From NCBI RefSeq assembly GCF_023822065.1, contig NZ_CP084930.1:2620001-2684000 (forward strand): a stretch of 64,000 nucleotides of DNA, given 5' to 3'. The notes beneath the pieces were generated by a model, which was not told where the DNA came from, did no database searches, and saw only the letters and a program-made list of their open reading frames with translations. Below are positions 1 to 64,000 of the stretch, piece after piece. The translations under genes and the position numbers were made by a program. Source of the DNA: Sphingomonas morindae (GTDB lineage Bacteria; Pseudomonadota; Alphaproteobacteria; Sphingomonadales; Sphingomonadaceae). Each line of letters starts with the position of its first letter. Position 1 is the stretch's first letter.

Positions 1-203
1 TCGGCCTGCTGGATCGCCGGGCCATCGGCCATGGGATCGGTGAAGGGCATGCCGAGCTCGATCACGTCGGCGCCGGCGGCGACCAGCGCGTCGAGGATCG
101 CCGGGGTGGCGGCGGGGCTGGGATCGCCGGCGGTGACGAAGGCGACCAGCGCCGCGCGATCCTCGCCGCGCAGCGAGGCGAAGGTGGTGGCGAGCCGGCT
201 CAC
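1..203 (-). CDS. trpA: Tryptophan synthase alpha chain (partial, N-terminal 67 codons)
   Basis: TrpA cleaves indole-3-glycerol phosphate to indole and glyceraldehyde 3-phosphate and passes indole to TrpB in the cytoplasmic alpha-beta complex. Only the N-terminal part is present; the gene runs off the left edge. Visible hallmarks are VTAGDPS around residue 25 and [17 protein letters not shown] at residues 49-65. Glu49 and Asp60 fall on the classical catalytic positions. The start is a GTG sharing bases with the trpB stop (GTGA overlap), which implies translational coupling. It is the last visible gene of a leftward pyrF-trpF-trpB-trpA run. Identity is certain; only the C-terminus is unseen. 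Confidence 0.96.
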
Positions 204-1432
204 AGCGTCACCCCCATGGCCGAGGCGACCGTGAAGATATCCTTGTCGCCACGGCCCGACAGGTTGAGCAGCGCGATCGCGTCGCGGTCCATCGCGCCGG
301 TGTGGCGCGACAGGCCGGCGATGGCGTGGCTGCATTCGAGCGCGGGGATGATGCCCTCGACGCGGCAGCAGAGCTGGAAGGCGTCGAGCGCCTCGGTATC
401 GGTGACGCCCTCATAGGTGACGCGGCCGATCTCGTGCAGCCAGCTATGCTCCGGCCCGATGCCGGGATAATCGAGCCCCGCCGAGATGGAGTGGGCCTCG
501 GCGATCTGGCCGTCCTCGTCCTGCAGCAGATAGGTGCGGTTGCCGTGCAGCACGCCCGGCCGGCCGCCGGTGAGGCTGGCGGCGTGGGCGCCGCTCTCGA
601 CGCCGTGTCCCGCCGCCTCGATGCCCAGCATCCGCACCTCGGCATCGTCGAGGAACGGATGGAAAAGGCCGATGGCGTTGGATCCGCCGCCGATCGCCGC
701 GACCAGCAGATCGGGCAGCCGGCCCTCGGCCTCGAGGATCTGGGCGCGCGCCTCGGTGCCGATCACCGACTGGAAATCGCGCACCAGCTCCGGATAGGGA
801 TGCGGGCCGGCGGCGGTGCCGATGATGTAGAAGGTGTCGTGCACATTCGCGACCCAGTCGCGCAGCGCCTCGTTCATCGCGTCCTTGAGCGTCTGCGCGC
901 CGGAGGTGACGGGACGCACTTCGGCGCCCAGCAGCTTCATCCGGAAGACATTGGGCTGCTGCCGCTCGACATCCTTGGCGCCCATGAAGATGGTGCAGGG
1001 CAGGCCGAAGCGGGCGGCGACGGTGGCGGTGGCCACGCCATGCTGGCCGGCGCCGGTCTCGGCGATGATCCGGGTCTTGCCCATGCGCCGCGCGAGCAGG
1101 ATCTGGCCGACGCAATTGTTGATCTTGTGCGCGCCGGTATGGTTGAGTTCCTCGCGCTTCAGATAGATTTTGGGGCCGCGTCCGGGCGGCGCGGCGGCGC
1201 GGAACGCCTCGGTAAGCCCTTCCGCGTAATAAAGCGGGCTGGGCCGCCCGACATAATGGGTCATCAGGCCCGACAGTTCGGCGGCAAAGGCCGGATCCTG
1301 CTTGGCGGCGCGATATTCGCGCTCCAGATCGAGGATGAGCGGCATCAGCGTCTCGGCGACGTAGCGGCCGCCAAAGCCGCCGAAATGGCCGCTGGGATCG
1401 GGTTGGGCGCGGAGCGAGTTGGCGATGGTCAT
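200..1432 (-). CDS. trpB: Tryptophan synthase beta chain
   Basis: PLP-dependent beta subunit that condenses indole with L-serine to give L-tryptophan. The 410-residue length is normal. The protein opens with [17 protein letters not shown]; the PLP lysine is Lys103 in [10 protein letters not shown]; a GGGSNA phosphate-binding loop lies near residue 247. The start ATG overlaps the trpF stop (ATGA) and its own stop overlaps the trpA GTG, so trpF, trpB and trpA are probably translated as a coupled unit. No trp attenuator or leader peptide is visible upstream of this run. Identity is secure. Confidence 0.98.
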
Positions 1433-2064
1433 AGGCGGGCGGTCGCTTGCAGGAAGGTGGCGATCTTGTCCACATCCTTCACGCCCGGCGCGCGCTCCAC
1501 GCCCGACGAGATGTCGAGCAGGCGGGCGCCGCTGATCCCCACCGCGTCGCCGACGCTGGCCGCGTCGAGCCCGCCGGAGAGAAGCCAGGGCAGGGGATGG
1601 TCGAAGCCGTCGAGCAGGCTCCAGTCGAAGCGGAGGCCGAGGCCGCCGGGCAGGTCGGCCCCGGGCGGCGGCTTGGCATCGTAGAGCAGGCGATCGGCGG
1701 CGCCGCGATAGGCGCGGCCGGCGTCGAGATCGGCGCGGGTGCGCACCGCCACCGCCTTCCACACCGGCACGCCGAGCCGCTGGCGCAGCGCCGCGACGCG
1801 CGCCGGCGTTTCGGCGCCGTGGAGCTGGACCGCGCTCAGCCGGGCGGCGCGCACCGCATAGGCGAGCAGATCCTCCTCGGGATCGACGAACACGCCCACC
1901 CGGCCGACATGCGCGGGCGATCCGAAGCCGCCGGCGCGCTCGGGCGCGATATCGCGCGGGCTCTTGGGGAAAAAGACGAAGCCGAGATAGGCGGCGCCGT
2001 GACGGATCGCGGCATCCACCGTATCGGGCGTCGAAAGGCCGCAAATCTTGGCGCTGACAGGCAT
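1429..2064 (-). CDS. trpF: Phosphoribosylanthranilate isomerase
   Basis: Catalyses the Amadori rearrangement of N-(5'-phosphoribosyl)anthranilate to CdRP, the third step from chorismate to tryptophan. A TIM barrel of about 211 residues, usual for the family. The N-terminal [15 protein letters not shown] carries the general-base cysteine, followed by [15 protein letters not shown]; the C-terminal part has the phosphate-binding [12 protein letters not shown] chose the ATG giving MPVSAKICG; another ATG four codons upstream would add MAGA. It overlaps trpB by four bases and follows pyrF by about 60 bases. Confidence 0.96.
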
Positions 2065-2126
2065 GGCCCCGGCCATATAGGCGCGATTGGCTTAAACGTC
2101 AGCCGCTTTGACGCGGCGGCCGCCGA

Positions 2127-2807
2127 TCAGAGCGTCGCGGCGATGGCGCGGGCGGCGGCGTCGGGATCCTCGGCGGCGGTGATTGGCCGGCCGACGACCA
2201 GCACCGAGGCGCCGCGATCACGCGCCTCGCGCGGGGTGACGACGCGCTTCTGATCGCCCACCGGGCCATCGGCGGGGCGAACGCCCGGCACCACCAGCAA
2301 CCCCTTGGGCCAGGCGCGATGCGCCATCGCCACCTCCTCGCCCGAGCAGACGATGCCGTCCAGCCCGGCGTCGCGCGCGTTCGCCGCAAGCCGCTCCACC
2401 TGCTCGGCAAGGCTCGAGCCCACGCCCATCGCGCGCAGATCCTCCGTGTCCAGGCTGGTGAGCATGGTGACGGCGACGACCCTGGTGTGCTCGGGCGCGG
2501 CGGCCTTGGCCTCCTCCATCATCGCGCGGCCGCCGGCGGCATGGACGGTGACAATCGCCGGCTGCAGCGGCGCCAGCGCGGCCATCGCCTTGGCGACGGT
2601 GTTGGGAATGTCGTGCAGCTTGAGATCGAGGAAGATCGGCAGATCGAGATCGGCCATGGCGCGCACCCCCGCCGGTCCGTTGGCGGCGAAGAATTCCAGC
2701 CCCAGCTTGAGCCCGCCGACATGATGCCGCACCGCCTCCGCCAGCGCGCGGGCATGATCGAGGCGGTCCGTATCGAGGGCGACGAACAGGGGCGAGTGAT
2801 AGGACAT
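2127..2807 (-). CDS. pyrF: Orotidine 5'-phosphate decarboxylase
   Basis: Decarboxylates OMP to UMP, the last step of de novo pyrimidine synthesis. The 226-residue protein starts with a beta strand FVALDTDRLDHA, then GGLKLGLEFF. The catalytic Lys/Asp tetrad sits in FLDLKLHDIPNTV, and the phosphate loop is VVPGVRP near residue 185. It lies between the lapA-like gene and trpF on the same strand; as far as I recall this arrangement is common in alphaproteobacteria, so a joint transcript is likely. Nothing unusual is seen. Confidence 0.97.
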   Translation of the reverse strand: MSYHSPLFVALDTDRLDHARALAEAVRHHVGGLKLGLEFFAANGPAGVRAMADLDLPIFLDLKLHDIPNTVAKAMAALAPLQPAIVTVHAAGGRAMMEEAKAAAPEHTRVVAVTMLTSLDTEDLRAMGVGSSLAEQVERLAANARDAGLDGIVCSGEEVAMAHRAWPKGLLVVPGVRPADGPVGDQKRVVTPREARDRGASVLVVGRPITAAEDPDAAARAIAATL

Positions 2808-2825
2808 TCAGCGCTTCCGTGACGA

Positions 2826-3209
2826 TCAGGATTGGGCGGGCGGTGCATCGGCCAGCGGATCGGCCGGCGCGGCGGGCACGACGAGCGGCGCGACCGCCAT
2901 CGCCGTCGAGGGCGGCGCCGACGGCGCGGCCGGGACCGGCGCGGGCGGCGGGGCGGCGGCGATGCGCACCTCGGCGAGCGCGCGTTCCAGCGCATCGATG
3001 CGACGGCCCGCGCGCCAGCGGCTGGCGCCGTGCCAGGCGAGCGCGGGCAGCAGGCCGAGCAGAAAGGCGCCGTACAGCAGCACCGGCAATTTGGCCTCGA
3101 CCAGCAGCCCGCCCCACAGCGAGATCAGGATGGGAGTCCAATTGTGCATCGCGAAGACCACGGCGGCGGTGGCGAGCACGACCCAGAAGAGGGTTTTCAG
3201 GAACTGCAT
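2826..3209 (-). CDS. LapA-domain membrane protein
   Basis: A small inner-membrane protein of 127 residues. Two hydrophobic segments (about residues 5-24 and 41-58) enclose the short HNWTPILISLWG loop typical of LapA/DUF1049 proteins, followed by a short coiled segment with Leu/Glu/Ala (residues 65-86) and a Pro/Ala-rich, probably disordered tail. LapA-family proteins in enterobacteria work with LapB in controlling LpxC and LPS assembly; whether this one does is unknown. It precedes pyrF by 18 bases and is probably the first gene of the leftward operon. Confidence 0.82.
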   Translation of the reverse strand: MQFLKTLFWVVLATAAVVFAMHNWTPILISLWGGLLVEAKLPVLLYGAFLLGLLPALAWHGASRWRAGRRIDALERALAEVRIAAAPPPAPVPAAPSAPPSTAMAVAPLVVPAAPADPLADAPPAQS

Positions 3210-3252
3210 GGCGCGAGCCTAGGCGGAAAGCCGGGCGGATGCCAGAGGGGCC

Positions 3253-5505
3253 TCAGCCGATCGCGGCGGCGATCCGATCGATCAGCGCGCCCGAGGCGCC
3301 GAGGCGCGGCCGCTCCTCCGCCAGGATGGCGCGAAAGGCGCGCCGCTTCAGTCCGGCGACCCGCTCCGCCGGCAGCGCGGCGCCGGCGGGAAGCGCGGAG
3401 ACGGCGATGTCGATCAGCCGCTCGGCGCCGTGCAGCCGGCCCCAGAGATAATCATGCTCGCGCCAGACGCGGCTGAAAAAGGCGCCGAAGCCGTGGAAGC
3501 GCAGCCCCTTGAGCAGCGGATCCGGGCCGAAGCCGGGGATCGCCACGGCATCTTCGGGGGCCAGCCGATCCACCGCGACGGGATCATTCTCGTCCAGCCC
3601 GTCGCCCTGGAGCAGGGGCAGGGTGGCGGCATCGTGGAAGGGGAAGCCGCAATAGGCGAGCAGCAGCGCCCGGCGCGGCGCGCGCGGCAGCGGCGCCAGC
3701 GCGGCGGCGAGCAGGCGATCGGCCTCCGCATCCTGCGCGGGCAGCGCGCGCGCCGCCGCCAGCGCGGCGAGCGCCGCCATCGGCGCGGCGGGGGCGTCGG
3801 CCGCCAGCGCGGCGAGCGCGGGATCATAGCCATCGTCGCCGGCGAGCGCGAGGAAGGGCGCCAGCGCGGCGAGCAGCGCCTCGCGCGCGGGCTGCGCCTC
3901 GGCCGGGGCAAGATCCCCCGCCTCCTCCAGTCGATCCAGCCGCCGCGCGACGCCGCGCAGCCGGCGGATCCGCCCGCGCAGATCCTGCGCCTCGAAGAAT
4001 CCGTGGATGCCGGCGGCGTCGAGCCCCTGGGTGGCGGCATCCAGCGCGGTGCGCAGCGCCGCCGGCGCGGCGCCGCCCAGCGCGGCGAACAGCGTCGCGA
4101 TCTCGTCGAGAATGGCGGCCAGGTTCAGCGCGGCGTAGGCGGCATGGGCATAGCCGGCGTGGCGCGCGGCGCGGCGGGCGGCGCGGCGGCGCCACGCGCC
4201 CAGCCGTGCCGGGGTGAGCCGGTCCACCAGCAGCATCGGCCCCAAGGCCGCCTCGCTCGCCTGCTCGACATAGGGGGCGAGCCGCTCGGTGAGGCGCCGC
4301 ATCCGGGCGATGGCGGCGGAGCGGCGCTCCAGCGCTTCCAGCGCGTCGCGGATCGGCTGCTGCCGGGGAATGTCCGACAGGGCACCGAGCAGCGTCGCGA
4401 GATAGGAAGGCGGCCCCGCCGCCGCGCCGCCGCCGCCGCGCAGCTGCACGAGGTGCGTGCCGGGATGCGGATCGACGCACAGGAAGCGCCGCACGATCTC
4501 GCGCCGCGCCGGACGGTTGCGCAACGCCGCGATCGCCGGCGCGAAGGGCGCGTTGGCCAGCACCGAGCCATCCAGCAGCACCGCCTGCTCGACCAGCCCG
4601 GCGGCGCAGTGGCGCGGCAGGGCCCGGGCGAGGAAGGCGGCGCGTCCCGGCCAGGGGCGGCCGCGCGCGGCGAGCAGCGCGTCCAGTTCGGCGACGGTGA
4701 AGGGCGGGAAGGCGCCCGGAAAGCTCGCGGTGGCGCGCGCGGCGAAGACGAGATCGATGGGATCGGCCAGCCGCCGCGCGCCCGCCCCGCGATCGCGGAA
4801 GGCGAGCGTGAGGCGATGCTCCGTCTCCACCACCTCGGCGGGCGAGTGGAGCCGCAGCCGTTCGGGATAGCCGTGGAAATCGGTGACCGTGACGAACAGG
4901 TCCAGCGGATGGCCCGGCGGCAGCAGCGGCGGCCCCGCCGTTCCGGCGTCAATCCGATCGAAGGCATCGAGCAGCAGCCCCGAAAAGCCGGCGCCCCCGA
5001 AGGGCGGCTCGAACCAGCGCGACCGGACAAAGCCGCCGAGCTTGGCGCGCACCTGTTCGCGCGCCTCGGCATCGAGATCGGCGGCGAGCCCCGCCTCGCG
5101 CGCCGCCGCCGCCCAGGCGAGCGGCGTCGCCCACATTTTCGCGAGCCGGGAGCCGGGGCGGGCGGCCGGATCCATCAGCGCCTCGATATCGGCCTTGTCC
5201 AGCCACAGCGACGTCAGCGGATCGAGCGAGCGGCCGGTGGCGATGGCATGGCCGAGAAAGATGCTGTTGAGCCCGCCCGCGCTAGCGCCGGCCAATATAT
5301 CCACCAATACCGTCAGCCGCAGTCCGGCGCCCTCGAGCGCGGCGAGCAGATCGGCATAGACGCGCTCCACCGGGCCCTCAGGCGTAGCGCCTGTCCGTCC
5401 GGCGCGCGCGAGGTGCCACACCTCGCGCGTGATGCCGTGCATCCAGACCGCCAGGCTGATCCCGCCATAGCAGACCAGCGCGAGGCGCAATTCCCTCTCC
5501 CGCAT
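3253..5505 (-). CDS. Patatin-like phospholipase (large sphingomonad type)
   Basis: A 750-residue protein whose first third is a patatin-type alpha/beta hydrolase. The oxyanion region is CYGGIS (residues 12-17). The nucleophile elbow GASAG places Ser75, and the dyad Asp312 sits in LLDGSVLANAP. Patatins hydrolyse acyl esters of phospholipids. The remaining 430 residues are Ala/Arg-rich and mostly helical, with no domain I can name; the length fits the patatin-related families described from actinobacteria and sphingomonads. No signal peptide is seen, so it is probably cytoplasmic or membrane-associated. It stands alone, divergent from the DUF4142 gene. Confidence 0.85.
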   Translation of the reverse strand: MRERELRLALVCYGGISLAVWMHGITREVWHLARAGRTGATPEGPVERVYADLLAALEGAGLRLTVLVDILAGASAGGLNSIFLGHAIATGRSLDPLTSLWLDKADIEALMDPAARPGSRLAKMWATPLAWAAAAREAGLAADLDAEAREQVRAKLGGFVRSRWFEPPFGGAGFSGLLLDAFDRIDAGTAGPPLLPPGHPLDLFVTVTDFHGYPERLRLHSPAEVVETEHRLTLAFRDRGAGARRLADPIDLVFAARATASFPGAFPPFTVAELDALLAARGRPWPGRAAFLARALPRHCAAGLVEQAVLLDGSVLANAPFAPAIAALRNRPARREIVRRFLCVDPHPGTHLVQLRGGGGAAAGPPSYLATLLGALSDIPRQQPIRDALEALERRSAAIARMRRLTERLAPYVEQASEAALGPMLLVDRLTPARLGAWRRRAARRAARHAGYAHAAYAALNLAAILDEIATLFAALGGAAPAALRTALDAATQGLDAAGIHGFFEAQDLRGRIRRLRGVARRLDRLEEAGDLAPAEAQPAREALLAALAPFLALAGDDGYDPALAALAADAPAAPMAALAALAAARALPAQDAEADRLLAAALAPLPRAPRRALLLAYCGFPFHDAATLPLLQGDGLDENDPVAVDRLAPEDAVAIPGFGPDPLLKGLRFHGFGAFFSRVWREHDYLWGRLHGAERLIDIAVSALPAGAALPAERVAGLKRRAFRAILAEERPRLGASGALIDRIAAAIG

Positions 5506-5651
5506 AGGATCAGCCTACAGCTTCGCTCCGGGCCTGCAACACAGGAGATTAACGTATATCAATCAACATCTTATCTCAGGACATAAGCGGCTCGTGGCGC
5601 GTTGGGGCGACGTGTGGGGCGACTGCCTCGCGGATCTTTGGGAGGATTGCC

Positions 5652-6149
5652 ATGCTCGTTCGCCATTCCCTGCTCGTCGCCGCCCTCGGCCTTGGCCTCG
5701 CCGCCGGCGCCCAGGCGCAGACCGCCACCTCGCCCAAGGATTTCGTCGCCAAGGCGGGCGCGAGCGATCAGTTCGAAATCCAGTCCTCGCGGCTCGAGCT
5801 GGCTTCGTCCAACCGCGAGATCAAGAGCTTCGCGCAGCAGATGATCACCGACCACACCAAGAGCACGGCGATGGTCACGAAGGCTGCCAGCCAGGACAAG
5901 CTGCCGCCGATGACGCCCAAGCTGACCCCCGACAAGGCGCGTAAGATCGCTCAGCTCAAGGCCGTCAAGGGCGCCGAGCGCGACCGGCTCTATGTGACGC
6001 AGCAGCAGGCCGCGCACCAGGAGGCGCTGGCGCTGATGCAGGATTATGCCAACAACGGCACCGCCACCCATCTGAAGCAGGCCGCCGGCGAGATCGCGCC
6101 GATCGTGCAGCATCACCTGGAAATGGTGCAGGGCCTCTCCGCCCAGTAA
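5652..6149 (+). CDS. Secreted DUF4142 protein
   Basis: A 165-residue exported protein. A Sec signal peptide ends around GAQAQT (residues 20-25). The mature part is an all-helical, ferritin-like DUF4142 domain: KDFVAKAGASDQFEIQSSRL, then SFAQQMITDHTKS and a late HLEMVQGL helix. DUF4142 proteins are periplasmic or outer-membrane-associated with no agreed biochemical function; some are stress-induced. The upstream 146 bases, shared divergently with the patatin gene, are A+T-richer than their surroundings and probably carry both promoters. A strong hairpin follows the stop. Confidence 0.88.
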   Translation: MLVRHSLLVAALGLGLAAGAQAQTATSPKDFVAKAGASDQFEIQSSRLELASSNREIKSFAQQMITDHTKSTAMVTKAASQDKLPPMTPKLTPDKARKIAQLKAVKGAERDRLYVTQQQAAHQEALALMQDYANNGTATHLKQAAGEIAPIVQHHLEMVQGLSAQ

Positions 6150-6159
6150 GCGGCGACGC

Positions 6160-6188
6160 GCGCGGCGCGGTTGTCGGCCGCGCCGCGC
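6160..6188 (+). terminator. Hairpin terminator after the DUF4142 gene
   Basis: A perfect 11-bp stem (GCGCGGCGCGG paired with its complement) encloses the 7-base loop TTGTCGG, starting 10 bases after the stop codon. The following bases (CTTGCTATGTT) are only moderately T-rich, so efficiency is uncertain. It separates the DUF4142 gene from radA. Confidence 0.6.
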
Positions 6189-6230
6189 CTTGCTATGTTC
6201 CCGCTTCGTTCAACGGATGACGGGGCGGAC

Positions 6231-7604
6231 ATGGCGAAGGTGGCGCGGCGATATGTCTGCCAGGCGTGCGGCGGCGTGTCGCACCGCTGGCAGGGCCAGT
6301 GCGGCGATTGCGCCGAATGGAACACGCTGAGCGAGGAGGCCGCGCCCACGGCCAGCGTGTTCGCCGCCAAGCATGATCTGCGGCGCGGCGGCCGCGCCGT
6401 GACGCTGGTGGGGCTGGACGCCGAAATTCCCGTGCCGCCCCGGCTCGCCACCGGCATCGCCGAACTGGATCGCACGCTGGGCGGCGGCCTCGTCGCGGGC
6501 TCGGCGACGCTGATCGGCGGCGATCCGGGCGTCGGCAAATCCACGCTGCTGATCCAGGCCGCCGCGCGGCTGGCGCTGGCCGGGCGCGGCGTCACCTATA
6601 TTTCCGGCGAGGAGGCGGCCGATCAGGTGCGGCTGCGCGCGCGCCGGCTGGGGCTGGACAAGGCGCCCGTCCAGCTCGCCTCCGCCACCTCGGTGCGCGA
6701 TATCCTCGCCACGCTGGCGGGCGGGCCGACCCCGGCGCTGCTGGTGATCGATTCGATCCAGACCATGCACAGCGACGCGATCGAAGGCGCGCCCGGCACC
6801 GTCAGCCAGGTGCGCGCTTCGGCGCAGGAACTGATCCGCTACGCCAAGGAGAGCGGCGCGGCGCTGATGCTCGTCGGCCATGTCACCAAGGACGGCGCGA
6901 TCGCGGGCCCGCGCGTGCTCGAGCATATGGTGGACACCGTCCTCTCCTTCGAGGGCGAGCGCAGCCACCAATATCGCGTGCTGCGCGCGATCAAGAACCG
7001 CTTCGGCGGGACGGACGAGATCGGCGTCTTCGCCATGGGGCAGGAGGGGTTGGGCGAGGTGAGCAATCCCTCCGCGCTGTTCCTCACCCAGCGCGACGAG
7101 GGGGTGGCGGGCGCGGTGGTCTTCCCCGCGATCGAGGGGACGCGCCCGCTGCTGGTGGAGATCCAGGCGCTGACGGTGCGGCTGGCCAGCGGGGCGACGC
7201 CGCGTCGCGCCGTAGTCGGCTGGGATTCCGGGCGGCTGGCGATGATCCTCGCGGTGCTGGAGGCGCGCTGCGGGCTGAGCTTCTCCACCGCCGAAGTCTA
7301 TCTCAACGTCGCCGGCGGCTATCGCGTCACCGATCCCGCGGCGGACGTGGCGGTGGCGGCGGCCCTGGTCTCGGCCCTGGCGGAGCGGCCGGTGCCGGCG
7401 GATGCGGTGGCCTTCGGCGAAGTCGCGCTGTCGGGCGAGCTGCGGCCCGTCGCCCATGCCGGGCTGCGGCTGAAGGAGGCCGCCAAGCTCGGCTTCGAGC
7501 GCGCGCTGCTCCCGCACAGCGCCGCCGCCGCCGAGCCGAGCCCGCTCGCCGCCAGCCGTTTCGCCAGCCTCGGCGCGCTGGTGGACCATCTGCTGGGTCG
7601 CTGA
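6231..7604 (+). CDS. radA: DNA repair protein RadA
   Basis: RecA-like ATPase that helps process branched recombination intermediates. Domain order is complete: a four-cysteine zinc finger (Cys10, 13, 24, 27: CQACG and CGDC), a RecA core with Walker A GGDPGVGKST at residues 97-106, the RadA-specific KNRFG motif near residue 257, and a C-terminal Lon-like domain (VGWDSGRLAMILAVLEARCG onwards). The 457-residue length is normal. The chosen ATG gives MAKVARRYVCQACG; upstream in-frame codons would only add a non-conserved extension inside the terminator region. Confidence 0.98.
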   Translation: MAKVARRYVCQACGGVSHRWQGQCGDCAEWNTLSEEAAPTASVFAAKHDLRRGGRAVTLVGLDAEIPVPPRLATGIAELDRTLGGGLVAGSATLIGGDPGVGKSTLLIQAAARLALAGRGVTYISGEEAADQVRLRARRLGLDKAPVQLASATSVRDILATLAGGPTPALLVIDSIQTMHSDAIEGAPGTVSQVRASAQELIRYAKESGAALMLVGHVTKDGAIAGPRVLEHMVDTVLSFEGERSHQYRVLRAIKNRFGGTDEIGVFAMGQEGLGEVSNPSALFLTQRDEGVAGAVVFPAIEGTRPLLVEIQALTVRLASGATPRRAVVGWDSGRLAMILAVLEARCGLSFSTAEVYLNVAGGYRVTDPAADVAVAAALVSALAERPVPADAVAFGEVALSGELRPVAHAGLRLKEAAKLGFERALLPHSAAAAEPSPLAASRFASLGALVDHLLGR

Positions 7605-7709
7605 GCCGGCGGGTGGGCCAAGGACTTGCCCCTGCCGGGCGTGCGCCCCTGCGCCCGCCGGGCGGCGCGGCGCGTTGGCGGTGGGAGGGGCGCATGAGAA
7701 AGGGCCGAA

Positions 7710-7961
7710 ATGGCGACCTACTTCATCAGTTTCGAGGGACGGGAACAAGATCGGCGGGCGATCGAGAGCGAGAGCCTGGACGCGGCGCGGATCGAGGCGG
7801 TGCGCACGCTCGGCGCCTATCTGGCGGAACATCCGGGCTTCGCGGGGGAGGGGCATTGGCGCGTCCATGTCGAGGATGCGCTGGGTCAGACTTTGCTCCA
7901 CGTGATCGTGGCGACGGTGACGAGCCGGCGCGAGGCGGCGCGCGGGGCGACGACCGAGTGA
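7710..7961 (+). CDS. DUF6894-like small protein
   Basis: An 83-residue protein, MATYFISFEG..., with an acidic Asp/Glu-containing middle (ESESLDAARIEAVRTLGAYL) and a C-terminal strand ending in LLHVIVATV. The strand-helix-strand outline and the position of DAARIEA match the small DUF6894 proteins common in alphaproteobacteria, whose function is unknown. No signal or membrane segment is present. The assignment rests on pattern only. It lies alone between radA and cvpA on the same strand. Confidence 0.7.
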   Translation: MATYFISFEGREQDRRAIESESLDAARIEAVRTLGAYLAEHPGFAGEGHWRVHVEDALGQTLLHVIVATVTSRREAARGATTE

Positions 7962-8024
7962 CGCGCGCGGCGCGCGGCGCGTGCGCGCGTTGACGGCCCT
8001 GGGCGCGCCACCTAGAGCCGCGCC

Positions 8025-8576
8025 ATGGCCTCGCTGACCCTGCTCGACATCGTGGTGCTGCTCTTCATCGGCGGCGGCGCCGCGCTGGGGCTGATGCGCG
8101 GCTTTGTCTGGGAGGTGCTGTCGCTCTTCGCCTGGGTGGGCGTGGTGATCGCGCTCAAGCTGTTCTACGCGCCGGCCACGCTGTTGCTCGGTCATTATCT
8201 CACCACGCGCGCCGGGGCGGGGCTGCTCGCCTTTGTGGCGGTGAGTGGGCTCGTCTTTTTCGGCGGCCGCTTCCTGGCGGAGCGGATCGGCCGACGCACG
8301 CGCACCTCGGTGCTCGGGCCGGTGGACCGGCTGCTCGGCCTGGGCTTCGGCGCGATCAAGGGGCTGATCGGCGTCACCCTGCTCTTCATGGCGGGCAATC
8401 TCGTCTATGATATCGGCTTTGGCGGCACCGCCGCGCGCCCCGACTGGGTGCGCACCGCGCGCAGCTACAAGCTGCTCCAGGCGAGCCGCCGGGCGATCGA
8501 CGATCTCGTCGCGCGGCGCCGGCTGGGCACGCCGGCGGACGACGTTGCCGTCTCGAACTCGACGGATGGCGCCTGA
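8025..8576 (+). CDS. cvpA: CvpA family membrane protein
   Basis: A 183-residue inner-membrane protein with about four hydrophobic helices (near residues 6-24, 28-46, 64-82 and 101-123) and the family-typical GLMRGFVWEVLSLFAWVG after the first helix. A basic cytoplasmic tail follows. CvpA is needed for colicin V production in E. coli and more generally for envelope homeostasis; in many genomes it sits near purF, which is not the case here. It is followed after 17 bases by an IscU-like gene and probably shares its transcript. Confidence 0.9.
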   Translation: MASLTLLDIVVLLFIGGGAALGLMRGFVWEVLSLFAWVGVVIALKLFYAPATLLLGHYLTTRAGAGLLAFVAVSGLVFFGGRFLAERIGRRTRTSVLGPVDRLLGLGFGAIKGLIGVTLLFMAGNLVYDIGFGGTAARPDWVRTARSYKLLQASRRAIDDLVARRRLGTPADDVAVSNSTDGA

Positions 8577-8593
8577 CGGCCTATCTGGAGCGC

Positions 8594-9037
8594 ATGTCGG
8601 CAGCGCTCTACAATTCCACCATCCTGCGCCTCGCGGCGAGCATTCCGCATCACCAGCTTCTGGATCCGGCGGAGGGCCGATCCGAGCGGCGGTCGCCGAT
8701 CTGCGGCAGCCGGGTGACGGTGACGGTGCGGCTCGACGCGGACGGGCGCGTGGCGGCGCTGGGGCAGGAGGTGCGCGCCTGCGCGCTCGGCCAGGCCTCG
8801 GCGGCGCTGATGGGCGATCACGCGATCGGCCGCACCCCGGGGGAGCTGGCGGCGGCGCGCGACGCGCTGGGCGCCTTTCTGGCGGGCGATCGGGACGATA
8901 GCGGCGCCTGGCCGGGGCTGGAGATTTTCGGCCCGGCGCGGGCGCACAGCGCGCGCCACGCCTCGATCCGGCTGGCGTTCGAGGCGGTGGCGGACGCCGC
9001 CGCGCAGGCGGCCGCGCGGGCGGACGTGCCGGCGTGA
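8594..9037 (+). CDS. IscU/NifU-like iron-sulfur scaffold homologue, third cysteine missing
   Basis: A 147-residue protein resembling the N-terminal scaffold domain of IscU/SufU, on which Fe-S clusters are assembled. Two of the three canonical cysteines are present: Cys37 in SPICGSRV and Cys63 in VRACALGQAS. In the C-terminal part, where IscU has a His-Cys and SufU an Arg-x-Lys-Cys motif, this protein reads ARAHSARHASIRLAFEAV, with His or Ser instead of Cys. It may therefore have a modified function. Its stop overlaps the GTG of the antiporter gene (GTGA). Confidence 0.78.
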   Translation: MSAALYNSTILRLAASIPHHQLLDPAEGRSERRSPICGSRVTVTVRLDADGRVAALGQEVRACALGQASAALMGDHAIGRTPGELAAARDALGAFLAGDRDDSGAWPGLEIFGPARAHSARHASIRLAFEAVADAAAQAAARADVPA

Positions 9038-10815
9038 GCGGCGGCGCCGATCCCACCACGCTTCTCTATGATGGCGCCACCATGTTGGGCGCCGCGCTGC
9101 CGGCGGTGCTGCTGTTCCGGCGCTTCGGCCTGGGCGCGGTGCTGGGCTATCTCGTCGCCGGGGTCGCGATCGGGCCGCAGATGCTGGGGCTGGTCGGCGA
9201 TGCCGAGGGCAAGATGGGCATCGCCGATTTCGGCATCACCCTGCTGCTCTTCCTCGTCGGGCTGGAATTGCGGCCGCGCCGGCTCTGGGATCTGCGCAAG
9301 GAGATTTTCGGCCTCGGCCTCGCGCAGGTGCTGATCGCGGGGCTGGCGATCAGCGCGGTGGTGTTCTTCTTCACCGGCTTCAGCCCGGCGGCGGCGCTTG
9401 CGCTGGGCCTGCCGCTGGCGCTGTCCTCCACCGCGCAGGTGCTGCCGCTGCTGCGCAGCCAGGGCCGCTTCCACACGCCCTTTGGCGAGCGGGCCTTCTC
9501 CATCCTGCTCTTCCAGGATCTCTCGATCATCCCGCTGATCACGGTGATCGCCGCCCTGTCGCGCGCGCCGGCCGATGCGCATGATCCGCCCGGCTGGGTG
9601 ATGGGCCTGTCCACGCTCGGCGCCATTCTCGCGCTGGTGCTGCTCGGCCGCTTCCTGCTCAATCCGCTGTTCCGGCTGATCGGCCGGCTGGGCGAGCGCG
9701 AGATGTTCGTCGCGGCGGGCCTGTTCACCGTGCTCGTCGCGGCGGCGCTGATGGAGGTGCTGCATCTCTCGACCGCGCTCGGCGCCTTCGTCGCCGGGGT
9801 GATGCTGGCGGACAGCCCCTATCGCCACGAACTCGAGGCGGATGTGGAGCCCTTCCGCTCGATCCTGCTCGGCCTCTTCTTCCTGACCATCGGCATGATG
9901 CTGGATCTGACCGCGATCGCCACGCGGCCGCTATTCGTACTGGCGCTCGCGGCCGCGCTGATCGTGGTGAAGACGCTGGTGCTGTTCGTCATCGCCCGGC
10001 TCGTGGGGATGGAGCGCAAGGCCGCCTTCGCGCTCGGGCTGCTGCTGAGCCAGGGCGGCGAGTTCGGCTTCGTGCTGTTCGGCCAGGCGCAGGCCGCGAT
10101 GCTGATCGCGCCGCAGGCGGCGAGCCTGTTCTCGGCGGTGGTGACGCTTTCGATGGCGACCACGCCCTTCCTGATGTCGCTGGCGCGGCGCTTCGGCGGC
10201 GAGGAGGCGGGGGCCAAGCTGCGCGGCCTGTCCACTCCGGACGAGGCCGAGCAGGCGAGCGCGATCGTTGTCGGCTATGGCCGGTTCGGCCAGACGGTGA
10301 CCCAAATGCTGCTCGCCCACGGGCTTTCGGTGACGATCATCGATCTCGATCCCGCCGTGATCGACATTGGCGATCGCATGGAGATCAAGGTCTATTACGG
10401 CGATGGCATGCGGCTCGACCTGCTCCGCCAGGCGGGCGCGGGCGAGGCGCGGCTGCTGTGCCTGTGCATCGATGACGAGAAGCCCGACGCCGAGACGCTG
10501 CGCGCGATACGCGAGGCCTTTCCCTCGATCCGCATCCTCGTCCGCCTCTATGACCGGCGCCACGCGATCGCGCTGCACGGCATCGAGATCGCGGGCTCGG
10601 TGCGCGAGGTGTTCGAAAGCGCGGTGTGCATGGGCCGGCAGGCGCTCGTCGCGCTCGGTCTCGAGGAGGAGGAGGTCGAGCGGATCGAAAGCGACTATCG
10701 CGAGCGCGACAGCCGCCGCATGACCGCGCAGCGCAAGAAGGGCGATATGCGCGCCGCCATCGGGCTGATGTACCGGCCCGGGCTCGAGACGACCAGCCTG
10801 GACGGGGAGCGCTGA
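9034..10815 (+). CDS. Kef-type monovalent cation:proton antiporter
   Basis: A 593-residue CPA2-family protein. The N-terminal 390 residues are a hydrophobic transporter domain of about 12-13 helices, including GYLVAGVAIGPQ and LLLFLVGLELRPRRLW. A TrkA-N (RCK) domain follows, with Rossmann motif VVGYGRFGQTV and acidic IIDLDP, and then a charged tail. This is the layout of KefB/KefC, which exchange K+ for H+ and protect against electrophiles. Neither KefF/KefG nor the glutathione site can be confirmed here. Translation starts at a GTG overlapping the previous stop; a downstream ATG at residue 17 is an alternative. Confidence 0.93.
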   Translation: MSGGADPTTLLYDGATMLGAALPAVLLFRRFGLGAVLGYLVAGVAIGPQMLGLVGDAEGKMGIADFGITLLLFLVGLELRPRRLWDLRKEIFGLGLAQVLIAGLAISAVVFFFTGFSPAAALALGLPLALSSTAQVLPLLRSQGRFHTPFGERAFSILLFQDLSIIPLITVIAALSRAPADAHDPPGWVMGLSTLGAILALVLLGRFLLNPLFRLIGRLGEREMFVAAGLFTVLVAAALMEVLHLSTALGAFVAGVMLADSPYRHELEADVEPFRSILLGLFFLTIGMMLDLTAIATRPLFVLALAAALIVVKTLVLFVIARLVGMERKAAFALGLLLSQGGEFGFVLFGQAQAAMLIAPQAASLFSAVVTLSMATTPFLMSLARRFGGEEAGAKLRGLSTPDEAEQASAIVVGYGRFGQTVTQMLLAHGLSVTIIDLDPAVIDIGDRMEIKVYYGDGMRLDLLRQAGAGEARLLCLCIDDEKPDAETLRAIREAFPSIRILVRLYDRRHAIALHGIEIAGSVREVFESAVCMGRQALVALGLEEEEVERIESDYRERDSRRMTAQRKKGDMRAAIGLMYRPGLETTSLDGER

Positions 10816-10816
10816 G

Positions 10817-11215
10817 ATGCTGCTGGACGCGTGCGCGGCGCTGGCCGGCGCCATGGCGGTGGCGGCCGGCGCCTATGGCGCGCATGGCGCCACCGGCCCC
10901 GCCGCCGAATGGCTGCGCACCGGCGCCCATTATCAGCTGATCCATGCCGTGGCCGCGCTTACGGTGATGGCGCGGCCGGGCGGCCGGGCGGCGGGCTGGT
11001 GCTTCGTCGGCGGCGGCGGCCTGTTCGCCGGCACGCTCTACCTGATGGCCTTTGGTGCGCCGCGCTGGTTCGGCGCGATCACGCCGCTGGGAGGCGCCGC
11101 GCTCATCCTCGGCTGGCTGCTGCTCGCCGTCCGCGCGCTGCGGGCGGGCCGGAGCACCGCCGGCGCCGATCGCATCGCGGCGTCACCGCCGACGGCGGGC
11201 GACCGGCCATGCTGA
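10817..11215 (+). CDS. DUF423 membrane protein
   Basis: A 132-residue inner-membrane protein with the DUF423 signature: an N-terminal AGAYGAHG after the first helix, HYQLIHAVAAL in the second, a Gly-rich GGGGLFAGTLYLMA third helix and a fourth ending in LLLAVRAL. The family is widespread and of unknown role. It begins one base after the antiporter stop and its 3' end overlaps the start of the next gene by seven bases, so it belongs to the same operon. The last 20 residues are a non-conserved polar tail. Confidence 0.88.
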   Translation: MLLDACAALAGAMAVAAGAYGAHGATGPAAEWLRTGAHYQLIHAVAALTVMARPGGRAAGWCFVGGGGLFAGTLYLMAFGAPRWFGAITPLGGAALILGWLLLAVRALRAGRSTAGADRIAASPPTAGDRPC

Positions 11216-11574
11216 TGCTGGCGCTGGCGCTGGCGGCCGCCGCCGCGCCCAAGCCCGCCACCCCGCTCGATCAATGTCTCGGCAGCGGCGCCGCGGCGCA
11301 GGGCGTCACGCTCGCGATGGCGGCGTGTTTCGGCGCCGACTATCGGCGCGCCGACGCGACGCTCAACGCCACCTATCGCGCGGTGATGCGGCGTCTGCCG
11401 CCGGCGCGGCAGGCGATGCTGCGGGCCGCGCAGCGCGACTGGATCGGCCGGCGCGACGCGGCCTGCCCGCTTTCGACGGCGCCTGGCGCCGGCACGATCG
11501 AGCAGCTCAACCGTCCAGCCTGCCTGGCCAAGCAGACGCGGGCGCGCACCGCCTGGCTCCGCCGCTACCGTTGA
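11209..11574 (+). CDS. LprI-like secreted protein (DUF1311)
   Basis: A 121-residue exported protein. A signal peptide (MLMLALALAAAAA) is followed by a lysozyme-inhibitor LprI/DUF1311 domain: a first Cys in LDQCLGSG, a second in AACFGADYRRADATLNATYR, then RQAMLRAAQRDWIGRRDAACP, the most conserved part of the family, and a last Cys in NRPACLAKQT. The cysteines probably form disulfides in the periplasm. LprI of Mycobacterium inhibits lysozyme; most members are uncharacterised. The start lies inside the end of the DUF423 gene. It converges on aroB. Confidence 0.85.
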   Translation: MLMLALALAAAAAPKPATPLDQCLGSGAAAQGVTLAMAACFGADYRRADATLNATYRAVMRRLPPARQAMLRAAQRDWIGRRDAACPLSTAPGAGTIEQLNRPACLAKQTRARTAWLRRYR

Positions 11575-11578
11575 GCGC

Positions 11579-11594
11579 GGCGCGCCCGCGCGCC
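11579..11594. terminator. Hairpin between convergent lprI-like gene and aroB
   Basis: A 6-bp G+C stem (GGCGCG and CGCGCC) with a CCCG loop sits in the 27 bases between the two convergent stops. It could end transcription from both sides; there is no T tract, so this is tentative. Confidence 0.4.
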
Positions 11595-11601
11595 CTGCCG
11601 A

Positions 11602-12708
11602 TCAGCGCGCGGCCTCCGCATCGAGGAAGCGCGCCACCGCCGTGAGATCGACATCGCGCGCGAGAAAGGTCCGGCCGATGCCGCGCGCGAGCAGAAAGGG
11701 CAGGCGCCCCGCCTCGCGCTTCTTGTCGTGCGCCATATGCGCGACCAGCGCTTCGCCCGAAGCGGCGATGCCGGCCTCGGCCAGCGTGGCGGGAAGGCCG
11801 GCGCCGGCGATATGCGCGGCGACGCGCGCGGCATCCTCGGCCGCGCACAGACCCTGCGCGACCGAAAAGCGGAAGGCCAGCGCCATGCCGCAGGCCACGG
11901 CCTCGCCATGGAGCAGCCGGTCCGAAAAGCCCGTCTCGGCCTCCAGCGCATGGCCGAAGGTGTGGCCGAGATTGAGCAGCGCGCGCGTGCCGCCCGTCTC
12001 GCGCTCGTCGGCGGCGACGATGCGCGCCTTGGCCGCGACCGAGGTGGCGATGGCGTGGCGCCGCGCCGCCGGATCGCCGGCGAGCAGCGCCGCGCCCTCG
12101 GCCTCGCACCAGGCGAAGAAGGCCGGATCGTCGATCAGGCCGTATTTCATCACCTCGGCATAGCCGGCGCGGCGCTCGCGCGCGGGCAGGCTGTCCAGCG
12201 TGGTCGGATCGATCAGCACATGCGCCGGCTGGTAGAAGGTGCCGACCAGATTCTTGCCCGCGCGCGTGTTGATCGCGGTCTTGCCGCCGACCGAGGAATC
12301 GACCTGGGCGAGCAGCGTCGTCGGCACCTGCACGAAGCCGCAGCCGCGCTTGAGGATGGAGGCGGCGAAGCCGACGAGATCGCCGATCACGCCGCCGCCG
12401 AGCGCGAGGATATGATCGCCGCGCTCGATGCCGAGCGCGAGCAGCCCGTCGAGCAGCGCTTCCAGCTGCCCCCAGCTCTTGCTGCCCTCGCCGGGCGGCA
12501 GGGTGAGCACGGGCGCCGCGATGCCGGCGGCGGCGAGGCTGGCGGCGAGGCGCGGCAGCTGCGCCGCCGCGACATGGGCATCGGTGACGATCGGCAGCAG
12601 CCCGCGCGCGGCATAGGGGGCGAGCCGCGTTCCGGCCTCGTCGAGCCCGCCTTCGGCAATGCTGACGACATAGCTGCGCGCGCCCAGGGCTACGGGGATT
12701 TCGATCAT
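11602..12708 (-). CDS. aroB: 3-dehydroquinate synthase
   Basis: Converts DAHP to 3-dehydroquinate, the second step of the shikimate pathway, using NAD+ and a divalent metal. The 368-residue protein has the NAD-binding GGGVIGDLVGFAAS near residue 105, LLAQVDSSVGGKTAIN for substrate phosphate, and the three metal ligands in AEVMKYGLI (Glu), NLGHTFGHALE (His) and LLHGEAVACGM (His). Its ATG overlaps the aroK stop (ATGA), the usual alphaproteobacterial aroK-aroB arrangement. Identity is certain. Confidence 0.98.
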   Translation of the reverse strand: MIEIPVALGARSYVVSIAEGGLDEAGTRLAPYAARGLLPIVTDAHVAAAQLPRLAASLAAAGIAAPVLTLPPGEGSKSWGQLEALLDGLLALGIERGDHILALGGGVIGDLVGFAASILKRGCGFVQVPTTLLAQVDSSVGGKTAINTRAGKNLVGTFYQPAHVLIDPTTLDSLPARERRAGYAEVMKYGLIDDPAFFAWCEAEGAALLAGDPAARRHAIATSVAAKARIVAADERETGGTRALLNLGHTFGHALEAETGFSDRLLHGEAVACGMALAFRFSVAQGLCAAEDAARVAAHIAGAGLPATLAEAGIAASGEALVAHMAHDKKREAGRLPFLLARGIGRTFLARDVDLTAVARFLDAEAAR

Positions 12709-13253
12709 GGCTGCAGCGCCTTCATGATGGCGTCCACCGTCGCCTCGTGCGGCAGCGGCTCGGACCGGATATGGATATGGGCGAGCGCATAGACCGGGTT
12801 GCGCACGGCGGCGAGTTCGGTGAGCACGGCGCGGGGATCGCGCCCGGCGAGCAGCGGGCGATCGCCGCGCCGTCCGACCCGCTCGGCGAGCACATCGACA
12901 TCGGCGTCGAGCCAGATCGCGATCGCCTTGTCGAGGATGAGCGCGCGCGTCTCGTCGTTCATGAAGGCGCCGCCGCCGGTGGCGACCACGCGCGGCCGGC
13001 CGTCGATCAGCCGCGCGATCACGCGACGCTCGCCATCGCGGAAGCCGGCCTCGCCGTAGCGCGCGAAGATTTCCGGAATGGGCAGCCCGGCGGCCGCCTC
13101 GATCTCGCGATCCGCATCGACGAAGGGCAGGGTCAGCCGCGTCGCCAGCCGGCGCCCGACCGTGGACTTGCCGACCCCCATCAGCCCGACCAGCACCAGC
13201 GGTCGGGTGAAGCGCTGCGGCGCGCGGGATCGGTGGCGGCTGGAACGAGACAT
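12705..13253 (-). CDS. aroK: Shikimate kinase
   Basis: Phosphorylates shikimate at the 3-OH with ATP. Over 182 residues it shows Walker A GLMGVGKST (23-31), the shikimate-binding FVDADREIE (45-53) and RYGEAGFRDGE, the GGG loop in VVATGGGAFM, and a lid arginine in RRGDRPLLAG. I chose the ATG giving MSRSSRH; an ATG 69 bases further upstream would add a low-complexity Cys/Gly extension. It heads the aroK-aroB pair and diverges from a tiny membrane-protein gene 80 bases away. Confidence 0.97.
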   Translation of the reverse strand: MSRSSRHRSRAPQRFTRPLVLVGLMGVGKSTVGRRLATRLTLPFVDADREIEAAAGLPIPEIFARYGEAGFRDGERRVIARLIDGRPRVVATGGGAFMNDETRALILDKAIAIWLDADVDVLAERVGRRGDRPLLAGRDPRAVLTELAAVRNPVYALAHIHIRSEPLPHEATVDAIMKALQP

Positions 13254-13335
13254 GGCGGCGGGGCTATACACGCGCCTCGCCGCACGGCAAAAGCAGCTTC
13301 CTCCGCCCTTCCCACCGGCCATTTCGGATTAGAGC

Positions 13336-13479
13336 ATGTCGCGTGCCACCATCATCCTCCTGATCCTCCTCATCGCGATCGTCGGCGGGCTGGTGGCGCT
13401 GTCGCGTCGCTCGGCCGAAGTGCCGCCGCACCGGATCGAGAAGGTGGTGACGCTGAACGGCGATGCGGCCAAGCAGTAA
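13336..13479 (+). CDS. 47-residue single-pass membrane protein
   Basis: A small gene overlapping the start of the next one by 17 bases. After MSRAT comes a hydrophobic helix of about 17 residues rich in Ile/Leu, then SRRSAEVPPHRIEKVVTLNGD, giving a typical single-pass, C-out or periplasmic tail layout. The stop/start overlap with the following exported protein and the divergent position from aroK support a real gene. No family can be named and no function is proposed. Confidence 0.62.
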   Translation: MSRATIILLILLIAIVGGLVALSRRSAEVPPHRIEKVVTLNGDAAKQ

Positions 13480-15313
13480 GGCGGGGCTGGCGCTCGCCGT
13501 CGCGCTCGGCGCGCTCCTGCCGGGATTGCCGGCGCAAGGCCAGCAATCCCCCCAATCCATCCTACCGCCGGGCTTTGGCGATCCCACGCCGCCGGCGCCC
13601 ACCGCGCCCGCGCGGCCGGCGCCCGCCGCGCCGGCGGCCGCTCCTGCCGCCGCCACCGCCCCGCCGGTGCCGCTGGCACCGCCGCCGCCCAGCGCCGAGC
13701 AGATCGACGAGGCCGAACAGGCTACGGCGCGCGATCAGGTGGCGGAGGCCCAGGCCGCCGCCGCCGCCGAGGCGCTGCGCAAGCAGGATGTGCCGGCCGG
13801 CGCCCGGCGTGACCTTGATCGAATCGGCATCGTCTCGCCCGCCGTCACCGGCTTTGCCGAGGATGGCTTCGGCGCGCGGCCGGGCCGCTATCTCGCGACG
13901 CTGATGACCCGACTCGATGCGCCGGTGGCGTCGCGCTGGGTCGCCATGCTGCTGCGCCGCGCGCTCGTCACCGAGAGCGACACGCCGCCCGGCATCGATC
14001 CGGCGGATTGGGTGGCGGCGCGGGTGGCGCTGCTCGCGCGGCTGGGCGAGGCCGATGCCGCGCGGCTGCTGGCGCAGGCGGTGGACAGCGACCGGGCCAC
14101 GCCGGCGCTTCGCAGCGCGCTGCTCGACGCCGCGCTGGCGAGCGCCGATCCCGCCGCGCTCTGCCCGGTCGCCGACGAGGCCGAGGCCGCGGGCCAGGGC
14201 GGCGTCTGGACGCTGGCGCGGGCGATGTGCGCGGGGCTCGCGGGCGAGAGCGGCACCGCCTCCGCGCTGATCGACCATGCCCGCGCCGGCGCGCACGGGG
14301 TGCGCGGCATCGATCTGCTGCTCGCCGAGCGCGTCGTCGGCGCCGGCACCAATGCGCGGCGCGCGCCCGGCATCCGCTGGGATCAGGTGGATATGCTCAC
14401 CCCCTGGCGGTTCGGCCTCGGCGCCGCGCTGGGCTTCGCCATTCCCGACAGCCTCTATGACCGCGCGCCGCTGGCGATGCAGGCGTGGCGGGCACGCGCG
14501 CCGATGCTGCCGATCGCGGCGCGGCTGGGGGCCGCGCGCATCGCCGCGACGCTCGGCGTGCTCTCGGCGGGCGATCTGATCGACGCCTATGCCGCCGCCG
14601 CCGAGGAGGGCGATCCGCTCGCGATGGACCAGAGCCCGGCGGGCCGGCTGCGCGCCGCCTATGCCGCGCGCGATGTGGGCGACCGGATGGCCGCGCTGCG
14701 CACGCTCTGGACCGATCCCGTCACCGAGCGGGATGCCTATGCCGGCAAGCTGCTCACCGCCTATGCCGCCGCGCGCATCGCGCCGAGCGCCGACCAGGCC
14801 GACGACGCGCCGGGGCTGATCGCCGCGATGCTCTCGGCCGGGCTCGATCTGCCGGCGGCGCGCTGGGCGCCGATCGCGGCCGGGCTGCGCGGCACGCCCG
14901 GCGAGGAGGCGCGCGCGCTGCTCGCGGTCGGCGCGCCGGGTTCTGTGCGATTCGATGCCGGCGCCGTGGCGGGCTTCGGCAGCGGTGGCCGGGGCGCGGC
15001 GCGGCTGCGCGCCCAGCTTTTCTTCGCCGGGCTCGCCGGGCTGGGGCGGCTCGATCCCGCCCGCGTCGATGGGCTGGGCGGCGAACTGGGCGTGCCGCTC
15101 GCCAGCGCCAACAGCTGGACCCGCGCGATCGACGCGGCGGCGGCGCGGCGCGAGCCCGCCACGGTGGCGCTGCTCGCCGCCACCGGCATGCAGACCAGCG
15201 ACTGGACGCAGGTTTCGCCCGTCTTCCTCTACCATATCGTGGCGGCGCTGCGCGCGGTCGGGCTCGAGCCGGAGGCGCGGATGATCGCCGCCGAGGCGCT
15301 GATGCGGACATGA
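13463..15313 (+). CDS. Large exported protein of unknown function
   Basis: A 616-residue protein with a Sec signal peptide (AGLALAVALGALLPGLPAQGQQ). A Pro/Ala-rich linker at about residues 33-75 follows. The rest is a helical-repeat-like body, repeatedly Ala-Arg-Leu-Gly and reminiscent of TPR or solenoid superhelices, but without a motif I can name. Its stop overlaps the xerD ATG (ATGA), so it is co-translated with the recombinase and follows the 47-residue membrane protein. Location is probably periplasmic. No enzymatic motif was seen. Confidence 0.85.
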   Translation: MRPSSKAGLALAVALGALLPGLPAQGQQSPQSILPPGFGDPTPPAPTAPARPAPAAPAAAPAAATAPPVPLAPPPPSAEQIDEAEQATARDQVAEAQAAAAAEALRKQDVPAGARRDLDRIGIVSPAVTGFAEDGFGARPGRYLATLMTRLDAPVASRWVAMLLRRALVTESDTPPGIDPADWVAARVALLARLGEADAARLLAQAVDSDRATPALRSALLDAALASADPAALCPVADEAEAAGQGGVWTLARAMCAGLAGESGTASALIDHARAGAHGVRGIDLLLAERVVGAGTNARRAPGIRWDQVDMLTPWRFGLGAALGFAIPDSLYDRAPLAMQAWRARAPMLPIAARLGAARIAATLGVLSAGDLIDAYAAAAEEGDPLAMDQSPAGRLRAAYAARDVGDRMAALRTLWTDPVTERDAYAGKLLTAYAAARIAPSADQADDAPGLIAAMLSAGLDLPAARWAPIAAGLRGTPGEEARALLAVGAPGSVRFDAGAVAGFGSGGRGAARLRAQLFFAGLAGLGRLDPARVDGLGGELGVPLASANSWTRAIDAAAARREPATVALLAATGMQTSDWTQVSPVFLYHIVAALRAVGLEPEARMIAAEALMRT

Positions 15314-16245
15314 GCGCGGCGGCGGCGATGGCGGCGGGCGAGGATGGCCGCGCGATCGCCCGCTTCCTCGAGGCGCTCGCCGCCGAATCGGGCGCGGCGC
15401 GCAACACGCTGCTCGCCTATGCCACCGATCTGCGCGGCGCCTCGGCGGTGCTCGACGGCGGATTGGCGCAGGCGGACGGCGCCGCGCTCGCCCGGCTGGC
15501 GGAGAGCTGGCAGGGGCTCGCCCGCGCCAGCATCGCGCGCAAATCGGCGGCGTGTCGGCGCTTCTTCGGCTTTCTGGTGGATGAGGGCGCGCGGGCCGAT
15601 GATCCGTCCGGAGCGCTGCCGCGCGGCCAGATCCCGCGCGGCCTGCCCAAGATTCTCGGCCATGGCGATGTCGAGCGGCTGTTCGCGGCGCTGGCGGCGC
15701 GGCTGGCGGTCGCCGCGCCGCGCCCGCTCGATCTCCGCCTCGCGGCGCTGTTCGAGCTGCTCTACGGATCGGGGCTGCGCGCCACCGAGCTGGTCTCGCT
15801 GCCGCGCGGCGCGGTGCGCGACGGCCAGCCCTATTGCATCCTCACCGGCAAGGGCGGCCGCGAGCGGCTGGTGCCGATCTCCGATCGGGCGCTTGCGGCG
15901 GTGGCCGCCTGGCGGGCGCATGTGCCCGCCGGCCAGCCCTGGCTCTTCCCCTCGGGCGCCAAGCATCTCAGCCGCATCCGCCTCTACCAGCTGGTCCGCG
16001 CGCTCGGCGCCGAGGCGGGCATCCCGCCCGAGCGGATCAGCCCGCACGTGCTGCGCCATGCCTTCGCCACCCATTTGCTGGAGGGGGGCGCGGATCTGCG
16101 CGCACTGCAGGCGATGCTGGGCCATGCCGACATCGCCACCACGCAGATCTACACCCATGTCGACAGCGCCCGGCTGGTCGCGCTGGTCAATGCCCGCCAT
16201 CCGCTCGCCATGCTCTGCGTTGACGGCGCTTCCCCCACGGCTTAA
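15310..16245 (+). CDS. xerD: Site-specific tyrosine recombinase XerD
   Basis: Tyrosine recombinase that with XerC resolves chromosome dimers at dif under FtsK control. The 311-residue protein has an N-terminal SAM-like core-binding domain (residues 14-95) and a catalytic domain with the full set: Arg157 (SGLRATELV), Lys181 ([11 protein letters not shown]), His246 and Arg249 ([15 protein letters not shown]), His272 ([10 protein letters not shown]) and Tyr281 (IYTHV). XerC is the alternative name; the neighbouring accA and aroKB genes favour the xerD position as I know it in alphaproteobacteria. No integron or phage features adjoin it. Confidence 0.93.
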
Positions 16246-16256
16246 CCGGCTCCGCC

Positions 16257-17195
16257 ATGCAGTTTCTCGACTTTGAAAAGCCGATCGCCGAGCTGACCGC
16301 GCGCGTCGCCGAGCTTCGTGCCACCGCCGATGCCGGCGCGCTCGATATCGAGCAGGAGGTGTCGAAGCTCGAGGCCAAGGCGGAGAAGATGCTCCGCGAT
16401 ACCTATGCCAAGCTCAGCCCCTGGCAGAAGACGCAGGTGGCGCGGCACCCGCAGCGGCCGCATCTGAAGGATTATCTCGCCGGCTTCGTGACGGATTTCA
16501 TGCCGCTGGCGGGCGATCGCGCCTTTGCCGACGATCTCGCCATCATCGGCGGGCTGGGGCGGATCGGCGGCCGCCGCGTAATGGTGATCGGCCATGAAAA
16601 GGGCGACGATACCGCCAGCCGGCTGCGCCACAATTTCGGCATGGCCAAGCCCGAGGGCTATCGCAAGGCGATTCGGCTGATGGAGCTGGCCGATCGCTTC
16701 GGCCTGCCGGTGGTGACGCTGGTGGATACGTCCGGCGCCTTTCCGGGCGTGCAGGCCGAGGAGCGCGGCCAGGCCGAGGCCATCGCGCGCTCGACCGAAG
16801 CGTGCCTCGCGCTCGGCGTGCCGCTGGTGGCGGCGATCGTCGGCGAGGGCGGATCGGGCGGCGCGGTCGCGCTCGCCTCCGCCAACCGGCTGCTGATGTT
16901 CGAGCATGCCGTCTATTCGGTGATCTCGCCGGAAGGCTGCGCCTCGATCCTGTGGCGCACCGCCGAACGCGCTGCCGACGCCGCCGAGGCGATGAAGGTG
17001 ACCGCGCAGGATCTCGCCAAGCTCGGAATCGTCGATCGCATCGTGCCCGAGCCGCTGGGCGGCGCCCATCGCGCGCGCGAGCAGGCGATCGCCACGCTCG
17101 GCCAGGCGCTGGTGGAAGAGCTGCAGCGGTTCGACGGCCTCGAGCCGCAGGCGCTGCGGGCGCGGCGGCGCGAGAAATATCTGGCGATCGCCTGA
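16257..17195 (+). CDS. accA: Acetyl-CoA carboxylase carboxyltransferase subunit alpha
   Basis: Alpha half of the carboxyltransferase that moves CO2 from biotin to acetyl-CoA for fatty-acid synthesis; works with AccD. The 312-residue protein shows the canonical opening [19 protein letters not shown] and a conserved [13 protein letters not shown]. It then has the crotonase-fold core [37 protein letters not shown] and [15 protein letters not shown]. It follows xerD by 11 bases. A strong inverted repeat lies 17 bases after the stop. Identity is certain. Confidence 0.98.
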
Positions 17196-17212
17196 CGCGC
17201 GCCGAACGCGCA

Positions 17213-17245
17213 ACGCCCCGGGGCGGACGGGCCGACCCGGGGCGT
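17213..17245 (+). terminator. Terminator after accA
   Basis: Perfect 10-bp stem (ACGCCCCGGG and CCCGGGGCGT) with a 13-base loop, then CTTGTC. It lies between the convergent accA and flp stops and may work in both directions. Confidence 0.65.
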
Positions 17246-17258
17246 CTTGTCGCGCATC

Positions 17259-17278
17259 GCGGCGCCTGGAGGCGCCGC
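17259..17278 (-). terminator. Hairpin after the first Flp pilin gene
   Basis: An 8-bp stem, GCGGCGCC and GGCGCCGC, with a TGGA loop, eight bases beyond the flp stop on the minus strand. No T tract follows; it could act as a terminator or as an mRNA-stabilising hairpin. Confidence 0.45.
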
Positions 17279-17286
17279 GCCTGATC

Positions 17287-17439
17287 TTACTTCAGGTTGT
17301 TCGACACGTTGGTGAAGGTGCTGCTCAGCTTGGTGCCGAGCGCCGACATGCCACCGATGGCGGCGATGGCGATGAGCGAGGCGATCAGGCCGTACTCAAT
17401 GGCGGTGGCGCCCTTGTTGTTCTTGATGAACTTGCGCAT
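17287..17439 (-). CDS. Flp family type IVb pilin (first copy)
   Basis: A 50-residue prepilin. A short basic leader (MRKFIKNNKG) ends in the glycine expected at the prepilin-peptidase site, followed by the Flp hallmark ATAIEYGLIASLIAIAAIGG. The conserved Glu and Tyr sit five and six residues into the hydrophobic helix. The polar tail ends in SNNLK. A good ribosome site (AGGAG) precedes the ATG by nine bases. Flp pilins form the tight-adherence pilus. A second flp gene lies 100 bases upstream; the tad secretion genes are not adjacent. Confidence 0.93.
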   Translation of the reverse strand: MRKFIKNNKGATAIEYGLIASLIAIAAIGGMSALGTKLSSTFTNVSNNLK

Positions 17440-17541
17440 CGTAAAAATCTCCTACGTCCGCTGCGATGGTTTACCCGGCGAGCCCCTTTGGGTCTGCAAC
17501 ACGGGCTGTACCCGCTGGCGGTAACTAAAAGCTTAAGAGCC

Positions 17542-17712
17542 TCAGCCGACTTGATTTACCCGCGTGGCCACGGAGCCGATCAGGCCCACCGCGCCATCGC
17601 CGAGCAGCGCCAGCCCGCCGAGCAGCGCGACAATGATGAGCCCGCAGATAAGGCCATATTCGATCGCTGTGGCGCCGCCCGCATCGGACAGCAGGCGGCC
17701 GGGGCGGCGCAT
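17542..17712 (-). CDS. Flp family type IVb pilin (second copy)
   Basis: A 56-residue prepilin with leader MRRPGRLLSDAGG and the same processing context G|ATAIEYGLICGL, then a hydrophobic helix (IIVALLGGLALLGDGAVGLIG) and a short tail. It differs from the downstream copy outside the core, so the two are diverged paralogues, not a recent duplication. It has no stop-adjacent hairpin and may be co-transcribed with the second gene through the 102-base spacer. It is divergent from mutT. Confidence 0.88.
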   Translation of the reverse strand: MRRPGRLLSDAGGATAIEYGLICGLIIVALLGGLALLGDGAVGLIGSVATRVNQVG

Positions 17713-17810
17713 GGGCGAACTCCTCGGGCGGAAAGCCGTTCGGGCTTGCTATCGGACGAGGGCGTTAACAAAGCATGTGGTTTGCCGATTTTGCGCAAGG
17801 GGATTCGATC

Positions 17811-18200
17811 ATGATCCTGGTGGCGGCGGCGGCGCTGGTCGATGCCGATGGCCGCGTGCTGGTGCAGCAGCGCGACGATGGCGCGCAGGCCGGGCTGTGG
17901 GAATTTCCGGGCGGCAAGATCGAGCCCGGCGAGACGCCGGTGGCGGCGCTGGTGCGCGAGCTGGACGAGGAACTCGGCATCCGGGTCGAGGCGGCCTGCC
18001 TGGCGCCGGCGGTGTTCGCCTGCGAGCCGGTGGGCGCGCGGCAGATCCTGCTGCTGCTCCATGTCTGCCGCAAATGGCACGGCCAGCCGCAGCCCCGCGC
18101 GGCGCGGGCGCTGCAATGGGTGCGCCCGGTGGCGCTGCACGGGCTCGCCATGCCCGCGCCCGACCGCCCGTTGATCGGCCTGCTGGAAGCGCTGCTGTGA
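17811..18200 (+). CDS. mutT: 8-oxo-dGTP diphosphatase MutT
   Basis: Nudix hydrolase that removes 8-oxo-dGTP from the nucleotide pool. The 129-residue protein has a perfect Nudix box at residues 35-57 (G-x5-E-x7-REL-x-EE-x-GI) and the MutT-like opening MILVAAAALVDADGRVLVQQR. The ATG chosen matches the family; an upstream in-frame ATG would add 12 non-conserved residues. It converges on the TonB-C gene, with a long hairpin between the two stops. Confidence 0.93.
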   Translation: MILVAAAALVDADGRVLVQQRDDGAQAGLWEFPGGKIEPGETPVAALVRELDEELGIRVEAACLAPAVFACEPVGARQILLLLHVCRKWHGQPQPRAARALQWVRPVALHGLAMPAPDRPLIGLLEALL

Positions 18201-18205
18201 GGCGG

Positions 18206-18239
18206 GGCGCGGCGGCGGGCGGAGCGCCGCCGCCGCGCC
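18206..18239. terminator. Bidirectional hairpin between mutT and the TonB-C gene
   Basis: Twelve-bp perfect G+C stem (GGCGCGGCGGCG and its complement) with a 10-base loop, filling most of the gap between the convergent stops. There is no T tract. Confidence 0.5.
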
Positions 18240-18246
18240 GCGCGGC

Positions 18247-18771
18247 TCAGTGGACCGCCGCGATGATGAGCGGGGCGGTCTCGGCGTAGCGGGGATCACT
18301 CTCGCGCAGGCGACGCGCCAGGCGCTCCGTCCGCTCGGTGAGGAGGCGGCGCTGGCGGGCGACGCCCGCCTCGTCCGAGGCGAAGACGATCCAGGCCTCC
18401 ATGGCGCGATCATGGTCGATGCCGGCGGGCAGCGGGTGGAGCGTCTCGATCGAGGCGACCGCCTTCAGCGCGGCGCGATCGAGCGCGTGCGAGCCGCCGC
18501 TCTCGATCAGCCGCACCGCCTGGGGCTGGCCGGTCTCGCTGCACCGGAAAGCGATCCGCACCACGCCATCGGGCGCCGGCGCGGTGCTCAACATGGTGGG
18601 ATAGACGAGATTGCGATCAAGGCTCTCGTTGATGCGCGCCTGCCATTGCGCGGGCGTTTCCGCCATCACGTTGATGCTGGGGGCGGGTTTGCGCGTCTGA
18701 TGCGCGGCGACCGGCGTGCCGAGGGCGAGCGCCAGGGTGGCGCCGACCAGCGCAGGGGAAAAACGGTGCAT
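18247..18771 (-). CDS. TonB C-terminal-domain exported protein
   Basis: A 174-residue protein with a cleavable signal (MHRFSPALVGATLALALGTPVAAHQ). Its body resembles a TonB C-terminal domain: WQARINESLDRNLVYPTML, then VRIAFRCSETGQPQAVRLIESGGSHALDRAALKAVASI. It lacks the long Pro-rich linker and the membrane anchor of a true TonB, so it is more likely a soluble periplasmic homologue than an energy transducer. A good GGAGAG ribosome site precedes the ATG. The 310 bases upstream are A+T-rich and contain two inverted repeats. Confidence 0.8.
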   Translation of the reverse strand: MHRFSPALVGATLALALGTPVAAHQTRKPAPSINVMAETPAQWQARINESLDRNLVYPTMLSTAPAPDGVVRIAFRCSETGQPQAVRLIESGGSHALDRAALKAVASIETLHPLPAGIDHDRAMEAWIVFASDEAGVARQRRLLTERTERLARRLRESDPRYAETAPLIIAAVH

Positions 18772-18879
18772 TGCTCTCTCCGTGCGTAGAAGGCGGCCGG
18801 GATCGAACAGGTCGATAGCGGGCTAGGATGCCGCCGGGGCAAACACGCTCACGACTAGCCGGGGCGGTCTCTAATATTC

Positions 18880-18894
18880 GACTCAAGTAGAGTC
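18880..18894. promoter_or_regulatory. Operator-like inverted repeat GACTC-N5-GAGTC
   Basis: Perfect 5-bp arms around AAGTA, 110-125 bases upstream of the TonB-C gene start. It may bind a dimeric regulator; the regulator is unknown. Confidence 0.35.
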
Positions 18895-18907
18895 AAGCAT
18901 CTAGGCG

Positions 18908-18926
18908 CAGTTACTCGATGTAACTG
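18908..18926. promoter_or_regulatory. Operator-like inverted repeat CAGTTAC-N5-GTAACTG
   Basis: Perfect 7-bp arms around TCGAT, 13 bases from the neighbouring inverted repeat. A third GTAAC copy follows near 18,942. Dyad length and spacing are typical of a regulator binding site; the regulator is not identifiable here. Confidence 0.42.
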
Positions 18927-19082
18927 ATCTTACCATAAACAGTAACACCGAATATCTTTAATCGTATCGATCAAGAACCAGTCTGACGCTTCGTGGACGC
19001 GATTAAACATTGCTGGCGAAAACCTGTGATATCCGTCGCTTGGCAGGCGCGCCGCTTTGGCCGGCGCCCGCTCGGCCGATGG

Positions 19083-19610
19083 TCAGCCGGGTCGGCGGAA
19101 GATCAGCTCGTGATCGGTCCAGTCCCACACCGCGAAGGCGTAGCTGCCCACCGGCTCGAAGCCGCGCGCGCGGTACACGGCCTGGGCGCGGTGATTGCCC
19201 GACCAGACGCCGAGCCAATGCGGGCCGGGGAAGCGGCTCTCCAGCGCCGCCAGCGCCGCCGCCAGGAGAAGGCGCCCGAAGCCGCGGCCCTGGCCCGGCC
19301 GCGCGACATAGAGCTGGTACAGCTCGCCCTGCTCGGGCCGGGCCTCTTCATGCGGAAGCCGGCACGGGCCGATCTGCGCATAGCCGATCAGGCCGTCGGC
19401 CGTTTCGCTCACCAGCGTCAGCCGCGCGGGATCGTCCAGCTCGGCCGCGATCCGCGCGGGCGCATAATAGCGCCGCTCGAACGCCGCCAGATCGCGCGGC
19501 GGATAGGGGATGGCGAAATCCTCAAGAAAGGTTTCGCGAAAGGTGCGGACCTTGAGCGCGGCGAGCGCGGTGATGTCCGCCTCGGTCGCGACGCGCGGTG
19601 GCGTCTCCAT
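19083..19610 (-). CDS. GNAT family N-acetyltransferase
   Basis: A 175-residue acetyl-CoA-dependent acyltransferase. The acetyl-CoA loop is seen in LYVARPGQGRGFGRLLLAAALAALES (the R/Q-x-x-G-x-G/A motif A) and the C-terminal motif B in HRAQAVYRARGFEPVGSYAFAV. The substrate cannot be predicted. The ATG chosen gives METPPRVATEAD, the usual start of the fold; it lies five bases after the methyltransferase stop, so both are likely in one leftward transcript. Confidence 0.88.
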   Translation of the reverse strand: METPPRVATEADITALAALKVRTFRETFLEDFAIPYPPRDLAAFERRYYAPARIAAELDDPARLTLVSETADGLIGYAQIGPCRLPHEEARPEQGELYQLYVARPGQGRGFGRLLLAAALAALESRFPGPHWLGVWSGNHRAQAVYRARGFEPVGSYAFAVWDWTDHELIFRRPG

Positions 19611-19615
19611 CGCGG

Positions 19616-20473
19616 TCAGGCCGGCGGCCTGAGCGCGGCGGCGAGCGAGGCGGTGGCGCTGCCGCGCCGCGCCGGCCGGGGCTGGCTGGGATCGGGCGAC
19701 CAGGCGGTGCAATAGACCAGCTCGAACCGCTCGGTGACGCGCCCGTCCGGATCGGCGCCGGCGAGAAAATGCGCATGGGCCTGCGCCGCCTGCATCCGGT
19801 CCAGCGCCGGCCCGCGCTCGGCGAGCACGCTGCCCAGGCCGGAGAAGCGGAGATCGGCGAGCAGCGCGTCCATATCGCGATAGCGCACGTCCAGCCCTTC
19901 GCCGTCCGCCACCTGCAGGGTGAAGCCCGCGCGGCCGAGCAGATCGCCCGCGCCGCGCACGTCGATCTGCGGATGGAGCCGGGGTGCGGCGCCGCGCCCG
20001 AGCAGATCGGCGGCGAGCATGGCCGCGCGCAGCCGCGGCAGCGATCCGGCGCCTGCGAAGCCGGCGAGGAACAGGCCATCGGGCCGCAGCAGCCGGCGGA
20101 TCAGCAGCAAGGCGCCCGGCAGATCGTTGACACTGTCGAGCACACCGGCGGACAGGACGAGATCCATGCTGCCATCGGCGATGGGCAGGCGATCCTCATC
20201 GGCCTGGATACCGCCCGCCGCCCGCGCGAGCGCATAGCCTGCGTCCACCGTCAGCGTCGTGATCCCCTGCGCCGCCAGCGCGTCCGCCAGGCGCGGCGAG
20301 GCCCCGATCAGCAGCGCGCGCGTGAAGCGCCGGTCCACGCCATCCAGCCGGCCGAGCAGCTCGTCGGCGATATGATCGACGAGAAAACCGTGGGTGGCGA
20401 TGCGGGCGGCCGCGCGGTCGCGGCGCACGCGGCGGCGCTGGCGGTCGAAAATCTCTGGCGCGGCATCGGTCAT
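19616..20473 (-). CDS. SAM-dependent methyltransferase, BioC/NDUFAF5-like
   Basis: A 285-residue class I methyltransferase. The opening MTDAAPEIFDRQRRRVRRDRA (FDR...RRRRDRA) is the signature of the NDUFAF5/BioC-like group found in alphaproteobacteria. The SAM-binding strand ALLIGASPRLADAL lacks the usual GxGxG, as is common in this group. Motif IV is seen in SMDLVLSAGVLDSVNDLPGALLLIRRLLRPDGLFLAGF. The mitochondrial relative NDUFAF5 hydroxylates a complex I subunit; the bacterial role is uncertain. It is divergent from comF. Confidence 0.85.
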   Translation of the reverse strand: MTDAAPEIFDRQRRRVRRDRAAARIATHGFLVDHIADELLGRLDGVDRRFTRALLIGASPRLADALAAQGITTLTVDAGYALARAAGGIQADEDRLPIADGSMDLVLSAGVLDSVNDLPGALLLIRRLLRPDGLFLAGFAGAGSLPRLRAAMLAADLLGRGAAPRLHPQIDVRGAGDLLGRAGFTLQVADGEGLDVRYRDMDALLADLRFSGLGSVLAERGPALDRMQAAQAHAHFLAGADPDGRVTERFELVYCTAWSPDPSQPRPARRGSATASLAAALRPPA

Positions 20474-20581
20474 GCGGCGCTTGTGCGCGCGCCGTGCGGT
20501 CGCGGCAAGGGGCGCGGGGGAGGGGCGCCGCGCATCATCCCCAACTTGCCCGCATCGCCGCGCGCGGGCGAGACCGGCGGC

Positions 20582-21280
20582 GTGTCGCTCCGCCGCCTGT
20601 CCCGCACCCTGCTTGCCGCGCTGATCGGCTATGCCTTGCCGCCACGCTGCCCGGGCTGCGGCACGGTGGTGCTGGGCGATCATCTGTTCTGCGCCGCATG
20701 CTGGCGGCTGCTCGATTTTGTGCCCGAGGATTGCGCCGCCGACCTTCTGGCCAGCGCCGGGGCGCGGCTGGACAGCGCGCGGGCGCTGCTCTTCTATGCG
20801 GGCGCGGCGCGCACCGTGGTGCTGCGGCTCAAGCAGGGCCGGCCGGCGCTGGCGCGCACCATGGCGCGGCTGATGCGCGGCCTCCTGCAGGATTGCCCGC
20901 CCGACGCGCTGCTGGTGGCGGTGCCGCTGCATCGCGCGCGGCTATGGCGTCGCGGCTATAATCAGGCGCTGCTCCTCGCCCGCGCGCTGGCGCGGGGCCG
21001 GCCTCATGCCTGCCCGCCCGATCTGCTGGTGCGGCGCCGCGCCACGCCGCTGCTGCGCGGGCTCGGCCGCGCCGCACGCCGCGCGGCTGTGGCCGAGGCC
21101 TTTGTCGTGCCGCCGCATCGTCGGCCGATGCTGGCGGGCCGCGCGGTGGTGCTGATCGACGATGTCGTCACCAGCGGCGCGACGGCGGGGGCCTGCGCGG
21201 CGGCGCTGCGCGCGGCCGGCGCGCAAGCGGTGCATCTGCGCTGCTGGGCGCGGACGCCGCCGCCGGGCGCCTCCGCTTGA
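20582..21280 (+). CDS. comF: ComF family protein (phosphoribosyltransferase-like)
   Basis: A 232-residue ComF-type protein. An N-terminal zinc ribbon (RCPGCGTVVLGDHLFCAACW) is followed by a type I phosphoribosyltransferase domain, with the conserved RGYNQALLLARALA and the PRPP loop VVLIDDVVTSGATA. ComF acts in uptake of transforming DNA in competent bacteria, but homologues occur widely. A GTG start (VSLRRLSRTLL) gives the best N-terminus; no in-frame ATG lies nearby. It is followed about 100 bases later by grxC. Confidence 0.92.
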   Translation: MSLRRLSRTLLAALIGYALPPRCPGCGTVVLGDHLFCAACWRLLDFVPEDCAADLLASAGARLDSARALLFYAGAARTVVLRLKQGRPALARTMARLMRGLLQDCPPDALLVAVPLHRARLWRRGYNQALLLARALARGRPHACPPDLLVRRRATPLLRGLGRAARRAAVAEAFVVPPHRRPMLAGRAVVLIDDVVTSGATAGACAAALRAAGAQAVHLRCWARTPPPGASA

Positions 21281-21382
21281 GCGGCCGCGGTGCGCGGCGT
21301 CGGGCGCGCGGTTGACAAGCGGCCCTCGCGTCCACAGGTCCGCACGTCCGGCAGGATCCGGGTGGTCGGCAAGGAAGACGCG

Positions 21383-21640
21383 GTGGCCAAGGTCGAGATC
21401 TACACCAAGATGGGATGCCCCTATTGCGTGCGGGCGCTGCGGCTGCTCGCCCAGAAGGGCGTCGAGCCGATCGAATACGACATCACCATGGGCGGCCCCA
21501 AGCGCGCCGAGATGCTGGCGCGCAAGCCGGATGCGATGACGGTGCCGCAAATCTTCATCGACGATCGCGCGATCGGCGGATCGGACGATCTCGCCGCGCT
21601 CGACCGCGCCGGCGGGCTCGATCCGCTGCTCGCCGGCTGA
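21383..21640 (+). CDS. grxC: Glutaredoxin 3
   Basis: An 85-residue glutaredoxin. The dithiol active site CPYC is in VEIYTKMGCPYCVRAL. The conserved cis-proline lies in TVPQIFIDDRAIGGSDDLAALD, and the final GLDPLLAG matches GrxC. It reduces disulfides with glutathione in the cytoplasm. The GTG start reproduces the usual family length; a longer frame upstream would add 31 residues that do not look like glutaredoxin. It begins a grxC, nitrilase, DUF1178 transcript, a cluster I know from other alphaproteobacteria. Confidence 0.95.
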   Translation: MAKVEIYTKMGCPYCVRALRLLAQKGVEPIEYDITMGGPKRAEMLARKPDAMTVPQIFIDDRAIGGSDDLAALDRAGGLDPLLAG

Positions 21641-21648
21641 GCGCGGCG

Positions 21649-22482
21649 ATGCGCGTCGCCCTTCTCCAGATGACGAGCGGCATCGATCCCGCCGCGAATC
21701 AGCGGACGCTCGTCGCGGCGATGGAGGCGGCGGCGGCCGGCGGGGCGGCGATGCTCTTCACCCCGGAGATGACCGGGCTGATCGATCGCGATCGCACGCG
21801 CGCCGGTCCGCGCATCACCGATGAAGCGCGCGATCCGGTGCTTGCCGCCGCCCGCGCGACGGCGGCGCGGCTCGGCCTGTGGCTGCATCTCGGATCGCTG
21901 GCGCTGCGCGATCCCGACGCGGCGGGTCTGTGCGTCAATCGCGGCTTCGTGATCGACGGGACGGGCGCGATCCGCGCCCGCTACGACAAGCTCCACCTGT
22001 TCGACGTGGAACTGCCGAACGGCGAAAGCTGGCGCGAATCGGCCGCCTACGCGCCGGGCGAGGCGGCGCTGGTGGTCGATACGCCGGCGGGCGCGCTCGG
22101 CCCGACCATCTGCTACGATCTCCGCTTCCCCGATCTCTATCGCGCGCTCTCCGATGCCGGTGCGACCGTGCTCGCGGTGCCGGCCGCCTTCACCGTGCCG
22201 ACCGGCGCCGCGCATTGGCATGTGCTGCTCCGTGCCCGCGCGATCGAGGCTGGCGCCTTCGTGATCGCAGCGGCGCAGACCGGGCGCCATGACGATGGCC
22301 GCGAGACCTACGGCCATTCGCTGGTGGTCGATCCCTGGGGCGAGATCCTGCTCGATATGGGAGCGACGCCGGGCCTCGCCTTTGTCGAGATCGATCCCGC
22401 GCGAGTGACGGCGGCGCGGCAGCGGATACCGGTGCTCGCGCATCGCCGCGCCATTCCCACGGTGCGGCGGATCGGACCATGA
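21649..22482 (+). CDS. Nitrilase-superfamily amidase (Nit1/deaminated glutathione amidase type)
   Basis: A 277-residue carbon-nitrogen hydrolase with the complete catalytic triad: Glu40 (TPEMTG), Lys114 (YDKLHLFDV) and Cys155 (ICYDLRFPDLYR). The YDK-HLFDV and CYDLRFP stretches are those of the Nit1/NitFhit branch, whose members hydrolyse deaminated glutathione. Location beside glutaredoxin fits a glutathione-repair role, but the substrate is inferred. Its 3' end overlaps the DUF1178 start by four bases. Confidence 0.93.
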   Translation: MRVALLQMTSGIDPAANQRTLVAAMEAAAAGGAAMLFTPEMTGLIDRDRTRAGPRITDEARDPVLAAARATAARLGLWLHLGSLALRDPDAAGLCVNRGFVIDGTGAIRARYDKLHLFDVELPNGESWRESAAYAPGEAALVVDTPAGALGPTICYDLRFPDLYRALSDAGATVLAVPAAFTVPTGAAHWHVLLRARAIEAGAFVIAAAQTGRHDDGRETYGHSLVVDPWGEILLDMGATPGLAFVEIDPARVTAARQRIPVLAHRRAIPTVRRIGP

Positions 22483-22922
22483 TCGTGTTCGATCTCGCCT
22501 GCGCCAACGGCCATGTGTTCGAGGCCTGGTTCGCCAGCCAGGACGACTATGCCGCGCAACAGGCGCGTGGCCTGGTGGTCTGTCCGATGTGCGAGGATCG
22601 GCGCGTGGAAAAGGCGCCGATGGCGCCGCGCCTGGCGCGGACGCGCGCACCCGTTCCACAGGCGCGGGAAGGCGGCGCCCCGGCGCCCGAGCGCGAGGCG
22701 GCGCTGCGCGCGCTCGCGGCGCTCCAGGCGCGGATGCTGGCGGGTTCGGAACATGTCGGCGCGCGCTTCGCCGAGGAAGCGCGGGCGATGCACGAGGGCG
22801 AGGCCGAAAGCCGCGCCATCCATGGCCAGGCGACGCTCGGCGAGGCGCGGGCGCTGGTGGCGGACGGCATCGACATCCTGCCGCTGCCGCTGCCGGTCCG
22901 CGGCTCCGGCCGCGACAATTAG
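22479..22922 (+). CDS. DUF1178 protein
   Basis: A 147-residue protein starting MIVFDLACANGHVFEAWF with a later CPMCEDRRVEKAPMAPR. The Cys-x12+-CxxC arrangement in this N-terminal half suggests a small zinc ribbon. The C-terminal half (residues 70-147) is helical with RFAEEARAMHEGEAESRAIHGQAT, the most conserved piece of DUF1178. Function is unknown. The ATG overlaps the amidase stop, which implies co-translation with the grxC cluster. Confidence 0.92.
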   Translation: MIVFDLACANGHVFEAWFASQDDYAAQQARGLVVCPMCEDRRVEKAPMAPRLARTRAPVPQAREGGAPAPEREAALRALAALQARMLAGSEHVGARFAEEARAMHEGEAESRAIHGQATLGEARALVADGIDILPLPLPVRGSGRDN

Positions 22923-22924
22923 GC

Positions 22925-22943
22925 GCGCGCGCCGGCCGCGCGC
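22925..22943. terminator. Hairpin at the DUF1178 / small ORF junction
   Basis: Seven-bp stem of alternating G and C with a CCGGC loop, placed between the convergent stops. It is a tentative terminator. Confidence 0.4.
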
Positions 22944-23069
22944 TCAGCCGCTTTTGCCGGTCTTTCCCGTCTTGCCGCCGCCGCGCCCGGTACCGGTGCT
23001 GCCGCTGGCCTGATCGCCGCCCTTCTTGGTGATCGCCCCGGCGTTTCCGCCCGCGCCCTTCTGCGCCAT
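22944..23069 (-). CDS. 41-residue Gly/Lys-rich peptide
   Basis: MAQKGAGGNAGAITKKGGD... is a highly polar, Gly/Ser/Thr/Lys-rich peptide ending in GKTGKTGKSG, without cysteine or hydrophobic segment. Support for a real gene is a strong ribosome site (GAGGAGAG, seven bases before the ATG) and a hairpin directly behind the stop. It would be basic and probably disordered. No family is recognised. The rest of the 317-base gap before the next gene is featureless. Confidence 0.5.
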   Translation of the reverse strand: MAQKGAGGNAGAITKKGGDQASGSTGTGRGGGKTGKTGKSG

Positions 23070-23239
23070 GCGCCTCTCTCCTCATGCTCGTGCCCGATCG
23101 GCAGGGAGGCGGAAGCGCGCTTCGGGGCGCGCGCGTTCCGGCCTTTCACATAGGTGCGTGCGATGCGGCGTCCGGCCGGCGAACCCTTTGCGGCGGCGCT
23201 ACGTTCTTCCCTCTCTCGGATCGTTTTCAGGAGATTTCC

Positions 23240-23575
23240 ATGCGCACGCTCACCGCTTTCCTGTTCGCCGGTGCCGCGCTTGCCGCCACGGCCGCCTCCG
23301 CCCAGGGGCCCGTCAATGCGCGCCAGCTCAACCAGGAGCGGCGGATCGATGCCGGGGTGCGCTCCGGCAAGCTCACGCATCGCGAGGCGGCGCGGCTCAA
23401 GGACCAGCAGGCGTCGATCAAGCGGTACGAGGACCAGCTGCGCGCCGCCCATGGCGGGCATCTGACCGAGCGCGACAAGCGGCTCGTCCATGCCCGCCAG
23501 GATGCCGCCAACGCCGCCATCCTCAAGAAGAAGAACAACCGCGTGCGCGGCCGCAACCACCTCAAGATCGGCTGA
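23240..23575 (+). CDS. Exported basic protein of unknown function
   Basis: A 111-residue protein with a signal peptide ending at ATAASAQ (about residue 22). The mature part is strongly charged and helical: NARQLNQERRIDAGVRSGKLTHREAARLKDQQASIKRYEDQLRAAHGG. A basic tail KKKNNRVRGRNHLKIG follows. The alternation of SGKLTHREAARL is typical of short periplasmic proteins seen in many sphingomonads, with no known role. A CAGGAG ribosome site lies seven bases before the ATG. Confidence 0.82.
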   Translation: MRTLTAFLFAGAALAATAASAQGPVNARQLNQERRIDAGVRSGKLTHREAARLKDQQASIKRYEDQLRAAHGGHLTERDKRLVHARQDAANAAILKKKNNRVRGRNHLKIG

Positions 23576-23643
23576 CCGCCCGCCGGTCGGGCGCCGCATC
23601 CGCGTTGACCCGACCGGCCCGCGAAACTAGGGAAGGCAGCCGT

Positions 23644-23720
23644 GGCTCCATAGCTCAGCAGGATAGAGCGACGGTTTCCTAAACCGCAGGTCGGGGGTTC
23701 GAGTCCCTCTGGGGCCACCA
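23644..23720 (+). tRNA. tRNA-Arg (anticodon CCT)
   Basis: The cloverleaf folds with a 7-bp acceptor (GGCTCCA/TGGGGCC with G-T pairs), a D arm GCTC...GAGC, anticodon loop TTCCTAA and a T arm GGGGG-TTCGAGT-CCCTC. The CCA is encoded. The top pair of the anticodon stem is A-C, otherwise regular. It reads the AGG codon. Confidence 0.95.
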
Positions 23721-23789
23721 GCTTTTCCGGCTTTTCCCCTCACCGACGCTTTGTTTCAGGCGTTACGCTTCACGCCCGCCCCCGGCCGG

Positions 23790-25100
23790 TCAGTTGGTGA
23801 TGCGCGCGGTCGCCACGGCGGACTGGAAGAGATTGTCGAGCGCGGTGTAGATGTCGTCGTTGGTCGAGACCTTGGTGTAGAGGCCGGGCGAGGCGCAGGC
23901 CTGGAGCGCGGGCTCGACCTTGTAGAGATAGGGCGCGACATTGGTCTGCGACCAGCTGTCGCCCGTCATCGATTCGGGCAGATATTCGGTATAGAGGATG
24001 GCGATGCGGATGCCGCGCTGCTTCAGCGTCGCGCATTTGTTGGTGTCGAACGCCACTTCGGGGCGGCCGCCGGGCCGCTGCTCGTCGCGCATTCCGTCGG
24101 TCACGACGAACATCACCGCCTGAGGCCGGTTGCCTTTCACGCCGGTGCTGGGGGTGGGGATCAGCGCGTTCATCTGGTCGAAGGCGTCGCTGCTGCCCGT
24201 ATCCTGATCGTTATAGCCGATCTCGGACGATTTGCAGGCCGAGGTCGGGCAGCTGTTCTTGTAATAGTTGAAGGGCGTGAGGCCGGTCGTCTTGGTGGCG
24301 GCGGTGTTCAGGTCCGGGGTCAGCGGCTGCAGCACCGAGAAGCCGCCGGCGCCGCGGAAGGTGGCGATCGCCATCTGGTAGGTCGCGCCGTTCTTGCTGG
24401 CGGTGCTCTGCGCGTCGGCGGTGAGCTTGGAGGTGGCGGTGCCCTCCTCGTCGATCCGCAGCGTCAGCCCATAGGATTTGGCGACGCCGTAGAGATCGGT
24501 GGTGCTGCCATCCTTGGCCGTGCCCTTGGTGTCGTTCTGCGAGTGGCAGGCGAATTCGCACTTCTTGCTGTTGCTCGCGGCGACTTGCGACAGGCCGGCG
24601 GTGGTGGTGGGCAGCGCCATCGACGCCGACACGTCGAGCAGCATGTAGAAATCGATGTCGGGGGCGAGCGCGTTGGTCGTCGTCGAGGTGCCGCGGATAT
24701 GCAGCACCGGGCTGCCGAGAATGCCCGCGAAGCTGTTGGGCGAATCGGCGGTGTAGCTGACGACGGCGGTGCGCTTGCCATTATTGTCGGTGACGGCGCT
24801 GGCGTTGAGCGAGGTGATCGTCACCGTCTTGGCGGCGACGAGCGCGGACGCCTGGAGGCTGAACATCTGGAGCGCGGTGGCGCCCGCGAGATCGTCGGTG
24901 ATCGCCATGGCGGGCTTGCTCACCGCGGTCAGCGCGGCGGCGTCGGCGATCGCGTTGAGCTTGGTCTGCGCCTTCATGGCGCGCGCGTAATCGATCCCCA
25001 TGCCGGCCGCGAAGGTCAGCGGCAGCAGCGAGAAGCCCGTGATCATCAGCACATTGCCACGATCCGACCGGGCAGCGCGCGCGAGGAGTCGCCGAAACAT
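23790..25100 (-). CDS. TadG-like pilus assembly protein with vWA domain
   Basis: A 436-residue protein of the Tad (tight adherence) system. The N-terminal RSDRGNVLMITGFSLLPLTFAAGMGIDY is a pseudopilin-like membrane segment (TadE/Flp-type RGN motif). The C-terminal half is a von Willebrand A domain with the MIDAS opening DFYMLLDVSASM near residue 150 and a characteristic CEFACHSQND insertion. It probably lies in the periplasm, anchored in the inner membrane. It is last in a leftward TadE-TadE-TadG run (12 bases after the preceding stop). It is remote from the two flp genes. Confidence 0.9.
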   Translation of the reverse strand: MFRRLLARAARSDRGNVLMITGFSLLPLTFAAGMGIDYARAMKAQTKLNAIADAAALTAVSKPAMAITDDLAGATALQMFSLQASALVAAKTVTITSLNASAVTDNNGKRTAVVSYTADSPNSFAGILGSPVLHIRGTSTTTNALAPDIDFYMLLDVSASMALPTTTAGLSQVAASNSKKCEFACHSQNDTKGTAKDGSTTDLYGVAKSYGLTLRIDEEGTATSKLTADAQSTASKNGATYQMAIATFRGAGGFSVLQPLTPDLNTAATKTTGLTPFNYYKNSCPTSACKSSEIGYNDQDTGSSDAFDQMNALIPTPSTGVKGNRPQAVMFVVTDGMRDEQRPGGRPEVAFDTNKCATLKQRGIRIAILYTEYLPESMTGDSWSQTNVAPYLYKVEPALQACASPGLYTKVSTNDDIYTALDNLFQSAVATARITN

Positions 25101-25112
25101 GCTATGTCTCTC

Positions 25113-25655
25113 TCAGCAATCGGAGCAAGTGATGTTGTTGGTGTTGCGCGGGACCATGTAGATCGAGTCCGACAGCGTCTTGGATGTCATGAAGCCGAAG
25201 TCCACCGACGGCTTGTAGCTATAATTGACTTCGGCCAGCAGCAGGTAAACGCCCGGGATCTTCATGGCCGTGGGGAGGGGGTAGACGGCGTTGGCGGCCA
25301 GCGGCGCGCCGTTCATCGCCTGGCTCCACACCACGCGGCTGACGCCCTGATTGTCCGTCGTCACCTCGGACAGGCGGATGAAGGCGCTGCTCGTGGCGAA
25401 AGGGGCCATGACCTGGGTGGAGGCGGCGAGCATGCCCTGGATCTCGGCCTTGCTGGTGGTGCCGCTGGTGTTCTGCGCCATCAGATCGGCCACCGCGCGG
25501 GTGGTGATCGTCACCTTGCGGCTGCACGCGATCGCGTCCGCCACCTGCACCGAGGCGACATAGAGGATCAGCATGACCGGCACGACGATCGTGAACTCGA
25601 TCAGCGCCGTGCCGCGCTCGGCACGCGCCAGGCGCGCGAGCAGGCCGCGCCTCAC
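25113..25655 (-). CDS. TadE-like pseudopilin (second of pair)
   Basis: A 180-residue pseudopilin with RAERGTALIEFTIVVPVMLILYVASVQVADAI: Glu five residues into the hydrophobic helix as in Flp prepilins. The processing leader is short and basic. The polar C-terminal domain ends with a Cys pair (ITCSDC). TadE/TadF-type minor pseudopilins are needed to assemble Flp pili. Translation starts at a GTG that overlaps the preceding stop (GTGA). Confidence 0.88.
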   Translation of the reverse strand: MRRGLLARLARAERGTALIEFTIVVPVMLILYVASVQVADAIACSRKVTITTRAVADLMAQNTSGTTSKAEIQGMLAASTQVMAPFATSSAFIRLSEVTTDNQGVSRVVWSQAMNGAPLAANAVYPLPTAMKIPGVYLLLAEVNYSYKPSVDFGFMTSKTLSDSIYMVPRNTNNITCSDC

Positions 25656-26248
25656 GAATAGGCCTCCGATTTGGCCACCGAGGTGGCGATCAACAGGCGC
25701 TTGCCATCGCCCGCATTGCTGAAGTTGAGGCCCAGCGGTCCGAGCGGCACGGGCCAGATATACATGAGCCGCAGCATCACGATCGAGCCGGCGCCGCCGG
25801 TATCGTAGCTCCAGTTGTTGGTGACCGCGCCATTGGCATCGTAGCTGATCGTCGGCGCGCCGGTGCTGATCTGCGAGAAGGAGCTGGCGCTCTGCACATC
25901 CACCATCAGATTGGCGCAGGACAGGAAGGAGGGCAGCGCCGCGCAGGCCTGCTGGCGGAACCGCTCCTGCAGCTGGGCCTTGCTCATGCCGGCCGCCGCG
26001 CCGCTGATGTCGGCCGCCTGGGCGGATCCGGTGACGAGCGTGCGCGCCGCCGCCTCCACGCCCGTTTCGAGCGCCTGCTGCGCGAAGAAGACCAGCGCGA
26101 GTTCGAGAACGGCGAGGATGAGGGCGATCAGCGCGGGTGCGACGAAGGCGAATTCGAGCAGCGCCGATCCGCCTTCGGCACGGCCGAAGCGACGCGCCCG
26201 CCGCAGCAGGCGCGCACCGAGCGGAACAGGGGGCGAAACGCGATCCAT
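25652..26248 (-). CDS. TadE-like pseudopilin (first of pair)
   Basis: A 198-residue minor pseudopilin with GSALLEFAFVAPALIALILAVLELALVFF after a basic leader. Two cysteines (QQACAALPSFLSCAN) probably form a disulfide in the periplasmic domain. I chose the ATG (MDRVSPPV) with AAGG five bases upstream; a TTG four codons earlier is possible. It heads the three-gene Tad run. The 200 bases upstream, shared with wrbA, should contain both promoters. Confidence 0.88.
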   Translation of the reverse strand: MDRVSPPVPLGARLLRRARRFGRAEGGSALLEFAFVAPALIALILAVLELALVFFAQQALETGVEAAARTLVTGSAQAADISGAAAGMSKAQLQERFRQQACAALPSFLSCANLMVDVQSASSFSQISTGAPTISYDANGAVTNNWSYDTGGAGSIVMLRLMYIWPVPLGPLGLNFSNAGDGKRLLIATSVAKSEAYS

Positions 26249-26464
26249 CGCCGCCTTCAACCAGAACAGATTTAAGCGAAGGTGAAGAGCGGCGCGGCTC
26301 TTCCTTTTATCTCCGCGTGTTGCACGCGCGCCTAGGGGCGCCTGTTCGAGAAAGTGGAAACTTGCCGTCGCACACTATCGTGCTGGCTGGAGTGAAGGGG
26401 GCGCGGTAGAGCCGGTGCGCGGCGGACGGCAAGGCGCCCGCCCCAGCTTTGCGGGAGACGTGCA

Positions 26465-27064
26465 GTGGCGAAGATTCTGGTCCTCTATCATTCGGCCTAT
26501 GGGCATGTGGAGCAGCTCGCCGAGGCGGTGGCCGAGGGTGCGCGCGAAACCGGCGCCGAGGTGGCGATCCGCCGCGTTCCCGAGACCGTGCCCGAGGAGG
26601 TGGCGCGCGCCGCCCATTACAAGCTCGACCAGGCGGCCCCCGTCGCCACCGTGGACGAGCTTGAGCAGTATGATGCGATCATCATCGGCACCGGCACGCG
26701 CTATGGGCGGATCGCCAGCCAGATGGCCGCCTTTCTCGATCAGACCGGCGGACTGTGGGCGCGCGGCGCGCTGAACGGCAAGGTCGGCTCGGCCTTCGTC
26801 TCGACCGCCAGCCAGCATGGCGGGCAGGAGACGACGCTCTTCTCCGTCATCACCAATCTGCTGCATTTCGGCATGGTGGTGGTGGGCCTGCCCTACAGCT
26901 TCCAGGGCCAGATGGGGCATGACGAGGTGAAGGGCGGCTCGCCCTATGGCGCCACCACCATCGCCGGCGGCGATGGCGCGCGCCAGCCGAGCACGACCGA
27001 GCTGGAGGGTGCCCGCTTCCAGGGCCGGCTGGTCGCCGAAACCGCGCGCAAGCTGCACGGCTGA
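26465..27064 (+). CDS. wrbA: NAD(P)H:quinone oxidoreductase WrbA
   Basis: A 199-residue flavodoxin-fold enzyme that reduces quinones by two electrons. Signature stretches are [23 protein letters not shown] (FMN phosphate loop), [26 protein letters not shown] and the WrbA-typical [15 protein letters not shown]. It starts at a GTG with GGGAGACG nine bases upstream. It is followed by folE 48 bases later; a common transcript is possible. Confidence 0.96.
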
Positions 27065-27112
27065 CCCCGCGGGCGTCTTGCCAGGGGGGGCGGGGGCGGC
27101 CATGGCTAGGTC

Positions 27113-27724
27113 ATGACGCGCGAACCCGAAGACGGCGATCTCGTCGCCAGCCCCCCCAAGCTGCCCGTGCCCGAGGATGTGGCCGAGGCGATCCGCACGC
27201 TCATCCGCTGGGCGGGGGATGATCCCGGCCGCGAGGGGCTGGTCGATACGCCGCAGCGTGTCGCGCGCGCCTGGCGCGAATATTGCGCCGGCTATGGCGA
27301 GGATCCGGGCCATCATCTCAGCCGCACCTTCGAGGAGGTGGGCGGCTATGATTCGCTGGTGCTGCTGAAGGATATTCCCTTCCAGTCGCATTGCGAACAT
27401 CATATGGCGCCGATCATCGGCAAGGCGTCGATCGCCTATCTGCCGCGCGACCGCGTCGTCGGCATCTCCAAGCTCGCGCGCGTGCTGCACGGCTTCGCGC
27501 GGCGGCTGCAGGTGCAGGAGCGGCTTACCGCCGAGGTGGCCGATTGCATCTGGTCGCATCTCCGTCCGCTGGGCGTAGCGGTGGTGATCGAGGCGAGCCA
27601 CGCCTGCATGACCGCGCGCGGCGTCCGCACTCCCGGCGTGGCGATGACGACCAGCCGCGTGATGGGCTGTTTCCGCGATGACGAGCGCAGCCGCCGCGAG
27701 GTGTTCAGCCTGATGGGCTATTGA
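27113..27724 (+). CDS. folE: GTP cyclohydrolase I
   Basis: Converts GTP to 7,8-dihydroneopterin triphosphate, the first step of tetrahydrofolate synthesis. The 203-residue protein has GREGLVDTPQRVARAW. The catalytic zinc site lies in PFQSHCEHHMAPIIG (Cys, His), with its second Cys in IEASHACMTARGVRTPG. GTP-binding residues lie in VGISKLARVLHGFARRLQVQERLT. Residues 1-20 are a non-conserved extension. Identity is certain. Confidence 0.98.
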   Translation: MTREPEDGDLVASPPKLPVPEDVAEAIRTLIRWAGDDPGREGLVDTPQRVARAWREYCAGYGEDPGHHLSRTFEEVGGYDSLVLLKDIPFQSHCEHHMAPIIGKASIAYLPRDRVVGISKLARVLHGFARRLQVQERLTAEVADCIWSHLRPLGVAVVIEASHACMTARGVRTPGVAMTTSRVMGCFRDDERSRREVFSLMGY

Positions 27725-27829
27725 GCCCGGCATCGGCGCGCGGAACCGGATCTGTTGCCTGATCGTTCTTCTGGTCCGATTGCGCGCCGGCCGTCCGGCC
27801 CGGCGCGCGGAGCATCTGGAGACGAGACG

Positions 27830-28438
27830 ATGGTCACGCGCCGCAGCGGCTGGCGCCGCGCCGCGCCGTTCGCCGCCTTGGTCGGCGCGCTGCTGCTCGG
27901 CGGCTGTTACGAGGACGGCTATGCCGGCTACGGCGTATCCGGCGGCCTGTATGGCGGCGGCTATGATTATGGCTATGCCGGCATCGATGCGCCGTTCGGC
28001 TATGGCTACGGCTATGGCGGCTATCCCGGCTATGGCTGGTATGGGGACTATTATTATCCCGGCAGCGGTGTCTGGGCCTTCGATCGCGCGGGCCATCGCT
28101 ATCGCTGGTCCGGCGTCGGACCCGGCCGGCCGGGCTGGGGCCATGCCGGCGCCGGCTGGCGCGGCCATGATCATGACGGCGCCGGCCGGCCGGGCGGCTG
28201 GACCGGCGGGCGGCCCGGCGGCTGGACCGGCGGCGGCCGCCCCGGCGGCTGGAACAATGGCGGACATGCCGGCGGCTGGGGCGGGCATGATCATGCCGGC
28301 GGCGTCGGCCAGCCCGGCGTCGCCGGCGTGCCCGGCGGTGGCGGCGGCCGCCCCGGCGGCGCGCCCCAGGGCCATTTCGGCGGCGCCTTCGGCCATTTCA
28401 ACCGCGGCGGCGGGGGCGGACGAGGCGGCCATCGCTGA
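27830..28438 (+). CDS. Gly/Tyr/His-rich lipoprotein
   Basis: A 202-residue protein of extreme composition. A lipoprotein signal ends in the lipobox LLGG-Cys (about residue 25). Then comes a Tyr/Gly region (GYGYGYGGYPGYGWYGDYYYP), a short conserved-looking AFDRAGHRYRWSG, and a Gly/Pro/Trp/His tail with near-repeats of RPGGWTGG and HAGGWGGHDHAGG. It would be attached to a membrane and is probably unstructured; the His clusters could bind metal, but nothing proves this. No family is recognised. The ATG is chosen because it starts the signal sequence. Confidence 0.8.
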   Translation: MVTRRSGWRRAAPFAALVGALLLGGCYEDGYAGYGVSGGLYGGGYDYGYAGIDAPFGYGYGYGGYPGYGWYGDYYYPGSGVWAFDRAGHRYRWSGVGPGRPGWGHAGAGWRGHDHDGAGRPGGWTGGRPGGWTGGGRPGGWNNGGHAGGWGGHDHAGGVGQPGVAGVPGGGGGRPGGAPQGHFGGAFGHFNRGGGGGRGGHR

Positions 28439-28506
28439 CCGCCGCCGCCGCTGTCACGCGACTGACTTGCAGAGCCCGCCGCATCCCGCTAGGGCGACCC
28501 CCACGG

Positions 28507-28597
28507 GGAGCGGTGGCCGAGTGGTCGAAGGCGCACGCCTGGAAAGTGTGTAGGGGTCCAAAGCTCCTCGAGGGTTCGAATCCCTCCCGCTCCGCCA
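28507..28597 (+). tRNA. tRNA-Ser (anticodon GGA)
   Basis: A class II tRNA of 91 bases. The acceptor is GGAGCGG/CCGCTCC, the anticodon stem is CACGC/GTGTG with loop CTGGAAA, a long variable arm follows, and the T arm is GAGGG-TTCGAAT-CCCTC. CCA is encoded. It marks the left edge of a lower-G+C segment and is a plausible integration site, although no 3'-end duplication was found. Confidence 0.96.
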
Positions 28598-29135
28598 TTT
28601 GCTACAACCAAGAGCTTGAGCTTATCCCAGGCGCGAGTTCGAACCGCGACACTCATCCTCAGCATTGATCGGCATTGCCGGTGCGGTTTGCTAGGTCGCT
28701 GCATGGAGATGCCAACGGCTTGAATCTGCTTGGCCATTGCGCCGAATTCTCGGCGTCGCACTGGCGGCCGCATAGGCTGGCAGAGCGACCGGCGCGCCGC
28801 TGCGAGCGTTTTAGTACGTGTATGCTGTAGAAGGCCTTTGGTTCCTCTTGAGACCAAATTTCGCACTCGTGTTGGTGCGCATCGCCCAGGCTGATTTTGC
28901 CTCCCTCCCACGCAGGCCGATCGGCTGCGTCAAGACCTATCCACGGCCGCTCGGCGTGATGGCGCCGCTTGGTGCCGGGTATGACAATCCTGTGCAAAGA
29001 TCCCCCCGCGGTTGCTTGAGGGTCTCGGCGGGAGAGACGATTTCCTTTTCTGCCCATGGCGTTGATCTCGTAATTCTGTACAATCGGTTGGCGATCCGCT
29101 TACCCATGGAAGGCGGCGGGCGTCGAGAGATGAGC
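28598..29135. other. Stretch without a recognisable gene at the island's left end
   Basis: These 538 bases hold only unconvincing frames. The rightward frame of the kinase-like gene is open back to 28,818, but its translation there has no conserved look and no ribosome site. A leftward frame of 132 codons (28,659-29,057) resembles nothing known. It may be decayed coding DNA or a leader region. Confidence 0.5.
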
Positions 29136-30185
29136 ATGGAAGCGGGCCATATAATCAATCTGAACGCTCAGTACATCGTGCGTGTCTTGCCGGGCCGCAA
29201 CCGCTGCCTGGTCCTCAACGATCCAAGGCGAGGCCTGCTCGTTTTCAAGCGGAATAGCGGGGGGCGCTACAGTAGCCTTATTTCGGAGGAGATGCGCCGG
29301 TGGCGAGATATCTCCAATGTTCTCGTTTCGAGGATAATATCTGAAACTTTCAACGTAAACACAATCGTCTACACATGTGCAAATCTTCTCACCGATCAGA
29401 AGGAGGTTTTGACCGGAGTTGCAAGCGCATTTGTCTCCAATCTTCGCCGCCTTCAGCCTGGCGATATCAACGCCTTCGCCACAGCCCAAACGATGCTGAG
29501 ACATGCCTTGATTTTAGCGTGGATGGGTGATCTCGATCGTGTCGCAAATCCCGGTAACGAGGGCATGACCGAAACCGGCACCTACATCACGCTGGACTAT
29601 GATCTCGCCTTTCACGAAGGCGTGACGTTTTGGGGCCATCCGCTCATCAGTAGGGCGGTCACCACGGCATTGACACAGGGCTTCGATGTCAGCGCGATCA
29701 TTGACGAGATCGGGGCCTATAGCGCCGCAGACATTCGGCGCTTCGTCAGCCATGCCGGCAAAACCTGGATTCCAGACTGGTCCGCTACGCTGGAGGACCG
29801 GGCCACTTCGGTGCTTTGTGCCAATCAAGCCGCGATCGTGAAGTCCGCCGCGTACCGGCGGCTCGGCGCCGAGACGAATTGTCTGGTTGGTGGCACGCAG
29901 CGCTTCGTGGCGCGCTTTCACCAAGCCCTGCTCATTCCCCGTCGCCTCTCGAACTTGCTTACAAATCAGGGGGTCCGACCAACACTCCTGAAGCTTGTGC
30001 ACCGTCATGGCTCGCCGGTGGACAGGTCAACGATGCTATTGCGGCGGGCCGAGGCGCTTGCGGCTGATGCGTCGCGATCGATCGCGCCACTACCTTACGC
30101 ATCGCGGATGCGGTCCGTCTCGTCTACTCTGTTGGACGCATCGGCGAATAGCGCGCGATATGTTGGTGACGTCGCGAGTAGCTGA
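29136..30185 (+). CDS. Unrecognised protein with kinase-fold (HipA/PI3K-like) motifs
   Basis: About 349 residues from the chosen ATG (MEAGHIINLNAQYIVRV), preceded by GAGAG at six bases; another ATG lies two codons upstream. I do not recognise the family, but the order of motifs resembles HipA-like kinases. First comes a strand with a candidate ATP-binding Lys (GLLVFKRNSG), then a helix with EEMRRW. GDLDRVANPGNEG (codons near 29,526-29,564) could be the catalytic loop, and YITLDYDLAF the metal-binding Asp. A later TWIPDWSATLEDRATSVL fits the C-lobe. The last 100 residues look unrelated. It overlaps the convergent ABC gene by 91 bases. Confidence 0.55.
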   Translation: MEAGHIINLNAQYIVRVLPGRNRCLVLNDPRRGLLVFKRNSGGRYSSLISEEMRRWRDISNVLVSRIISETFNVNTIVYTCANLLTDQKEVLTGVASAFVSNLRRLQPGDINAFATAQTMLRHALILAWMGDLDRVANPGNEGMTETGTYITLDYDLAFHEGVTFWGHPLISRAVTTALTQGFDVSAIIDEIGAYSAADIRRFVSHAGKTWIPDWSATLEDRATSVLCANQAAIVKSAAYRRLGAETNCLVGGTQRFVARFHQALLIPRRLSNLLTNQGVRPTLLKLVHRHGSPVDRSTMLLRRAEALAADASRSIAPLPYASRMRSVSSTLLDASANSARYVGDVASS

Positions 30186-31885
30186 TCGTGCGTCCCCACG
30201 CGCTCGACCTCGCCCTTGTTCAGCACCAGAATGCGATCCGCGACGCGCGCCATCTCTAGATCGTGCGTTATCATGATGACCGATCGCTGTGCGGAAACTG
30301 TCCGAACCGCCTCGCGAATGGCGCTCTGCGTCACAGGATCCAAAGCGCTTGTTCCCTCATCGAGTATGAGGATCGGGGAGGCCATGAGAAATGCGCGCGC
30401 CAAGGCGACTCGCTGCCGCTGACCGCCAGATAGTCGGGAGCCTCGCTCGCCGACATGAGTTCGAATTCCCTCCGGAAGCGCCTCCGCGAAATCGAGGATA
30501 TGCGCATCCCGTATAGCCGCAAGGAGTTCGCTCCTGCTCGCCTCCGGCCGTCCCCAAAGAACATTTTCTTCGATCGTTCCCGCGAAAATATAGGGGTTCT
30601 GAGGCACAACGCTGAAATAGGACCGGAGGGTGGATGGCTCCAGGTCGCTTATGTCTCTTCCATTGATCCGTATGCATCCGGAGACGACCCGATCTAGGCC
30701 TAGAAGAAGCCTAACAATGGTAGACTTTCCTGACCCCGACGCACCGACGATGGCGAGGCTTTCACAGCCAATCACCTCGAATGAGACCTGCTTTAATACC
30801 AAGGCGCTGGTGCGATTGCCATAGGCATAGCTGAGAGATTGAACCGAGAGAGCCCGAAACTCTTCGATGGCCGTATTCCCGTTCCTTGCCGGCTCCGCGT
30901 CGACTATGTGGGGACAAAAGCTGCTTATACGGCGCAGCGCCGAAAGCGCGTCGCTCACGCCATTCCACAAATTGCCGATCGTGGCACCGGTCGCAGCGAT
31001 CAGGAGGAGATAAAGTTCGATGGTCGAAAGATCTTTCCGGCTTAGGTGTCCGGCGCTGATCTCGTATAAGCCAACTTTGATCAAGAATAGGATATAAAGG
31101 CAGCATAATAGAGCCGTGAAAGCCAGCGTTTCGGCTCTCTTCCTTGATAAGACGAGTGCCTCCTTGTGGATCGAGTCAATCCGAGCGCTTATCATCCTGA
31201 TGCAGCCGGCCTCCCGGTCCGAAAACTTAATCGTCTCGATCGCTGCCAAGCTTTCTCCTACATGTGCCGCCAATCGCCCGTTCTGCTTTAATATCTGGTT
31301 TGATAGGGCGGCTTGCTTTCTGGCCAGCAACGCGATGGCATAGGCGAGCAGAGGGGCGCTGATCATAAGAACGACGAACAATGTTAGATCATGCACAGCG
31401 ATCATGATCATCGAGAAGGCTATGACGCTGCAGTTTCTGGCGAGAGGGGTGAGCGATGAACGGAACGCGCCCTCCACAAGCGCCGCGTCGTAGGAGGTCA
31501 GAGAGACGAGCTCTCCCAATTGTCTGTCCTCGAAAAAGGCGATAGGTTGAAATATTATGGAACTGAATAGATGGCGGCGCAGCCGAGCGCCAACATGCTG
31601 CCCCACGGCGCTCCCAAACCAGACCCGCGCACCAGAACTTATCGCTAGGAGCAGTGCGCAACCCAGAAAAGCCGCGTAAAGCGCGTAGTCGTATTCCTGA
31701 CGACCAGAGCTTACAAGCTCCTTTGCCGCTCTCGAAAAGAGGATCACGGACAGCGACGATACGGCCACTGACGCGATTAGGATAATAGTCTTGAAGAGCG
31801 GCAACGGAACGGCTCCGGCCTGTGCCAGAAATTGCATATCTGTCCGCAGCGATCGAGCTCGCGACAAAACACTCCACGCGATCAT
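30095..31885 (-). CDS. ABC exporter, fused permease and ATPase
   Basis: A 596-residue half-transporter. Six hydrophobic helices occupy residues 30-310. The nucleotide-binding domain has Walker A GASGSGKS (381-388), Q-loop VVPQNPYIF, signature LSGGQ (485-489), Walker B ILILDE (505-510) and the H-loop ITHD. This is the MsbA/bacteriocin-exporter type that pumps lipids, drugs or peptides out as a homodimer; no C39 peptidase domain is fused. AAGAGG precedes the ATG. Codon use is A+T-richer than the surroundings. Two tiny frames are chained into its start by ATGA overlaps. Substrate is unknown; a peptide is possible. Confidence 0.93.
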   Translation of the reverse strand: MIAWSVLSRARSLRTDMQFLAQAGAVPLPLFKTIILIASVAVSSLSVILFSRAAKELVSSGRQEYDYALYAAFLGCALLLAISSGARVWFGSAVGQHVGARLRRHLFSSIIFQPIAFFEDRQLGELVSLTSYDAALVEGAFRSSLTPLARNCSVIAFSMIMIAVHDLTLFVVLMISAPLLAYAIALLARKQAALSNQILKQNGRLAAHVGESLAAIETIKFSDREAGCIRMISARIDSIHKEALVLSRKRAETLAFTALLCCLYILFLIKVGLYEISAGHLSRKDLSTIELYLLLIAATGATIGNLWNGVSDALSALRRISSFCPHIVDAEPARNGNTAIEEFRALSVQSLSYAYGNRTSALVLKQVSFEVIGCESLAIVGASGSGKSTIVRLLLGLDRVVSGCIRINGRDISDLEPSTLRSYFSVVPQNPYIFAGTIEENVLWGRPEASRSELLAAIRDAHILDFAEALPEGIRTHVGERGSRLSGGQRQRVALARAFLMASPILILDEGTSALDPVTQSAIREAVRTVSAQRSVIMITHDLEMARVADRILVLNKGEVERVGTHDQLLATSPTYRALFADASNRVDETDRIRDA

Positions 31886-32133
31886 TGGGCCTTACCTCTT
31901 TGCTCCCGCCGGTCGAGCCAACACCGGATTGGGCATGTCTTCATGGCTGTGAACAGTCTAGGGCAAGCGGGCGACCCGCTGCCGCATTTTTACGACCCTT
32001 GCCTCCATTCTCATGCGCGGCCCAGCTGTCTGGATGCGCCGCACCCTGCGTCCACTCCCCACAAGCCATTGACGTACCGCGCAACTCACGCTGCACTCGG
32101 CGCCAACTCGACTCGAAGTTGGAGAGTGTGCCC
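31886..32133. other. Intergenic region upstream of the ABC exporter
   Basis: No certain gene. On the minus strand a 42-codon frame (32,069-31,941) and a 20-codon frame (31,944-31,882) are linked to each other and to the exporter start by ATGA overlaps, but neither has a ribosome site. The promoter of the rightward Cys-repeat gene must also lie here. Confidence 0.45.
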
Positions 32134-32328
32134 ATGTTCCGCGCCGTTCTGCTCGCCGCCACCCTGTCCTTCACGGCCCTGTCCGGCGCGCAGGCGGCGC
32201 CTTGCCGCGATGCCAAGGGCAAGTTCACCAAATGCCCGCCCGCCGCCGCCGCCCCCGCCGCGCGCTGCCGCGACGCCAAGGGCCGGTTCGCCAAATGCGG
32301 GGCGCCCGGCGCCAAGCCTTCGAAGTAA
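32134..32328 (+). CDS. Small exported protein with twin CRDAKG-x-F-x-KC repeats
   Basis: A 64-residue protein with a signal peptide (VLLAATLSFTALSGAQAA). The mature part consists of two copies of an 11-residue unit, CRDAKGKFTKC and CRDAKGRFAKC, separated by a Pro/Ala linker. Each unit could close a small disulfide loop. GGAGAG lies seven bases before the ATG. Composition is that of the host genome, so it lies outside the island. Similar short proteins occur in sphingomonads as far as I recall; the role is unknown. Confidence 0.78.
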   Translation: MFRAVLLAATLSFTALSGAQAAPCRDAKGKFTKCPPAAAAPAARCRDAKGRFAKCGAPGAKPSK

Positions 32329-32389
32329 GGCCACGCACGGCGCCGCCGGACCGCGCGCCGCCGCTCCGGCGTCGCCCGGCCGCGCGCCG

Positions 32390-32971
32390 CTACGGCGTCG
32401 CCGGGGCGTAGGTCTGCGCCACCGCGCCGCCGGGGAAGGCGCGGCTTTCCAGCAGCGTGAAGCGGCGCGGGGCGGGAAGATCGGCGAAGAGCGCGGCGCC
32501 GCGCCCGAGCGCCACCGGCACGACGAGCAGCACCAGCCGATCGACCAGTCCCTCGGTGACGAGGCTGCGCCCGAAGCGCGCGCCGCCATGCGCCAGGAGG
32601 GGCGCGCCGTCCGCCGCCTTCAGCCGCGCGACCTCGGGGGCAAGATCGCCCTCGAGGATCGCCGCCGAGGCCCAATTGCCGCTCTCCGCGCCGGGCGCGG
32701 CGGCGGCGCGCATGGCGGCGGCACGGCGCGAGAAGACCGCCTTGGGAATGGCGTTCATCGGCGCCGCGAAGGGACCGTCCGCGCCCGGCCACCAGCGCGC
32801 CATCGCCTCGAAGGTGCGGCTCCCCATCAGATGCAGCCCGGCGGTCGCGACCAGCGCCGCGCCCCAGGCCTTGGGTTCGGGATCGCTGCCGAACATCCAG
32901 CCCGTCTCGCCCCCGGCATCGGCGACGAAACCGTCAAGCGACATGGTCATCTTGAGGATCAGCGGCCGCAT
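32390..32971 (-). CDS. Dihydrofolate reductase-family protein (RibD C-terminal domain)
   Basis: A 193-residue protein with the RibD_C/DHFR-like fold. It opens with MRPLILKMTMSLDGFVADAGGETGWMF; LMGSRTFEAMARWWPG and LLAHGGARFGRSLVTEGLVDRLVLLVVPVALG are the strands and loop that bind NADPH. Such stand-alone domains are usually uncharacterised reductases, not true folate enzymes. The ATG with GAGGAG eight bases upstream is preferred over an upstream in-frame ATG adding 34 residues. Confidence 0.87.
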   Translation of the reverse strand: MRPLILKMTMSLDGFVADAGGETGWMFGSDPEPKAWGAALVATAGLHLMGSRTFEAMARWWPGADGPFAAPMNAIPKAVFSRRAAAMRAAAAPGAESGNWASAAILEGDLAPEVARLKAADGAPLLAHGGARFGRSLVTEGLVDRLVLLVVPVALGRGAALFADLPAPRRFTLLESRAFPGGAVAQTYAPATP

Positions 32972-32997
32972 TCTGGTCTCCTCGCCTGTGTCGGCCG

Positions 32998-35835
32998 CTA
33001 GCGCGCGGGCATGGCGGCGTAATCGATCAACGACACCGCGCCGAGCCCGCCGGGGCTGGCGTCCGTTTTCCACACCGCCACGCTGATCCGGTTCGGCCCG
33101 TGCGGATCGAGGATGCCGGCGGGCACCGGGAAATCGTGCTGCGGCCCGAGATCGCTCACATAATGGCCGAACTGCCAGCCATTGACGAACAGGATCGCGC
33201 GATAATGGCGGCCCGGCGGATCGGCGATGCGCAGCCCGAGCGAGGCATCGGCGCCGCGCGGCAGGTCCAGCCGCACCGTCGTGCGATACCAGCTGACGCC
33301 GGGCTTATCGTCGTTGGAGGCGAGCCGCGTCTCGTGCCAGCCGGCATCGCCGCCCTTGCCGAGATGCCAGCCCTCGCGCTCGCCGAACAGGCCGCCCTCA
33401 TTATAGGGGCCGCGCAGCGCGTCGGTCGCGCCGTCGCCGCCGCGCCGCCCCTGGATCCGCCAGCCTATCGCATCCGCCTCGGCGCCGAGCGGCACGGCGC
33501 TGACGATGCCGCGCGCGGTGCGGTTCTCGCCCTTGGAGTCATAATCCTCCTCATGGCCCATATCGACCGTGAGCACCGACAGCACATTGTCGCCCCGCCG
33601 CAGCGCGGCCTGGGGGAAACCAAAGGCGCCATCCTCGCCGCCCGTCACGCTGCCGAGAAAGCGGCCGTTGAGCCAGGCGCTGTACGCGCCGCCCTTGCCG
33701 CCGCTGATCACCTTCAGCCGGATGCCGGTGGGCGGCACATGGCCCGCATCATTGCGGAAATGGCCGCGATACCAGGTGTTGCCGGTGTGGAAGCCATAAT
33801 CATCGGCGAACAGGACGGGCAGCGAGCCGGGCTTGGTGATGCTGGCGCTGCTCCGCAGCCGCGCCTCCTGCCACGTCTGGTCGGGGAAATCGGGGTCGAT
33901 CTCGGGTGCCTCGGCGCGGCGCTCCCAGGGGCCGAGCGCGGGGAGGACGAGCCGGGGCCGCGCCGGAACGGTGAAGGCGAGGCCGCCGTCGGGCGCCGGC
34001 GCCGTGGTCACCGCGGCGCCGTTCCAGCGCAGCCGCGCGGCCGGCGGGGCGAACAGCTCGGCGCGCGCCTCCTGCGCCGCGCCATCGCCGGTGAGCGCCA
34101 GCGTATCGCCGGACAGCACCGCCTGGCGCAGCAGCGGCGCGCCGAGCAGGAGCACCGGGCCCGTGCCCGTCTCGGCGCGCCAGACCTGCTCGGTGCTGGG
34201 CGTGTCGGCGATCAGCAGCAGCAGCGGCGGCCGGCCGCCCCCGCTGATCGACAGGCGGATCAGCCCGTCATGGCTGTAGTTGATCCGCAGATCCCGCTTC
34301 TTCTCCCACTGGAGCGTGGCGGCGCCGGCGATCACCGTCACCTCGGGGCGGCGCGCGAAGCGCAGCACCGTTTCGCCCGGGCTGCCCGGCCGGCCATGGA
34401 GCAGCACCACGTCGCGCTCGCCGATCCTGTCGGCGGTCATCAGCTCGGACGTCGAGTAGACGAGATGCTGCCCGGCGAGATCCGTATCGGCCGCCAGCAG
34501 CTTGGCTTCGCGGCCGTCGAGCGTGATGGCGGTGCCCGGCGCCTGCGGTACGCGCGGATAGCGGCCATCCTTGAGCGCAAGCGCGATATGCACCGAGGCG
34601 GGCGTGGCGGCGGTGGTGTCGCCATGGCGGAGCAGATGATATTCGCTGCCGCTGGCGGCATCGCGGCGCACCACGTCGATCACCGCCGGATCGTCCACCC
34701 GGGCCGGCGTGGCGGCGCTGGCGGACAGAAGCGGGGCGCTGGCGGCGAGCATATAGCCGATGCGCTTCATCTCATAATATTTGGGATCGAACTGGCGCCC
34801 CTCGGTGATGGCCGCGCCATAATCGTAGCTGGTATAGTTTTGCGGTATCGCCTGCCAGCCCCAGGAAGTGCCGCCATAGACCATGTAGAAATTCTGCGCC
34901 GTCGCGCCGGCGGCGATATTCTGCTTGTAGAAGACGTTGGCGAAACGGTCGTTGATCAGCTTGGCGCAGGCGCCATAGCCGGGGCCGCCCCAGGGGTCGA
35001 AGGCGCCGCCCTGATATTCCGCCGCGAAAATGGGCTGGCCGGCGCCATGCTCGTCCGCCATATCGGGCGCGGCGTTCCATTTTTCCGGGGTCGAGCAGTC
35101 AAAGCCCTGCGGATAATGATCCCATCCGCTCACCTGCATCGCGCCGACACCGTCGACAAAGGTGCCGTTATGGTTGCCGACCAGCGGCACGCTGATCCCG
35201 TCCGCGCGCGCCTTGGCCTTGAGATGCTGCATATAGGCGCGGCCCTGGTCGCTGCCCTTATAATATTCGTTCTCGACCTGATAGGCGATCACCGTGCCGC
35301 GGCCGCCATCGATCTGGTGGCGCGCGATGATCCGGTCGATCTGGGTCAGCCACTCGTCGGCGGCGGCGAGATAGGCGGGATCGGGGCTGCGATTGGCGAG
35401 CGGCCTGGTCGTGAACCAGAGCGGGAAGCCGCCGCTGTCCACCTCGGCGTTGATATAGGGGCCGGGCCGGGCGATGATGTAGATGCCCGCATCGCGCGCC
35501 GCGTCCAGCAGCCGGTCCATGTCGCGGATGCCGGTGAAATCATAGTGGCCGGGCGCGGCGGAGTGGTAGCCCCAGGAGAAATAGATGGAGGCGGCGTTGA
35601 AGCCGGCCGCCTTCATCTTCTGGAAGATGTCCGGCCAGAGATCGGGGCTGGGCAGGCGATAGGGGTGGAACTCGCCCGACCAGATATAGAGCCGCTTGCC
35701 ATCGATGGTGAAGCTGTGCGCATCGAAGCCGACCCGCGAGGCGGGGGGCGCCGCCCGCGCCGGCGCCCCGGCCCCCAGGCCCGCCACCAGAGCGGCGAGC
35801 GCCGCCGCCCCCATCAGCGCGCCCGGACTCCGCAT
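32998..35835 (-). CDS. GH35 beta-galactosidase, secreted
   Basis: A 945-residue retaining beta-galactosidase with a Sec signal (residues 1-29, ending ARAAP). The TIM-barrel domain has the GH35 opening YIWSGEFHPYRLP, the acid/base Glu190 in YQVENEYY and the nucleophile Glu273 in FAAEYQGGAFD. Two to three beta-sandwich domains follow, including a jelly-roll with SWYRTTVRLDLPRGAD. It would release terminal beta-galactose, for instance from arabinogalactan. GGGGGAG precedes the ATG. It follows GH51 by 38 bases, but the gap contains its own operator-like motif. Confidence 0.95.
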   Translation of the reverse strand: MRSPGALMGAAALAALVAGLGAGAPARAAPPASRVGFDAHSFTIDGKRLYIWSGEFHPYRLPSPDLWPDIFQKMKAAGFNAASIYFSWGYHSAAPGHYDFTGIRDMDRLLDAARDAGIYIIARPGPYINAEVDSGGFPLWFTTRPLANRSPDPAYLAAADEWLTQIDRIIARHQIDGGRGTVIAYQVENEYYKGSDQGRAYMQHLKAKARADGISVPLVGNHNGTFVDGVGAMQVSGWDHYPQGFDCSTPEKWNAAPDMADEHGAGQPIFAAEYQGGAFDPWGGPGYGACAKLINDRFANVFYKQNIAAGATAQNFYMVYGGTSWGWQAIPQNYTSYDYGAAITEGRQFDPKYYEMKRIGYMLAASAPLLSASAATPARVDDPAVIDVVRRDAASGSEYHLLRHGDTTAATPASVHIALALKDGRYPRVPQAPGTAITLDGREAKLLAADTDLAGQHLVYSTSELMTADRIGERDVVLLHGRPGSPGETVLRFARRPEVTVIAGAATLQWEKKRDLRINYSHDGLIRLSISGGGRPPLLLLIADTPSTEQVWRAETGTGPVLLLGAPLLRQAVLSGDTLALTGDGAAQEARAELFAPPAARLRWNGAAVTTAPAPDGGLAFTVPARPRLVLPALGPWERRAEAPEIDPDFPDQTWQEARLRSSASITKPGSLPVLFADDYGFHTGNTWYRGHFRNDAGHVPPTGIRLKVISGGKGGAYSAWLNGRFLGSVTGGEDGAFGFPQAALRRGDNVLSVLTVDMGHEEDYDSKGENRTARGIVSAVPLGAEADAIGWRIQGRRGGDGATDALRGPYNEGGLFGEREGWHLGKGGDAGWHETRLASNDDKPGVSWYRTTVRLDLPRGADASLGLRIADPPGRHYRAILFVNGWQFGHYVSDLGPQHDFPVPAGILDPHGPNRISVAVWKTDASPGGLGAVSLIDYAAMPAR

Positions 35836-35856
35836 AGCCGCTTCTCCCCCAGGTTC

Positions 35857-35870
35857 TTGTCGGACAATAT
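35857..35870 (-). promoter_or_regulatory. Operator-like motif upstream of GH35
   Basis: TTGTCGGACAATAT lies 22-35 bases before the GH35 ATG. TTGT-N3-ACAA is a dyad fitting the GntR/FadR-type pattern TNGTNNNACNA. The same sequence with one change precedes GH51. Confidence 0.5.
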
Positions 35871-35873
35871 TAA

Positions 35874-37424
35874 TCAGCGCAGGTCGAGCATCACCACCGA
35901 TTTGGGCGGCAGCGTCACCGTCAGCGTGTCGCCCTGGCGCGTCGCGCCCGTGAAGGGGGCGGGGCGCACCGCGTCGGGCGCGTCGAAACTATTGTGCGCG
36001 TCCATCGCCGCCGCCGTGAGGATGCGGCCGCTGACGGCGCTGCCCGCCACGCCCGCCAGCGTCAGCGTCACCTGGTCGCCATGCTCGGGATCGGTGTTGG
36101 TCAGCCCGATATGCACCACGCCATCCTGGCCGCGCACCGCGCTGGCGCTGATCGCCGGGAGCACCCACTCATTCTTCGCGTACCAGTGCGATTTCACCTC
36201 GACCGGCAGCACCGTGGCATCCTGATAATCCTTGTACATGTCGAAGACCCAATAAGTGGGCGTCTTCACCATGCGCGGACCGTCGGTCAGCAGCAGCGAT
36301 TGCAGCACATTCACCATCTGCGCGATATTGGCGCCGCGCAGGCGGTCGGTATGGCGCGCGAAAATATCGAAGTTGAGGCTGGCGACGAGCGCGTCGCGCA
36401 GCGAGTTCTGCTGATAGAGGAAGCCGGGATTGGTGCCCGGTTCCACATCGTACCAGGTGCCCCATTCGTCGACGAGCAGCGCCGTCTTCTTGGCGGGGTC
36501 ATATTTGTCCATCACCTTGGCATGGCCGGCGATGATGGTGTCGATGCGCCGCGTCTTGTAGAGCGTCCGCGCCCAGGCGTCCTCGTCGAAGCCGGTCGCC
36601 GCGCCCTTGTGCTTCCACTCGTAGGGAATGGTGTAATAATGCATGCCGATGCCATCGAAATGGCCGCCGGCCTCGCGCATCATCACCTCGGTCCAGTTAT
36701 AGTCATCCTCGTTGGGCCCGCTGGCGATCTTCATCATGTGCTGGCCCTCGGGCAGCTTGAGGAAGCTGCCGTAGCGGCGGGTCAGATCGGCGGCGTATTC
36801 GGGGCGCATATTGCCGCCACAGCCCCACAATTCGTTGCCGATGCCGAACATGGCGACTTTCCAGGGCTGTTTGCGGCCATTGGCGGCGCGTTCCTTGGCG
36901 AGACTCGAGCCCGAGGGCGAGGTCATATATTCGACCCATTCCGCCATTTCGTAGGGGGGCGCGTCGCCGACATTGCCGGCGACATAGGCATCCGCTCCCA
37001 CCATCTCGGAATAGTTCATGAACTCGTGCGTGCCGAAGCTGTTGTCCTCGGTGACGCCGCCCCAGTTGGTGTTGATCTTGATGCGTCGCTTGGCGACGGG
37101 CCCGATCCCCTCGCGCCAGTGATATTCATCGGCGAAGCAGCCGCCCGGCCAGCGGATGACGGGAACGCGGATCGCCTTGAGCGCCTCCAGCACATCGGTG
37201 CGATAGCCGTCGCGGTTGGCGATGCGGCTGTTCCGCCCCACCCAGATGCCGCCATAGATGCCGTGGCCGAGATGCTCGGCGAACTGGCCGAACAGGCGCC
37301 GGTCGAACCGCGGCGCCGGCGTGTCGCCATGCACCACCACGCTGTCCGGCCCGGGGTCCTGTGCGCTCGTCGCCACCGGCGCGGCGGACAGGGCAAGCAA
37401 AGCCAGGATCGGCATCAGGCGCAT
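35874..37424 (-). CDS. GH51 alpha-L-arabinofuranosidase, secreted
   Basis: A 516-residue retaining alpha-L-arabinofuranosidase. A signal peptide ends near ATSAQD. The catalytic TIM barrel shows FGQFAEHLGHGIYGGIWVG, VIRWPGGCFADEYHW, acid/base Glu198 in FGIGNELWGCGG and nucleophile Glu320 in LLVDEWGTWYD. A C-terminal beta-sandwich ends in KSVVMLDLR, as usual for GH51. It removes alpha-L-arabinofuranosyl side chains from arabinans, arabinoxylan or arabinogalactan. I chose the ATG with GGGGAG six bases upstream instead of a GTG two codons earlier. Most GH51 enzymes are cytoplasmic, so the signal is worth noting. Confidence 0.95.
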   Translation of the reverse strand: MRLMPILALLALSAAPVATSAQDPGPDSVVVHGDTPAPRFDRRLFGQFAEHLGHGIYGGIWVGRNSRIANRDGYRTDVLEALKAIRVPVIRWPGGCFADEYHWREGIGPVAKRRIKINTNWGGVTEDNSFGTHEFMNYSEMVGADAYVAGNVGDAPPYEMAEWVEYMTSPSGSSLAKERAANGRKQPWKVAMFGIGNELWGCGGNMRPEYAADLTRRYGSFLKLPEGQHMMKIASGPNEDDYNWTEVMMREAGGHFDGIGMHYYTIPYEWKHKGAATGFDEDAWARTLYKTRRIDTIIAGHAKVMDKYDPAKKTALLVDEWGTWYDVEPGTNPGFLYQQNSLRDALVASLNFDIFARHTDRLRGANIAQMVNVLQSLLLTDGPRMVKTPTYWVFDMYKDYQDATVLPVEVKSHWYAKNEWVLPAISASAVRGQDGVVHIGLTNTDPEHGDQVTLTLAGVAGSAVSGRILTAAAMDAHNSFDAPDAVRPAPFTGATRQGDTLTVTLPPKSVVMLDLR

Positions 37425-37472
37425 CGTCACTCCCCTTCACGATCGATCATCCCGGTCAGGTGATCGTGTCTG

Positions 37473-37486
37473 TTGTCGAACAATAT
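37473..37486 (-). promoter_or_regulatory. Operator-like motif upstream of GH51
   Basis: TTGTCGAACAATAT lies about 50 bases before the GH51 ATG. It is identical to the GH35 motif except for one base in the dyad centre. Both genes are thus probably controlled by one regulator not encoded beside them. Confidence 0.5.
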
Positions 37487-37684
37487 AAGCTGTGGCGAAT
37501 GCCGCAAGGGCCGTTGGGCGAAAAGCCGGCCGTCGCCCGTCATACCGATCCCGGCGGGCGGCGTTCGGCTGGGCCTGCGCCATGCTCCGTCCGCCGGCTT
37601 ATGTCGTGCGTCGCCGGGGCCGCAGGGAACACCCGCCGCCGCCGCTCGCTTTGGCGGTAACCTATGTGAAAGCGGGATTTAGCC

Positions 37685-39772
37685 ATGGCCGATGTCGATC
37701 TCACCCCCTTCGAGCGCGGACAGGGCGGGGAGACCCACCAGCGCCGGGCCGAAGGCGATGACGTGCTCACCACCAATCAGGGCATGCCGATCGCCGACAA
37801 TCAGAACTCGCTGAAGGTCGGCCCGCGCGGGCCGGTGCTGCTGGAGGACGAGATCCTCCGCGAGAAGATCCACCATTTCGATCACGAGCGCATTCCCGAG
37901 CGGATCGTCCATGCCCGCGGCTCGGCCGCGCACGGCTTCTTCGAATGCTATGAGAGCCTGGCCGATATCACCCGCGCCGATCTCTTCCAAAAGAAGGGCC
38001 AGCGCACCGAGGTCTTCACCCGCTTCTCCACCGTGGCGGGGGGCGCCGGCTCGGTCGACACGCCGCGCGACGTGCGGGGCTTCGCCGTGAAATTCTATAC
38101 GCGCGAAGGCAATTGGGATCTGGTCGGCAACAATATCCCGGTCTTCTTCATCCAGGACGCGATCAAATTTCCCGATCTCATCCACGCCGCCAAGATGGAG
38201 GCGGACCGCGGCTATCCCCAGGCGGCCACCGCGCACGATACCTTCTGGGATTTCATCAGCCTGATGCCCGAGAGCACGCACATGCTGATGTGGATCATGT
38301 CCGATAGGACGCTGCCGCGCAGCTTCGCCACCATGGAAGGCTTTGGCATCCACAGCTTCCGCTTCGTCAACAAGGAGGGGAAGAGCAGCTTCGTCAAATT
38401 CCACTGGAAGCCCAAGGCGGGGCTGGCCTCCACCATCTGGGACGAGACGGTGAAGATCGCCGGCGCCGATCCCGATTTCCAGCGGCGCGACCTGTTCGAG
38501 CGGATCGGCCGGGGCGATTATCCCGAATGGGAGCTGGGCATCCAGCTGTTCGACGAGGAATGGGCCAATCAGCAGCCCTATGACGTGCTCGATGCCACCA
38601 AGATCATTCCCGAGGAAGACATTCCGGTGCGGCCGATCGGGCGCATGGTGCTCGATCGCTATCCCGACAATTTCTTCGCCGAGACCGAGCAGGTCGCCTT
38701 CTGCCCGAGCCATATGGTGCCCGGCATCGATCATTCCAACGATCCGCTGCTCCAGGGCCGGCTCTTCTCCTATCTCGACACCCAGCTGAAGCGGCTGGGC
38801 TCCACCAATTTCCACCAGCTGCCGATCAACCAGGCCAAGGGCCGGCCGGGCGGCTGCCCCTTCCACAATTTCCAGCGCGACGGGCACATGCAGATGCAGG
38901 TGCCCAAGGGCCGCGCCAATTACGAGCCCAACAGCCTGGGCGAGGCGGGCGAGATCGCCGGCCCGCGCGAGGATCCCGAGACCGGCTTCTCCAGCTACCC
39001 GGCCGCCGAGGCGGGCGACAAGCTGCGCGTCCGCCCGGAAAGCTTCGCGGATCATTACAGCCAGGCGCGGCTCTTCTTCCGCAGCCTCGATCCGGCCGAG
39101 GCCGCGCATCTGGCCAGCGCGATCGTGTTCGAGCTGTCCAAGGTCTCGCTGCCGCACATCCGCACGCGCATCCTCGCCAATCTCGGCAATGTCGACGAGA
39201 CGCTGGCGCAGCGCGTCGCCGAGGGTCTGGCGCTGCCCGTGCCGGAGGCGAGCCCGACGGCGGCGCCGATCATCGATATGAAGCCGTCCCCGGCGCTGCG
39301 CATCATCAACGGCCCGCGCGAGCGCGCCTCGCTGGAGGGATCGGTGATCGGCGTGCTGATCGCGGACGGCAGCGATGCCGTCGCGCTCGCCGCGCTGCGC
39401 GCCGAGATCGAGGGCGCGGGCGGCCATGCCCTGCTCATCGCGCCCAAGGTGGGGGCGGTGCCGCTGTCGGACGGCAGCGCCATCGCCGCCGATGCGCAAT
39501 TGTTCGGCCAGCCATCGGTCACGGTGGACGCCTGCGCGCTGGTGCTCTCGGCGGAGGCCGGCGCCAAGCTGGCGCGCGAGGCGGCGGCGATCCAGTGGGT
39601 GATGGATGCGTTCGGCCATCTCAAGGCGATCGGCCACGATGCCGGCGCCGCGCCGCTGCTCGCCAAGGCCGGCGTGGAAGCCGATGAGGGGGTGACGGGG
39701 CTGGCGGGCTTCGCCGCCGCCGCCGGCCGTCGCTATTGGGCGCGCGAGGCCAAGATCCGCACGCTGGCCTGA
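37685..39772 (+). CDS. katE: Large-subunit (clade 2) catalase, KatE/HPII type
   Basis: A 695-residue haem catalase that decomposes H2O2. It has the active-site His in [15 protein letters not shown], the catalytic Asn in [22 protein letters not shown] and the haem-ligand Tyr region [22 protein letters not shown] flavodoxin-like C-terminal domain (residues about 555-695, [16 protein letters not shown]...) defines the large-subunit clade. Upstream, 190 bases without a gene hold its promoter. A strong hairpin follows the stop. No regulator such as OxyR is nearby. Confidence 0.96.
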
Positions 39773-39781
39773 GCGCGGCGG

Positions 39782-39804
39782 CGCCCGCTCCGCAGGGGCG
39801 GGCG
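39782..39804 (+). terminator. Hairpin terminator after the catalase gene
   Basis: Ten-bp stem (one G-T pair) with a three-base GCA loop, nine bases after the stop; no T tract. Confidence 0.5.
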
Positions 39805-39894
39805 GAACCCGGCGATCCAGTGGCCGTTCCTGCGGCGCAACTGGCGCCGGGAGGCTGGAATGGGGCGAACGGCGCGGGCGAGGGGGCGGGGGGC

Positions 39895-40938
39895 GTGAAC
39901 AGGCTGACGCCGCCCGTCGCCGATCACGGCTTTTTGCGGCGGCTCGGGCTGGTGCTGGGCGCGCTGGCACTGATCTTCTTCGTCTATCGCGTCTCGGATC
40001 TCGTCCTGCTCGCCTTCGGCGCGGCGCTGGGCGGGCTTCTGCTGGCCACCGCCGCCGATGCCTTGGCGGCGCGCACCCCGCTGCCGCGCGGCATGGCGCT
40101 GGCGCTCGCCGTGCTGGCGCTGTTCGCGGTGCTGGGGCTGATCGGGACTTTGTTCGGCACCGAGCTGGTGGGCCAGGCCGACCAGCTCAAGGAAACGCTC
40201 CCGCGCGATTGGGCGCGGCTGCGCGGCCAGCTCGAGGCCAACGCTATGGGGCGGCTGCTCACCCAGTCGCTCAGCCAGGGCAGCGGCGGCGGCGGCATCG
40301 CCCATGCCGTGATCGGCACCGCCTGGGGCGCGGTCGAGACCTTCGCCAACTTCCTCATCATCCTGGTGGGCGCGATCTTCTTCGCGGCCCAGCCCGGCCT
40401 CTACAAACGCGGGCTGATCCTGCTCGCGCCGCCGCCCTATCGCGCGGTGGCAGGCGACGCGATCGACGATGTCGCGCGCGCGCTCCGCCGCTGGCTGCTC
40501 ACCCAGTTGGTGTCGATGGTGCTGATGGGGGTGATGATCGGGCTTGGTCTTGCCTGGTCGGGCGTGTCGGCGGCGGCCGCGCTCGGGCTGCTCGGCGGCC
40601 TGTCCGAGTTCATCCCCTATGTCGGGCCGACGCTGGCGATGGTGCCGGCGCTGGTGATGGCGCTCACCGGCGGCGGATCGGTGTGGGGCGTGCTCGCCAC
40701 CTATGCGGTGGTGCGGATCGTCCAGGCCAATCTGATCACACCCCTTTTGTCGCAGCGGCTGGTGTCGGTGCCGCCCGGCCTCTATCTCTTCCTCATCCTC
40801 GGCGCGGGCGCGGTGTTCGGCACCTATGGCCTGTTCTTCGCCGGCGCGCTGGCGGTGACCTTCTACACGCTGGTGGTCCGCCTCTATGTGCGCGAGACGC
40901 TGGGCGACGACGTGCCCGTGCCGGGCAGCGGCGACTGA
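39895..40938 (+). CDS. AI-2E family transporter
   Basis: A 347-residue membrane protein of the AI-2E/YdiK family: two N-terminal helices (FLRRLGLVLGALALIFFVY, LVLLAFGAALGGLLLATAADAL), a third with ALAVLALFAVLGL, and a C-terminal bundle of about five helices. The last part holds the conserved LGGLSEFIPYVGPTLAMVPALVMAL and VQANLITPLLSQRLVSVPP. Despite the name, few members transport autoinducer-2; several are Na+/H+ antiporters. The GTG start gives a regular N-terminus; the frame is open further upstream through the hairpin region. Confidence 0.88.
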   Translation: MNRLTPPVADHGFLRRLGLVLGALALIFFVYRVSDLVLLAFGAALGGLLLATAADALAARTPLPRGMALALAVLALFAVLGLIGTLFGTELVGQADQLKETLPRDWARLRGQLEANAMGRLLTQSLSQGSGGGGIAHAVIGTAWGAVETFANFLIILVGAIFFAAQPGLYKRGLILLAPPPYRAVAGDAIDDVARALRRWLLTQLVSMVLMGVMIGLGLAWSGVSAAAALGLLGGLSEFIPYVGPTLAMVPALVMALTGGGSVWGVLATYAVVRIVQANLITPLLSQRLVSVPPGLYLFLILGAGAVFGTYGLFFAGALAVTFYTLVVRLYVRETLGDDVPVPGSGD

Positions 40939-41014
40939 CGCTTCCCCGCTGCGCGTCTTTACAGCCGCCATGACACGGCCGAGACTGGTCGCATGCGGGT
41001 GTTGCGCAACCATA

Positions 41015-41031
41015 GGATACCGTATACGAAG
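41015..41031. promoter_or_regulatory. GntR-type operator, site 1 (deaminase operon)
   Basis: GGATACCGTATACGAAG, with the TATACGA core at 41,023-41,029 and the near-dyad CCGTATACGA, 25-40 bases before the deaminase ATG. One of five related sites in the region. Confidence 0.6.
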
Positions 41032-41054
41032 AGCGGGACCAAGGAGGACATCGC

Positions 41055-41978
41055 ATGACTCACGCCTCGGCGCTCTGGCAGGGCGTCTATCCCGCCGTGA
41101 CCACCCAATTCGCCGAAGATCTTTCCGTCGATCTCGGCGCCACGCAGAAGGTGCAGTCCGCGCTCGTCGATGATGGCGTGGACGGGCTCATCCTGCTCGG
41201 CACCTGTGGCGAGAATAATTCGCTCGAGCCCGACGAGAAGCGCGCGCTGCTGCGCGCCGGGGTGGAAGCGGTGGGCGGGCGCGTCCCGCTGGTCGCCGGC
41301 GTGTCCGAGATGACGACCGCGCGCGCGGTGCAGTTCGCCCGCGATGCCGAGGCGATCGGCGTGGACGCGCTGATGCTGTTGCCGGCGATGGTCTATGTGC
41401 CGCGCGGCGAGGAGCTGGCCGCGCATTTCCGCACCGTCGCCGAGGCGACCGCGCTGCCGATCATGCTGTACAACAATCCGCCCGCCTATCGGGTGAGCGT
41501 CGATTTCGCCACGCTCGATGCGCTGGCCGATCTCCCCAACATCGTCGCGGTCAAGGAAAGCGCGCCCGATCCGCGCCGCTTCACCGACATCATCAACCGC
41601 TTCGGCGACCGCTATACGGTGATGGCCGGGCTCGACGATATCGCGCTCGAGGGGCTGTTGCTCGGCGCCAGCGGCTGGGTCTCCGGTCTGACCAGCGCCT
41701 TCCCGCGCGAGTCGGTGCGGCTCGTCGCCGCCGCGCGCGAGGGACGCTGGGAGGAGGCGCGCGCCATCTATCGCTGGTTCATGCCGCTGCTCCATCTCGA
41801 TGCCGAGCATGATCTCGTCCAGTCGATCAAGCTGGCCGAGCAGATCATGGGCCGCGGCAGCGAGCGCGTGCGCATGCCGCGCCTGCCGCTCACGGGCGAG
41901 CGCCGGCGCGAGGTGACGCAATGGGTGGAGCAGTGCGCCGCCACCCAGCCCAGCCTCGCCCTGGCGGACGCCGCCTGA
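41055..41978 (+). CDS. DapA-family lyase, probable delta1-pyrroline-4-hydroxy-2-carboxylate deaminase
   Basis: A 307-residue class I aldolase-fold enzyme with the Schiff-base Lys167 in IVAVKESAPDPRRF, the catalytic Tyr139 in MLYNNPPAYRVS and GTCGENNSLEPDEK at the substrate carboxylate site. Family members include dihydrodipicolinate synthase, but the adjacent hydroxyproline epimerase and FAD dehydrogenase point to LhpC/HypD. That enzyme deaminates the cyclic imine from D-hydroxyproline to 2-oxoglutarate semialdehyde. AAGGAGG precedes the ATG. First gene of a three-gene operon with the epimerase and permease. Confidence 0.85.
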   Translation: MTHASALWQGVYPAVTTQFAEDLSVDLGATQKVQSALVDDGVDGLILLGTCGENNSLEPDEKRALLRAGVEAVGGRVPLVAGVSEMTTARAVQFARDAEAIGVDALMLLPAMVYVPRGEELAAHFRTVAEATALPIMLYNNPPAYRVSVDFATLDALADLPNIVAVKESAPDPRRFTDIINRFGDRYTVMAGLDDIALEGLLLGASGWVSGLTSAFPRESVRLVAAAREGRWEEARAIYRWFMPLLHLDAEHDLVQSIKLAEQIMGRGSERVRMPRLPLTGERRREVTQWVEQCAATQPSLALADAA

Positions 41979-41983
41979 TCGCG

Positions 41984-42982
41984 ATGCGCCACACCTTCTT
42001 CTGCATCGATGGTCACACCGCCGGCAATCCGGTGCGGCTGGTGGCGGGCGGCGCGCCGCTGCTGCGCGGCGCCTCGATGATCGAGCGGCGCGAGGATTTC
42101 CTCGCCCGCTTCGATTGGATCCGCACCGGCCTCTGCTTCGAGCCGCGCGGCCACGACATGATGTCGGGCGGCTTCCTCTACCCGCCGACGCGCGAGGATG
42201 CCGATTGCGGCATCCTCTTCATCGAGACGTCGGGCTGCCTGCCCATGTGCGGCCACGGCACCATCGGCATGGTCACCTTTGGGTTGGAAAACGGGCTGAT
42301 CACGCCGCGCACGCCGGGACGGCTGCGGATCGAGGTGCCGGCGGGGCTGATCGATGTCGACTATGGCGTGGAAGGCGCCCGCGTCGCCTGGGTGCGCATC
42401 CGCAACGTCCCCGCCTATCTGGCGGTGGAGGATGTGCGGATCGAGGTGCCGGGCTTCGGCCCGCTGCGCATCGATGTCGCCTATGGCGGCAATTATTACG
42501 CCATCGTCGAGCCACAGGGCCCGTATCAGGGGCTCGACGCGCTCGGCGCGGCGCGGCTGGTGGAGCTTAGCCGTACCGTGCGCGCGCTGATGCGGGCGGC
42601 GGTGGAGCCGGTGCATCCGCTCGACAATCGCATCCGCGGCGTCAGCCATGTCCTGTGGACCGATGCGCCGCGCGGCAATGGCGCCGACGGGCGCAACGCC
42701 GTCTTCTACGGCGAGCGCGCGATCGATCGCAGCCCGTGCGGCACCGGCACCTCGGCGCGCCTCGCGCATCTCCACGCCAAGGGCCGGCTGGCGGTGGGCG
42801 ATCGCTTCGTCCACGAAAGCTATATCGGAAGCCGCTTCATCGGCCGGGTGGAGGCCGAAACCATGGTGGGGGACCGGCCGGGCATCATCCCTTCGATCGA
42901 AGGATCGGCGGTGGCGACGGGGTTCAACACCATCTGGATCGATCGCGAGGATCCGTTCTGGGCGGGCTTCACCGTCGTCTGA
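41984..42982 (+). CDS. lhpA: 4-hydroxyproline 2-epimerase
   Basis: A 332-residue proline-racemase-family enzyme that interconverts trans-4-hydroxy-L-proline and cis-4-hydroxy-D-proline. Both catalytic cysteines are present, Cys89 (PMCGHGTIG) and Cys252 (SPCGTGTSA). This excludes the trans-3-hydroxyproline dehydratases, which lack the second cysteine, and the opening FFCIDGHTAGNPVRLV is typical of epimerases. It lies six bases behind the deaminase. It commits hydroxyproline to the D-isomer route. Confidence 0.93.
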   Translation: MRHTFFCIDGHTAGNPVRLVAGGAPLLRGASMIERREDFLARFDWIRTGLCFEPRGHDMMSGGFLYPPTREDADCGILFIETSGCLPMCGHGTIGMVTFGLENGLITPRTPGRLRIEVPAGLIDVDYGVEGARVAWVRIRNVPAYLAVEDVRIEVPGFGPLRIDVAYGGNYYAIVEPQGPYQGLDALGAARLVELSRTVRALMRAAVEPVHPLDNRIRGVSHVLWTDAPRGNGADGRNAVFYGERAIDRSPCGTGTSARLAHLHAKGRLAVGDRFVHESYIGSRFIGRVEAETMVGDRPGIIPSIEGSAVATGFNTIWIDREDPFWAGFTVV

Positions 42983-43011
42983 CGCGAAAGCATAACGAGA
43001 AGGGCAGGGGC

Positions 43012-44439
43012 ATGGGGATTTTCGGGCCGGTCAAGCCGATGGTGCGGAGCAAGGATCCGGACCCGGGGCACCGGCTCAAGCCGAGCCTCTCCTGGCCGCA
43101 TCTGATCGCGCTCGGCGTCGGCGCGATCGTCGGCACTGGCATCTATACGCTGATCGGGGTCGGCGCCGAGCGGGCGGGGCCGGCGGTGATCCTGTCCTTC
43201 GCCATCGCCGGCGCGGTGTGCGCCTGCGCGGCGCTCGCCTATGCCGAGCTGGCGACCATGATCCCCACCGCCGGCAGCGCCTATACCTATACCTATTCGG
43301 TGATCGGCGAGACGGCCGCCTGGGTGGTGGGATGGAGCCTGATCCTCGAATATTCGCTCGCCTGTTCCACCGTGGCGGTGGGATGGTCGGGCTATCTGGT
43401 CGGCTGGCTCCATGCCGCCGGCGTGGATCTGCCGCAGCTGCTGCTCGCGGGGCCGCACGGCGGCGGCCTCGTCAATCTGCCGGCGGTGCTGGTGGCGTTG
43501 GGCATCGCCGCGATGCTGATGGCGGGCACGCGCGAGAGCGCGACGCTCAACATCGTGCTGGTGGTGATCAAGCTGGTCGCGCTCGCCGCCTTCGTCGCGC
43601 TGGCGCTGCCCGGCTTCCAGGCCGGCCATTTCCAGCCCTTCATGCCCTATGGCTTTGGCAGCCACGCCGAGGCCGGCGGCACGCGCGGCGTGATGGCGGC
43701 GGCGGCGATCGTCTTCTTCGCCTTTTACGGCTTCGATGCGGTGGCGACCTCGGCCGAGGAGGCGCGCAACCCCGGACGCGATCTCACCATCGGCATCATT
43801 GGCTCGATGGCGGTGTGCACCACCATCTATATCCTCGTCGCCCTCACCGCGATCGGCGCGCTGCCCTTCACCGCGCTCGGCCAGTCTCCCGAGCCGCTGG
43901 CGTTGGTGCTGCGCGTGCTCGATCATCCGCTCGCCGCCTGGGCGGTCGCGGCGGCGGCGCTGCTCGCGCTGCCCTCGGTCATCCTCGTGATGATGTACGG
44001 GCAGAGCCGCATCTTCTTCGTCATGGCACGCGACGGGCTGCTGCCGCGGGCGCTGGCCCGCGTCTCGCCGCGCAGCGGCGCGCCGGTGCTGGTGACGGGG
44101 ATCACCGGGCTGTTCGTGGCCGCCGTCGCCGGCTTCTTCCGGCTCGACGAGATCGCCGAGCTTGCCAATGCCGGCACACTGATCGCCTTCATCGCGGTGG
44201 GCGGGTGCATGATGCTGCTGCGCCGCCGCGCGCCCGAGGCCGTGCGCGTCTTCCGCTGCCCCTGGCCCTATCTGGTCGGAACGCTCGCGATCCTCGGCTG
44301 CCTCTACCTGCTCATCAGCCTGCCCGAGGCGACGCTGCGCCGCTTCCTGATCTGGAACCTGATCGGGCTCGGCGTCTATTTCGCCTATAGCCGCCCGCGC
44401 AGCGCCTTGCTGCCCTCGGCCACGACGACCGGCGGCTGA
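43012..44439 (+). CDS. APC superfamily amino-acid permease
   Basis: A 475-residue permease with about 12 membrane helices. The first helix carries the substrate-binding VGAIVGTGIYTLIG typical of APC/CAT transporters, and helix 3 reads AYAELATMIPTAGSAYTYTYSVIGE. Placement behind deaminase and epimerase suggests import of hydroxyproline or related amino acids; the specificity is inferred. A GGGCAGGGG ribosome site lies just before the ATG. Its last 55 bases overlap the convergent GntR gene. Confidence 0.92.
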   Translation: MGIFGPVKPMVRSKDPDPGHRLKPSLSWPHLIALGVGAIVGTGIYTLIGVGAERAGPAVILSFAIAGAVCACAALAYAELATMIPTAGSAYTYTYSVIGETAAWVVGWSLILEYSLACSTVAVGWSGYLVGWLHAAGVDLPQLLLAGPHGGGLVNLPAVLVALGIAAMLMAGTRESATLNIVLVVIKLVALAAFVALALPGFQAGHFQPFMPYGFGSHAEAGGTRGVMAAAAIVFFAFYGFDAVATSAEEARNPGRDLTIGIIGSMAVCTTIYILVALTAIGALPFTALGQSPEPLALVLRVLDHPLAAWAVAAAALLALPSVILVMMYGQSRIFFVMARDGLLPRALARVSPRSGAPVLVTGITGLFVAAVAGFFRLDEIAELANAGTLIAFIAVGGCMMLLRRRAPEAVRVFRCPWPYLVGTLAILGCLYLLISLPEATLRRFLIWNLIGLGVYFAYSRPRSALLPSATTTGG

Positions 44440-45089
44440 CCATCGCCGGCGCCCAGCTGACGGCGCAGATCGGCCAGCGTGCCGCCGATATGTTCGGCGG
44501 CGAGCTGCTTGGCGCGGGCTTCGTCGCGCGCCAGCCACGCCTCGAGCAGCACCGCATGTTCCAGATGCGCGCGATCCTCGCGCCCGGCGGGCTCGAGATG
44601 CTTGAAGACATAGCGCTCGGAAAGGATCTGCAGCCGCTCGACCAGTTGCGAGGTCAGCACCCGTCCGCCCGGCCGGACCAGCGCCATGTGGAAATCGCGG
44701 TTGCGGGCGGCGACGAAATCGAGATGCGCATGCGCGGCCTCGTCCAGCGCCACCAGCGCGGCGCGGGCGGCCTCCTGCGCGGTCTCGTCGGCGGCGCGGG
44801 CGGCGGCGGCGACCGCCTCGGGCTCGATCGACAGGCGCAGCGCGAAAATCTCCTCGGCCTCGCCGGCCGACATGGCGCGCACGAAGAAGCCGCGATTGGC
44901 CTGGCTGACGAGCAGCCCCTCCTGTTCGAGCCGCGCCAACGCCTCGCGCAGCGGAATCTTGCTGACGCCCAGCTCGTTGGCGAGCGCATCCTGGCGGATG
45001 GCCTGCTCCACCGGCAGCTTTCCCGTCACGATCTGCTCGCGCACGATGTTGAAAATCTGCTCGGACAATGTGCGGACGACGATACTCAT
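44385..45089 (-). CDS. GntR/FadR-subfamily transcriptional regulator with FCD domain
   Basis: A 234-residue regulator. The N-terminal winged helix reads LSEQIFNIVREQIVTGKL...IRQDALANELGVSKIPLREALARLEQEGLL, and the C-terminal FCD ligand domain has FALRLSIEPEAVAAAA, a metal-site Asp/His helix (RNRDFHMALV) and HLEHAVLLEAWLARD. FCD proteins respond to small carboxylic acids. It diverges from the FAD dehydrogenase, and a perfect TCGTATACGA dyad lies between the genes. It is the prime candidate to bind the five related sites. The ATG was chosen over a GTG five codons upstream. Confidence 0.93.
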   Translation of the reverse strand: MSIVVRTLSEQIFNIVREQIVTGKLPVEQAIRQDALANELGVSKIPLREALARLEQEGLLVSQANRGFFVRAMSAGEAEEIFALRLSIEPEAVAAAARAADETAQEAARAALVALDEAAHAHLDFVAARNRDFHMALVRPGGRVLTSQLVERLQILSERYVFKHLEPAGREDRAHLEHAVLLEAWLARDEARAKQLAAEHIGGTLADLRRQLGAGDGQPPVVVAEGSKALRGRL

Positions 45090-45210
45090 TCGGTCGAGCT
45101 CCACCCCTCTGGCCCCCGCTGCCGCGCTCTATCCTCATGCGGCAGTGCAAAACTACCATAGATCAAATGCATCACGGAGAAAGTCCCGCCGAATGAAGAT
45201 TGCACCAGGC

Positions 45211-45226
45211 AATCGTATACGATACC
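45211..45226. promoter_or_regulatory. GntR-type operator, site 2 (regulator/dehydrogenase divergent region)
   Basis: AATCGTATACGATACC. ATCGTATACGAT (45,212-45,223) is a perfect 12-bp palindrome 23 bases before the dehydrogenase ATG. It is the best-conserved copy and fits the TNGT-ACNA pattern with a two-base centre, as known for UxuR/ExuR-like FCD regulators. Confidence 0.65.
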
Positions 45227-45245
45227 GCCGCTGCGGGAGGCAAGC

Positions 45246-46496
45246 ATGGCGCGGGCGGTGATCATCGGCGGGGGCGTGGTGGGGCTGGCGAGCGCGGTGG
45301 CGCTGGCCGATCAGCGATGGTCGGTGACGGTGATCGACGCCGATCCCGCGCGTCAGGCCGCCTCCTGGGGCAATGCCGGCCATATCGCGATCGAGCAGGG
45401 CGCGCCGCTCGCCTCGCGCGCGGCGCTGCGCTCGGCGCCGCGGCGTCTGTTCAGCCGGGGCGGGGCGCTGGCGCTGCCGCCGCGCCAGATCGGCCGCTGG
45501 CTGCCCTTCGGCCTGCGCCTTGCGCGCGCCGCCGCGCCGCGCCGGTTCGAAGCCGGCCAGGCCGCGCTCGCCCCGCTGCTCGCCGGCGCGATGCCCGCCT
45601 GGCACCGGCTCGCCGCCGGCCTGGATGCGCCCGATCTTGTGCGCGAGCACGGCCATATCGTCGCCTGGGAGAGCGCCGCGAGCGCGGCGGCGGGGCGGCG
45701 GGCCTGGGCGGCGGCGCCGATCGGCACCGCGCGCTTCCGCGCCTTCGACGCGGCCGAGCGCGCGGCGCTGGCACGGCTCGCGCCCGCCGGCTGCGCCGAT
45801 GCGATCCGCTTCACCAACACCGGCCAGATCCGCGATCTCGCGGCGCTCGCCGATGCGCTGACGGCGCGGCTGGCGGCGCGTGGCGGCCGGATCGTGCCGG
45901 GCCGCGCCACGCTGCGCCGCGTTTCCGGCGGGGCGGCGGAGGCGGTGCTGGAGGATGGCGCGACGCTTCGGGCGGACTTGATCCTCGTCGCCGCCGGCGT
46001 GCGCGCGCCCGCGCTGCTCGCCCCCTTCGGCCATCGGGCGCCGATCATCGCCGAGCGCGGCTACCATATCCGGGCCGACGCCGCGTCCTGGCCGGACGAT
46101 CTGCCGCCGATCGTGTTCGAGGATCGCGCGATGATCGTCACGCGCTATGCCGGCTGCGTCCAGGCGGCGAGCTTTGTCGAGCTAAGCGATGCGGACGCGC
46201 CCGCCGATCCCGCCAAATGGGCGCGGCTCGAGGCGCATGTCGCCGCGCTCGGCCTGCCGCTGCGTCCGCCCTTCACCCGCTGGATGGGTTCGCGGCCGAC
46301 CCTGCCCGATTATCTGCCCGCGATCGGCCGCAGCCGGCGCGCGCCCAATCTCCTCTATGCCTTCGGCCATCAGCATCTCGGCCTGACGCTGGCGCCGATC
46401 ACCGGCGAGATCGTCGCCGCGCTGGCCGCCGGCACGGCGCCGCCGGTGCCGCTCGCCCCGTTCGACATCGCCCGTTTCGAGAAGGATAGCGCATGA
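45246..46496 (+). CDS. FAD-dependent D-amino-acid dehydrogenase, probable D-hydroxyproline dehydrogenase
   Basis: A 416-residue DadA/DAO-family flavoprotein. The FAD-binding AVIIGGGVVGLASAVALA is at residues 4-21, with a DxxP-type acidic strand end (VTVIDADPARQAASWGNAGHI). The C-terminal MGSRPTLPDYLPAIGRS and LYAFGHQHLGLTLAPITGEIVAAL complete the flavin site. In the hydroxyproline pathway it would oxidise cis-4-hydroxy-D-proline to the pyrroline, the step between epimerase and deaminase; a single-subunit enzyme like rhizobial HypO. Its stop overlaps the following ATG. Confidence 0.87.
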   Translation: MARAVIIGGGVVGLASAVALADQRWSVTVIDADPARQAASWGNAGHIAIEQGAPLASRAALRSAPRRLFSRGGALALPPRQIGRWLPFGLRLARAAAPRRFEAGQAALAPLLAGAMPAWHRLAAGLDAPDLVREHGHIVAWESAASAAAGRRAWAAAPIGTARFRAFDAAERAALARLAPAGCADAIRFTNTGQIRDLAALADALTARLAARGGRIVPGRATLRRVSGGAAEAVLEDGATLRADLILVAAGVRAPALLAPFGHRAPIIAERGYHIRADAASWPDDLPPIVFEDRAMIVTRYAGCVQAASFVELSDADAPADPAKWARLEAHVAALGLPLRPPFTRWMGSRPTLPDYLPAIGRSRRAPNLLYAFGHQHLGLTLAPITGEIVAALAAGTAPPVPLAPFDIARFEKDSA

Positions 46497-47686
46497 GCAT
46501 CGGAGGTTCGACCGCTGCGGCGGAGCTGGCGGCGCTCGCCCTCTGGGCCAGGCCGGCCCCGCCGATCACGCCGGCGGAGCGGGCGGAGCGCCTCGCCCGC
46601 GCCCGGGCGCTGATGGCGGAATGCGACGCCGGGGCGCTGCTCGTGCAGGCCGGCCCCTCGCTCCGCTATTTCACTGGGCTGAGCTGGGGGCCGAGCGAGC
46701 GGCCGGTGGCGATGCTGCTGCTGCCCACCGGCACGCCGATCCTGGTCTGCCCGCGGTTCGAGCAGGGCAGCGTCGCGGCCGAGCTGGCGATCGAGATGGA
46801 TCTCCGCCTCTGGGAGGAGGATGAGGATCCTCACCGGCTCGTCGCTGATGCGCTGGCCGGCGCGGGCGTGACGCGGCTGGCGGTGGATCCGGCCCTGTCC
46901 TTCCAGATGGCGGGGCGGCTCGGCGCGGCGGCGCCGGGGGTGCGGCTCGGCGATGGCGCGGCGGTGATCGATGGCTGCCGGATGATCAAATCGCCCGCCG
47001 AGCTGGCCCTAATGCGTCAGGCCAAGGCGATGACGCTGGAGGTCCAGCGCCGCGCCGCGCGCATTCTGGCGCCGGGCATCACCAATATCGAGGTCGCGCG
47101 CTTCATCGATGAAGCGCACCGCGCGCTGGGCGCTTCGGGCGCGAGCTTCTGCATCGTCCAGTTCGGCCGCGCGACTGCCTTTCCGCACGGCCTGCCCGGG
47201 CCCCAGCCGCTCGCCGAGGGCGACCTGGTGCTGATCGACACGGGCTGCACGATCGAAGGCTATCACTCGGACATCACGCGCACCTATGGCTTCGGCGAAC
47301 CGGGCGCCGAGGCGCGCGCCATCTGGGAGGTGGAAAAGGCCGCGCAGGCCGCCGCCTTCGCCGCCGTCCGCCCCGGCGTCCCTTGCGAGGCGGTGGACGC
47401 GGCCGCGCGCGCCGTGCTGGAGGCGGCGGGGCTCGGTCCGGCCTATCGGCTGCCGGGATTGCCCCACCGCACCGGCCACGGCATCGGGCTGGCGATCCAC
47501 GAGCCCGCCTATCTGGTGCGCGGCGATCGCACCCCGCTGGCGCCCGGCATGTGCTTCTCGAACGAACCGATGATCGTGGTGCCCGAGCGGTTCGGCATCC
47601 GGCTCGAGGATCATTTCCACGTCACCGATCACGGCGCGGCCTGGTTCACCGAACCCCAGCCGGCGATCGACCGGCCCTTCGGCTGA
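46493..47686 (+). CDS. M24B metallopeptidase (Xaa-Pro peptidase family)
   Basis: A 397-residue pita-bread-fold enzyme, probably an Xaa-Pro aminopeptidase or prolidase. All five metal ligands are present: Asp249 (LVLIDTGC), Asp260 (GYHSDITRTYGFG), His329 (PHRTGHGIGLAIHEP), Glu358 (CFSNEPMIV) and Glu372 (GIRLEDHFHVT). An N-terminal creatinase domain covers residues 34-165. It has no signal and works in the cytoplasm. Co-translation with the D-amino-acid dehydrogenase suggests it frees (hydroxy)proline from imported peptides. Confidence 0.93.
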   Translation: MSIGGSTAAAELAALALWARPAPPITPAERAERLARARALMAECDAGALLVQAGPSLRYFTGLSWGPSERPVAMLLLPTGTPILVCPRFEQGSVAAELAIEMDLRLWEEDEDPHRLVADALAGAGVTRLAVDPALSFQMAGRLGAAAPGVRLGDGAAVIDGCRMIKSPAELALMRQAKAMTLEVQRRAARILAPGITNIEVARFIDEAHRALGASGASFCIVQFGRATAFPHGLPGPQPLAEGDLVLIDTGCTIEGYHSDITRTYGFGEPGAEARAIWEVEKAAQAAAFAAVRPGVPCEAVDAAARAVLEAAGLGPAYRLPGLPHRTGHGIGLAIHEPAYLVRGDRTPLAPGMCFSNEPMIVVPERFGIRLEDHFHVTDHGAAWFTEPQPAIDRPFG

Positions 47687-47708
47687 AGCGCCGGCCGGCG
47701 TCGGATCG

Positions 47709-49466
47709 TCATTCCTCGTCCGGATAGGGGCCCTTGCCGCCTTCGGCGATGAAGCGATCGATCCGGGTCTGGAGCACGGGCAGCGGCACCGAGCCCAGTT
47801 CGAGCACCGCATCGTGGAAGGCGCGGATGTTGAACTTGGGCCCGAGCGCCCGCTCGGCCCGCGCGCGTCCGTCGACGATCGCCATCTCGCCCAGATAATA
47901 GCTCAGCGCCTGGCCCGGCCAGGCGATGTAGCGATCCACCTCGGTCTCGATCTCGTGATCGGCGAGCGCGGTATTCTCGTGCAGATAGGCCTGGGCCTGG
48001 GCGCGGCTCCAGCCCATGGTGTGGATGCCGGTATCCACCACCAGCCGCGCAGCGCGCCACATTTGGTACGAAAGCATGCCGAAACGGTCGTAAGGCGTGT
48101 CGTACATGCCCATTTCGTCGCCCAATTTCTCGCAATAGAGCGCCCAACCCTCGCCATAGGCCGAGATATATTCCGCGCGGAAGCCGGGCAGATCCTTATG
48201 CTCCATCGCCAGCGGCATCTGGAAGGCGTGGCCCGGCGCGCTTTCGTGCAGCGTCAGCGCCGGCAACGAGTAGAGCGGACGCGCCGGCAGATTATAGGTG
48301 TTGACGAGATAGACGCCCGGCCCGCCGCGCCCGCTGGTGTAGAAGGGGGCGATATCGTCCGGCACCGGCTTGATCGCAAAGCGGCTGCGCGGCAGATGGC
48401 CGAAATAGCGCGCCGCCTTGCCGTCGAAGGTCTTGGCGATCCAGGCGGCGCGGTTCAGCAGATCCTGCGGAGTCTTGGCGTAGAATTGCGGATCGCTGCG
48501 CAGGTGCGCGAGAAAGGCGGGCAGATCGCCCTGGAATTGCACCGCGCGCATCACCGCCAGCATCTCGCCCCGGATCCGCGCCACCTCGCGCAGGCCGGTC
48601 GCGTGGATCTCGGCCGGGGTGGCGCGCAGCGTCGTGAACTCGAAGATCTTGGACTGGTAATAGGCCTTGCCGTCGGGCAGCGCATAGGCGCCGAGCGCGG
48701 TCTGGGCGTGGGGGATATAGTCGTTCCGCAGGAACTGGAGCAGCGCCTTGTGCGCGGGCACCACCTTGTCCGCGATCACGCGCCGCGCCTCGGCGCGCAG
48801 CGCGGCCTGCTCGGCCGCCGGGATCGTCGCGGGCATCGCCTTGAACGGCGCGTAGAAACGGTTTGCCTCCGGGGTGGGCGCGTCGGTCACCGGGGTGACG
48901 GTGGTGTCGCGCCCCTGCAGCGTCACCTGCGGGGGCGTGAAGCCGCGCGCCAGCCCGGCCCGCATATTGGCGATCTGCTGGTCGAAATAGCGCGGCATCT
49001 CGCCGAGCATCGTCAGGTAGTTGCGATAATCCTGCGCGGTGCGGAAGCTGGCCTGGGCGACCCCGGCGAGATTGCCCCAGAAGCTCGTGTCAGCGTTGAG
49101 CGGGCGCTCATAATCGCGGAAGCGCTGGGCGGCGAGCAGCGCCTCGATCTGGTAGCGATAGACGGCGAGGTTGGTCTGGTTGGCGGGCGAGAGCCTGGCG
49201 GGATCGATGCCGGCCAGGGCCTGGCTGGTCGCCGTCCATCGCGCCAGCCGCGCCGCCTGCGCCGCCGGACCGACATCGGGCAGATGCGCGGAAATCGTGT
49301 CGCCATCATCCTCGTCGGCTTCGTGCTGCGCCTGGCGCCAGCTCCATTCCGCTTTGTAGATCGCCTCGAAGCGTGCATCTTCGGGGCCGGCGGCGCGCAC
49401 CGGCGCGGCGGCGATGGCGATGCCGAGCGCGATCAGGCTGGCGAAGTTCGTGATCCGGCTACCCAT
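47709..49466 (-). CDS. Exported DUF885 metallopeptidase-like protein
   Basis: A 585-residue protein with a signal peptide (SLIALGIAIAAAPVRA). The DUF885 core carries a zincin-like HESAPGH motif at residues 407-413 and a downstream YGEGWALY with the likely third ligand Glu439. It is therefore a probable periplasmic or extracellular metallopeptidase, although few members are characterised. It is convergent with the Xaa-Pro peptidase gene and divergent from GH127, sharing with the latter an operator copy 33 bases upstream. The ATG is preferred over a GTG five codons earlier. Confidence 0.9.
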   Translation of the reverse strand: MGSRITNFASLIALGIAIAAAPVRAAGPEDARFEAIYKAEWSWRQAQHEADEDDGDTISAHLPDVGPAAQAARLARWTATSQALAGIDPARLSPANQTNLAVYRYQIEALLAAQRFRDYERPLNADTSFWGNLAGVAQASFRTAQDYRNYLTMLGEMPRYFDQQIANMRAGLARGFTPPQVTLQGRDTTVTPVTDAPTPEANRFYAPFKAMPATIPAAEQAALRAEARRVIADKVVPAHKALLQFLRNDYIPHAQTALGAYALPDGKAYYQSKIFEFTTLRATPAEIHATGLREVARIRGEMLAVMRAVQFQGDLPAFLAHLRSDPQFYAKTPQDLLNRAAWIAKTFDGKAARYFGHLPRSRFAIKPVPDDIAPFYTSGRGGPGVYLVNTYNLPARPLYSLPALTLHESAPGHAFQMPLAMEHKDLPGFRAEYISAYGEGWALYCEKLGDEMGMYDTPYDRFGMLSYQMWRAARLVVDTGIHTMGWSRAQAQAYLHENTALADHEIETEVDRYIAWPGQALSYYLGEMAIVDGRARAERALGPKFNIRAFHDAVLELGSVPLPVLQTRIDRFIAEGGKGPYPDEE

Positions 49467-49498
49467 TGCCCCATACCCCACAATATGTCACTTACCAT

Positions 49499-49516
49499 GC
49501 ATCGTATATCGTATCC
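49499..49516. promoter_or_regulatory. GntR-type operator, site 3 (DUF885/GH127 divergent region)
   Basis: GCATCGTATATCGTATCC: two direct copies of ATCGTAT, containing TCGTATA, the reverse of the TATACGA core. It lies 25 bases before the GH127 start and 33 bases before the DUF885 start, so it could control both. Confidence 0.55.
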
Positions 49517-49540
49517 TCAACTCGGCGCAAGGAGAGCCAG

Positions 49541-51946
49541 GTGGCGGCGAAGGCAGCGGGAACACGGCGCGCATGGCTGAAGGGCGCGGGCGTGATGGCG
49601 ATGCTGGCGGGGCAGGGCGGGATGGCGCGCGCGGCCGCCGCGGCCGCCCCCGGCACCGGGGCGGCGCTGCTGCCGGCGCACCCGCGCCCGCTGCCGCTGG
49701 CGGACGTGCGGCTGCTGCCCTCGCCCTTTCTCGACGCGGTCACCGCCAATCACCGCTATCTGCTGAGCCTCGAGCCTGACCGCCTGCTTCATAATTTCCG
49801 CAAGGGGGCAGGGCTGGCGCCCAAGGGCGCCGCCTATGGCGGCTGGGAGGGCGATACGATCGCTGGGCATACGCTCGGCCATTATATCTCCGCGCTCGCG
49901 CTCCTCCACGCCCAGACCGGCGATGCCGAGGCGCGCCGCCGCGTCGCCTATATTGTCGACGAGCTTGCCGCCTGTCAGCGCGCGCGGGGCAGTGGCTATG
50001 TCGCCGGCCTGCTGCGCAAGCGCAAGGACGGCACGCAGGTGGATGGCGAGGAAATCTTCCACGAGATCGCCGCCGGCGATATCCGCTCGGGCGGATTCGA
50101 TCTCAACGGCGCCTGGTCGCCGCTCTACAATATCCACAAGACCTTTGCGGGCCTGCTCGACGCACAGGCCCTGGCCGGGTGCGACGCCGCGCTGCCGGTG
50201 GCGGTGGCGCTGGGCGGCTATTTTCAGCGCGTCTTCGCGGCGCTCGACGATCAGCAGATGCAGGCGGTGCTGGCGTGCGAATATGGCGGCCTCAACGAAA
50301 GCTATGCCGAGCTTGCCGCGCGCACCGGCGATGCGCAGTGGTTGCGCGTGGCGGAGCGGATCCGCGATGCCGGCGTGCTGGTGCCGCTCGAGCAGGGCGA
50401 GGACGTGCTGCCCAACAAGCATGCCAACACCCAGATCCCCAAGCTGATCGGCTATGCCCGCATCTATGAGGTGGGTGGCCGCGAGACGGCGGGGCGGACG
50501 GCGCGCTTCTTCTGGGAGCGGGTGACCGGGCACCATAGCTATGTGATCGGCGGCAACGCCGACCGCGAATATTTCTTCGCGCCCGATGCGATCGCCCAGC
50601 ATGTGACCGAGCAGACCTGCGAGCATTGCAACAGCTACAACATGCTCAAGCTGACCCGGCATCTCTATGGCTGGCAGCCCGATGGCGCGCTGTTCGACTA
50701 TTATGAGCGCACCCACTTCAACCATATTCTCGCCGCGCAGGACCCAGCGACCGGCCTGTTCACCTACATGACGCCCCTGATGTCCGGCATCAAGCGCGAC
50801 TGGTCCTCGCCGACCGGGGATTTCTGGTGCTGCGTCGGCACCGGCATGGAGAGCCACGCCAAGCATGGCGAGAGCATCTTCTGGGAAGGCAAGGACGCGC
50901 TGATCGTCAATCTCTACATTCCCGCCCGCGCCACCTGGCGCGCGCGCGGCGCGACGGTGGCGCTGGCGACCGGCTATCCCTTCGATGGCGCGGTGCGGCT
51001 GACGCTGGAACGCCTCGCCCGGCCGGGCGCCTTCACCATCGCCCTGCGCATCCCGGGCTGGGCCGAAGGCGCCACGCTGACGGTGAACGGTGCGCCCGTC
51101 GAGGCGGCGCGCAGCGCCGGCTATGCGGTGCTGCGCCGGCGCTGGCGTGCGGGCGATACGATCGGCCTCGCCTTGCCGCTGGCGCTGCGGCTGGAGCCGA
51201 CGCCCGGCGATCCCGATCTCGTCACCGTGCTGCGCGGGCCGCTGGTGCTGGCGGGCGATCTCGGCCCGGCCGACCAGCCGGCGCCGCCGGGCGCCGCGCC
51301 GGCTTTGGTGGGGGCGGATCTGCTCGCCGGCTTCACGCCGGTGGAGCCGGGCCGCGCGCGCTTCCGCACCGCCGGGCTGGGCCGCCCCGCCGATCTCGAC
51401 TTCGCCCCCTTCTATCAGGCGTATAATCGGCGAAGCGCCGTTTATTTCAAGCGCTTCACCGATGCGGCTTGGGGGCGCGAGAAGATCGCCATCGCCGCCG
51501 AGCAGGCACGGCTGGCGGATCTCGCGGCGCGATCGGTGGATGTCATGCATCTGGGCGAGATGCAGCCGGAACGCGATCACCAGCTCAGCTCCGATATCTC
51601 CTATCCCGTGGTCTATCGCGGCCGCAATGGACGCGACGCGCGGAGCGGCGGCTATTTCGCCTTCCGCATGAAGGCGGCGCCCGGGCCGCTCATCCTCACC
51701 GCCACCTATTGGGGCGAGGAGCGCAACCGCGCCTTCGACATTTTGGTGGACGGCACGCGCATCGCCACCCAGACGCTCGACGCGCAGGCGCCGGGCCGCT
51801 TCGTGGACATCGACTATGCGGTGCCCGAGGCGCTGACGCGCGGCAAGGTGAGCGTGCTGATCCGCTTTCAGCCCCATGCCGCGCACACGGCGGGGCCCGT
51901 TTTCGGCGTGCGGCTCGCCCGGCCGGCGGGGCTGCCGCGCGCCTGA
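49541..51946 (+). CDS. GH127 beta-L-arabinofuranosidase, Tat-type signal
   Basis: An 801-residue protein of the GH127 (former DUF1680) family, which removes beta-L-arabinofuranose from hydroxyproline-linked arabinosides of extensin. The zinc/nucleophile cysteines are visible: TEQTCEHCNSYNML (residues 356-369) and DFWCCVGTG, where Cys430-Cys431 correspond to the nucleophile pair of HypBA1 by family knowledge. A C-terminal jelly-roll (YWGEERNRAFDILVDG) is usual. The N-terminus has TRRAWLKG followed by a hydrophobic run, a Tat-like signal. The GTG start has AAGGAGA six bases upstream. It converges on GH2. Confidence 0.93.
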   Translation: MAAKAAGTRRAWLKGAGVMAMLAGQGGMARAAAAAAPGTGAALLPAHPRPLPLADVRLLPSPFLDAVTANHRYLLSLEPDRLLHNFRKGAGLAPKGAAYGGWEGDTIAGHTLGHYISALALLHAQTGDAEARRRVAYIVDELAACQRARGSGYVAGLLRKRKDGTQVDGEEIFHEIAAGDIRSGGFDLNGAWSPLYNIHKTFAGLLDAQALAGCDAALPVAVALGGYFQRVFAALDDQQMQAVLACEYGGLNESYAELAARTGDAQWLRVAERIRDAGVLVPLEQGEDVLPNKHANTQIPKLIGYARIYEVGGRETAGRTARFFWERVTGHHSYVIGGNADREYFFAPDAIAQHVTEQTCEHCNSYNMLKLTRHLYGWQPDGALFDYYERTHFNHILAAQDPATGLFTYMTPLMSGIKRDWSSPTGDFWCCVGTGMESHAKHGESIFWEGKDALIVNLYIPARATWRARGATVALATGYPFDGAVRLTLERLARPGAFTIALRIPGWAEGATLTVNGAPVEAARSAGYAVLRRRWRAGDTIGLALPLALRLEPTPGDPDLVTVLRGPLVLAGDLGPADQPAPPGAAPALVGADLLAGFTPVEPGRARFRTAGLGRPADLDFAPFYQAYNRRSAVYFKRFTDAAWGREKIAIAAEQARLADLAARSVDVMHLGEMQPERDHQLSSDISYPVVYRGRNGRDARSGGYFAFRMKAAPGPLILTATYWGEERNRAFDILVDGTRIATQTLDAQAPGRFVDIDYAVPEALTRGKVSVLIRFQPHAAHTAGPVFGVRLARPAGLPRA

Positions 51947-51953
51947 TGCGGTG

Positions 51954-54398
51954 TCAGCCGAGGCCGGCGAGCGTGAGCAGCGCCGGCTTCAGCCCCTCGG
52001 CGCGCGCTTCCAGCGCGATCGCGCCGCCGCCAGGGCCGGCCTGCACCAGCGCCATGCACAGCCCGTTGAAGGTGGAGCGGCGGGTGGCGTGATCCGCCTC
52101 GAGGCTGCGCGGATCGCCATTGCCGACGCCGAGCAGGCGGGCATCGCCGTGAAGTGCGAACGAGACCAGGCGATCCGCCTGCGGCACCTCGACGCCCGCG
52201 CGATCGACGAGCGCGACGCGCACCACCGCCACCGCATCCGCCGCGAGCCGGCGGCGATCGCTGCTGAGCGAGAGGGCGGCGGGCGCCCCGGCCGTATCGC
52301 GCCGCGCCCGCGCCACCGGCCGCCCCGCGCGATAGCCCCGCGCCTCCAGCCGTCCGGGTGCGTAGGGCACCGTCCAGGCGGCGTGGCCGAGCCGCTCGAC
52401 CGCGCGTCGCCCCAGGCTGCGCCCGTTGAGCCGCAGCTCCACCTCGTCGCAATTGCTGTGCGCCCACACCTCGATCGGCGCGCCCTCGCGGCCCGGCCAG
52501 GTCCAGTGCGGGAGCAGGTGGAGCACCGTCTCCCCGCTCCACCAGGCGCGGTAATAATGGAAATTGTCCTTGGGAAAGCCGCAGCTGTCGAGCTGCCCAA
52601 AATGCGAGGCATTTTCCGGCCAGCGCTCGAACGGGGTCGGCTCGCCGCGATAATCGAAGCCGGTCCATACGAAGCCGCCGGCGAGGAAGGGGCGCGCGGC
52701 GTAGAAGCGCAGCCACTGCTCGGCGGTGCTGGCCCAGCTCGGAAACTCCCGATCATAGGCGGGCACCAGCCCGGCGGCATCGTCGCGCGCATAGACGCCC
52801 CGCGTCGTCACCGTGCTGCCGGTTTCGGTGCCGATCATCGGCATGGCCGGGTTGGCGGCATGGAAGGCATCGATCTCGTCGAGATGATAGTTGCAGCCCA
52901 TCACGTCGAGAATGGCGGCGGCGCCCTGTCCGAGCTTGCCGTTCAGCGCCTCGGTGACGGGGCGACTATCGTCGAGCGCGCGGATATGCCGCTTCATCGT
53001 CGCCGCGATCCGCGCGCCGGTGGGCGTGCCGCGATGGATTTCCTCGTTGCCGATCCCCCAGAGGAACACGCACGCATGGCCGCGCGCCTGGCGCACCATC
53101 CGTTCCAGCTGGGACAGGCCCTCCGCATTGCTGCTCATCTGCCGCGTCTCGCACAGCATCAGCAGCCCCAGCCGGTCGCACGCCTCGAGCACGGCCGGCG
53201 GCGGCGGATGGTGGGTGGAGCGATAGGCGTTGCAGCCCATCGCCTTGAGCTGCTCGATTCGCCAGGCGTGCAGGCTGTCCGGCACCGCGAAGCCGACGCC
53301 GGCATGATCCTGGTGGTTGCAGCTTCCCTGGATGCGCAGCGGCTGGCCGTTGAGGAAGAAGCCGCGATCGGGATCGAAGCGCGCGAAGCGGATGCCGAAG
53401 GCGCGCTCCTGGCGATCGACCACTTGGCCGCCGATCAGCACCTCGGTGATCAGCCGATGCAGCTGCGGCGTGGCGGGCGACCACAAGGCCGGGGCGCGCA
53501 GGTCGAGCCGCTGCTCGATCGTCCGCCCGCTCCATTCCGCCAGATCGAGCGGCGCCTCGAGCCGGGCGAGCCGCCCGCCATCGGGCGCGATCAGGGTGGA
53601 GCGCAGCCGCGCGGCGCAGGCGGGGCCATGATTGTCGATCTCGGTGGCGATGCGCAGCGCGGCGCCCGCCGGCACGGGATCGGCGCGCACCCAGGCGCCC
53701 CAGCGGCGGACATGGGCGGCATGGCTCTTTACCAGCCGCACCGCGCGGTAGAGGCCCGCCCCTTCGTAGGACCAGGCCTCGCCCAGGCTGGCGTCGCACC
53801 GGACCACCAGCCAATTTTCCTCGCCCGGCCGCGCGACATCGGTGATGTCGACGGTGAAGGGCGCATAGCCGCTCTCGTTGGAGGCGACGACGAAGCCGTT
53901 GAGGATGACGAGGCAGTCGCGCCCGACGCCATCGAATTCCAGCCGCAGCCGGCGGCCGGCATCGGCCGCGGCGATGGGCAGCGCGCGCCGGTACCAGCCG
54001 ATGCTCGTCTCCGGCCAGCGTCGACCGACCGGCTTGAAGCCCTGGAAGGCGCCGCTCCGGTCCGCCTCCGAGCCCGGCGGGCCGAAGGGCATAAAGGGAA
54101 GATCCACCGCCCAATCGTGCGGCAGCCGCACCGTCGCCCAATCGCGCGCGTCGAATTCGGCGCCGGCGACGGGCGTGCCAATCTCGCCCGATTTGGCGTA
54201 GCTGTCATGGCTCAGCCCGAAGCCGAAATCGCGCGCCGGATCGGCGGCGTGGCCGAGATGGAAGCGCCAGCCCGCGTCCAGCGCCACCGTCTCGCGCGGC
54301 GCCGGCGCCGTGGCGGCGAGCGGGGCGGCATGCGCCGCGCTTAGCGCCGCCGCCGCTCCGCCCGCACCGATGGCGCCGCGCCGCGTGAGACGGATCAC
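51954..54398 (-). CDS. GH2 beta-galactosidase-like glycosidase, Tat-type signal
   Basis: An 814-residue GH2 enzyme: sugar-binding jelly-roll (residues 40-210), immunoglobulin-like domain, TIM barrel with acid/base Glu in FLWGIGNEEIHRG and nucleophile Glu in MIGTETGST, then a DUF4982 and a further beta-sandwich. It most resembles exo-beta-galactosidases; beta-glucuronidase or beta-mannosidase activity cannot be excluded. LTRRGAIGAGGAAAALS at the N-terminus looks like a Tat signal. The GTG start is 13 bases after the TonB-receptor stop, so the two form an operon. Confidence 0.92.
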   Translation of the reverse strand: MIRLTRRGAIGAGGAAAALSAAHAAPLAATAPAPRETVALDAGWRFHLGHAADPARDFGFGLSHDSYAKSGEIGTPVAGAEFDARDWATVRLPHDWAVDLPFMPFGPPGSEADRSGAFQGFKPVGRRWPETSIGWYRRALPIAAADAGRRLRLEFDGVGRDCLVILNGFVVASNESGYAPFTVDITDVARPGEENWLVVRCDASLGEAWSYEGAGLYRAVRLVKSHAAHVRRWGAWVRADPVPAGAALRIATEIDNHGPACAARLRSTLIAPDGGRLARLEAPLDLAEWSGRTIEQRLDLRAPALWSPATPQLHRLITEVLIGGQVVDRQERAFGIRFARFDPDRGFFLNGQPLRIQGSCNHQDHAGVGFAVPDSLHAWRIEQLKAMGCNAYRSTHHPPPPAVLEACDRLGLLMLCETRQMSSNAEGLSQLERMVRQARGHACVFLWGIGNEEIHRGTPTGARIAATMKRHIRALDDSRPVTEALNGKLGQGAAAILDVMGCNYHLDEIDAFHAANPAMPMIGTETGSTVTTRGVYARDDAAGLVPAYDREFPSWASTAEQWLRFYAARPFLAGGFVWTGFDYRGEPTPFERWPENASHFGQLDSCGFPKDNFHYYRAWWSGETVLHLLPHWTWPGREGAPIEVWAHSNCDEVELRLNGRSLGRRAVERLGHAAWTVPYAPGRLEARGYRAGRPVARARRDTAGAPAALSLSSDRRRLAADAVAVVRVALVDRAGVEVPQADRLVSFALHGDARLLGVGNGDPRSLEADHATRRSTFNGLCMALVQAGPGGGAIALEARAEGLKPALLTLAGLG

Positions 54399-54411
54399 GC
54401 CGCGCGGTCCG

Positions 54412-57366
54412 TCAGAAGCTCGCCGTCAGGCCGGCGAACAGCGTGCGCCCGGCGACATCGTAGATGCCGGGATAGGTATTGCCGTTGCCGAAGGCCGAAA
54501 GGATGCCGGCGGCGATGGCGGGCGGATCGCGATCGAGCAGATTGTTGGCGCCGACGCGCAGCGTAAGCCGCTTCGCCACATCCACCGTCGCCGCGAGATC
54601 GAAATAATTATAGGCCTTGATCCGCCGGTTCACCACGCTCGGCGTGCCGGCGAGGAAGCTGTTGTCGGACAGGCTGGAGAGCGTCACGCGGCCATAATAG
54701 CGCCAGTTGAGCGACAGGCTGGCATGGCTCCACGGCGTCTCCCAGGTGGTGCGCAGGCTGTGCCGCCACGCCGGCGTCGGCTGGCCGCAGCTATAGCCGA
54801 ACCGGCCCTTGCAGTCATAGCTGCCCAGCCCCGGCAGCGGCGAGGCGACGCGCTCCTGCACCCAGGTGCCGACCAGATTGAGGTTCAGCTTGCCGAGCTG
54901 ACCGAGCGGCGCGGTGTAATCCGCCGTCACGTCGATCCCGGCGGTGCGCAGGAAGCCGGTGTTGAGCGTGGTGGAGACGACATAGCCCGAATTGCCGAAC
55001 AGCGCGCCGGAGCGGGGATCGCGGTGGAACAGGCCGCAATAGAAGGGATCGCCCGTCTGCTGGCACTGGTTGATCGTCAGGCTGGGATCGATGCTGTTGA
55101 TATAGTCCGAAACCTTGATCCGGAAATAATCGACCGAGAGCGAGAAGCCGCGCATCATGCGCGGCGTCAGCACCATGCCCACCGTATAGGTATCGCCCTG
55201 CTCCGGCTTGAGCGCGCGATTGCCGCCGGCCTGGGCCGAGCAGGTATCGGCGGGGCAGGGGATGATCGAGCCATATTGCGTCGCTGACACGCCGGTGAGC
55301 GCGCAGGCCGCCTGGCTCGCCTGCGGCGTGGCGCCCGCGCAGGGATCCTGCGCCGACACATTGCCGACCGACTGGCTGGCGAACAATTCGCCGATATTGG
55401 GCGCGCGGATGGCGCGGTTGTAGCTGCCGCGCAGCCGCAGATCGTGGATCGGCGCCCAGCTCAGCTCGGCCTTGTAGGTCCAGACATTGTAGGACGAGCC
55501 GAAGCCCGTGGAGCCTTGCTTGTTCTTGTACGCCGAATAGCGGAAGCCGCCATTCACCGTCAGCGTCTCCGCGAAGGGCTTGTTCGCGAGCAGCGGCACC
55601 TCGAGCTCGCCAAAGGCCTCGTTGACGGTGATCGAGCCATCCGAATTGGTGGCACCGCCCTGCTGCGCGATCTCGTCGGCGAAGAAGTTGAGCGTCTCGC
55701 GTCGATGCTCGCCGCCGAGCACCAGGCTCGCGCCCTGTTCGGCCCACGGGCTCTTGAGGCCGAACGTGCCGAGATCGCTGGTGATCGCGCCCGTCACGGT
55801 GGTGAGCGTGTTGCGCGACCGGGTATGGCTGGGCGAATAGAGATAGGTCGCCTGGTCCGCGGTCAGGCCGTTGGCCTGGAAGACGTTGATCGGCACGCAG
55901 GCGGGATCGCTGCCGTCCAGCACCGAGCGGCAGGTGAGCGTGCCGTTATTGTTGACGATATCGAGCGCCCGCTGCGCCTTCACCGCGTCGACATTGTTCA
56001 GATAGGTCTCGTCATAGCGGACGAGCGCGCGCATCGCGTTGATGTCGTAGCTGAAGCCATGGCCGAGATCGCCGCGCGCGCCGGCGCTGTAGCGCCAGTC
56101 CTCGTGGCGCAGATCGTCGCGCCGGGGCAGGGTGCCGTTGCCGCCGAGACGATAGCCGATCAGCGTGTCGCGCGTCTCGCTGGTGCCGGCGGCGGTCCCG
56201 CACAGGGCGGAGAGCTGCTGCGCGCTCATCAGCGGCTGGTTGCAGGCGAGGGTGAAGGGCGAGCCCAGGAACAGGGCCGACGGCGCCACCTGCGAGAAGG
56301 TGCGGTCGTTCATATACATGAAGCTGCCATAGAGCTTCAGCGCGCTGCTGACGTCGAAATGGGCGAAGGCGCCGGCGGTGTAGCGATTGTCGGAGCGCTG
56401 GAAGTAGTTCAGCGGCGCATAATTATAGGTGTAGGCGCTGGTATAGGGCACCCAGGTCTTGCTGCCGTCGGCGGCGTTGGTCAGCGCCTTGCCCTGGTTC
56501 GGTCCGGCCAGCGGCGTGAAGCTGCCATAGGGCGTGTTGCTGGAGCCGCCGCAATTGAGCGCGGTGCCGGCGGCGTCGGCGGCCTGGAGCGCGCAGGCCG
56601 AAACATCGCGGTTGGACTGGATGATGGGATCGAAGTGGCGATAGCCGCCGAAGATCGAGATATTGCCGCGGCCCCCGGCGAAATTCTTGCCGGCCGAGAC
56701 ATTCACATCCTGCTTGGCGCCATCCACCACCGAACGCGGCGCGGTCTGATAGCCCTGCGCGGTGACGATGTCCTGCAGCCGGCCGGCGCCATTCTCGTGC
56801 TGGGCGACGCTGTTCTGCACATCGACGCGCACGCCCTCGAGATTGTTGCGCAGCACGAAATTGACGACGCCCGCGAGCGCATCCGACCCGTAGACGGCGG
56901 ACGCGCCGCCGGTGAGCACGTCCACCCGATCGATCAGCGCCGCCGGCACGAAGTTGAGGTCGACCGCCTGCTGCGGCAGCATGCGCTGGCCGTTGATCAG
57001 GATGAGCGTGCGATTGGCGCCGAGATTGCGCAGATTGATGTTGGCGGTGCCGTCCGAGCCGTTCGAGACATTCTCGTTCGCGTCCGCCGTCACCTGCGGC
57101 AACCGCGCCAGCACGCCCTCGACGGTGGTGGCGCCCTGATACTGGATCTCCTGCGAGCCGACGATCGTCACCGGGCTGTTGCTCTGGAGATTGGGCCGCC
57201 GGATACGGGTTCCGGTGACGACGATCGATTGCGGTTCGCCGCTCGCCGCGGTGGTGGGATCGGCCGCCGGTTCCCCGGCGGCGGTCACCTGCGCGTAGGC
57301 GGTGGAAGAGAGCAGGCCCGCAACGGCCATGCTGATTGCGATCGGGAGTTTGCGCGAGCCAACCAT
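54412..57366 (-). CDS. TonB-dependent outer-membrane receptor
   Basis: A 984-residue receptor with a signal peptide (ISMAVAGLLSSTAYAQ), a TonB box-like SIVVTGTRIRRPN, a plug domain (VEGVLARLPQVTADANEN to LTGGASAVYGSDALAGVVNFVLRN) and a long beta-barrel ending in Phe (GRTLFAGLTASF). No STN domain is present. The type (Asn/Gly-rich, RNLG plug) is that used by sphingomonads and xanthomonads to import oligosaccharides or peptides. Given the neighbours, arabinosylated hydroxyproline oligomers are a reasonable ligand. It is upstream of GH2 in one operon. Confidence 0.95.
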   Translation of the reverse strand: MVGSRKLPIAISMAVAGLLSSTAYAQVTAAGEPAADPTTAASGEPQSIVVTGTRIRRPNLQSNSPVTIVGSQEIQYQGATTVEGVLARLPQVTADANENVSNGSDGTANINLRNLGANRTLILINGQRMLPQQAVDLNFVPAALIDRVDVLTGGASAVYGSDALAGVVNFVLRNNLEGVRVDVQNSVAQHENGAGRLQDIVTAQGYQTAPRSVVDGAKQDVNVSAGKNFAGGRGNISIFGGYRHFDPIIQSNRDVSACALQAADAAGTALNCGGSSNTPYGSFTPLAGPNQGKALTNAADGSKTWVPYTSAYTYNYAPLNYFQRSDNRYTAGAFAHFDVSSALKLYGSFMYMNDRTFSQVAPSALFLGSPFTLACNQPLMSAQQLSALCGTAAGTSETRDTLIGYRLGGNGTLPRRDDLRHEDWRYSAGARGDLGHGFSYDINAMRALVRYDETYLNNVDAVKAQRALDIVNNNGTLTCRSVLDGSDPACVPINVFQANGLTADQATYLYSPSHTRSRNTLTTVTGAITSDLGTFGLKSPWAEQGASLVLGGEHRRETLNFFADEIAQQGGATNSDGSITVNEAFGELEVPLLANKPFAETLTVNGGFRYSAYKNKQGSTGFGSSYNVWTYKAELSWAPIHDLRLRGSYNRAIRAPNIGELFASQSVGNVSAQDPCAGATPQASQAACALTGVSATQYGSIIPCPADTCSAQAGGNRALKPEQGDTYTVGMVLTPRMMRGFSLSVDYFRIKVSDYINSIDPSLTINQCQQTGDPFYCGLFHRDPRSGALFGNSGYVVSTTLNTGFLRTAGIDVTADYTAPLGQLGKLNLNLVGTWVQERVASPLPGLGSYDCKGRFGYSCGQPTPAWRHSLRTTWETPWSHASLSLNWRYYGRVTLSSLSDNSFLAGTPSVVNRRIKAYNYFDLAATVDVAKRLTLRVGANNLLDRDPPAIAAGILSAFGNGNTYPGIYDVAGRTLFAGLTASF

Positions 57367-57432
57367 CGAGTGCCCCTTTTGACTCTATTCTTGTAGGGGA
57401 ATTGCAACATGAGTGGCTGAGAGTGTCAAATA

Positions 57433-57446
57433 TTTTATACGATATG
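57433..57446 (-). promoter_or_regulatory. GntR-type operator, site 4 (TonB receptor operon)
   Basis: TTTATACGATATG region with the TATACGA core at 57,436-57,442, about 70 bases before the receptor ATG. The surrounding 60 bases are notably A+T-rich and should include the promoter. Confidence 0.5.
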
Positions 57447-57555
57447 CGGAGCTCGCAATTTTCGGCCGTTTACAGCCGCTTCGGTGGCCATGCGGGGCGC
57501 AGGACGGGGCCGGGTGATGCCCGTCCCGCCAGGAAACTGATTCGAGCGCGGCCCC

Positions 57556-60276
57556 TCAGCCGAGGATCAGCGCCGCTTCGGTTTCGTCCGAATTCAATGG
57601 TATGAGCATGGCACCGCGGTCGCGCGCATAGGCCCTTTCGGTGCGGTAGCCGGAGCCGCCGGGCGCGGTTTCGATCCGGAGCCGCGCCACCGGCGCGTGC
57701 GGCGTGGCCGGCGCAAGCCCGATCCGCACCGCGCCGCTGGCCGGATCATGATCGAAGCGGGTAAAGCGCCCCGCCTCCAGCTCCAGCCAAAGCCGCTGCG
57801 GCGCGAGGAAGAGGCGGGTGCGGGCGGAATCGCGCGGCGCGACATGGATCGTCCCGCCGCGCATCTCCAGCGTTCCGCCAAAGGCGAGCCAGCCGAACGT
57901 CTCGTGCCGGATCACATAGGTGGCGGTGGCGAAGGCGTGGCCGAAAAAGCTCATGCCATAATCGCCGGAATAGCCGTCGAAGCGTAGCATGTCGGGATAG
58001 GCGTGGAAGGCGCAGGCGCCGAAGCCCTGCTCGTCGATATTGGTCAGCCCGCCCATCAGCCCGCCATAGGCGACCCGCAGCAGATGCACGTCCTCGGGCG
58101 CGCGCCGGAAACTGTCGAACAGCGGCAGCGCGTTGAGCGTCGATCCATAATGATGCAGCTGGCGCTCCAGCCGCGCGGTCTTGCCGGCGAAGAGAAAATC
58201 CCAGTAGCGGCGCGCGCTGCCATTATAGCCCCAGTGCGGGATCAGCGGATCATAGGCGAGGATCACCTCCCGGGTCAGCGCCGCCTTATCGGCGAAGCCG
58301 AAATGCTGCATCCAGGCATAGACTTCCTCTTGGCCGGTGGAGTCCCACGGCATCTCGCTGCCGAAAGGATAGGCCTCGGCGCGCCAATGCTCGGCGCGGG
58401 CGCGCATCGCCGCCTCCAGCGCATCGCCCTCGGCATGCCATTGCTCGCGCCGCAGATCGGCGAGCAGCGCCACGAACACATCGCCTTCCATCTGCCCGAA
58501 GCCGGCATATTCCGGCGCGAGGCGCGGCATGGCGAGCGCGGTGCGCGCCGCCCGCGCGAGATACCAGCGCCAGTCATGCGCCTTGACCAGCCCCACATGG
58601 GTGCGCGCCAGCCGGTACAGCACCCATTGCGCGGCGGTGACATGGACATAGTTGAAGGACCGCACCACCGACTGGGCGGCATCGCGCTTCCAGCTCGACC
58701 AGCTGGTCCAGTCGATCGCCGGATCATAGCGGTCCGCCTGGGCGGGATCGTAGAAGAAGAGGCTCTTGCGCACGCCATCGCGCAGCGGTCCATCCGGCAC
58801 CTGCAGCCGCGTCTCGATCGTCTCGACATGGAACCGCTCAAACTGGGCGATCTGCTGCGGATCGGGTGCGATCAGCTGCTTCATGATCGCCGCCAGCCAG
58901 CTGCCGGCGCCGCCCTCGTCGCTCAGCCCCGCGATCCACACCCGCTTGTCCTGGGTGACGATGGCATCGCGCTCGCGATCATAGCTCATGATCGAGGGGC
59001 TGCGGCCGAAGCCGTCGTCCGCCCGATCGTACCACTGCCGCGTGAAGAGGAAGCGGCCCAGATCGGAGACGGTGTCGGTGGCGGCCTTGGTGCGGAAATA
59101 GTGGATCGCATGGCGCCGCCCATCGGCGTAGCGCAGCAGCAGCCGCGCGCGGCCGAAGCCGTGCCCGGTCACGCGGTAGCGAAGCCAGCCGGGCGCGGCG
59201 GGGGCGGCGAGCGGGGTCAGCGTCAGCGCATCAGCCGGGCTGATCTCCATGGCCGCCACGGCGGCGGGCGCGGCAAGGAAGAGATCGGCCGGACAGTCCG
59301 CCGGCAGCACATAGCCGGGCAGGCCCACGGCCAGCGGCCGGCCTTCGCCGCGCAGGCGGGTCTCGATCGCGCGCACGCCCGGCGCCAGCACGAAGCGCAG
59401 GCCGAAGCGGCGGCGCGCGCCGGGTTCGAGGCGGATCTGGCTGGGCGGGTTCCACTGCTCGACGCCGCGCCACTCCTGCTCGGCAAAGCCGGCGCTCGCC
59501 ACCAGCCAGCGGTAAAAGCCCTCGAAGGTGAGGCTGCGCGGACGCCGATCCTCGAGCAGGCGCGGCGCCTCAGGCGGGCCGGCCGCGATCGGCGCCCAAT
59601 TTTCCAGCGGCGTGCCCGCCTCCGGCAGCACCAGCAGCACCGGGCCGCCGCCGCCCAGCGGCGCCACCTGCACATGGCCGGCGTCGAGCCCCATATAGGC
59701 CTCGGTGAAGCTCGCCTCGTGATGCGCCTGGTTCAGGTCGCGCCCGGTCAGGCGATTGTCGAAGGGCAGGGCGAAGCCGAGCCCGCCCAGCTCAATCGCC
59801 GTCGCGGCGCGGTTGACGATGGTGACGCGCAGCACCAGCGCCTCGCCCTCCACCCGCCAGCGCCGCTCCACGCGCAGCGGCAGAGCGTCTGGAAGGCTCG
59901 GCGCGAGATCGGCCGCCGCCAGATCGCCGGGCCGCAAGGGCAGCGGGCGGACCGGGCGGCGATCAAAGGCGGTGGACGCATCCTGCCAGGGGGCGCCCGG
60001 CTGGCGCCAGCGCAGATCGATATCGCCGAGCGCATAGAAGCCCGGCTGCGGATCGGCGGGCCCCTTGGCGGCGAAATCGAAGCCGGGCCGGGCTTCGGCC
60101 TCGAGCCCGGTCAGCAGCTGCGAGGTGGCGCCGAGGCGCAGCCGGAACGGGCCGGCGACATGGCCCGGCAATGCTGCTGGCGCCGCCGCCGCGCCGGACG
60201 GTAGGCGCGGCATCAGCCCGACCATGGCGCTTCCGCCCAGAAACAGCCGCCGGCTCTGCCCGCGCTTACCCGCCAT
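57556..60276 (-). CDS. DUF5695-like large secreted protein, possible glycosidase
   Basis: A 906-residue protein with a Tat-like N-terminus (QSRRLFLGGSAMVG). The first 350 residues are beta-rich; the rest is helical with long Trp/Tyr/His/Asp-rich stretches such as DWTSWSSWKRDAAQ, GSEMPWDSTGQEEVYAW, IPHWGYNGSARRYWDF and FDGYSGDYGMSFFGHAFATATYV. That looks like an (alpha/alpha)6 toroid with an acidic cleft, as in several glycosidase and lyase families. I match it to DUF5695 from memory; activity is unknown. GGGGAGG precedes the ATG, and an operator copy lies directly upstream. Confidence 0.75.
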   Translation of the reverse strand: MAGKRGQSRRLFLGGSAMVGLMPRLPSGAAAAPAALPGHVAGPFRLRLGATSQLLTGLEAEARPGFDFAAKGPADPQPGFYALGDIDLRWRQPGAPWQDASTAFDRRPVRPLPLRPGDLAAADLAPSLPDALPLRVERRWRVEGEALVLRVTIVNRAATAIELGGLGFALPFDNRLTGRDLNQAHHEASFTEAYMGLDAGHVQVAPLGGGGPVLLVLPEAGTPLENWAPIAAGPPEAPRLLEDRRPRSLTFEGFYRWLVASAGFAEQEWRGVEQWNPPSQIRLEPGARRRFGLRFVLAPGVRAIETRLRGEGRPLAVGLPGYVLPADCPADLFLAAPAAVAAMEISPADALTLTPLAAPAAPGWLRYRVTGHGFGRARLLLRYADGRRHAIHYFRTKAATDTVSDLGRFLFTRQWYDRADDGFGRSPSIMSYDRERDAIVTQDKRVWIAGLSDEGGAGSWLAAIMKQLIAPDPQQIAQFERFHVETIETRLQVPDGPLRDGVRKSLFFYDPAQADRYDPAIDWTSWSSWKRDAAQSVVRSFNYVHVTAAQWVLYRLARTHVGLVKAHDWRWYLARAARTALAMPRLAPEYAGFGQMEGDVFVALLADLRREQWHAEGDALEAAMRARAEHWRAEAYPFGSEMPWDSTGQEEVYAWMQHFGFADKAALTREVILAYDPLIPHWGYNGSARRYWDFLFAGKTARLERQLHHYGSTLNALPLFDSFRRAPEDVHLLRVAYGGLMGGLTNIDEQGFGACAFHAYPDMLRFDGYSGDYGMSFFGHAFATATYVIRHETFGWLAFGGTLEMRGGTIHVAPRDSARTRLFLAPQRLWLELEAGRFTRFDHDPASGAVRIGLAPATPHAPVARLRIETAPGGSGYRTERAYARDRGAMLIPLNSDETEAALILG

Positions 60277-60290
60277 CACCGCCTCCCCTG

Positions 60291-60309
60291 ATCGAATATC
60301 GTATTCTAT
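60291..60309 (-). promoter_or_regulatory. GntR-type operator, site 5 (DUF5695-like gene)
   Basis: TCGAATATCGTATTC region: GAATA-TCG-TATTC is a perfect dyad (60,294-60,306) 18 bases before the ATG. On the reverse strand it reads ATACGATATTCGA, a variant of the TATACGA sites. Confidence 0.5.
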
Positions 60310-60329
60310 TCGGAGCAGGCGCCGCCTGT

Positions 60330-61937
60330 CTAGCGTGTCGCGGGGGGCACGTCGCCGGGCGGATCGTGCAGGCCCAGCAGCGCGAGCAGGGTGGGAAGCG
60401 AATAGGGTTTGCGCAGCAGCTCGAACCCGTGGCTGCCCTCTTCGGCCAGCACATGGCTGTAGCCGCTGGTCAGCACCACGCGCAGCCGCGGCCAGCGCGC
60501 GCGGATGCGCAGCGCCAGCTCGATCCCGCTGATCCCCGGCATCACCACATCGGTGAAGACAAGATCGTAATTGCCCGCCGCCAGTTCCAGCAGCGCCAGC
60601 GCCTTGTCCCCGTTGGGCACCCAGGTGACGACCTGGCCCAATTCTTCCAGCAGGCCGCGCGCGAACTGGCCGACCGCCTCATTATCCTCGACCAGCAGCA
60701 CGCTGCGGGTCGCCAGCTCCAGCCCGTTGGCGGCGAGGCTGGCACCGTCCACCAGGCCCGGCTCGTCGGTCGGATCGGCGAGCGGCAGGAACAGGGTGAA
60801 GGCGGTGCCCAGCCCCGGCTGGCTCTCGACATCGACCTCGCCGCCCGACTGCTTCGCGAAGCCATAGACCTGGCTCAGCCCCAGGCCGGTGCCCTTGTTG
60901 AGGCCCTTGGTGGTGAAGAAGGGCTCGAAGATCCGCTCGATCGTGTCGGCGGGAATGCCGATTCCGCTATCGACGATGCGGATCGCCACGAATTGGCCCG
61001 CCGCCGCCGCATGGCCGCGCACGGCGGGCACGCTCGCCACGGGGCGCGCCTCCAGCCGCAGCGTGCCGCCATTGGGCATGGCGTCGCGCGCGTTGATGAC
61101 GAGGTTGAGGATCGCCGTTTCGAACTGGTTGGCATCGGCATGGACGCGAATGTCGCTCGCCGCGTCGATCGTCACGGTCACCGCCGCGCCGAGGCTGGTC
61201 TCGATGATCTGCCGCATGCCCTCGATGCGACGGGCCACGTCGAAGGTCTCCGGGCGCAGCGGCTGGCGGCGCGCGAAGGCCAGCAACTGGCTCGTCAGCG
61301 CGGCGGCGCGGTCGGCGGTTTCGGAAATCGCGTCGATATAGCGCACCCGCCGCGCCTCGGGCAGGTCCGGGCGTTGCAGCATATCCACCGAGGTCCGGAT
61401 GATGGTGAGCAGATTGTTGAAATCATGCGCCACGCCGCCCGTCAGCCGGCCGACCGCCTCCATCTTCTGCGCCTGCGCCATGGCGTGGCGCGCGCGCTCA
61501 AGCTCCTCCTGCGCCTGGCGACGCTCGGTCAGGTCGCGCGTCACCTTGGCGAAGCCGATCAGCGTGCCGCGATCGTCCCGCACCGGACGGATGACGACGC
61601 TCGTCCAGAAGCGCGTGCCGTCCTTGCGCATCCGCCAGCCCTCGGCCTCGAACCGGCCCTCCTCGGCGGCGCGGGCGAGGGCGCGCTGCGGCAGGCCGGC
61701 GGCGCGATCCTCCTCGGTATAGAAGCGCGAGAAATGCAGGCCGATGATCTCGTCCGCGCCATAGCCCTTGAGCCGTTCGGCGCCGGCATTCCAGCTCGCG
61801 ACATGGCCCCGCTCGTCGAGCAGGTAGATGGCATAGTCGCGCACCGCGTCGAGCAGCAGCTGAATGCGCCGGTCGGCATCCTGGGCGGCCAGCCCGTCGG
61901 GCGCCTCATCGGAAGAAGGCTCTGGAAGATCAGTCAC
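60330..61937 (-). CDS. PAS-domain hybrid sensor histidine kinase
   Basis: A 535-residue cytoplasmic kinase. A PAS domain (residues 24-140: YAIYLLDERGHVASWNAGAERLKGYGADEIIG, with a PAC part) comes first. The HisKA domain carries phospho-acceptor His171 in GGVAHDFNNLLT. The HATPase domain has NLVINARDAMP, VDSGIGIP and GTGLGLSQVYGF, and the C-terminal receiver has Asp463 in YDLVFTDVVMP. HDFNNLL kinases are a subgroup of sensors without membrane segments; the signal is unknown. The start is a GTG, as no suitable ATG is near. No partner regulator adjoins. Confidence 0.92.
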   Translation of the reverse strand: MTDLPEPSSDEAPDGLAAQDADRRIQLLLDAVRDYAIYLLDERGHVASWNAGAERLKGYGADEIIGLHFSRFYTEEDRAAGLPQRALARAAEEGRFEAEGWRMRKDGTRFWTSVVIRPVRDDRGTLIGFAKVTRDLTERRQAQEELERARHAMAQAQKMEAVGRLTGGVAHDFNNLLTIIRTSVDMLQRPDLPEARRVRYIDAISETADRAAALTSQLLAFARRQPLRPETFDVARRIEGMRQIIETSLGAAVTVTIDAASDIRVHADANQFETAILNLVINARDAMPNGGTLRLEARPVASVPAVRGHAAAAGQFVAIRIVDSGIGIPADTIERIFEPFFTTKGLNKGTGLGLSQVYGFAKQSGGEVDVESQPGLGTAFTLFLPLADPTDEPGLVDGASLAANGLELATRSVLLVEDNEAVGQFARGLLEELGQVVTWVPNGDKALALLELAAGNYDLVFTDVVMPGISGIELALRIRARWPRLRVVLTSGYSHVLAEEGSHGFELLRKPYSLPTLLALLGLHDPPGDVPPATR

Positions 61938-62228
61938 TTGGACGCAGGCCCTCGACAGCGAAGACAGGGAAGGAGGATGAAGGCCATCCCTGCCTGCAGG
62001 CGGCGGCCTTTGTCCAGTCCAAGCCGCGCGCCTCCGGCGCGGCCGGTCGCGCGGGATGGGGCGCGAGCGACGTTGCCCCATAGCGGAATACGCCAAGATT
62101 TGGCGGCGCATGCGACGAGGCGCGGCGGCGGCATCGTGTTCCCGCCCGTTTTTCCGGCCGTCGGCGAGTTGGCACGCTTCCTGCTGTTGCTGATGAGGTG
62201 AAGCAAAGCCTTGTTCAGGAGCTAGAAA
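61938..62228. other. Intergenic region between histidine kinase and PspC gene
   Basis: These 291 bases hold no convincing gene; frames present are unlike the host proteins. They must include the divergent promoters of the two genes, but no clear promoter motif was seen. Confidence 0.5.
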
Positions 62229-62534
62229 ATGACCGGTCCCGTCGCCGCCAGCCCCGCCGCCACCGCCGGCAAGGACAATCTGGTCGGCATCTGCCACGGC
62301 CTCGGCCAGGATCTCGGCCTCAACCCCTTCTTCCTGCGGATCGTGCTGGCGCTGCTGCTGCTGGTCAGCGCGAAGGTGGCGCTGATCGCCTATGGCCTGT
62401 GCGGGCTGACCCTGCTGCTCAGCCGCGCGATCGGCGCACTGGTGGCGCGGCTGGCACGGCGGCGGGCGGCGACGTCCGGCGTGACGCCTCGCCGTGCCGC
62501 GCCGCGTCTCGCGCTGCGCGCGCGGCTGGCCTGA
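62229..62534 (+). CDS. PspC-domain membrane protein
   Basis: A 101-residue protein with a PspC domain: DNLVGICHGLGQDLGLNPFFLRIVLALLLLVSAKVALIAYGLCGLTLLL, two membrane helices with the family's GICHGLG and N-x-x-x-LRI. A basic tail follows. PspC acts in the phage-shock envelope stress response, but short single-domain proteins like this are common outside psp operons, and no pspA or pspB is adjacent. AGGAG precedes the ATG by eight bases. Confidence 0.88.
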   Translation: MTGPVAASPAATAGKDNLVGICHGLGQDLGLNPFFLRIVLALLLLVSAKVALIAYGLCGLTLLLSRAIGALVARLARRRAATSGVTPRRAAPRLALRARLA

Positions 62535-62618
62535 TCCGTCGCGCCTGTCCGGGCGGGCCGCGGCCGGCGATCCGCCTCGCCCGGGGGGCGGCCGCCTTCC
62601 GCTCTGTTCGGATGATGA

Positions 62619-62705
62619 TGGTGCGGTCGAGAAGACTCGAACTTCCACGGCCTTTCGGCCACAGCGACCTCAACGCTGCGCGTCTACCAATTCCGCCACG
62701 ACCGC
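62619..62705 (-). tRNA. tRNA-Leu (anticodon GAG)
   Basis: A class II tRNA of 87 bases with acceptor GCGGTCG/CGACCGC, D arm GGCGGAATTGGTAGACGC, anticodon stem CAGCG/CGCTG with loop TTGAGGT, a variable arm and T arm ending TTCGAGT. CCA is encoded. Confidence 0.95.
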
Positions 62706-62834
62706 ACGTCATAACTCCACCAGGGCCCGTTCCGGGCGGCCTGGCAGCCGGTAGGCGGGTGCCTCTAGCTTAAGCCTCAGAGCGACGCAACGCCTGTTTT
62801 GCGATTCGTCGCAACAGCGCCGGGGCGGTTTGAT

Positions 62835-63623
62835 TCAGCGCGCCGGCGCGGCGGCGAAGCTGATGGTGAGTCGGCGCGCGCTGCGCGGCACGTCCACCTC
62901 GGCGCTGTCGAAATCGGCGCTGGCATGGGCGGCGAGGCTGCGCACCGGCGGGGTGATGGTCCAGCCATAGACGATGTGCTCGGCACTGTCGCGCAGCACG
63001 GCCCGGACATCGGGCACGGGCTGGGCGAGACGCGTCGGATTGAAGATCCGGCCCGAGACGGCGAGCAGTTCGTTGCCGCTGGCCATCACGCGACGTTCGG
63101 GCTTGTGCGTAAGCTGCAGCATCAGCGGGCTTTCCGGCGCCGATCCGAACAGCGCGGCAAAGCGCGCCGACACGGCCTTGGCCGCGCCGCTGCCCATGCC
63201 GAACCAGATCAGCCCGGCGGTCGCGCCGATCATGATCAGCGCGAAAAGAGCGGCGGCAATCGTCCACAACCGAAGTCTGTTGCGCCGGGGCCGTTGGGGC
63301 ACGGGCGCGAAAGCGGGGCTGAGCGCGCCCGCCTCGTCGGCCGCCGTCGCTTCGGGCCGGGTGACGGGCGGCGGCGGCGGCGGGGAGGGCGGGGGAAAGG
63401 CGTCGGCCGGGCCCGCGTCTTCCGGCTCGCGCGCGGGCTCGGGCTGGTACTGGGCCGGTGCTGCGACCGGCGCCGGCGCGGGCGCCTCGAAAGCCTCCGG
63501 CACGGGCGGCGGCTGATGCCAGCTGTGGCGGCAGGCGGCGCAGCGTACCTGGCGGCCCTGCGCGCCGATGGCGGTATCGGGCACGAGATAGCGCGTGCCA
63601 CAGGCCGGACAGCTCAAGATCAT
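62835..63623 (-). CDS. MJ0042-type zinc-ribbon membrane protein
   Basis: A 262-residue protein. An N-terminal zinc ribbon ([33 protein letters not shown], two CxxC pairs) is followed by a Pro/Ala-rich linker, one membrane helix ([25 protein letters not shown], about residues 137-161) and a C-terminal DUF3426-like domain with [22 protein letters not shown] and [20 protein letters not shown]. Such proteins are widespread in proteobacteria and of unknown role. It is divergent from ftsE. Confidence 0.87.
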
Positions 63624-63794
63624 GCCAATGCCGCCCCAACCCCCGGTACGCCGTGCGGAAAATGTCTAAGCGCACGGCCCGGCCGCCGCAAGATGGTGCA
63701 AGGTCTTGCGCTTGCCCGCCCGGCCCGGGTCGTGCGAAAGCGCGCTGCCGGCGCGCGGTGGGTGCGCCATCGGAAGAGGATGGTCACACGCCTC

Positions 63795-64000
63795 ATGGCG
63801 GGCATCGTGCAGTTCGAAAATGTCGGCCTGCGCTACGGCACCGGCAGCGAGACGCTGTCGGACCTGAGCTTCAGCCTGGCGGTGGGCGGCTTCTACTTCC
63901 TCACCGGGCCGTCCGGCGCGGGCAAGACCTCGCTGCTCAAGATGCTCTATCTCGCGCAGCGCCCCTCGCGCGGCGCGATCCGCCTGTTCGGCGAGGATGT
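63795..64000 (+). CDS. ftsE: Cell division ATP-binding protein FtsE (partial, N-terminal)
   Basis: The first 68 codons of an ABC-type ATPase; the gene runs off the right edge. Visible are IVQFENVGLRYGTGSETLSDLSFSL, the Walker A FLTGPSGAGKTSLL and MLYLAQRPSRGAIRLFGED, which fit FtsE and its partner FtsX in septal peptidoglycan hydrolase control. Another ATG five codons upstream (MVTRL) is possible. Assignment to FtsE over other ABC ATPases rests on the conserved YLAQRPSRG stretch and the upstream zinc-ribbon gene. Confidence 0.88.
   Translation, partial: MAGIVQFENVGLRYGTGSETLSDLSFSLAVGGFYFLTGPSGAGKTSLLKMLYLAQRPSRGAIRLFGED

Follow-up and report, generated by a model that had tools for sequence, protein, structure and literature searches.

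In this soil- or plant-type member of the Sphingomonadaceae, the hydroxyproline catabolic genes of the locus and the adjacent glycosidase, receptor and DUF5695 genes appear to form one regulon, a proposal of the original prediction that is now strongly supported in silico. The locus is likely to be a regulon of the HypR type through which the bacterium uses hydroxyproline-rich glycoproteins (HRGPs), whether extensins, arabinogalactan proteins or wall proteins of green algae. The evidence comprises gene content, recurring linkage, a shared operator, a single GH146 clade and a protein fold, from which we infer the substrate and specificity of each enzyme. HRGPs are major proteins of the plant cell wall and of the root surface, and to our knowledge bacterial consumption of their protein backbone has been little described.

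Gene content and proposed pathway

A Pfam/NCBIfam profile scan of the 64-kb window (the whole stretch of DNA analysed) found all genes named in the original prediction in place. They do not make up a single operon: both strands are used, and the transcription units number five or more. The first unit contains a HypD-like deaminase of the DHDPS family (Delta1-pyrroline-4-hydroxy-2-carboxylate deaminase; 41055..41978, + strand; PF00701, E 3e-57; the translated protein carries YNNPP and VKES), a 4-hydroxyproline 2-epimerase (41984..42982, +) and an APC-family amino-acid permease, presumed to take up hydroxyproline (about 43012..44439, +; PF13520/PF00324; start picked from sequence). The epimerase had been described as a two-cysteine enzyme; it scores 542 bits against NF010578, above the curated cut-off of 376, and both catalytic cysteines are found (Cys89 in MCGHGT, Cys252 in SPCGTG). 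A HypR-like GntR/FCD regulator, the presumed operator-binding protein, is encoded on the opposite strand (44385..45104, −; PF00392 and PF07729), and 28 of the 33 other loci with hydroxyproline genes contain such a regulator. The D-hydroxyproline dehydrogenase of the DAO family expected in a HypR-type catabolic set is also present (45246..46496, +; PF01266, E 4e-45), and its stop overlaps by 4 bases with the gene of an M24 Xaa-Pro peptidase, presumably acting on Xaa-Hyp (46493..47686, +; PF00557 and PF01321). For the last step of the pathway, the scan of the locus genes detected no 2-oxoglutarate-semialdehyde dehydrogenase. Elsewhere in the host genome, C1:2350355-2351869 encodes a 60%-identical relative of an aldehyde dehydrogenase that is cluster-borne in another genome; no operator was found within the 12 kb read at this homologue.

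The other units encode a predicted DUF885 peptidase with signal peptide (47709..about 49466, −; PF05960, E 1e-157; HESAPGH motif), a GH146 beta-L-arabinofuranosidase with a twin-arginine-type signal (RRAWLKG; 49541..51946, +; PF07944, GH127M and DUF6805; GTG start with RBS), a TonB-dependent outer-membrane receptor (54412..57366, −; PF00593 and PF07715) and, 14 bases after the receptor gene, a beta-galactosidase-like GH2 enzyme (51954..54398, −; GH2 domains, DUF4982 and C5), whose closest solved structures are the GH2 beta-galactosidases 7cwd and 4ypj. The protein at 57556..60276 (−), previously labelled only DUF5695-like, matches DUF5695 over its full length (PF18951, 1113 bits) and also carries a twin-arginine-type signal.

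In the pathway that we propose, the TonB receptor would carry glycopeptides into the periplasm; secreted GH146 would remove beta-L-arabinofuranose on hydroxyproline, secreted, PL27-like DUF5695 would act on the glycan and GH2 would also strip sugars. DUF885 would then cut the sugar-free hydroxyproline-rich peptides, joined in relatives by an S9 dipeptidyl peptidase, a gamma-glutamyl transpeptidase and prolidases. The products of peptide cleavage would enter through the APC permease, the M24 peptidase would release hydroxyproline, and epimerase, D-hydroxyproline dehydrogenase and deaminase would convert it to 2-oxoglutarate semialdehyde. The FCD/GntR protein would repress all units via TATATCGTATACGATATA until hydroxyproline or a derivative appears.

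A shared palindromic operator

The 18-bp palindrome TATATCGTATACGATATA precedes hydroxyproline genes. It emerged without any prior as the top 8-mer: upstream regions, which make up 6.6% of the DNA, hold 78 of its 96 occurrences. A model trained solely on the hydroxyproline genes of other genomes, with the window excluded, predicts sites before the genes for GH146 (24/32), the TonB receptor (10/14), DUF5695 (8/16) and DUF885 (14/41), at a control frequency of about 0.2%. The five sites that score best in the window are located one before each of the five transcription units. Operator 1 (GATACCGTATACGAAGAG, 41016..41033; score 15.7, fourth best in the 64 kb) precedes the deaminase–epimerase–permease unit and operator 2 (GCAATCGTATACGATACC, 45209..45226; 18.7) the DAO–M24 unit. 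Operator 3 consists of two overlapping half-sites between the DUF885 and GH146 genes (TGCATCGTATATCGTATCC..., 49498..49522); at 10.2 it is the weakest of the five, and the next site in the 64 kb scores 7.4. The best site of the window, operator 4 (AATATTTTATACGATATG, 57429..57446; 23.7), precedes the receptor–GH2 unit and is also top among the pattern matches listed for the genome. Operator 5 (AATATCGTATTCTATTCG, 60295..60312; 16.3) precedes DUF5695, of which a paralogue is encoded 383 kb away with an operator 36 bp before its start. The top five among the genome matches listed are four of the window sites and the site of this paralogue. The consensus with up to three mismatches recovers only two of the five window sites.

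The predicted operator also accompanies GH146 beyond the training set, on four named Sphingomonas/Novosphingobium plasmids, and beyond linkage, before the unlinked GH146 genes of genomes G262 and G297. It is absent or diverged in the gammaproteobacterium G573 and in an acidobacterial locus. The pairing of regulator and operator and the repressing action are presumed from these predicted sites. The FCD consensus TNGTNNNACNA was rejected as the shared operator: it matches only before GH35/GH51 and at two sites inside genes, and nowhere at the hydroxyproline units. The true shared motif was subsequently recognised in intergenic sequences. The upstream-neighbouring GH35 and GH51 genes have another palindrome, TTGTCG(G/A)ACAA.

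GH146, DUF5695 and the glycan target

The arabinofuranosidase had been labelled GH127 (HypBA1-type), an identity that we reject, as GH127 relatives score far below GH146 ones: the locus enzyme reaches 493 bits with its best solved relative, BT0349 (5opj), 186 bits with Bll3HypBA1 and 95 bits with the GH127 enzyme 4qjy. BT0349 is an arabinan enzyme. Because the family thus includes enzymes for arabinan and, with Bll3HypBA1, for arabinogalactan proteins, membership of GH146 alone leaves the substrate unfixed. The assignment of BT0349 and Bll3HypBA1 to GH146 is taken from PMC10850190, where the latter is active on the beta-1,3-Araf of arabinogalactan proteins. The relabelling favours the regulon idea, since two enzymes that release hydroxyproline-bound arabinose, XeHypBA1 of Xanthomonas and Bll4HypBA1 of Bifidobacterium, belong to GH146 (PMC10850190, PMC6085000). 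The clan GH-P zinc/cysteine active site is kept (Glu-x-Cys in EHCNSYN, Cys-Cys in WCCVGTG, acid/base Glu in NADREYFF), and in a tree the regulon GH146 proteins form one clade (SH-aLRT 99), separate from other sphingomonad PF07944 proteins. The locus enzyme is predicted to hydrolyse beta-L-arabinofuranosides. Xanthomonas and Bifidobacterium require GH121/GH43 before GH127/GH146 acts on Ara3-/Ara4-Hyp; no such partners were detected among the locus ORFs scanned with Pfam.

The structure model of DUF5695 (pTM 0.84) shows the beta-sandwich and (alpha/alpha)6-barrel fold of BACCELL_00875 (PDB 5no8; Foldseek E 2e-26, Z 24.1). That protein is a PL27 L-rhamnose-alpha-1,4-D-glucuronate lyase of arabinogalactan glycans, with activity on gum arabic. 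The two-domain likeness extends over 622 of 669 residues; the sequences are 15% identical, with a profile match of only E 4e-4, and DUF5695 has an additional C-terminal beta domain. A family of unknown function would thereby gain a first functional lead and a fold.

Since this fold is PL27-like, arabinogalactan proteins may be a target besides, or in place of, extensin. A variant compatible with the HRGP regulon makes them the main target over extensin-type hydroxyproline arabinosides, with GH146 removing beta-Araf and DUF5695 charged caps. The gum arabic activity of BACCELL_00875, the beta-galactosidase-like GH2 and the specificity of Bll3HypBA1 all point this way; however, many linked loci retain GH146 and peptidases while lacking DUF5695 and GH2, which fits simple hydroxyproline arabinosides, and we hold the variant only as a tentative possibility. 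With somewhat more confidence, close to an even chance, we suggest that DUF5695, with two paralogues under the same operator, represents a new polysaccharide lyase or glycosidase family for HRGP glycans and that the genes together make up a system for HRGP use that has spread horizontally, in which hydroxyproline and not arabinose is the chief reward.

Conservation and relation to known systems

The same gene neighbourhood recurs in related genomes with shuffled order and conserved content between genera. Among 397 Sphingomonadaceae genomes, 31 contain both epimerase and this type of GH146, and in 24 of these, from 15 genera, the two genes lie at most 13 kb apart; their joint presence gives a Fisher odds ratio of 111 (p 2e-28, genomes counted regardless of kinship). 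Counting against the regulon as a fixed unit, many of the linked loci have no DUF5695, GH2 or receptor gene. Caulobacter, Steroidobacter and Alteromonas also carry the set, and in plant-associated Sphingomonas it occurs on plasmids. The GH146 genes of G229 and of two Steroidobacteraceae share the strand of the D-hydroxyproline dehydrogenase gene and lie 90–124 bp from it. A draw of 369 gammaproteobacteria across the class yielded one relevant genome, G573, which carries on one strand, in succession, epimerase-like, DAO, deaminase, aldehyde dehydrogenase, M24, permease, S9 peptidase, DUF885, receptor, amidohydrolase and GH146 genes. Two long genes flanking this cluster were considered as GH121/GH43 and rejected, as they encode glutamate synthase subunits.

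The closest described system is the HypR regulon (Sinorhizobium meliloti hyp genes; Leyn et al. 2016, PMC5343134), which shares the GntR/FCD repressor, epimerase, dehydrogenase, deaminase, prolidases and TonB receptor, and whose malate-dehydrogenase-like HypS is comparable to an Ldh2-family gene of the present system. HypR regulons reach upstream proteolysis, with collagenases and prolidases in Alteromonadales and Streptomyces (PMC5343134, PMC6608401), so that the locus might instead serve collagen- or gelatin-type proline/hydroxyproline peptides, with accessory glycosidases. We regard this as unlikely: no collagenase is among the scanned genes, the beta-L-arabinofuranosidase and PL27-like protein have no known collagen target, and GH146 occurs in 27 of the 33 other hydroxyproline loci. 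That an independent arabinan/arabinogalactan locus lies by chance beside a hydroxyproline operon is very improbable: sugar genes of another regulon do adjoin the locus, given the different GH35/GH51 palindrome, and the set on plasmid pR1a adjoins a rhamnogalacturonan locus, but linkage recurs in altered order across the genera and both halves share the operator even when far apart.

The proposed HRGP regulon differs from the described HypR regulon in its upstream arm of GH146, GH2, DUF5695 and DUF885, which suits glycosylated plant-type HRGPs; PMC5343134 makes no mention of a glycosidase/DUF5695/DUF885 arm. HypR regulons reaching animal collagen are thus known, whereas we found in the open-access literature no description of a plant-glycoprotein arm and no paper joining hydroxyproline epimerase/HypR with arabinofuranosidase, HRGP or glycoside hydrolase. 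Xanthomonas euvesicatoria XeHypBA1/BA2/AA (PMC6085000) likewise includes a proteobacterial GH146 (XeHypBA1) that releases arabinose from Ara-Hyp, but its partners are GH121 and GH43, encoded in an operon under HrpX, and no link to hydroxyproline catabolism is described. Bifidobacterium longum HypBA1/HypBA2/HypAA with the GH146 enzymes Bll3/Bll4HypBA1 (PMC10850190) similarly directs clan GH-P enzymes at HRGP beta-L-arabinofuranosides; there the sugar is the described nutrient, and neither a hydroxyproline pathway nor a TonB receptor is described alongside.

The proposed regulon offers a testable operator and a likely inducer, hydroxyproline, and would unite GH146 with DUF885 in one pathway. The authors of PMC6085000 ask why Xanthomonas, unable to use L-arabinose, has these enzymes; a possible answer is that sugar removal may serve to reach the amino acid. 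Were hydroxyproline the main reward, this would explain why plant-associated bacteria unable to use L-arabinose keep hydroxyproline arabinosidases. Plasmid-borne sets occur in rhizosphere and cabbage isolates, a possible sign that they matter ecologically to life on plants.

Gene content and glycosidase family

All genes named in the original prediction were found in the window with Pfam and NCBIfam: a deaminase, a 4-hydroxyproline epimerase with both of its two cysteines kept, an APC permease, an FCD/GntR regulator, the D-Hyp dehydrogenase (DAO), an M24 peptidase, DUF885, a PF07944 glycosidase, GH2, a TonB receptor and DUF5695. These genes are divided over both strands in five or more transcription units. 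The window covers C1:2620001-2684000 of a near-complete Sphingomonadaceae genome, and the nearest DUF5695 relative is that of Sphingomonas populi (65%). By eye, we read twin-arginine-like N-terminal signals in the glycosidase (RRAWLKG), DUF5695 (RRLFLGG) and GH2 (TRRGAIG) and a Sec-like signal in DUF885; from these signals, the four proteins would act in the periplasm.

The glycosidase had been predicted to be a GH127 enzyme. Against solved structures, it scores far higher with BT0349 (5opj, 493 bits) than with Bll3HypBA1 (186 bits) or a GH127 enzyme (95 bits), and the GH127 identity was dropped; by sequence comparison we assign it to GH146, and its active-site motifs are complete. Members of GH146 include BT0349, Bll3HypBA1, Bll4HypBA1 and Xanthomonas XeHypBA1; hydroxyproline-bound arabinose is the target of the latter two, and beta-1,3-Araf of arabinogalactan protein (AGP) that of Bll3HypBA1 (PMC10850190). 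Since characterised members differ in target, the family permits, and does not prove, the hydroxyproline-linked arabinosides originally proposed; possible substrates are AGP, extensin and algal hydroxyproline-rich glycoprotein (HRGP). Among the ORFs scanned with Pfam, the locus holds no GH121 or GH43 partner.

Linkage and phylogeny across genomes

The proposed search for the same neighbourhood in related genomes bore out the linkage. Among 397 Sphingomonadaceae genomes, 47 carry an epimerase above cut-off, 37 a GH146-type protein and 31 both (Fisher p 2e-28, kinship ignored); the two genes lie within 13 kb in 24 of the 31, across 15 genera, and several of the remaining 7 have them close to contig ends. 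Locus counts take in close relatives belonging to the same genus. As gene order varies among genera, the neighbourhood has been re-formed many times with constant content. The same set surrounds independently found DUF5695 genes in named genomes of Sphingomonas, Caulobacter, Steroidobacter, Peristeroidobacter and Alteromonas confluentis, and a gammaproteobacterium (G573) carries it in full on a single strand, from an epimerase-like gene to GH146, over ~21 kb. Additional recurrent members are an S9 dipeptidyl peptidase, gamma-glutamyl transpeptidase (GGT), an amidohydrolase, an aldehyde dehydrogenase and an Ldh2-family dehydrogenase, the last resembling HypS of the known HypR regulon (PMC5343134). 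GH146 adjoins the D-Hyp dehydrogenase gene on the same strand in 3 loci and Ldh2, GGT or DUF885 in further loci, mostly at a spacing of <150 bp.

In a tree built by a quick method, regulon GH146 proteins form a single clade (33 rows, SH-aLRT 99), which excludes all remaining PF07944 proteins from these genomes but one extra copy in genome G052. The second PF07944 protein of the host (C1:3330191-3331327, 668 aa, CCTGTG motif; locus L002) is likewise outside. Alteromonas, Steroidobacter and Caulobacter sequences are nested amid Sphingomonadaceae within the clade, which suggests that the set spread by transfer.

A diverged form of the set occurs in another phylum: an Acidobacteria MAG (L070) groups DUF5695, two FCD regulators, a GH146-like gene (40%) with no strong operator in front, a deaminase and a proline-racemase-family protein. 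In Shewanella mangrovi (L061, 9141-12646), DUF5695 has an FCD regulator immediately next to it, and the 22 kb examined contain no GH146; the locus is possibly a form of the regulon limited to DUF5695.

A shared putative operator

Unbiased counting of 8-mers in the upstream regions of ~40 loci ranked ATCGTATA first (78 of 96 occurrences upstream, 36 loci), and the motif extends to an 18-bp palindrome, TATATCGTATACGATATA. To avoid circularity, the matrix was trained only on deaminase and DAO upstream regions, leaving out the window. It places sites upstream of GH146 (24/32), the TonB receptor (10/14), DUF5695 (8/16), DUF885 (14/41) and Ldh2 (8/18), compared to ~0-0.3% in random non-upstream stretches for the same families; none precede the internal-operon genes APC (0/26) and GH2 (0/5). 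The five top-scoring window positions, 57429 (23.7), 45209 (18.7), 60295 (16.3), 41016 (15.7) and 49505 (10.2, under the cut-off of 11 used elsewhere), coincide exactly with the five unit starts, and the sixth scores 7.4. Across the whole host genome, a degenerate pattern gave 22 matches versus 24 in the control, no excess; the top five by score among the matches listed are four window sites and one before a second DUF5695-family gene.

GH146 genes remote from the hydroxyproline genes (G262, G297) retain the operator. It also precedes GH146 on four plasmids outside the training set, from Sphingomonas sp. R1 (tomato rhizosphere), S. parapaucimobilis (Chinese cabbage), S. hankookensis and Novosphingobium sp. 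RL4 (rhubarb rhizosphere), and on two of them the deaminase as well. Because the FCD protein is constantly in company with these genes, and from known HypR biology, we infer that it binds the putative operator.

DUF5695, known systems and neighbouring genes

An AlphaFold model of DUF5695 (25 sequences; pLDDT 79.8, pTM 0.84) matched BACCELL_00875, a PL27 L-rhamnose-alpha-1,4-D-glucuronate lyase, far ahead of the rest (Foldseek E 2e-26, target TM 0.77), with Z 24.1 over 622 residues versus Z 16 for the runner-up, over single domains; the sequence profile matches PL27 weakly (E 4e-4). PL27 acts on gum arabic, an AGP (PMC8377490). Read from this fold and activity, DUF5695 is most likely a remote PL27 relative, a glycan-cleaving enzyme (lyase or hydrolase) for HRGP. 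The second, distant family member (905 aa; C1:3064212-3066929, L163:4212-6929) lies 383 kb away; despite this distance and its setting among sugar-epimerase genes, its start is preceded at 36 bp by the hydroxyproline operator.

Published predictions for Alteromonadales place upstream collagenases, prolidases and TonB receptors in HypR regulons (PMC5343134), and a HypR-collagenase link was demonstrated in Streptomyces (PMC6608401). HypBA-type enzymes deglycosylate HRGP in Bifidobacterium (PMC10850190) and Xanthomonas; the authors of the Xanthomonas work asked why such enzymes occur in a bacterium that cannot utilise L-arabinose (PMC6085000). Since both halves are known apart and we found no open-access paper uniting HypR regulons with HRGP deglycosylation, we propose that the locus is a new form, the predicted plant-glycoprotein arm of a HypR regulon.

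On plasmid pR1a of Sphingomonas sp. R1 (L182), a DUF5695-DPPIV-GH146-Ldh-DUF885 set adjoins rhamnogalacturonan lyase, acetylesterase and rhamnose mutarotase genes. In the window, a near-perfect palindrome, TTGTCG(G/A)ACAA, lies at 35857-35867 and 37473-37483, just upstream of GH35 (32998-35835, minus strand) and GH51 (35874-37430, minus strand), and probably marks a separate sugar regulon adjoining the hydroxyproline one; GH51 could help remove outer arabinoses, though under this different putative operator. At ~28000-32000, G+C dips to 0.57-0.63 in surroundings of 70% G+C; the stretch, possibly foreign DNA, holds an ABC transporter ORF (30095-31885) and ORFs without a Pfam match.
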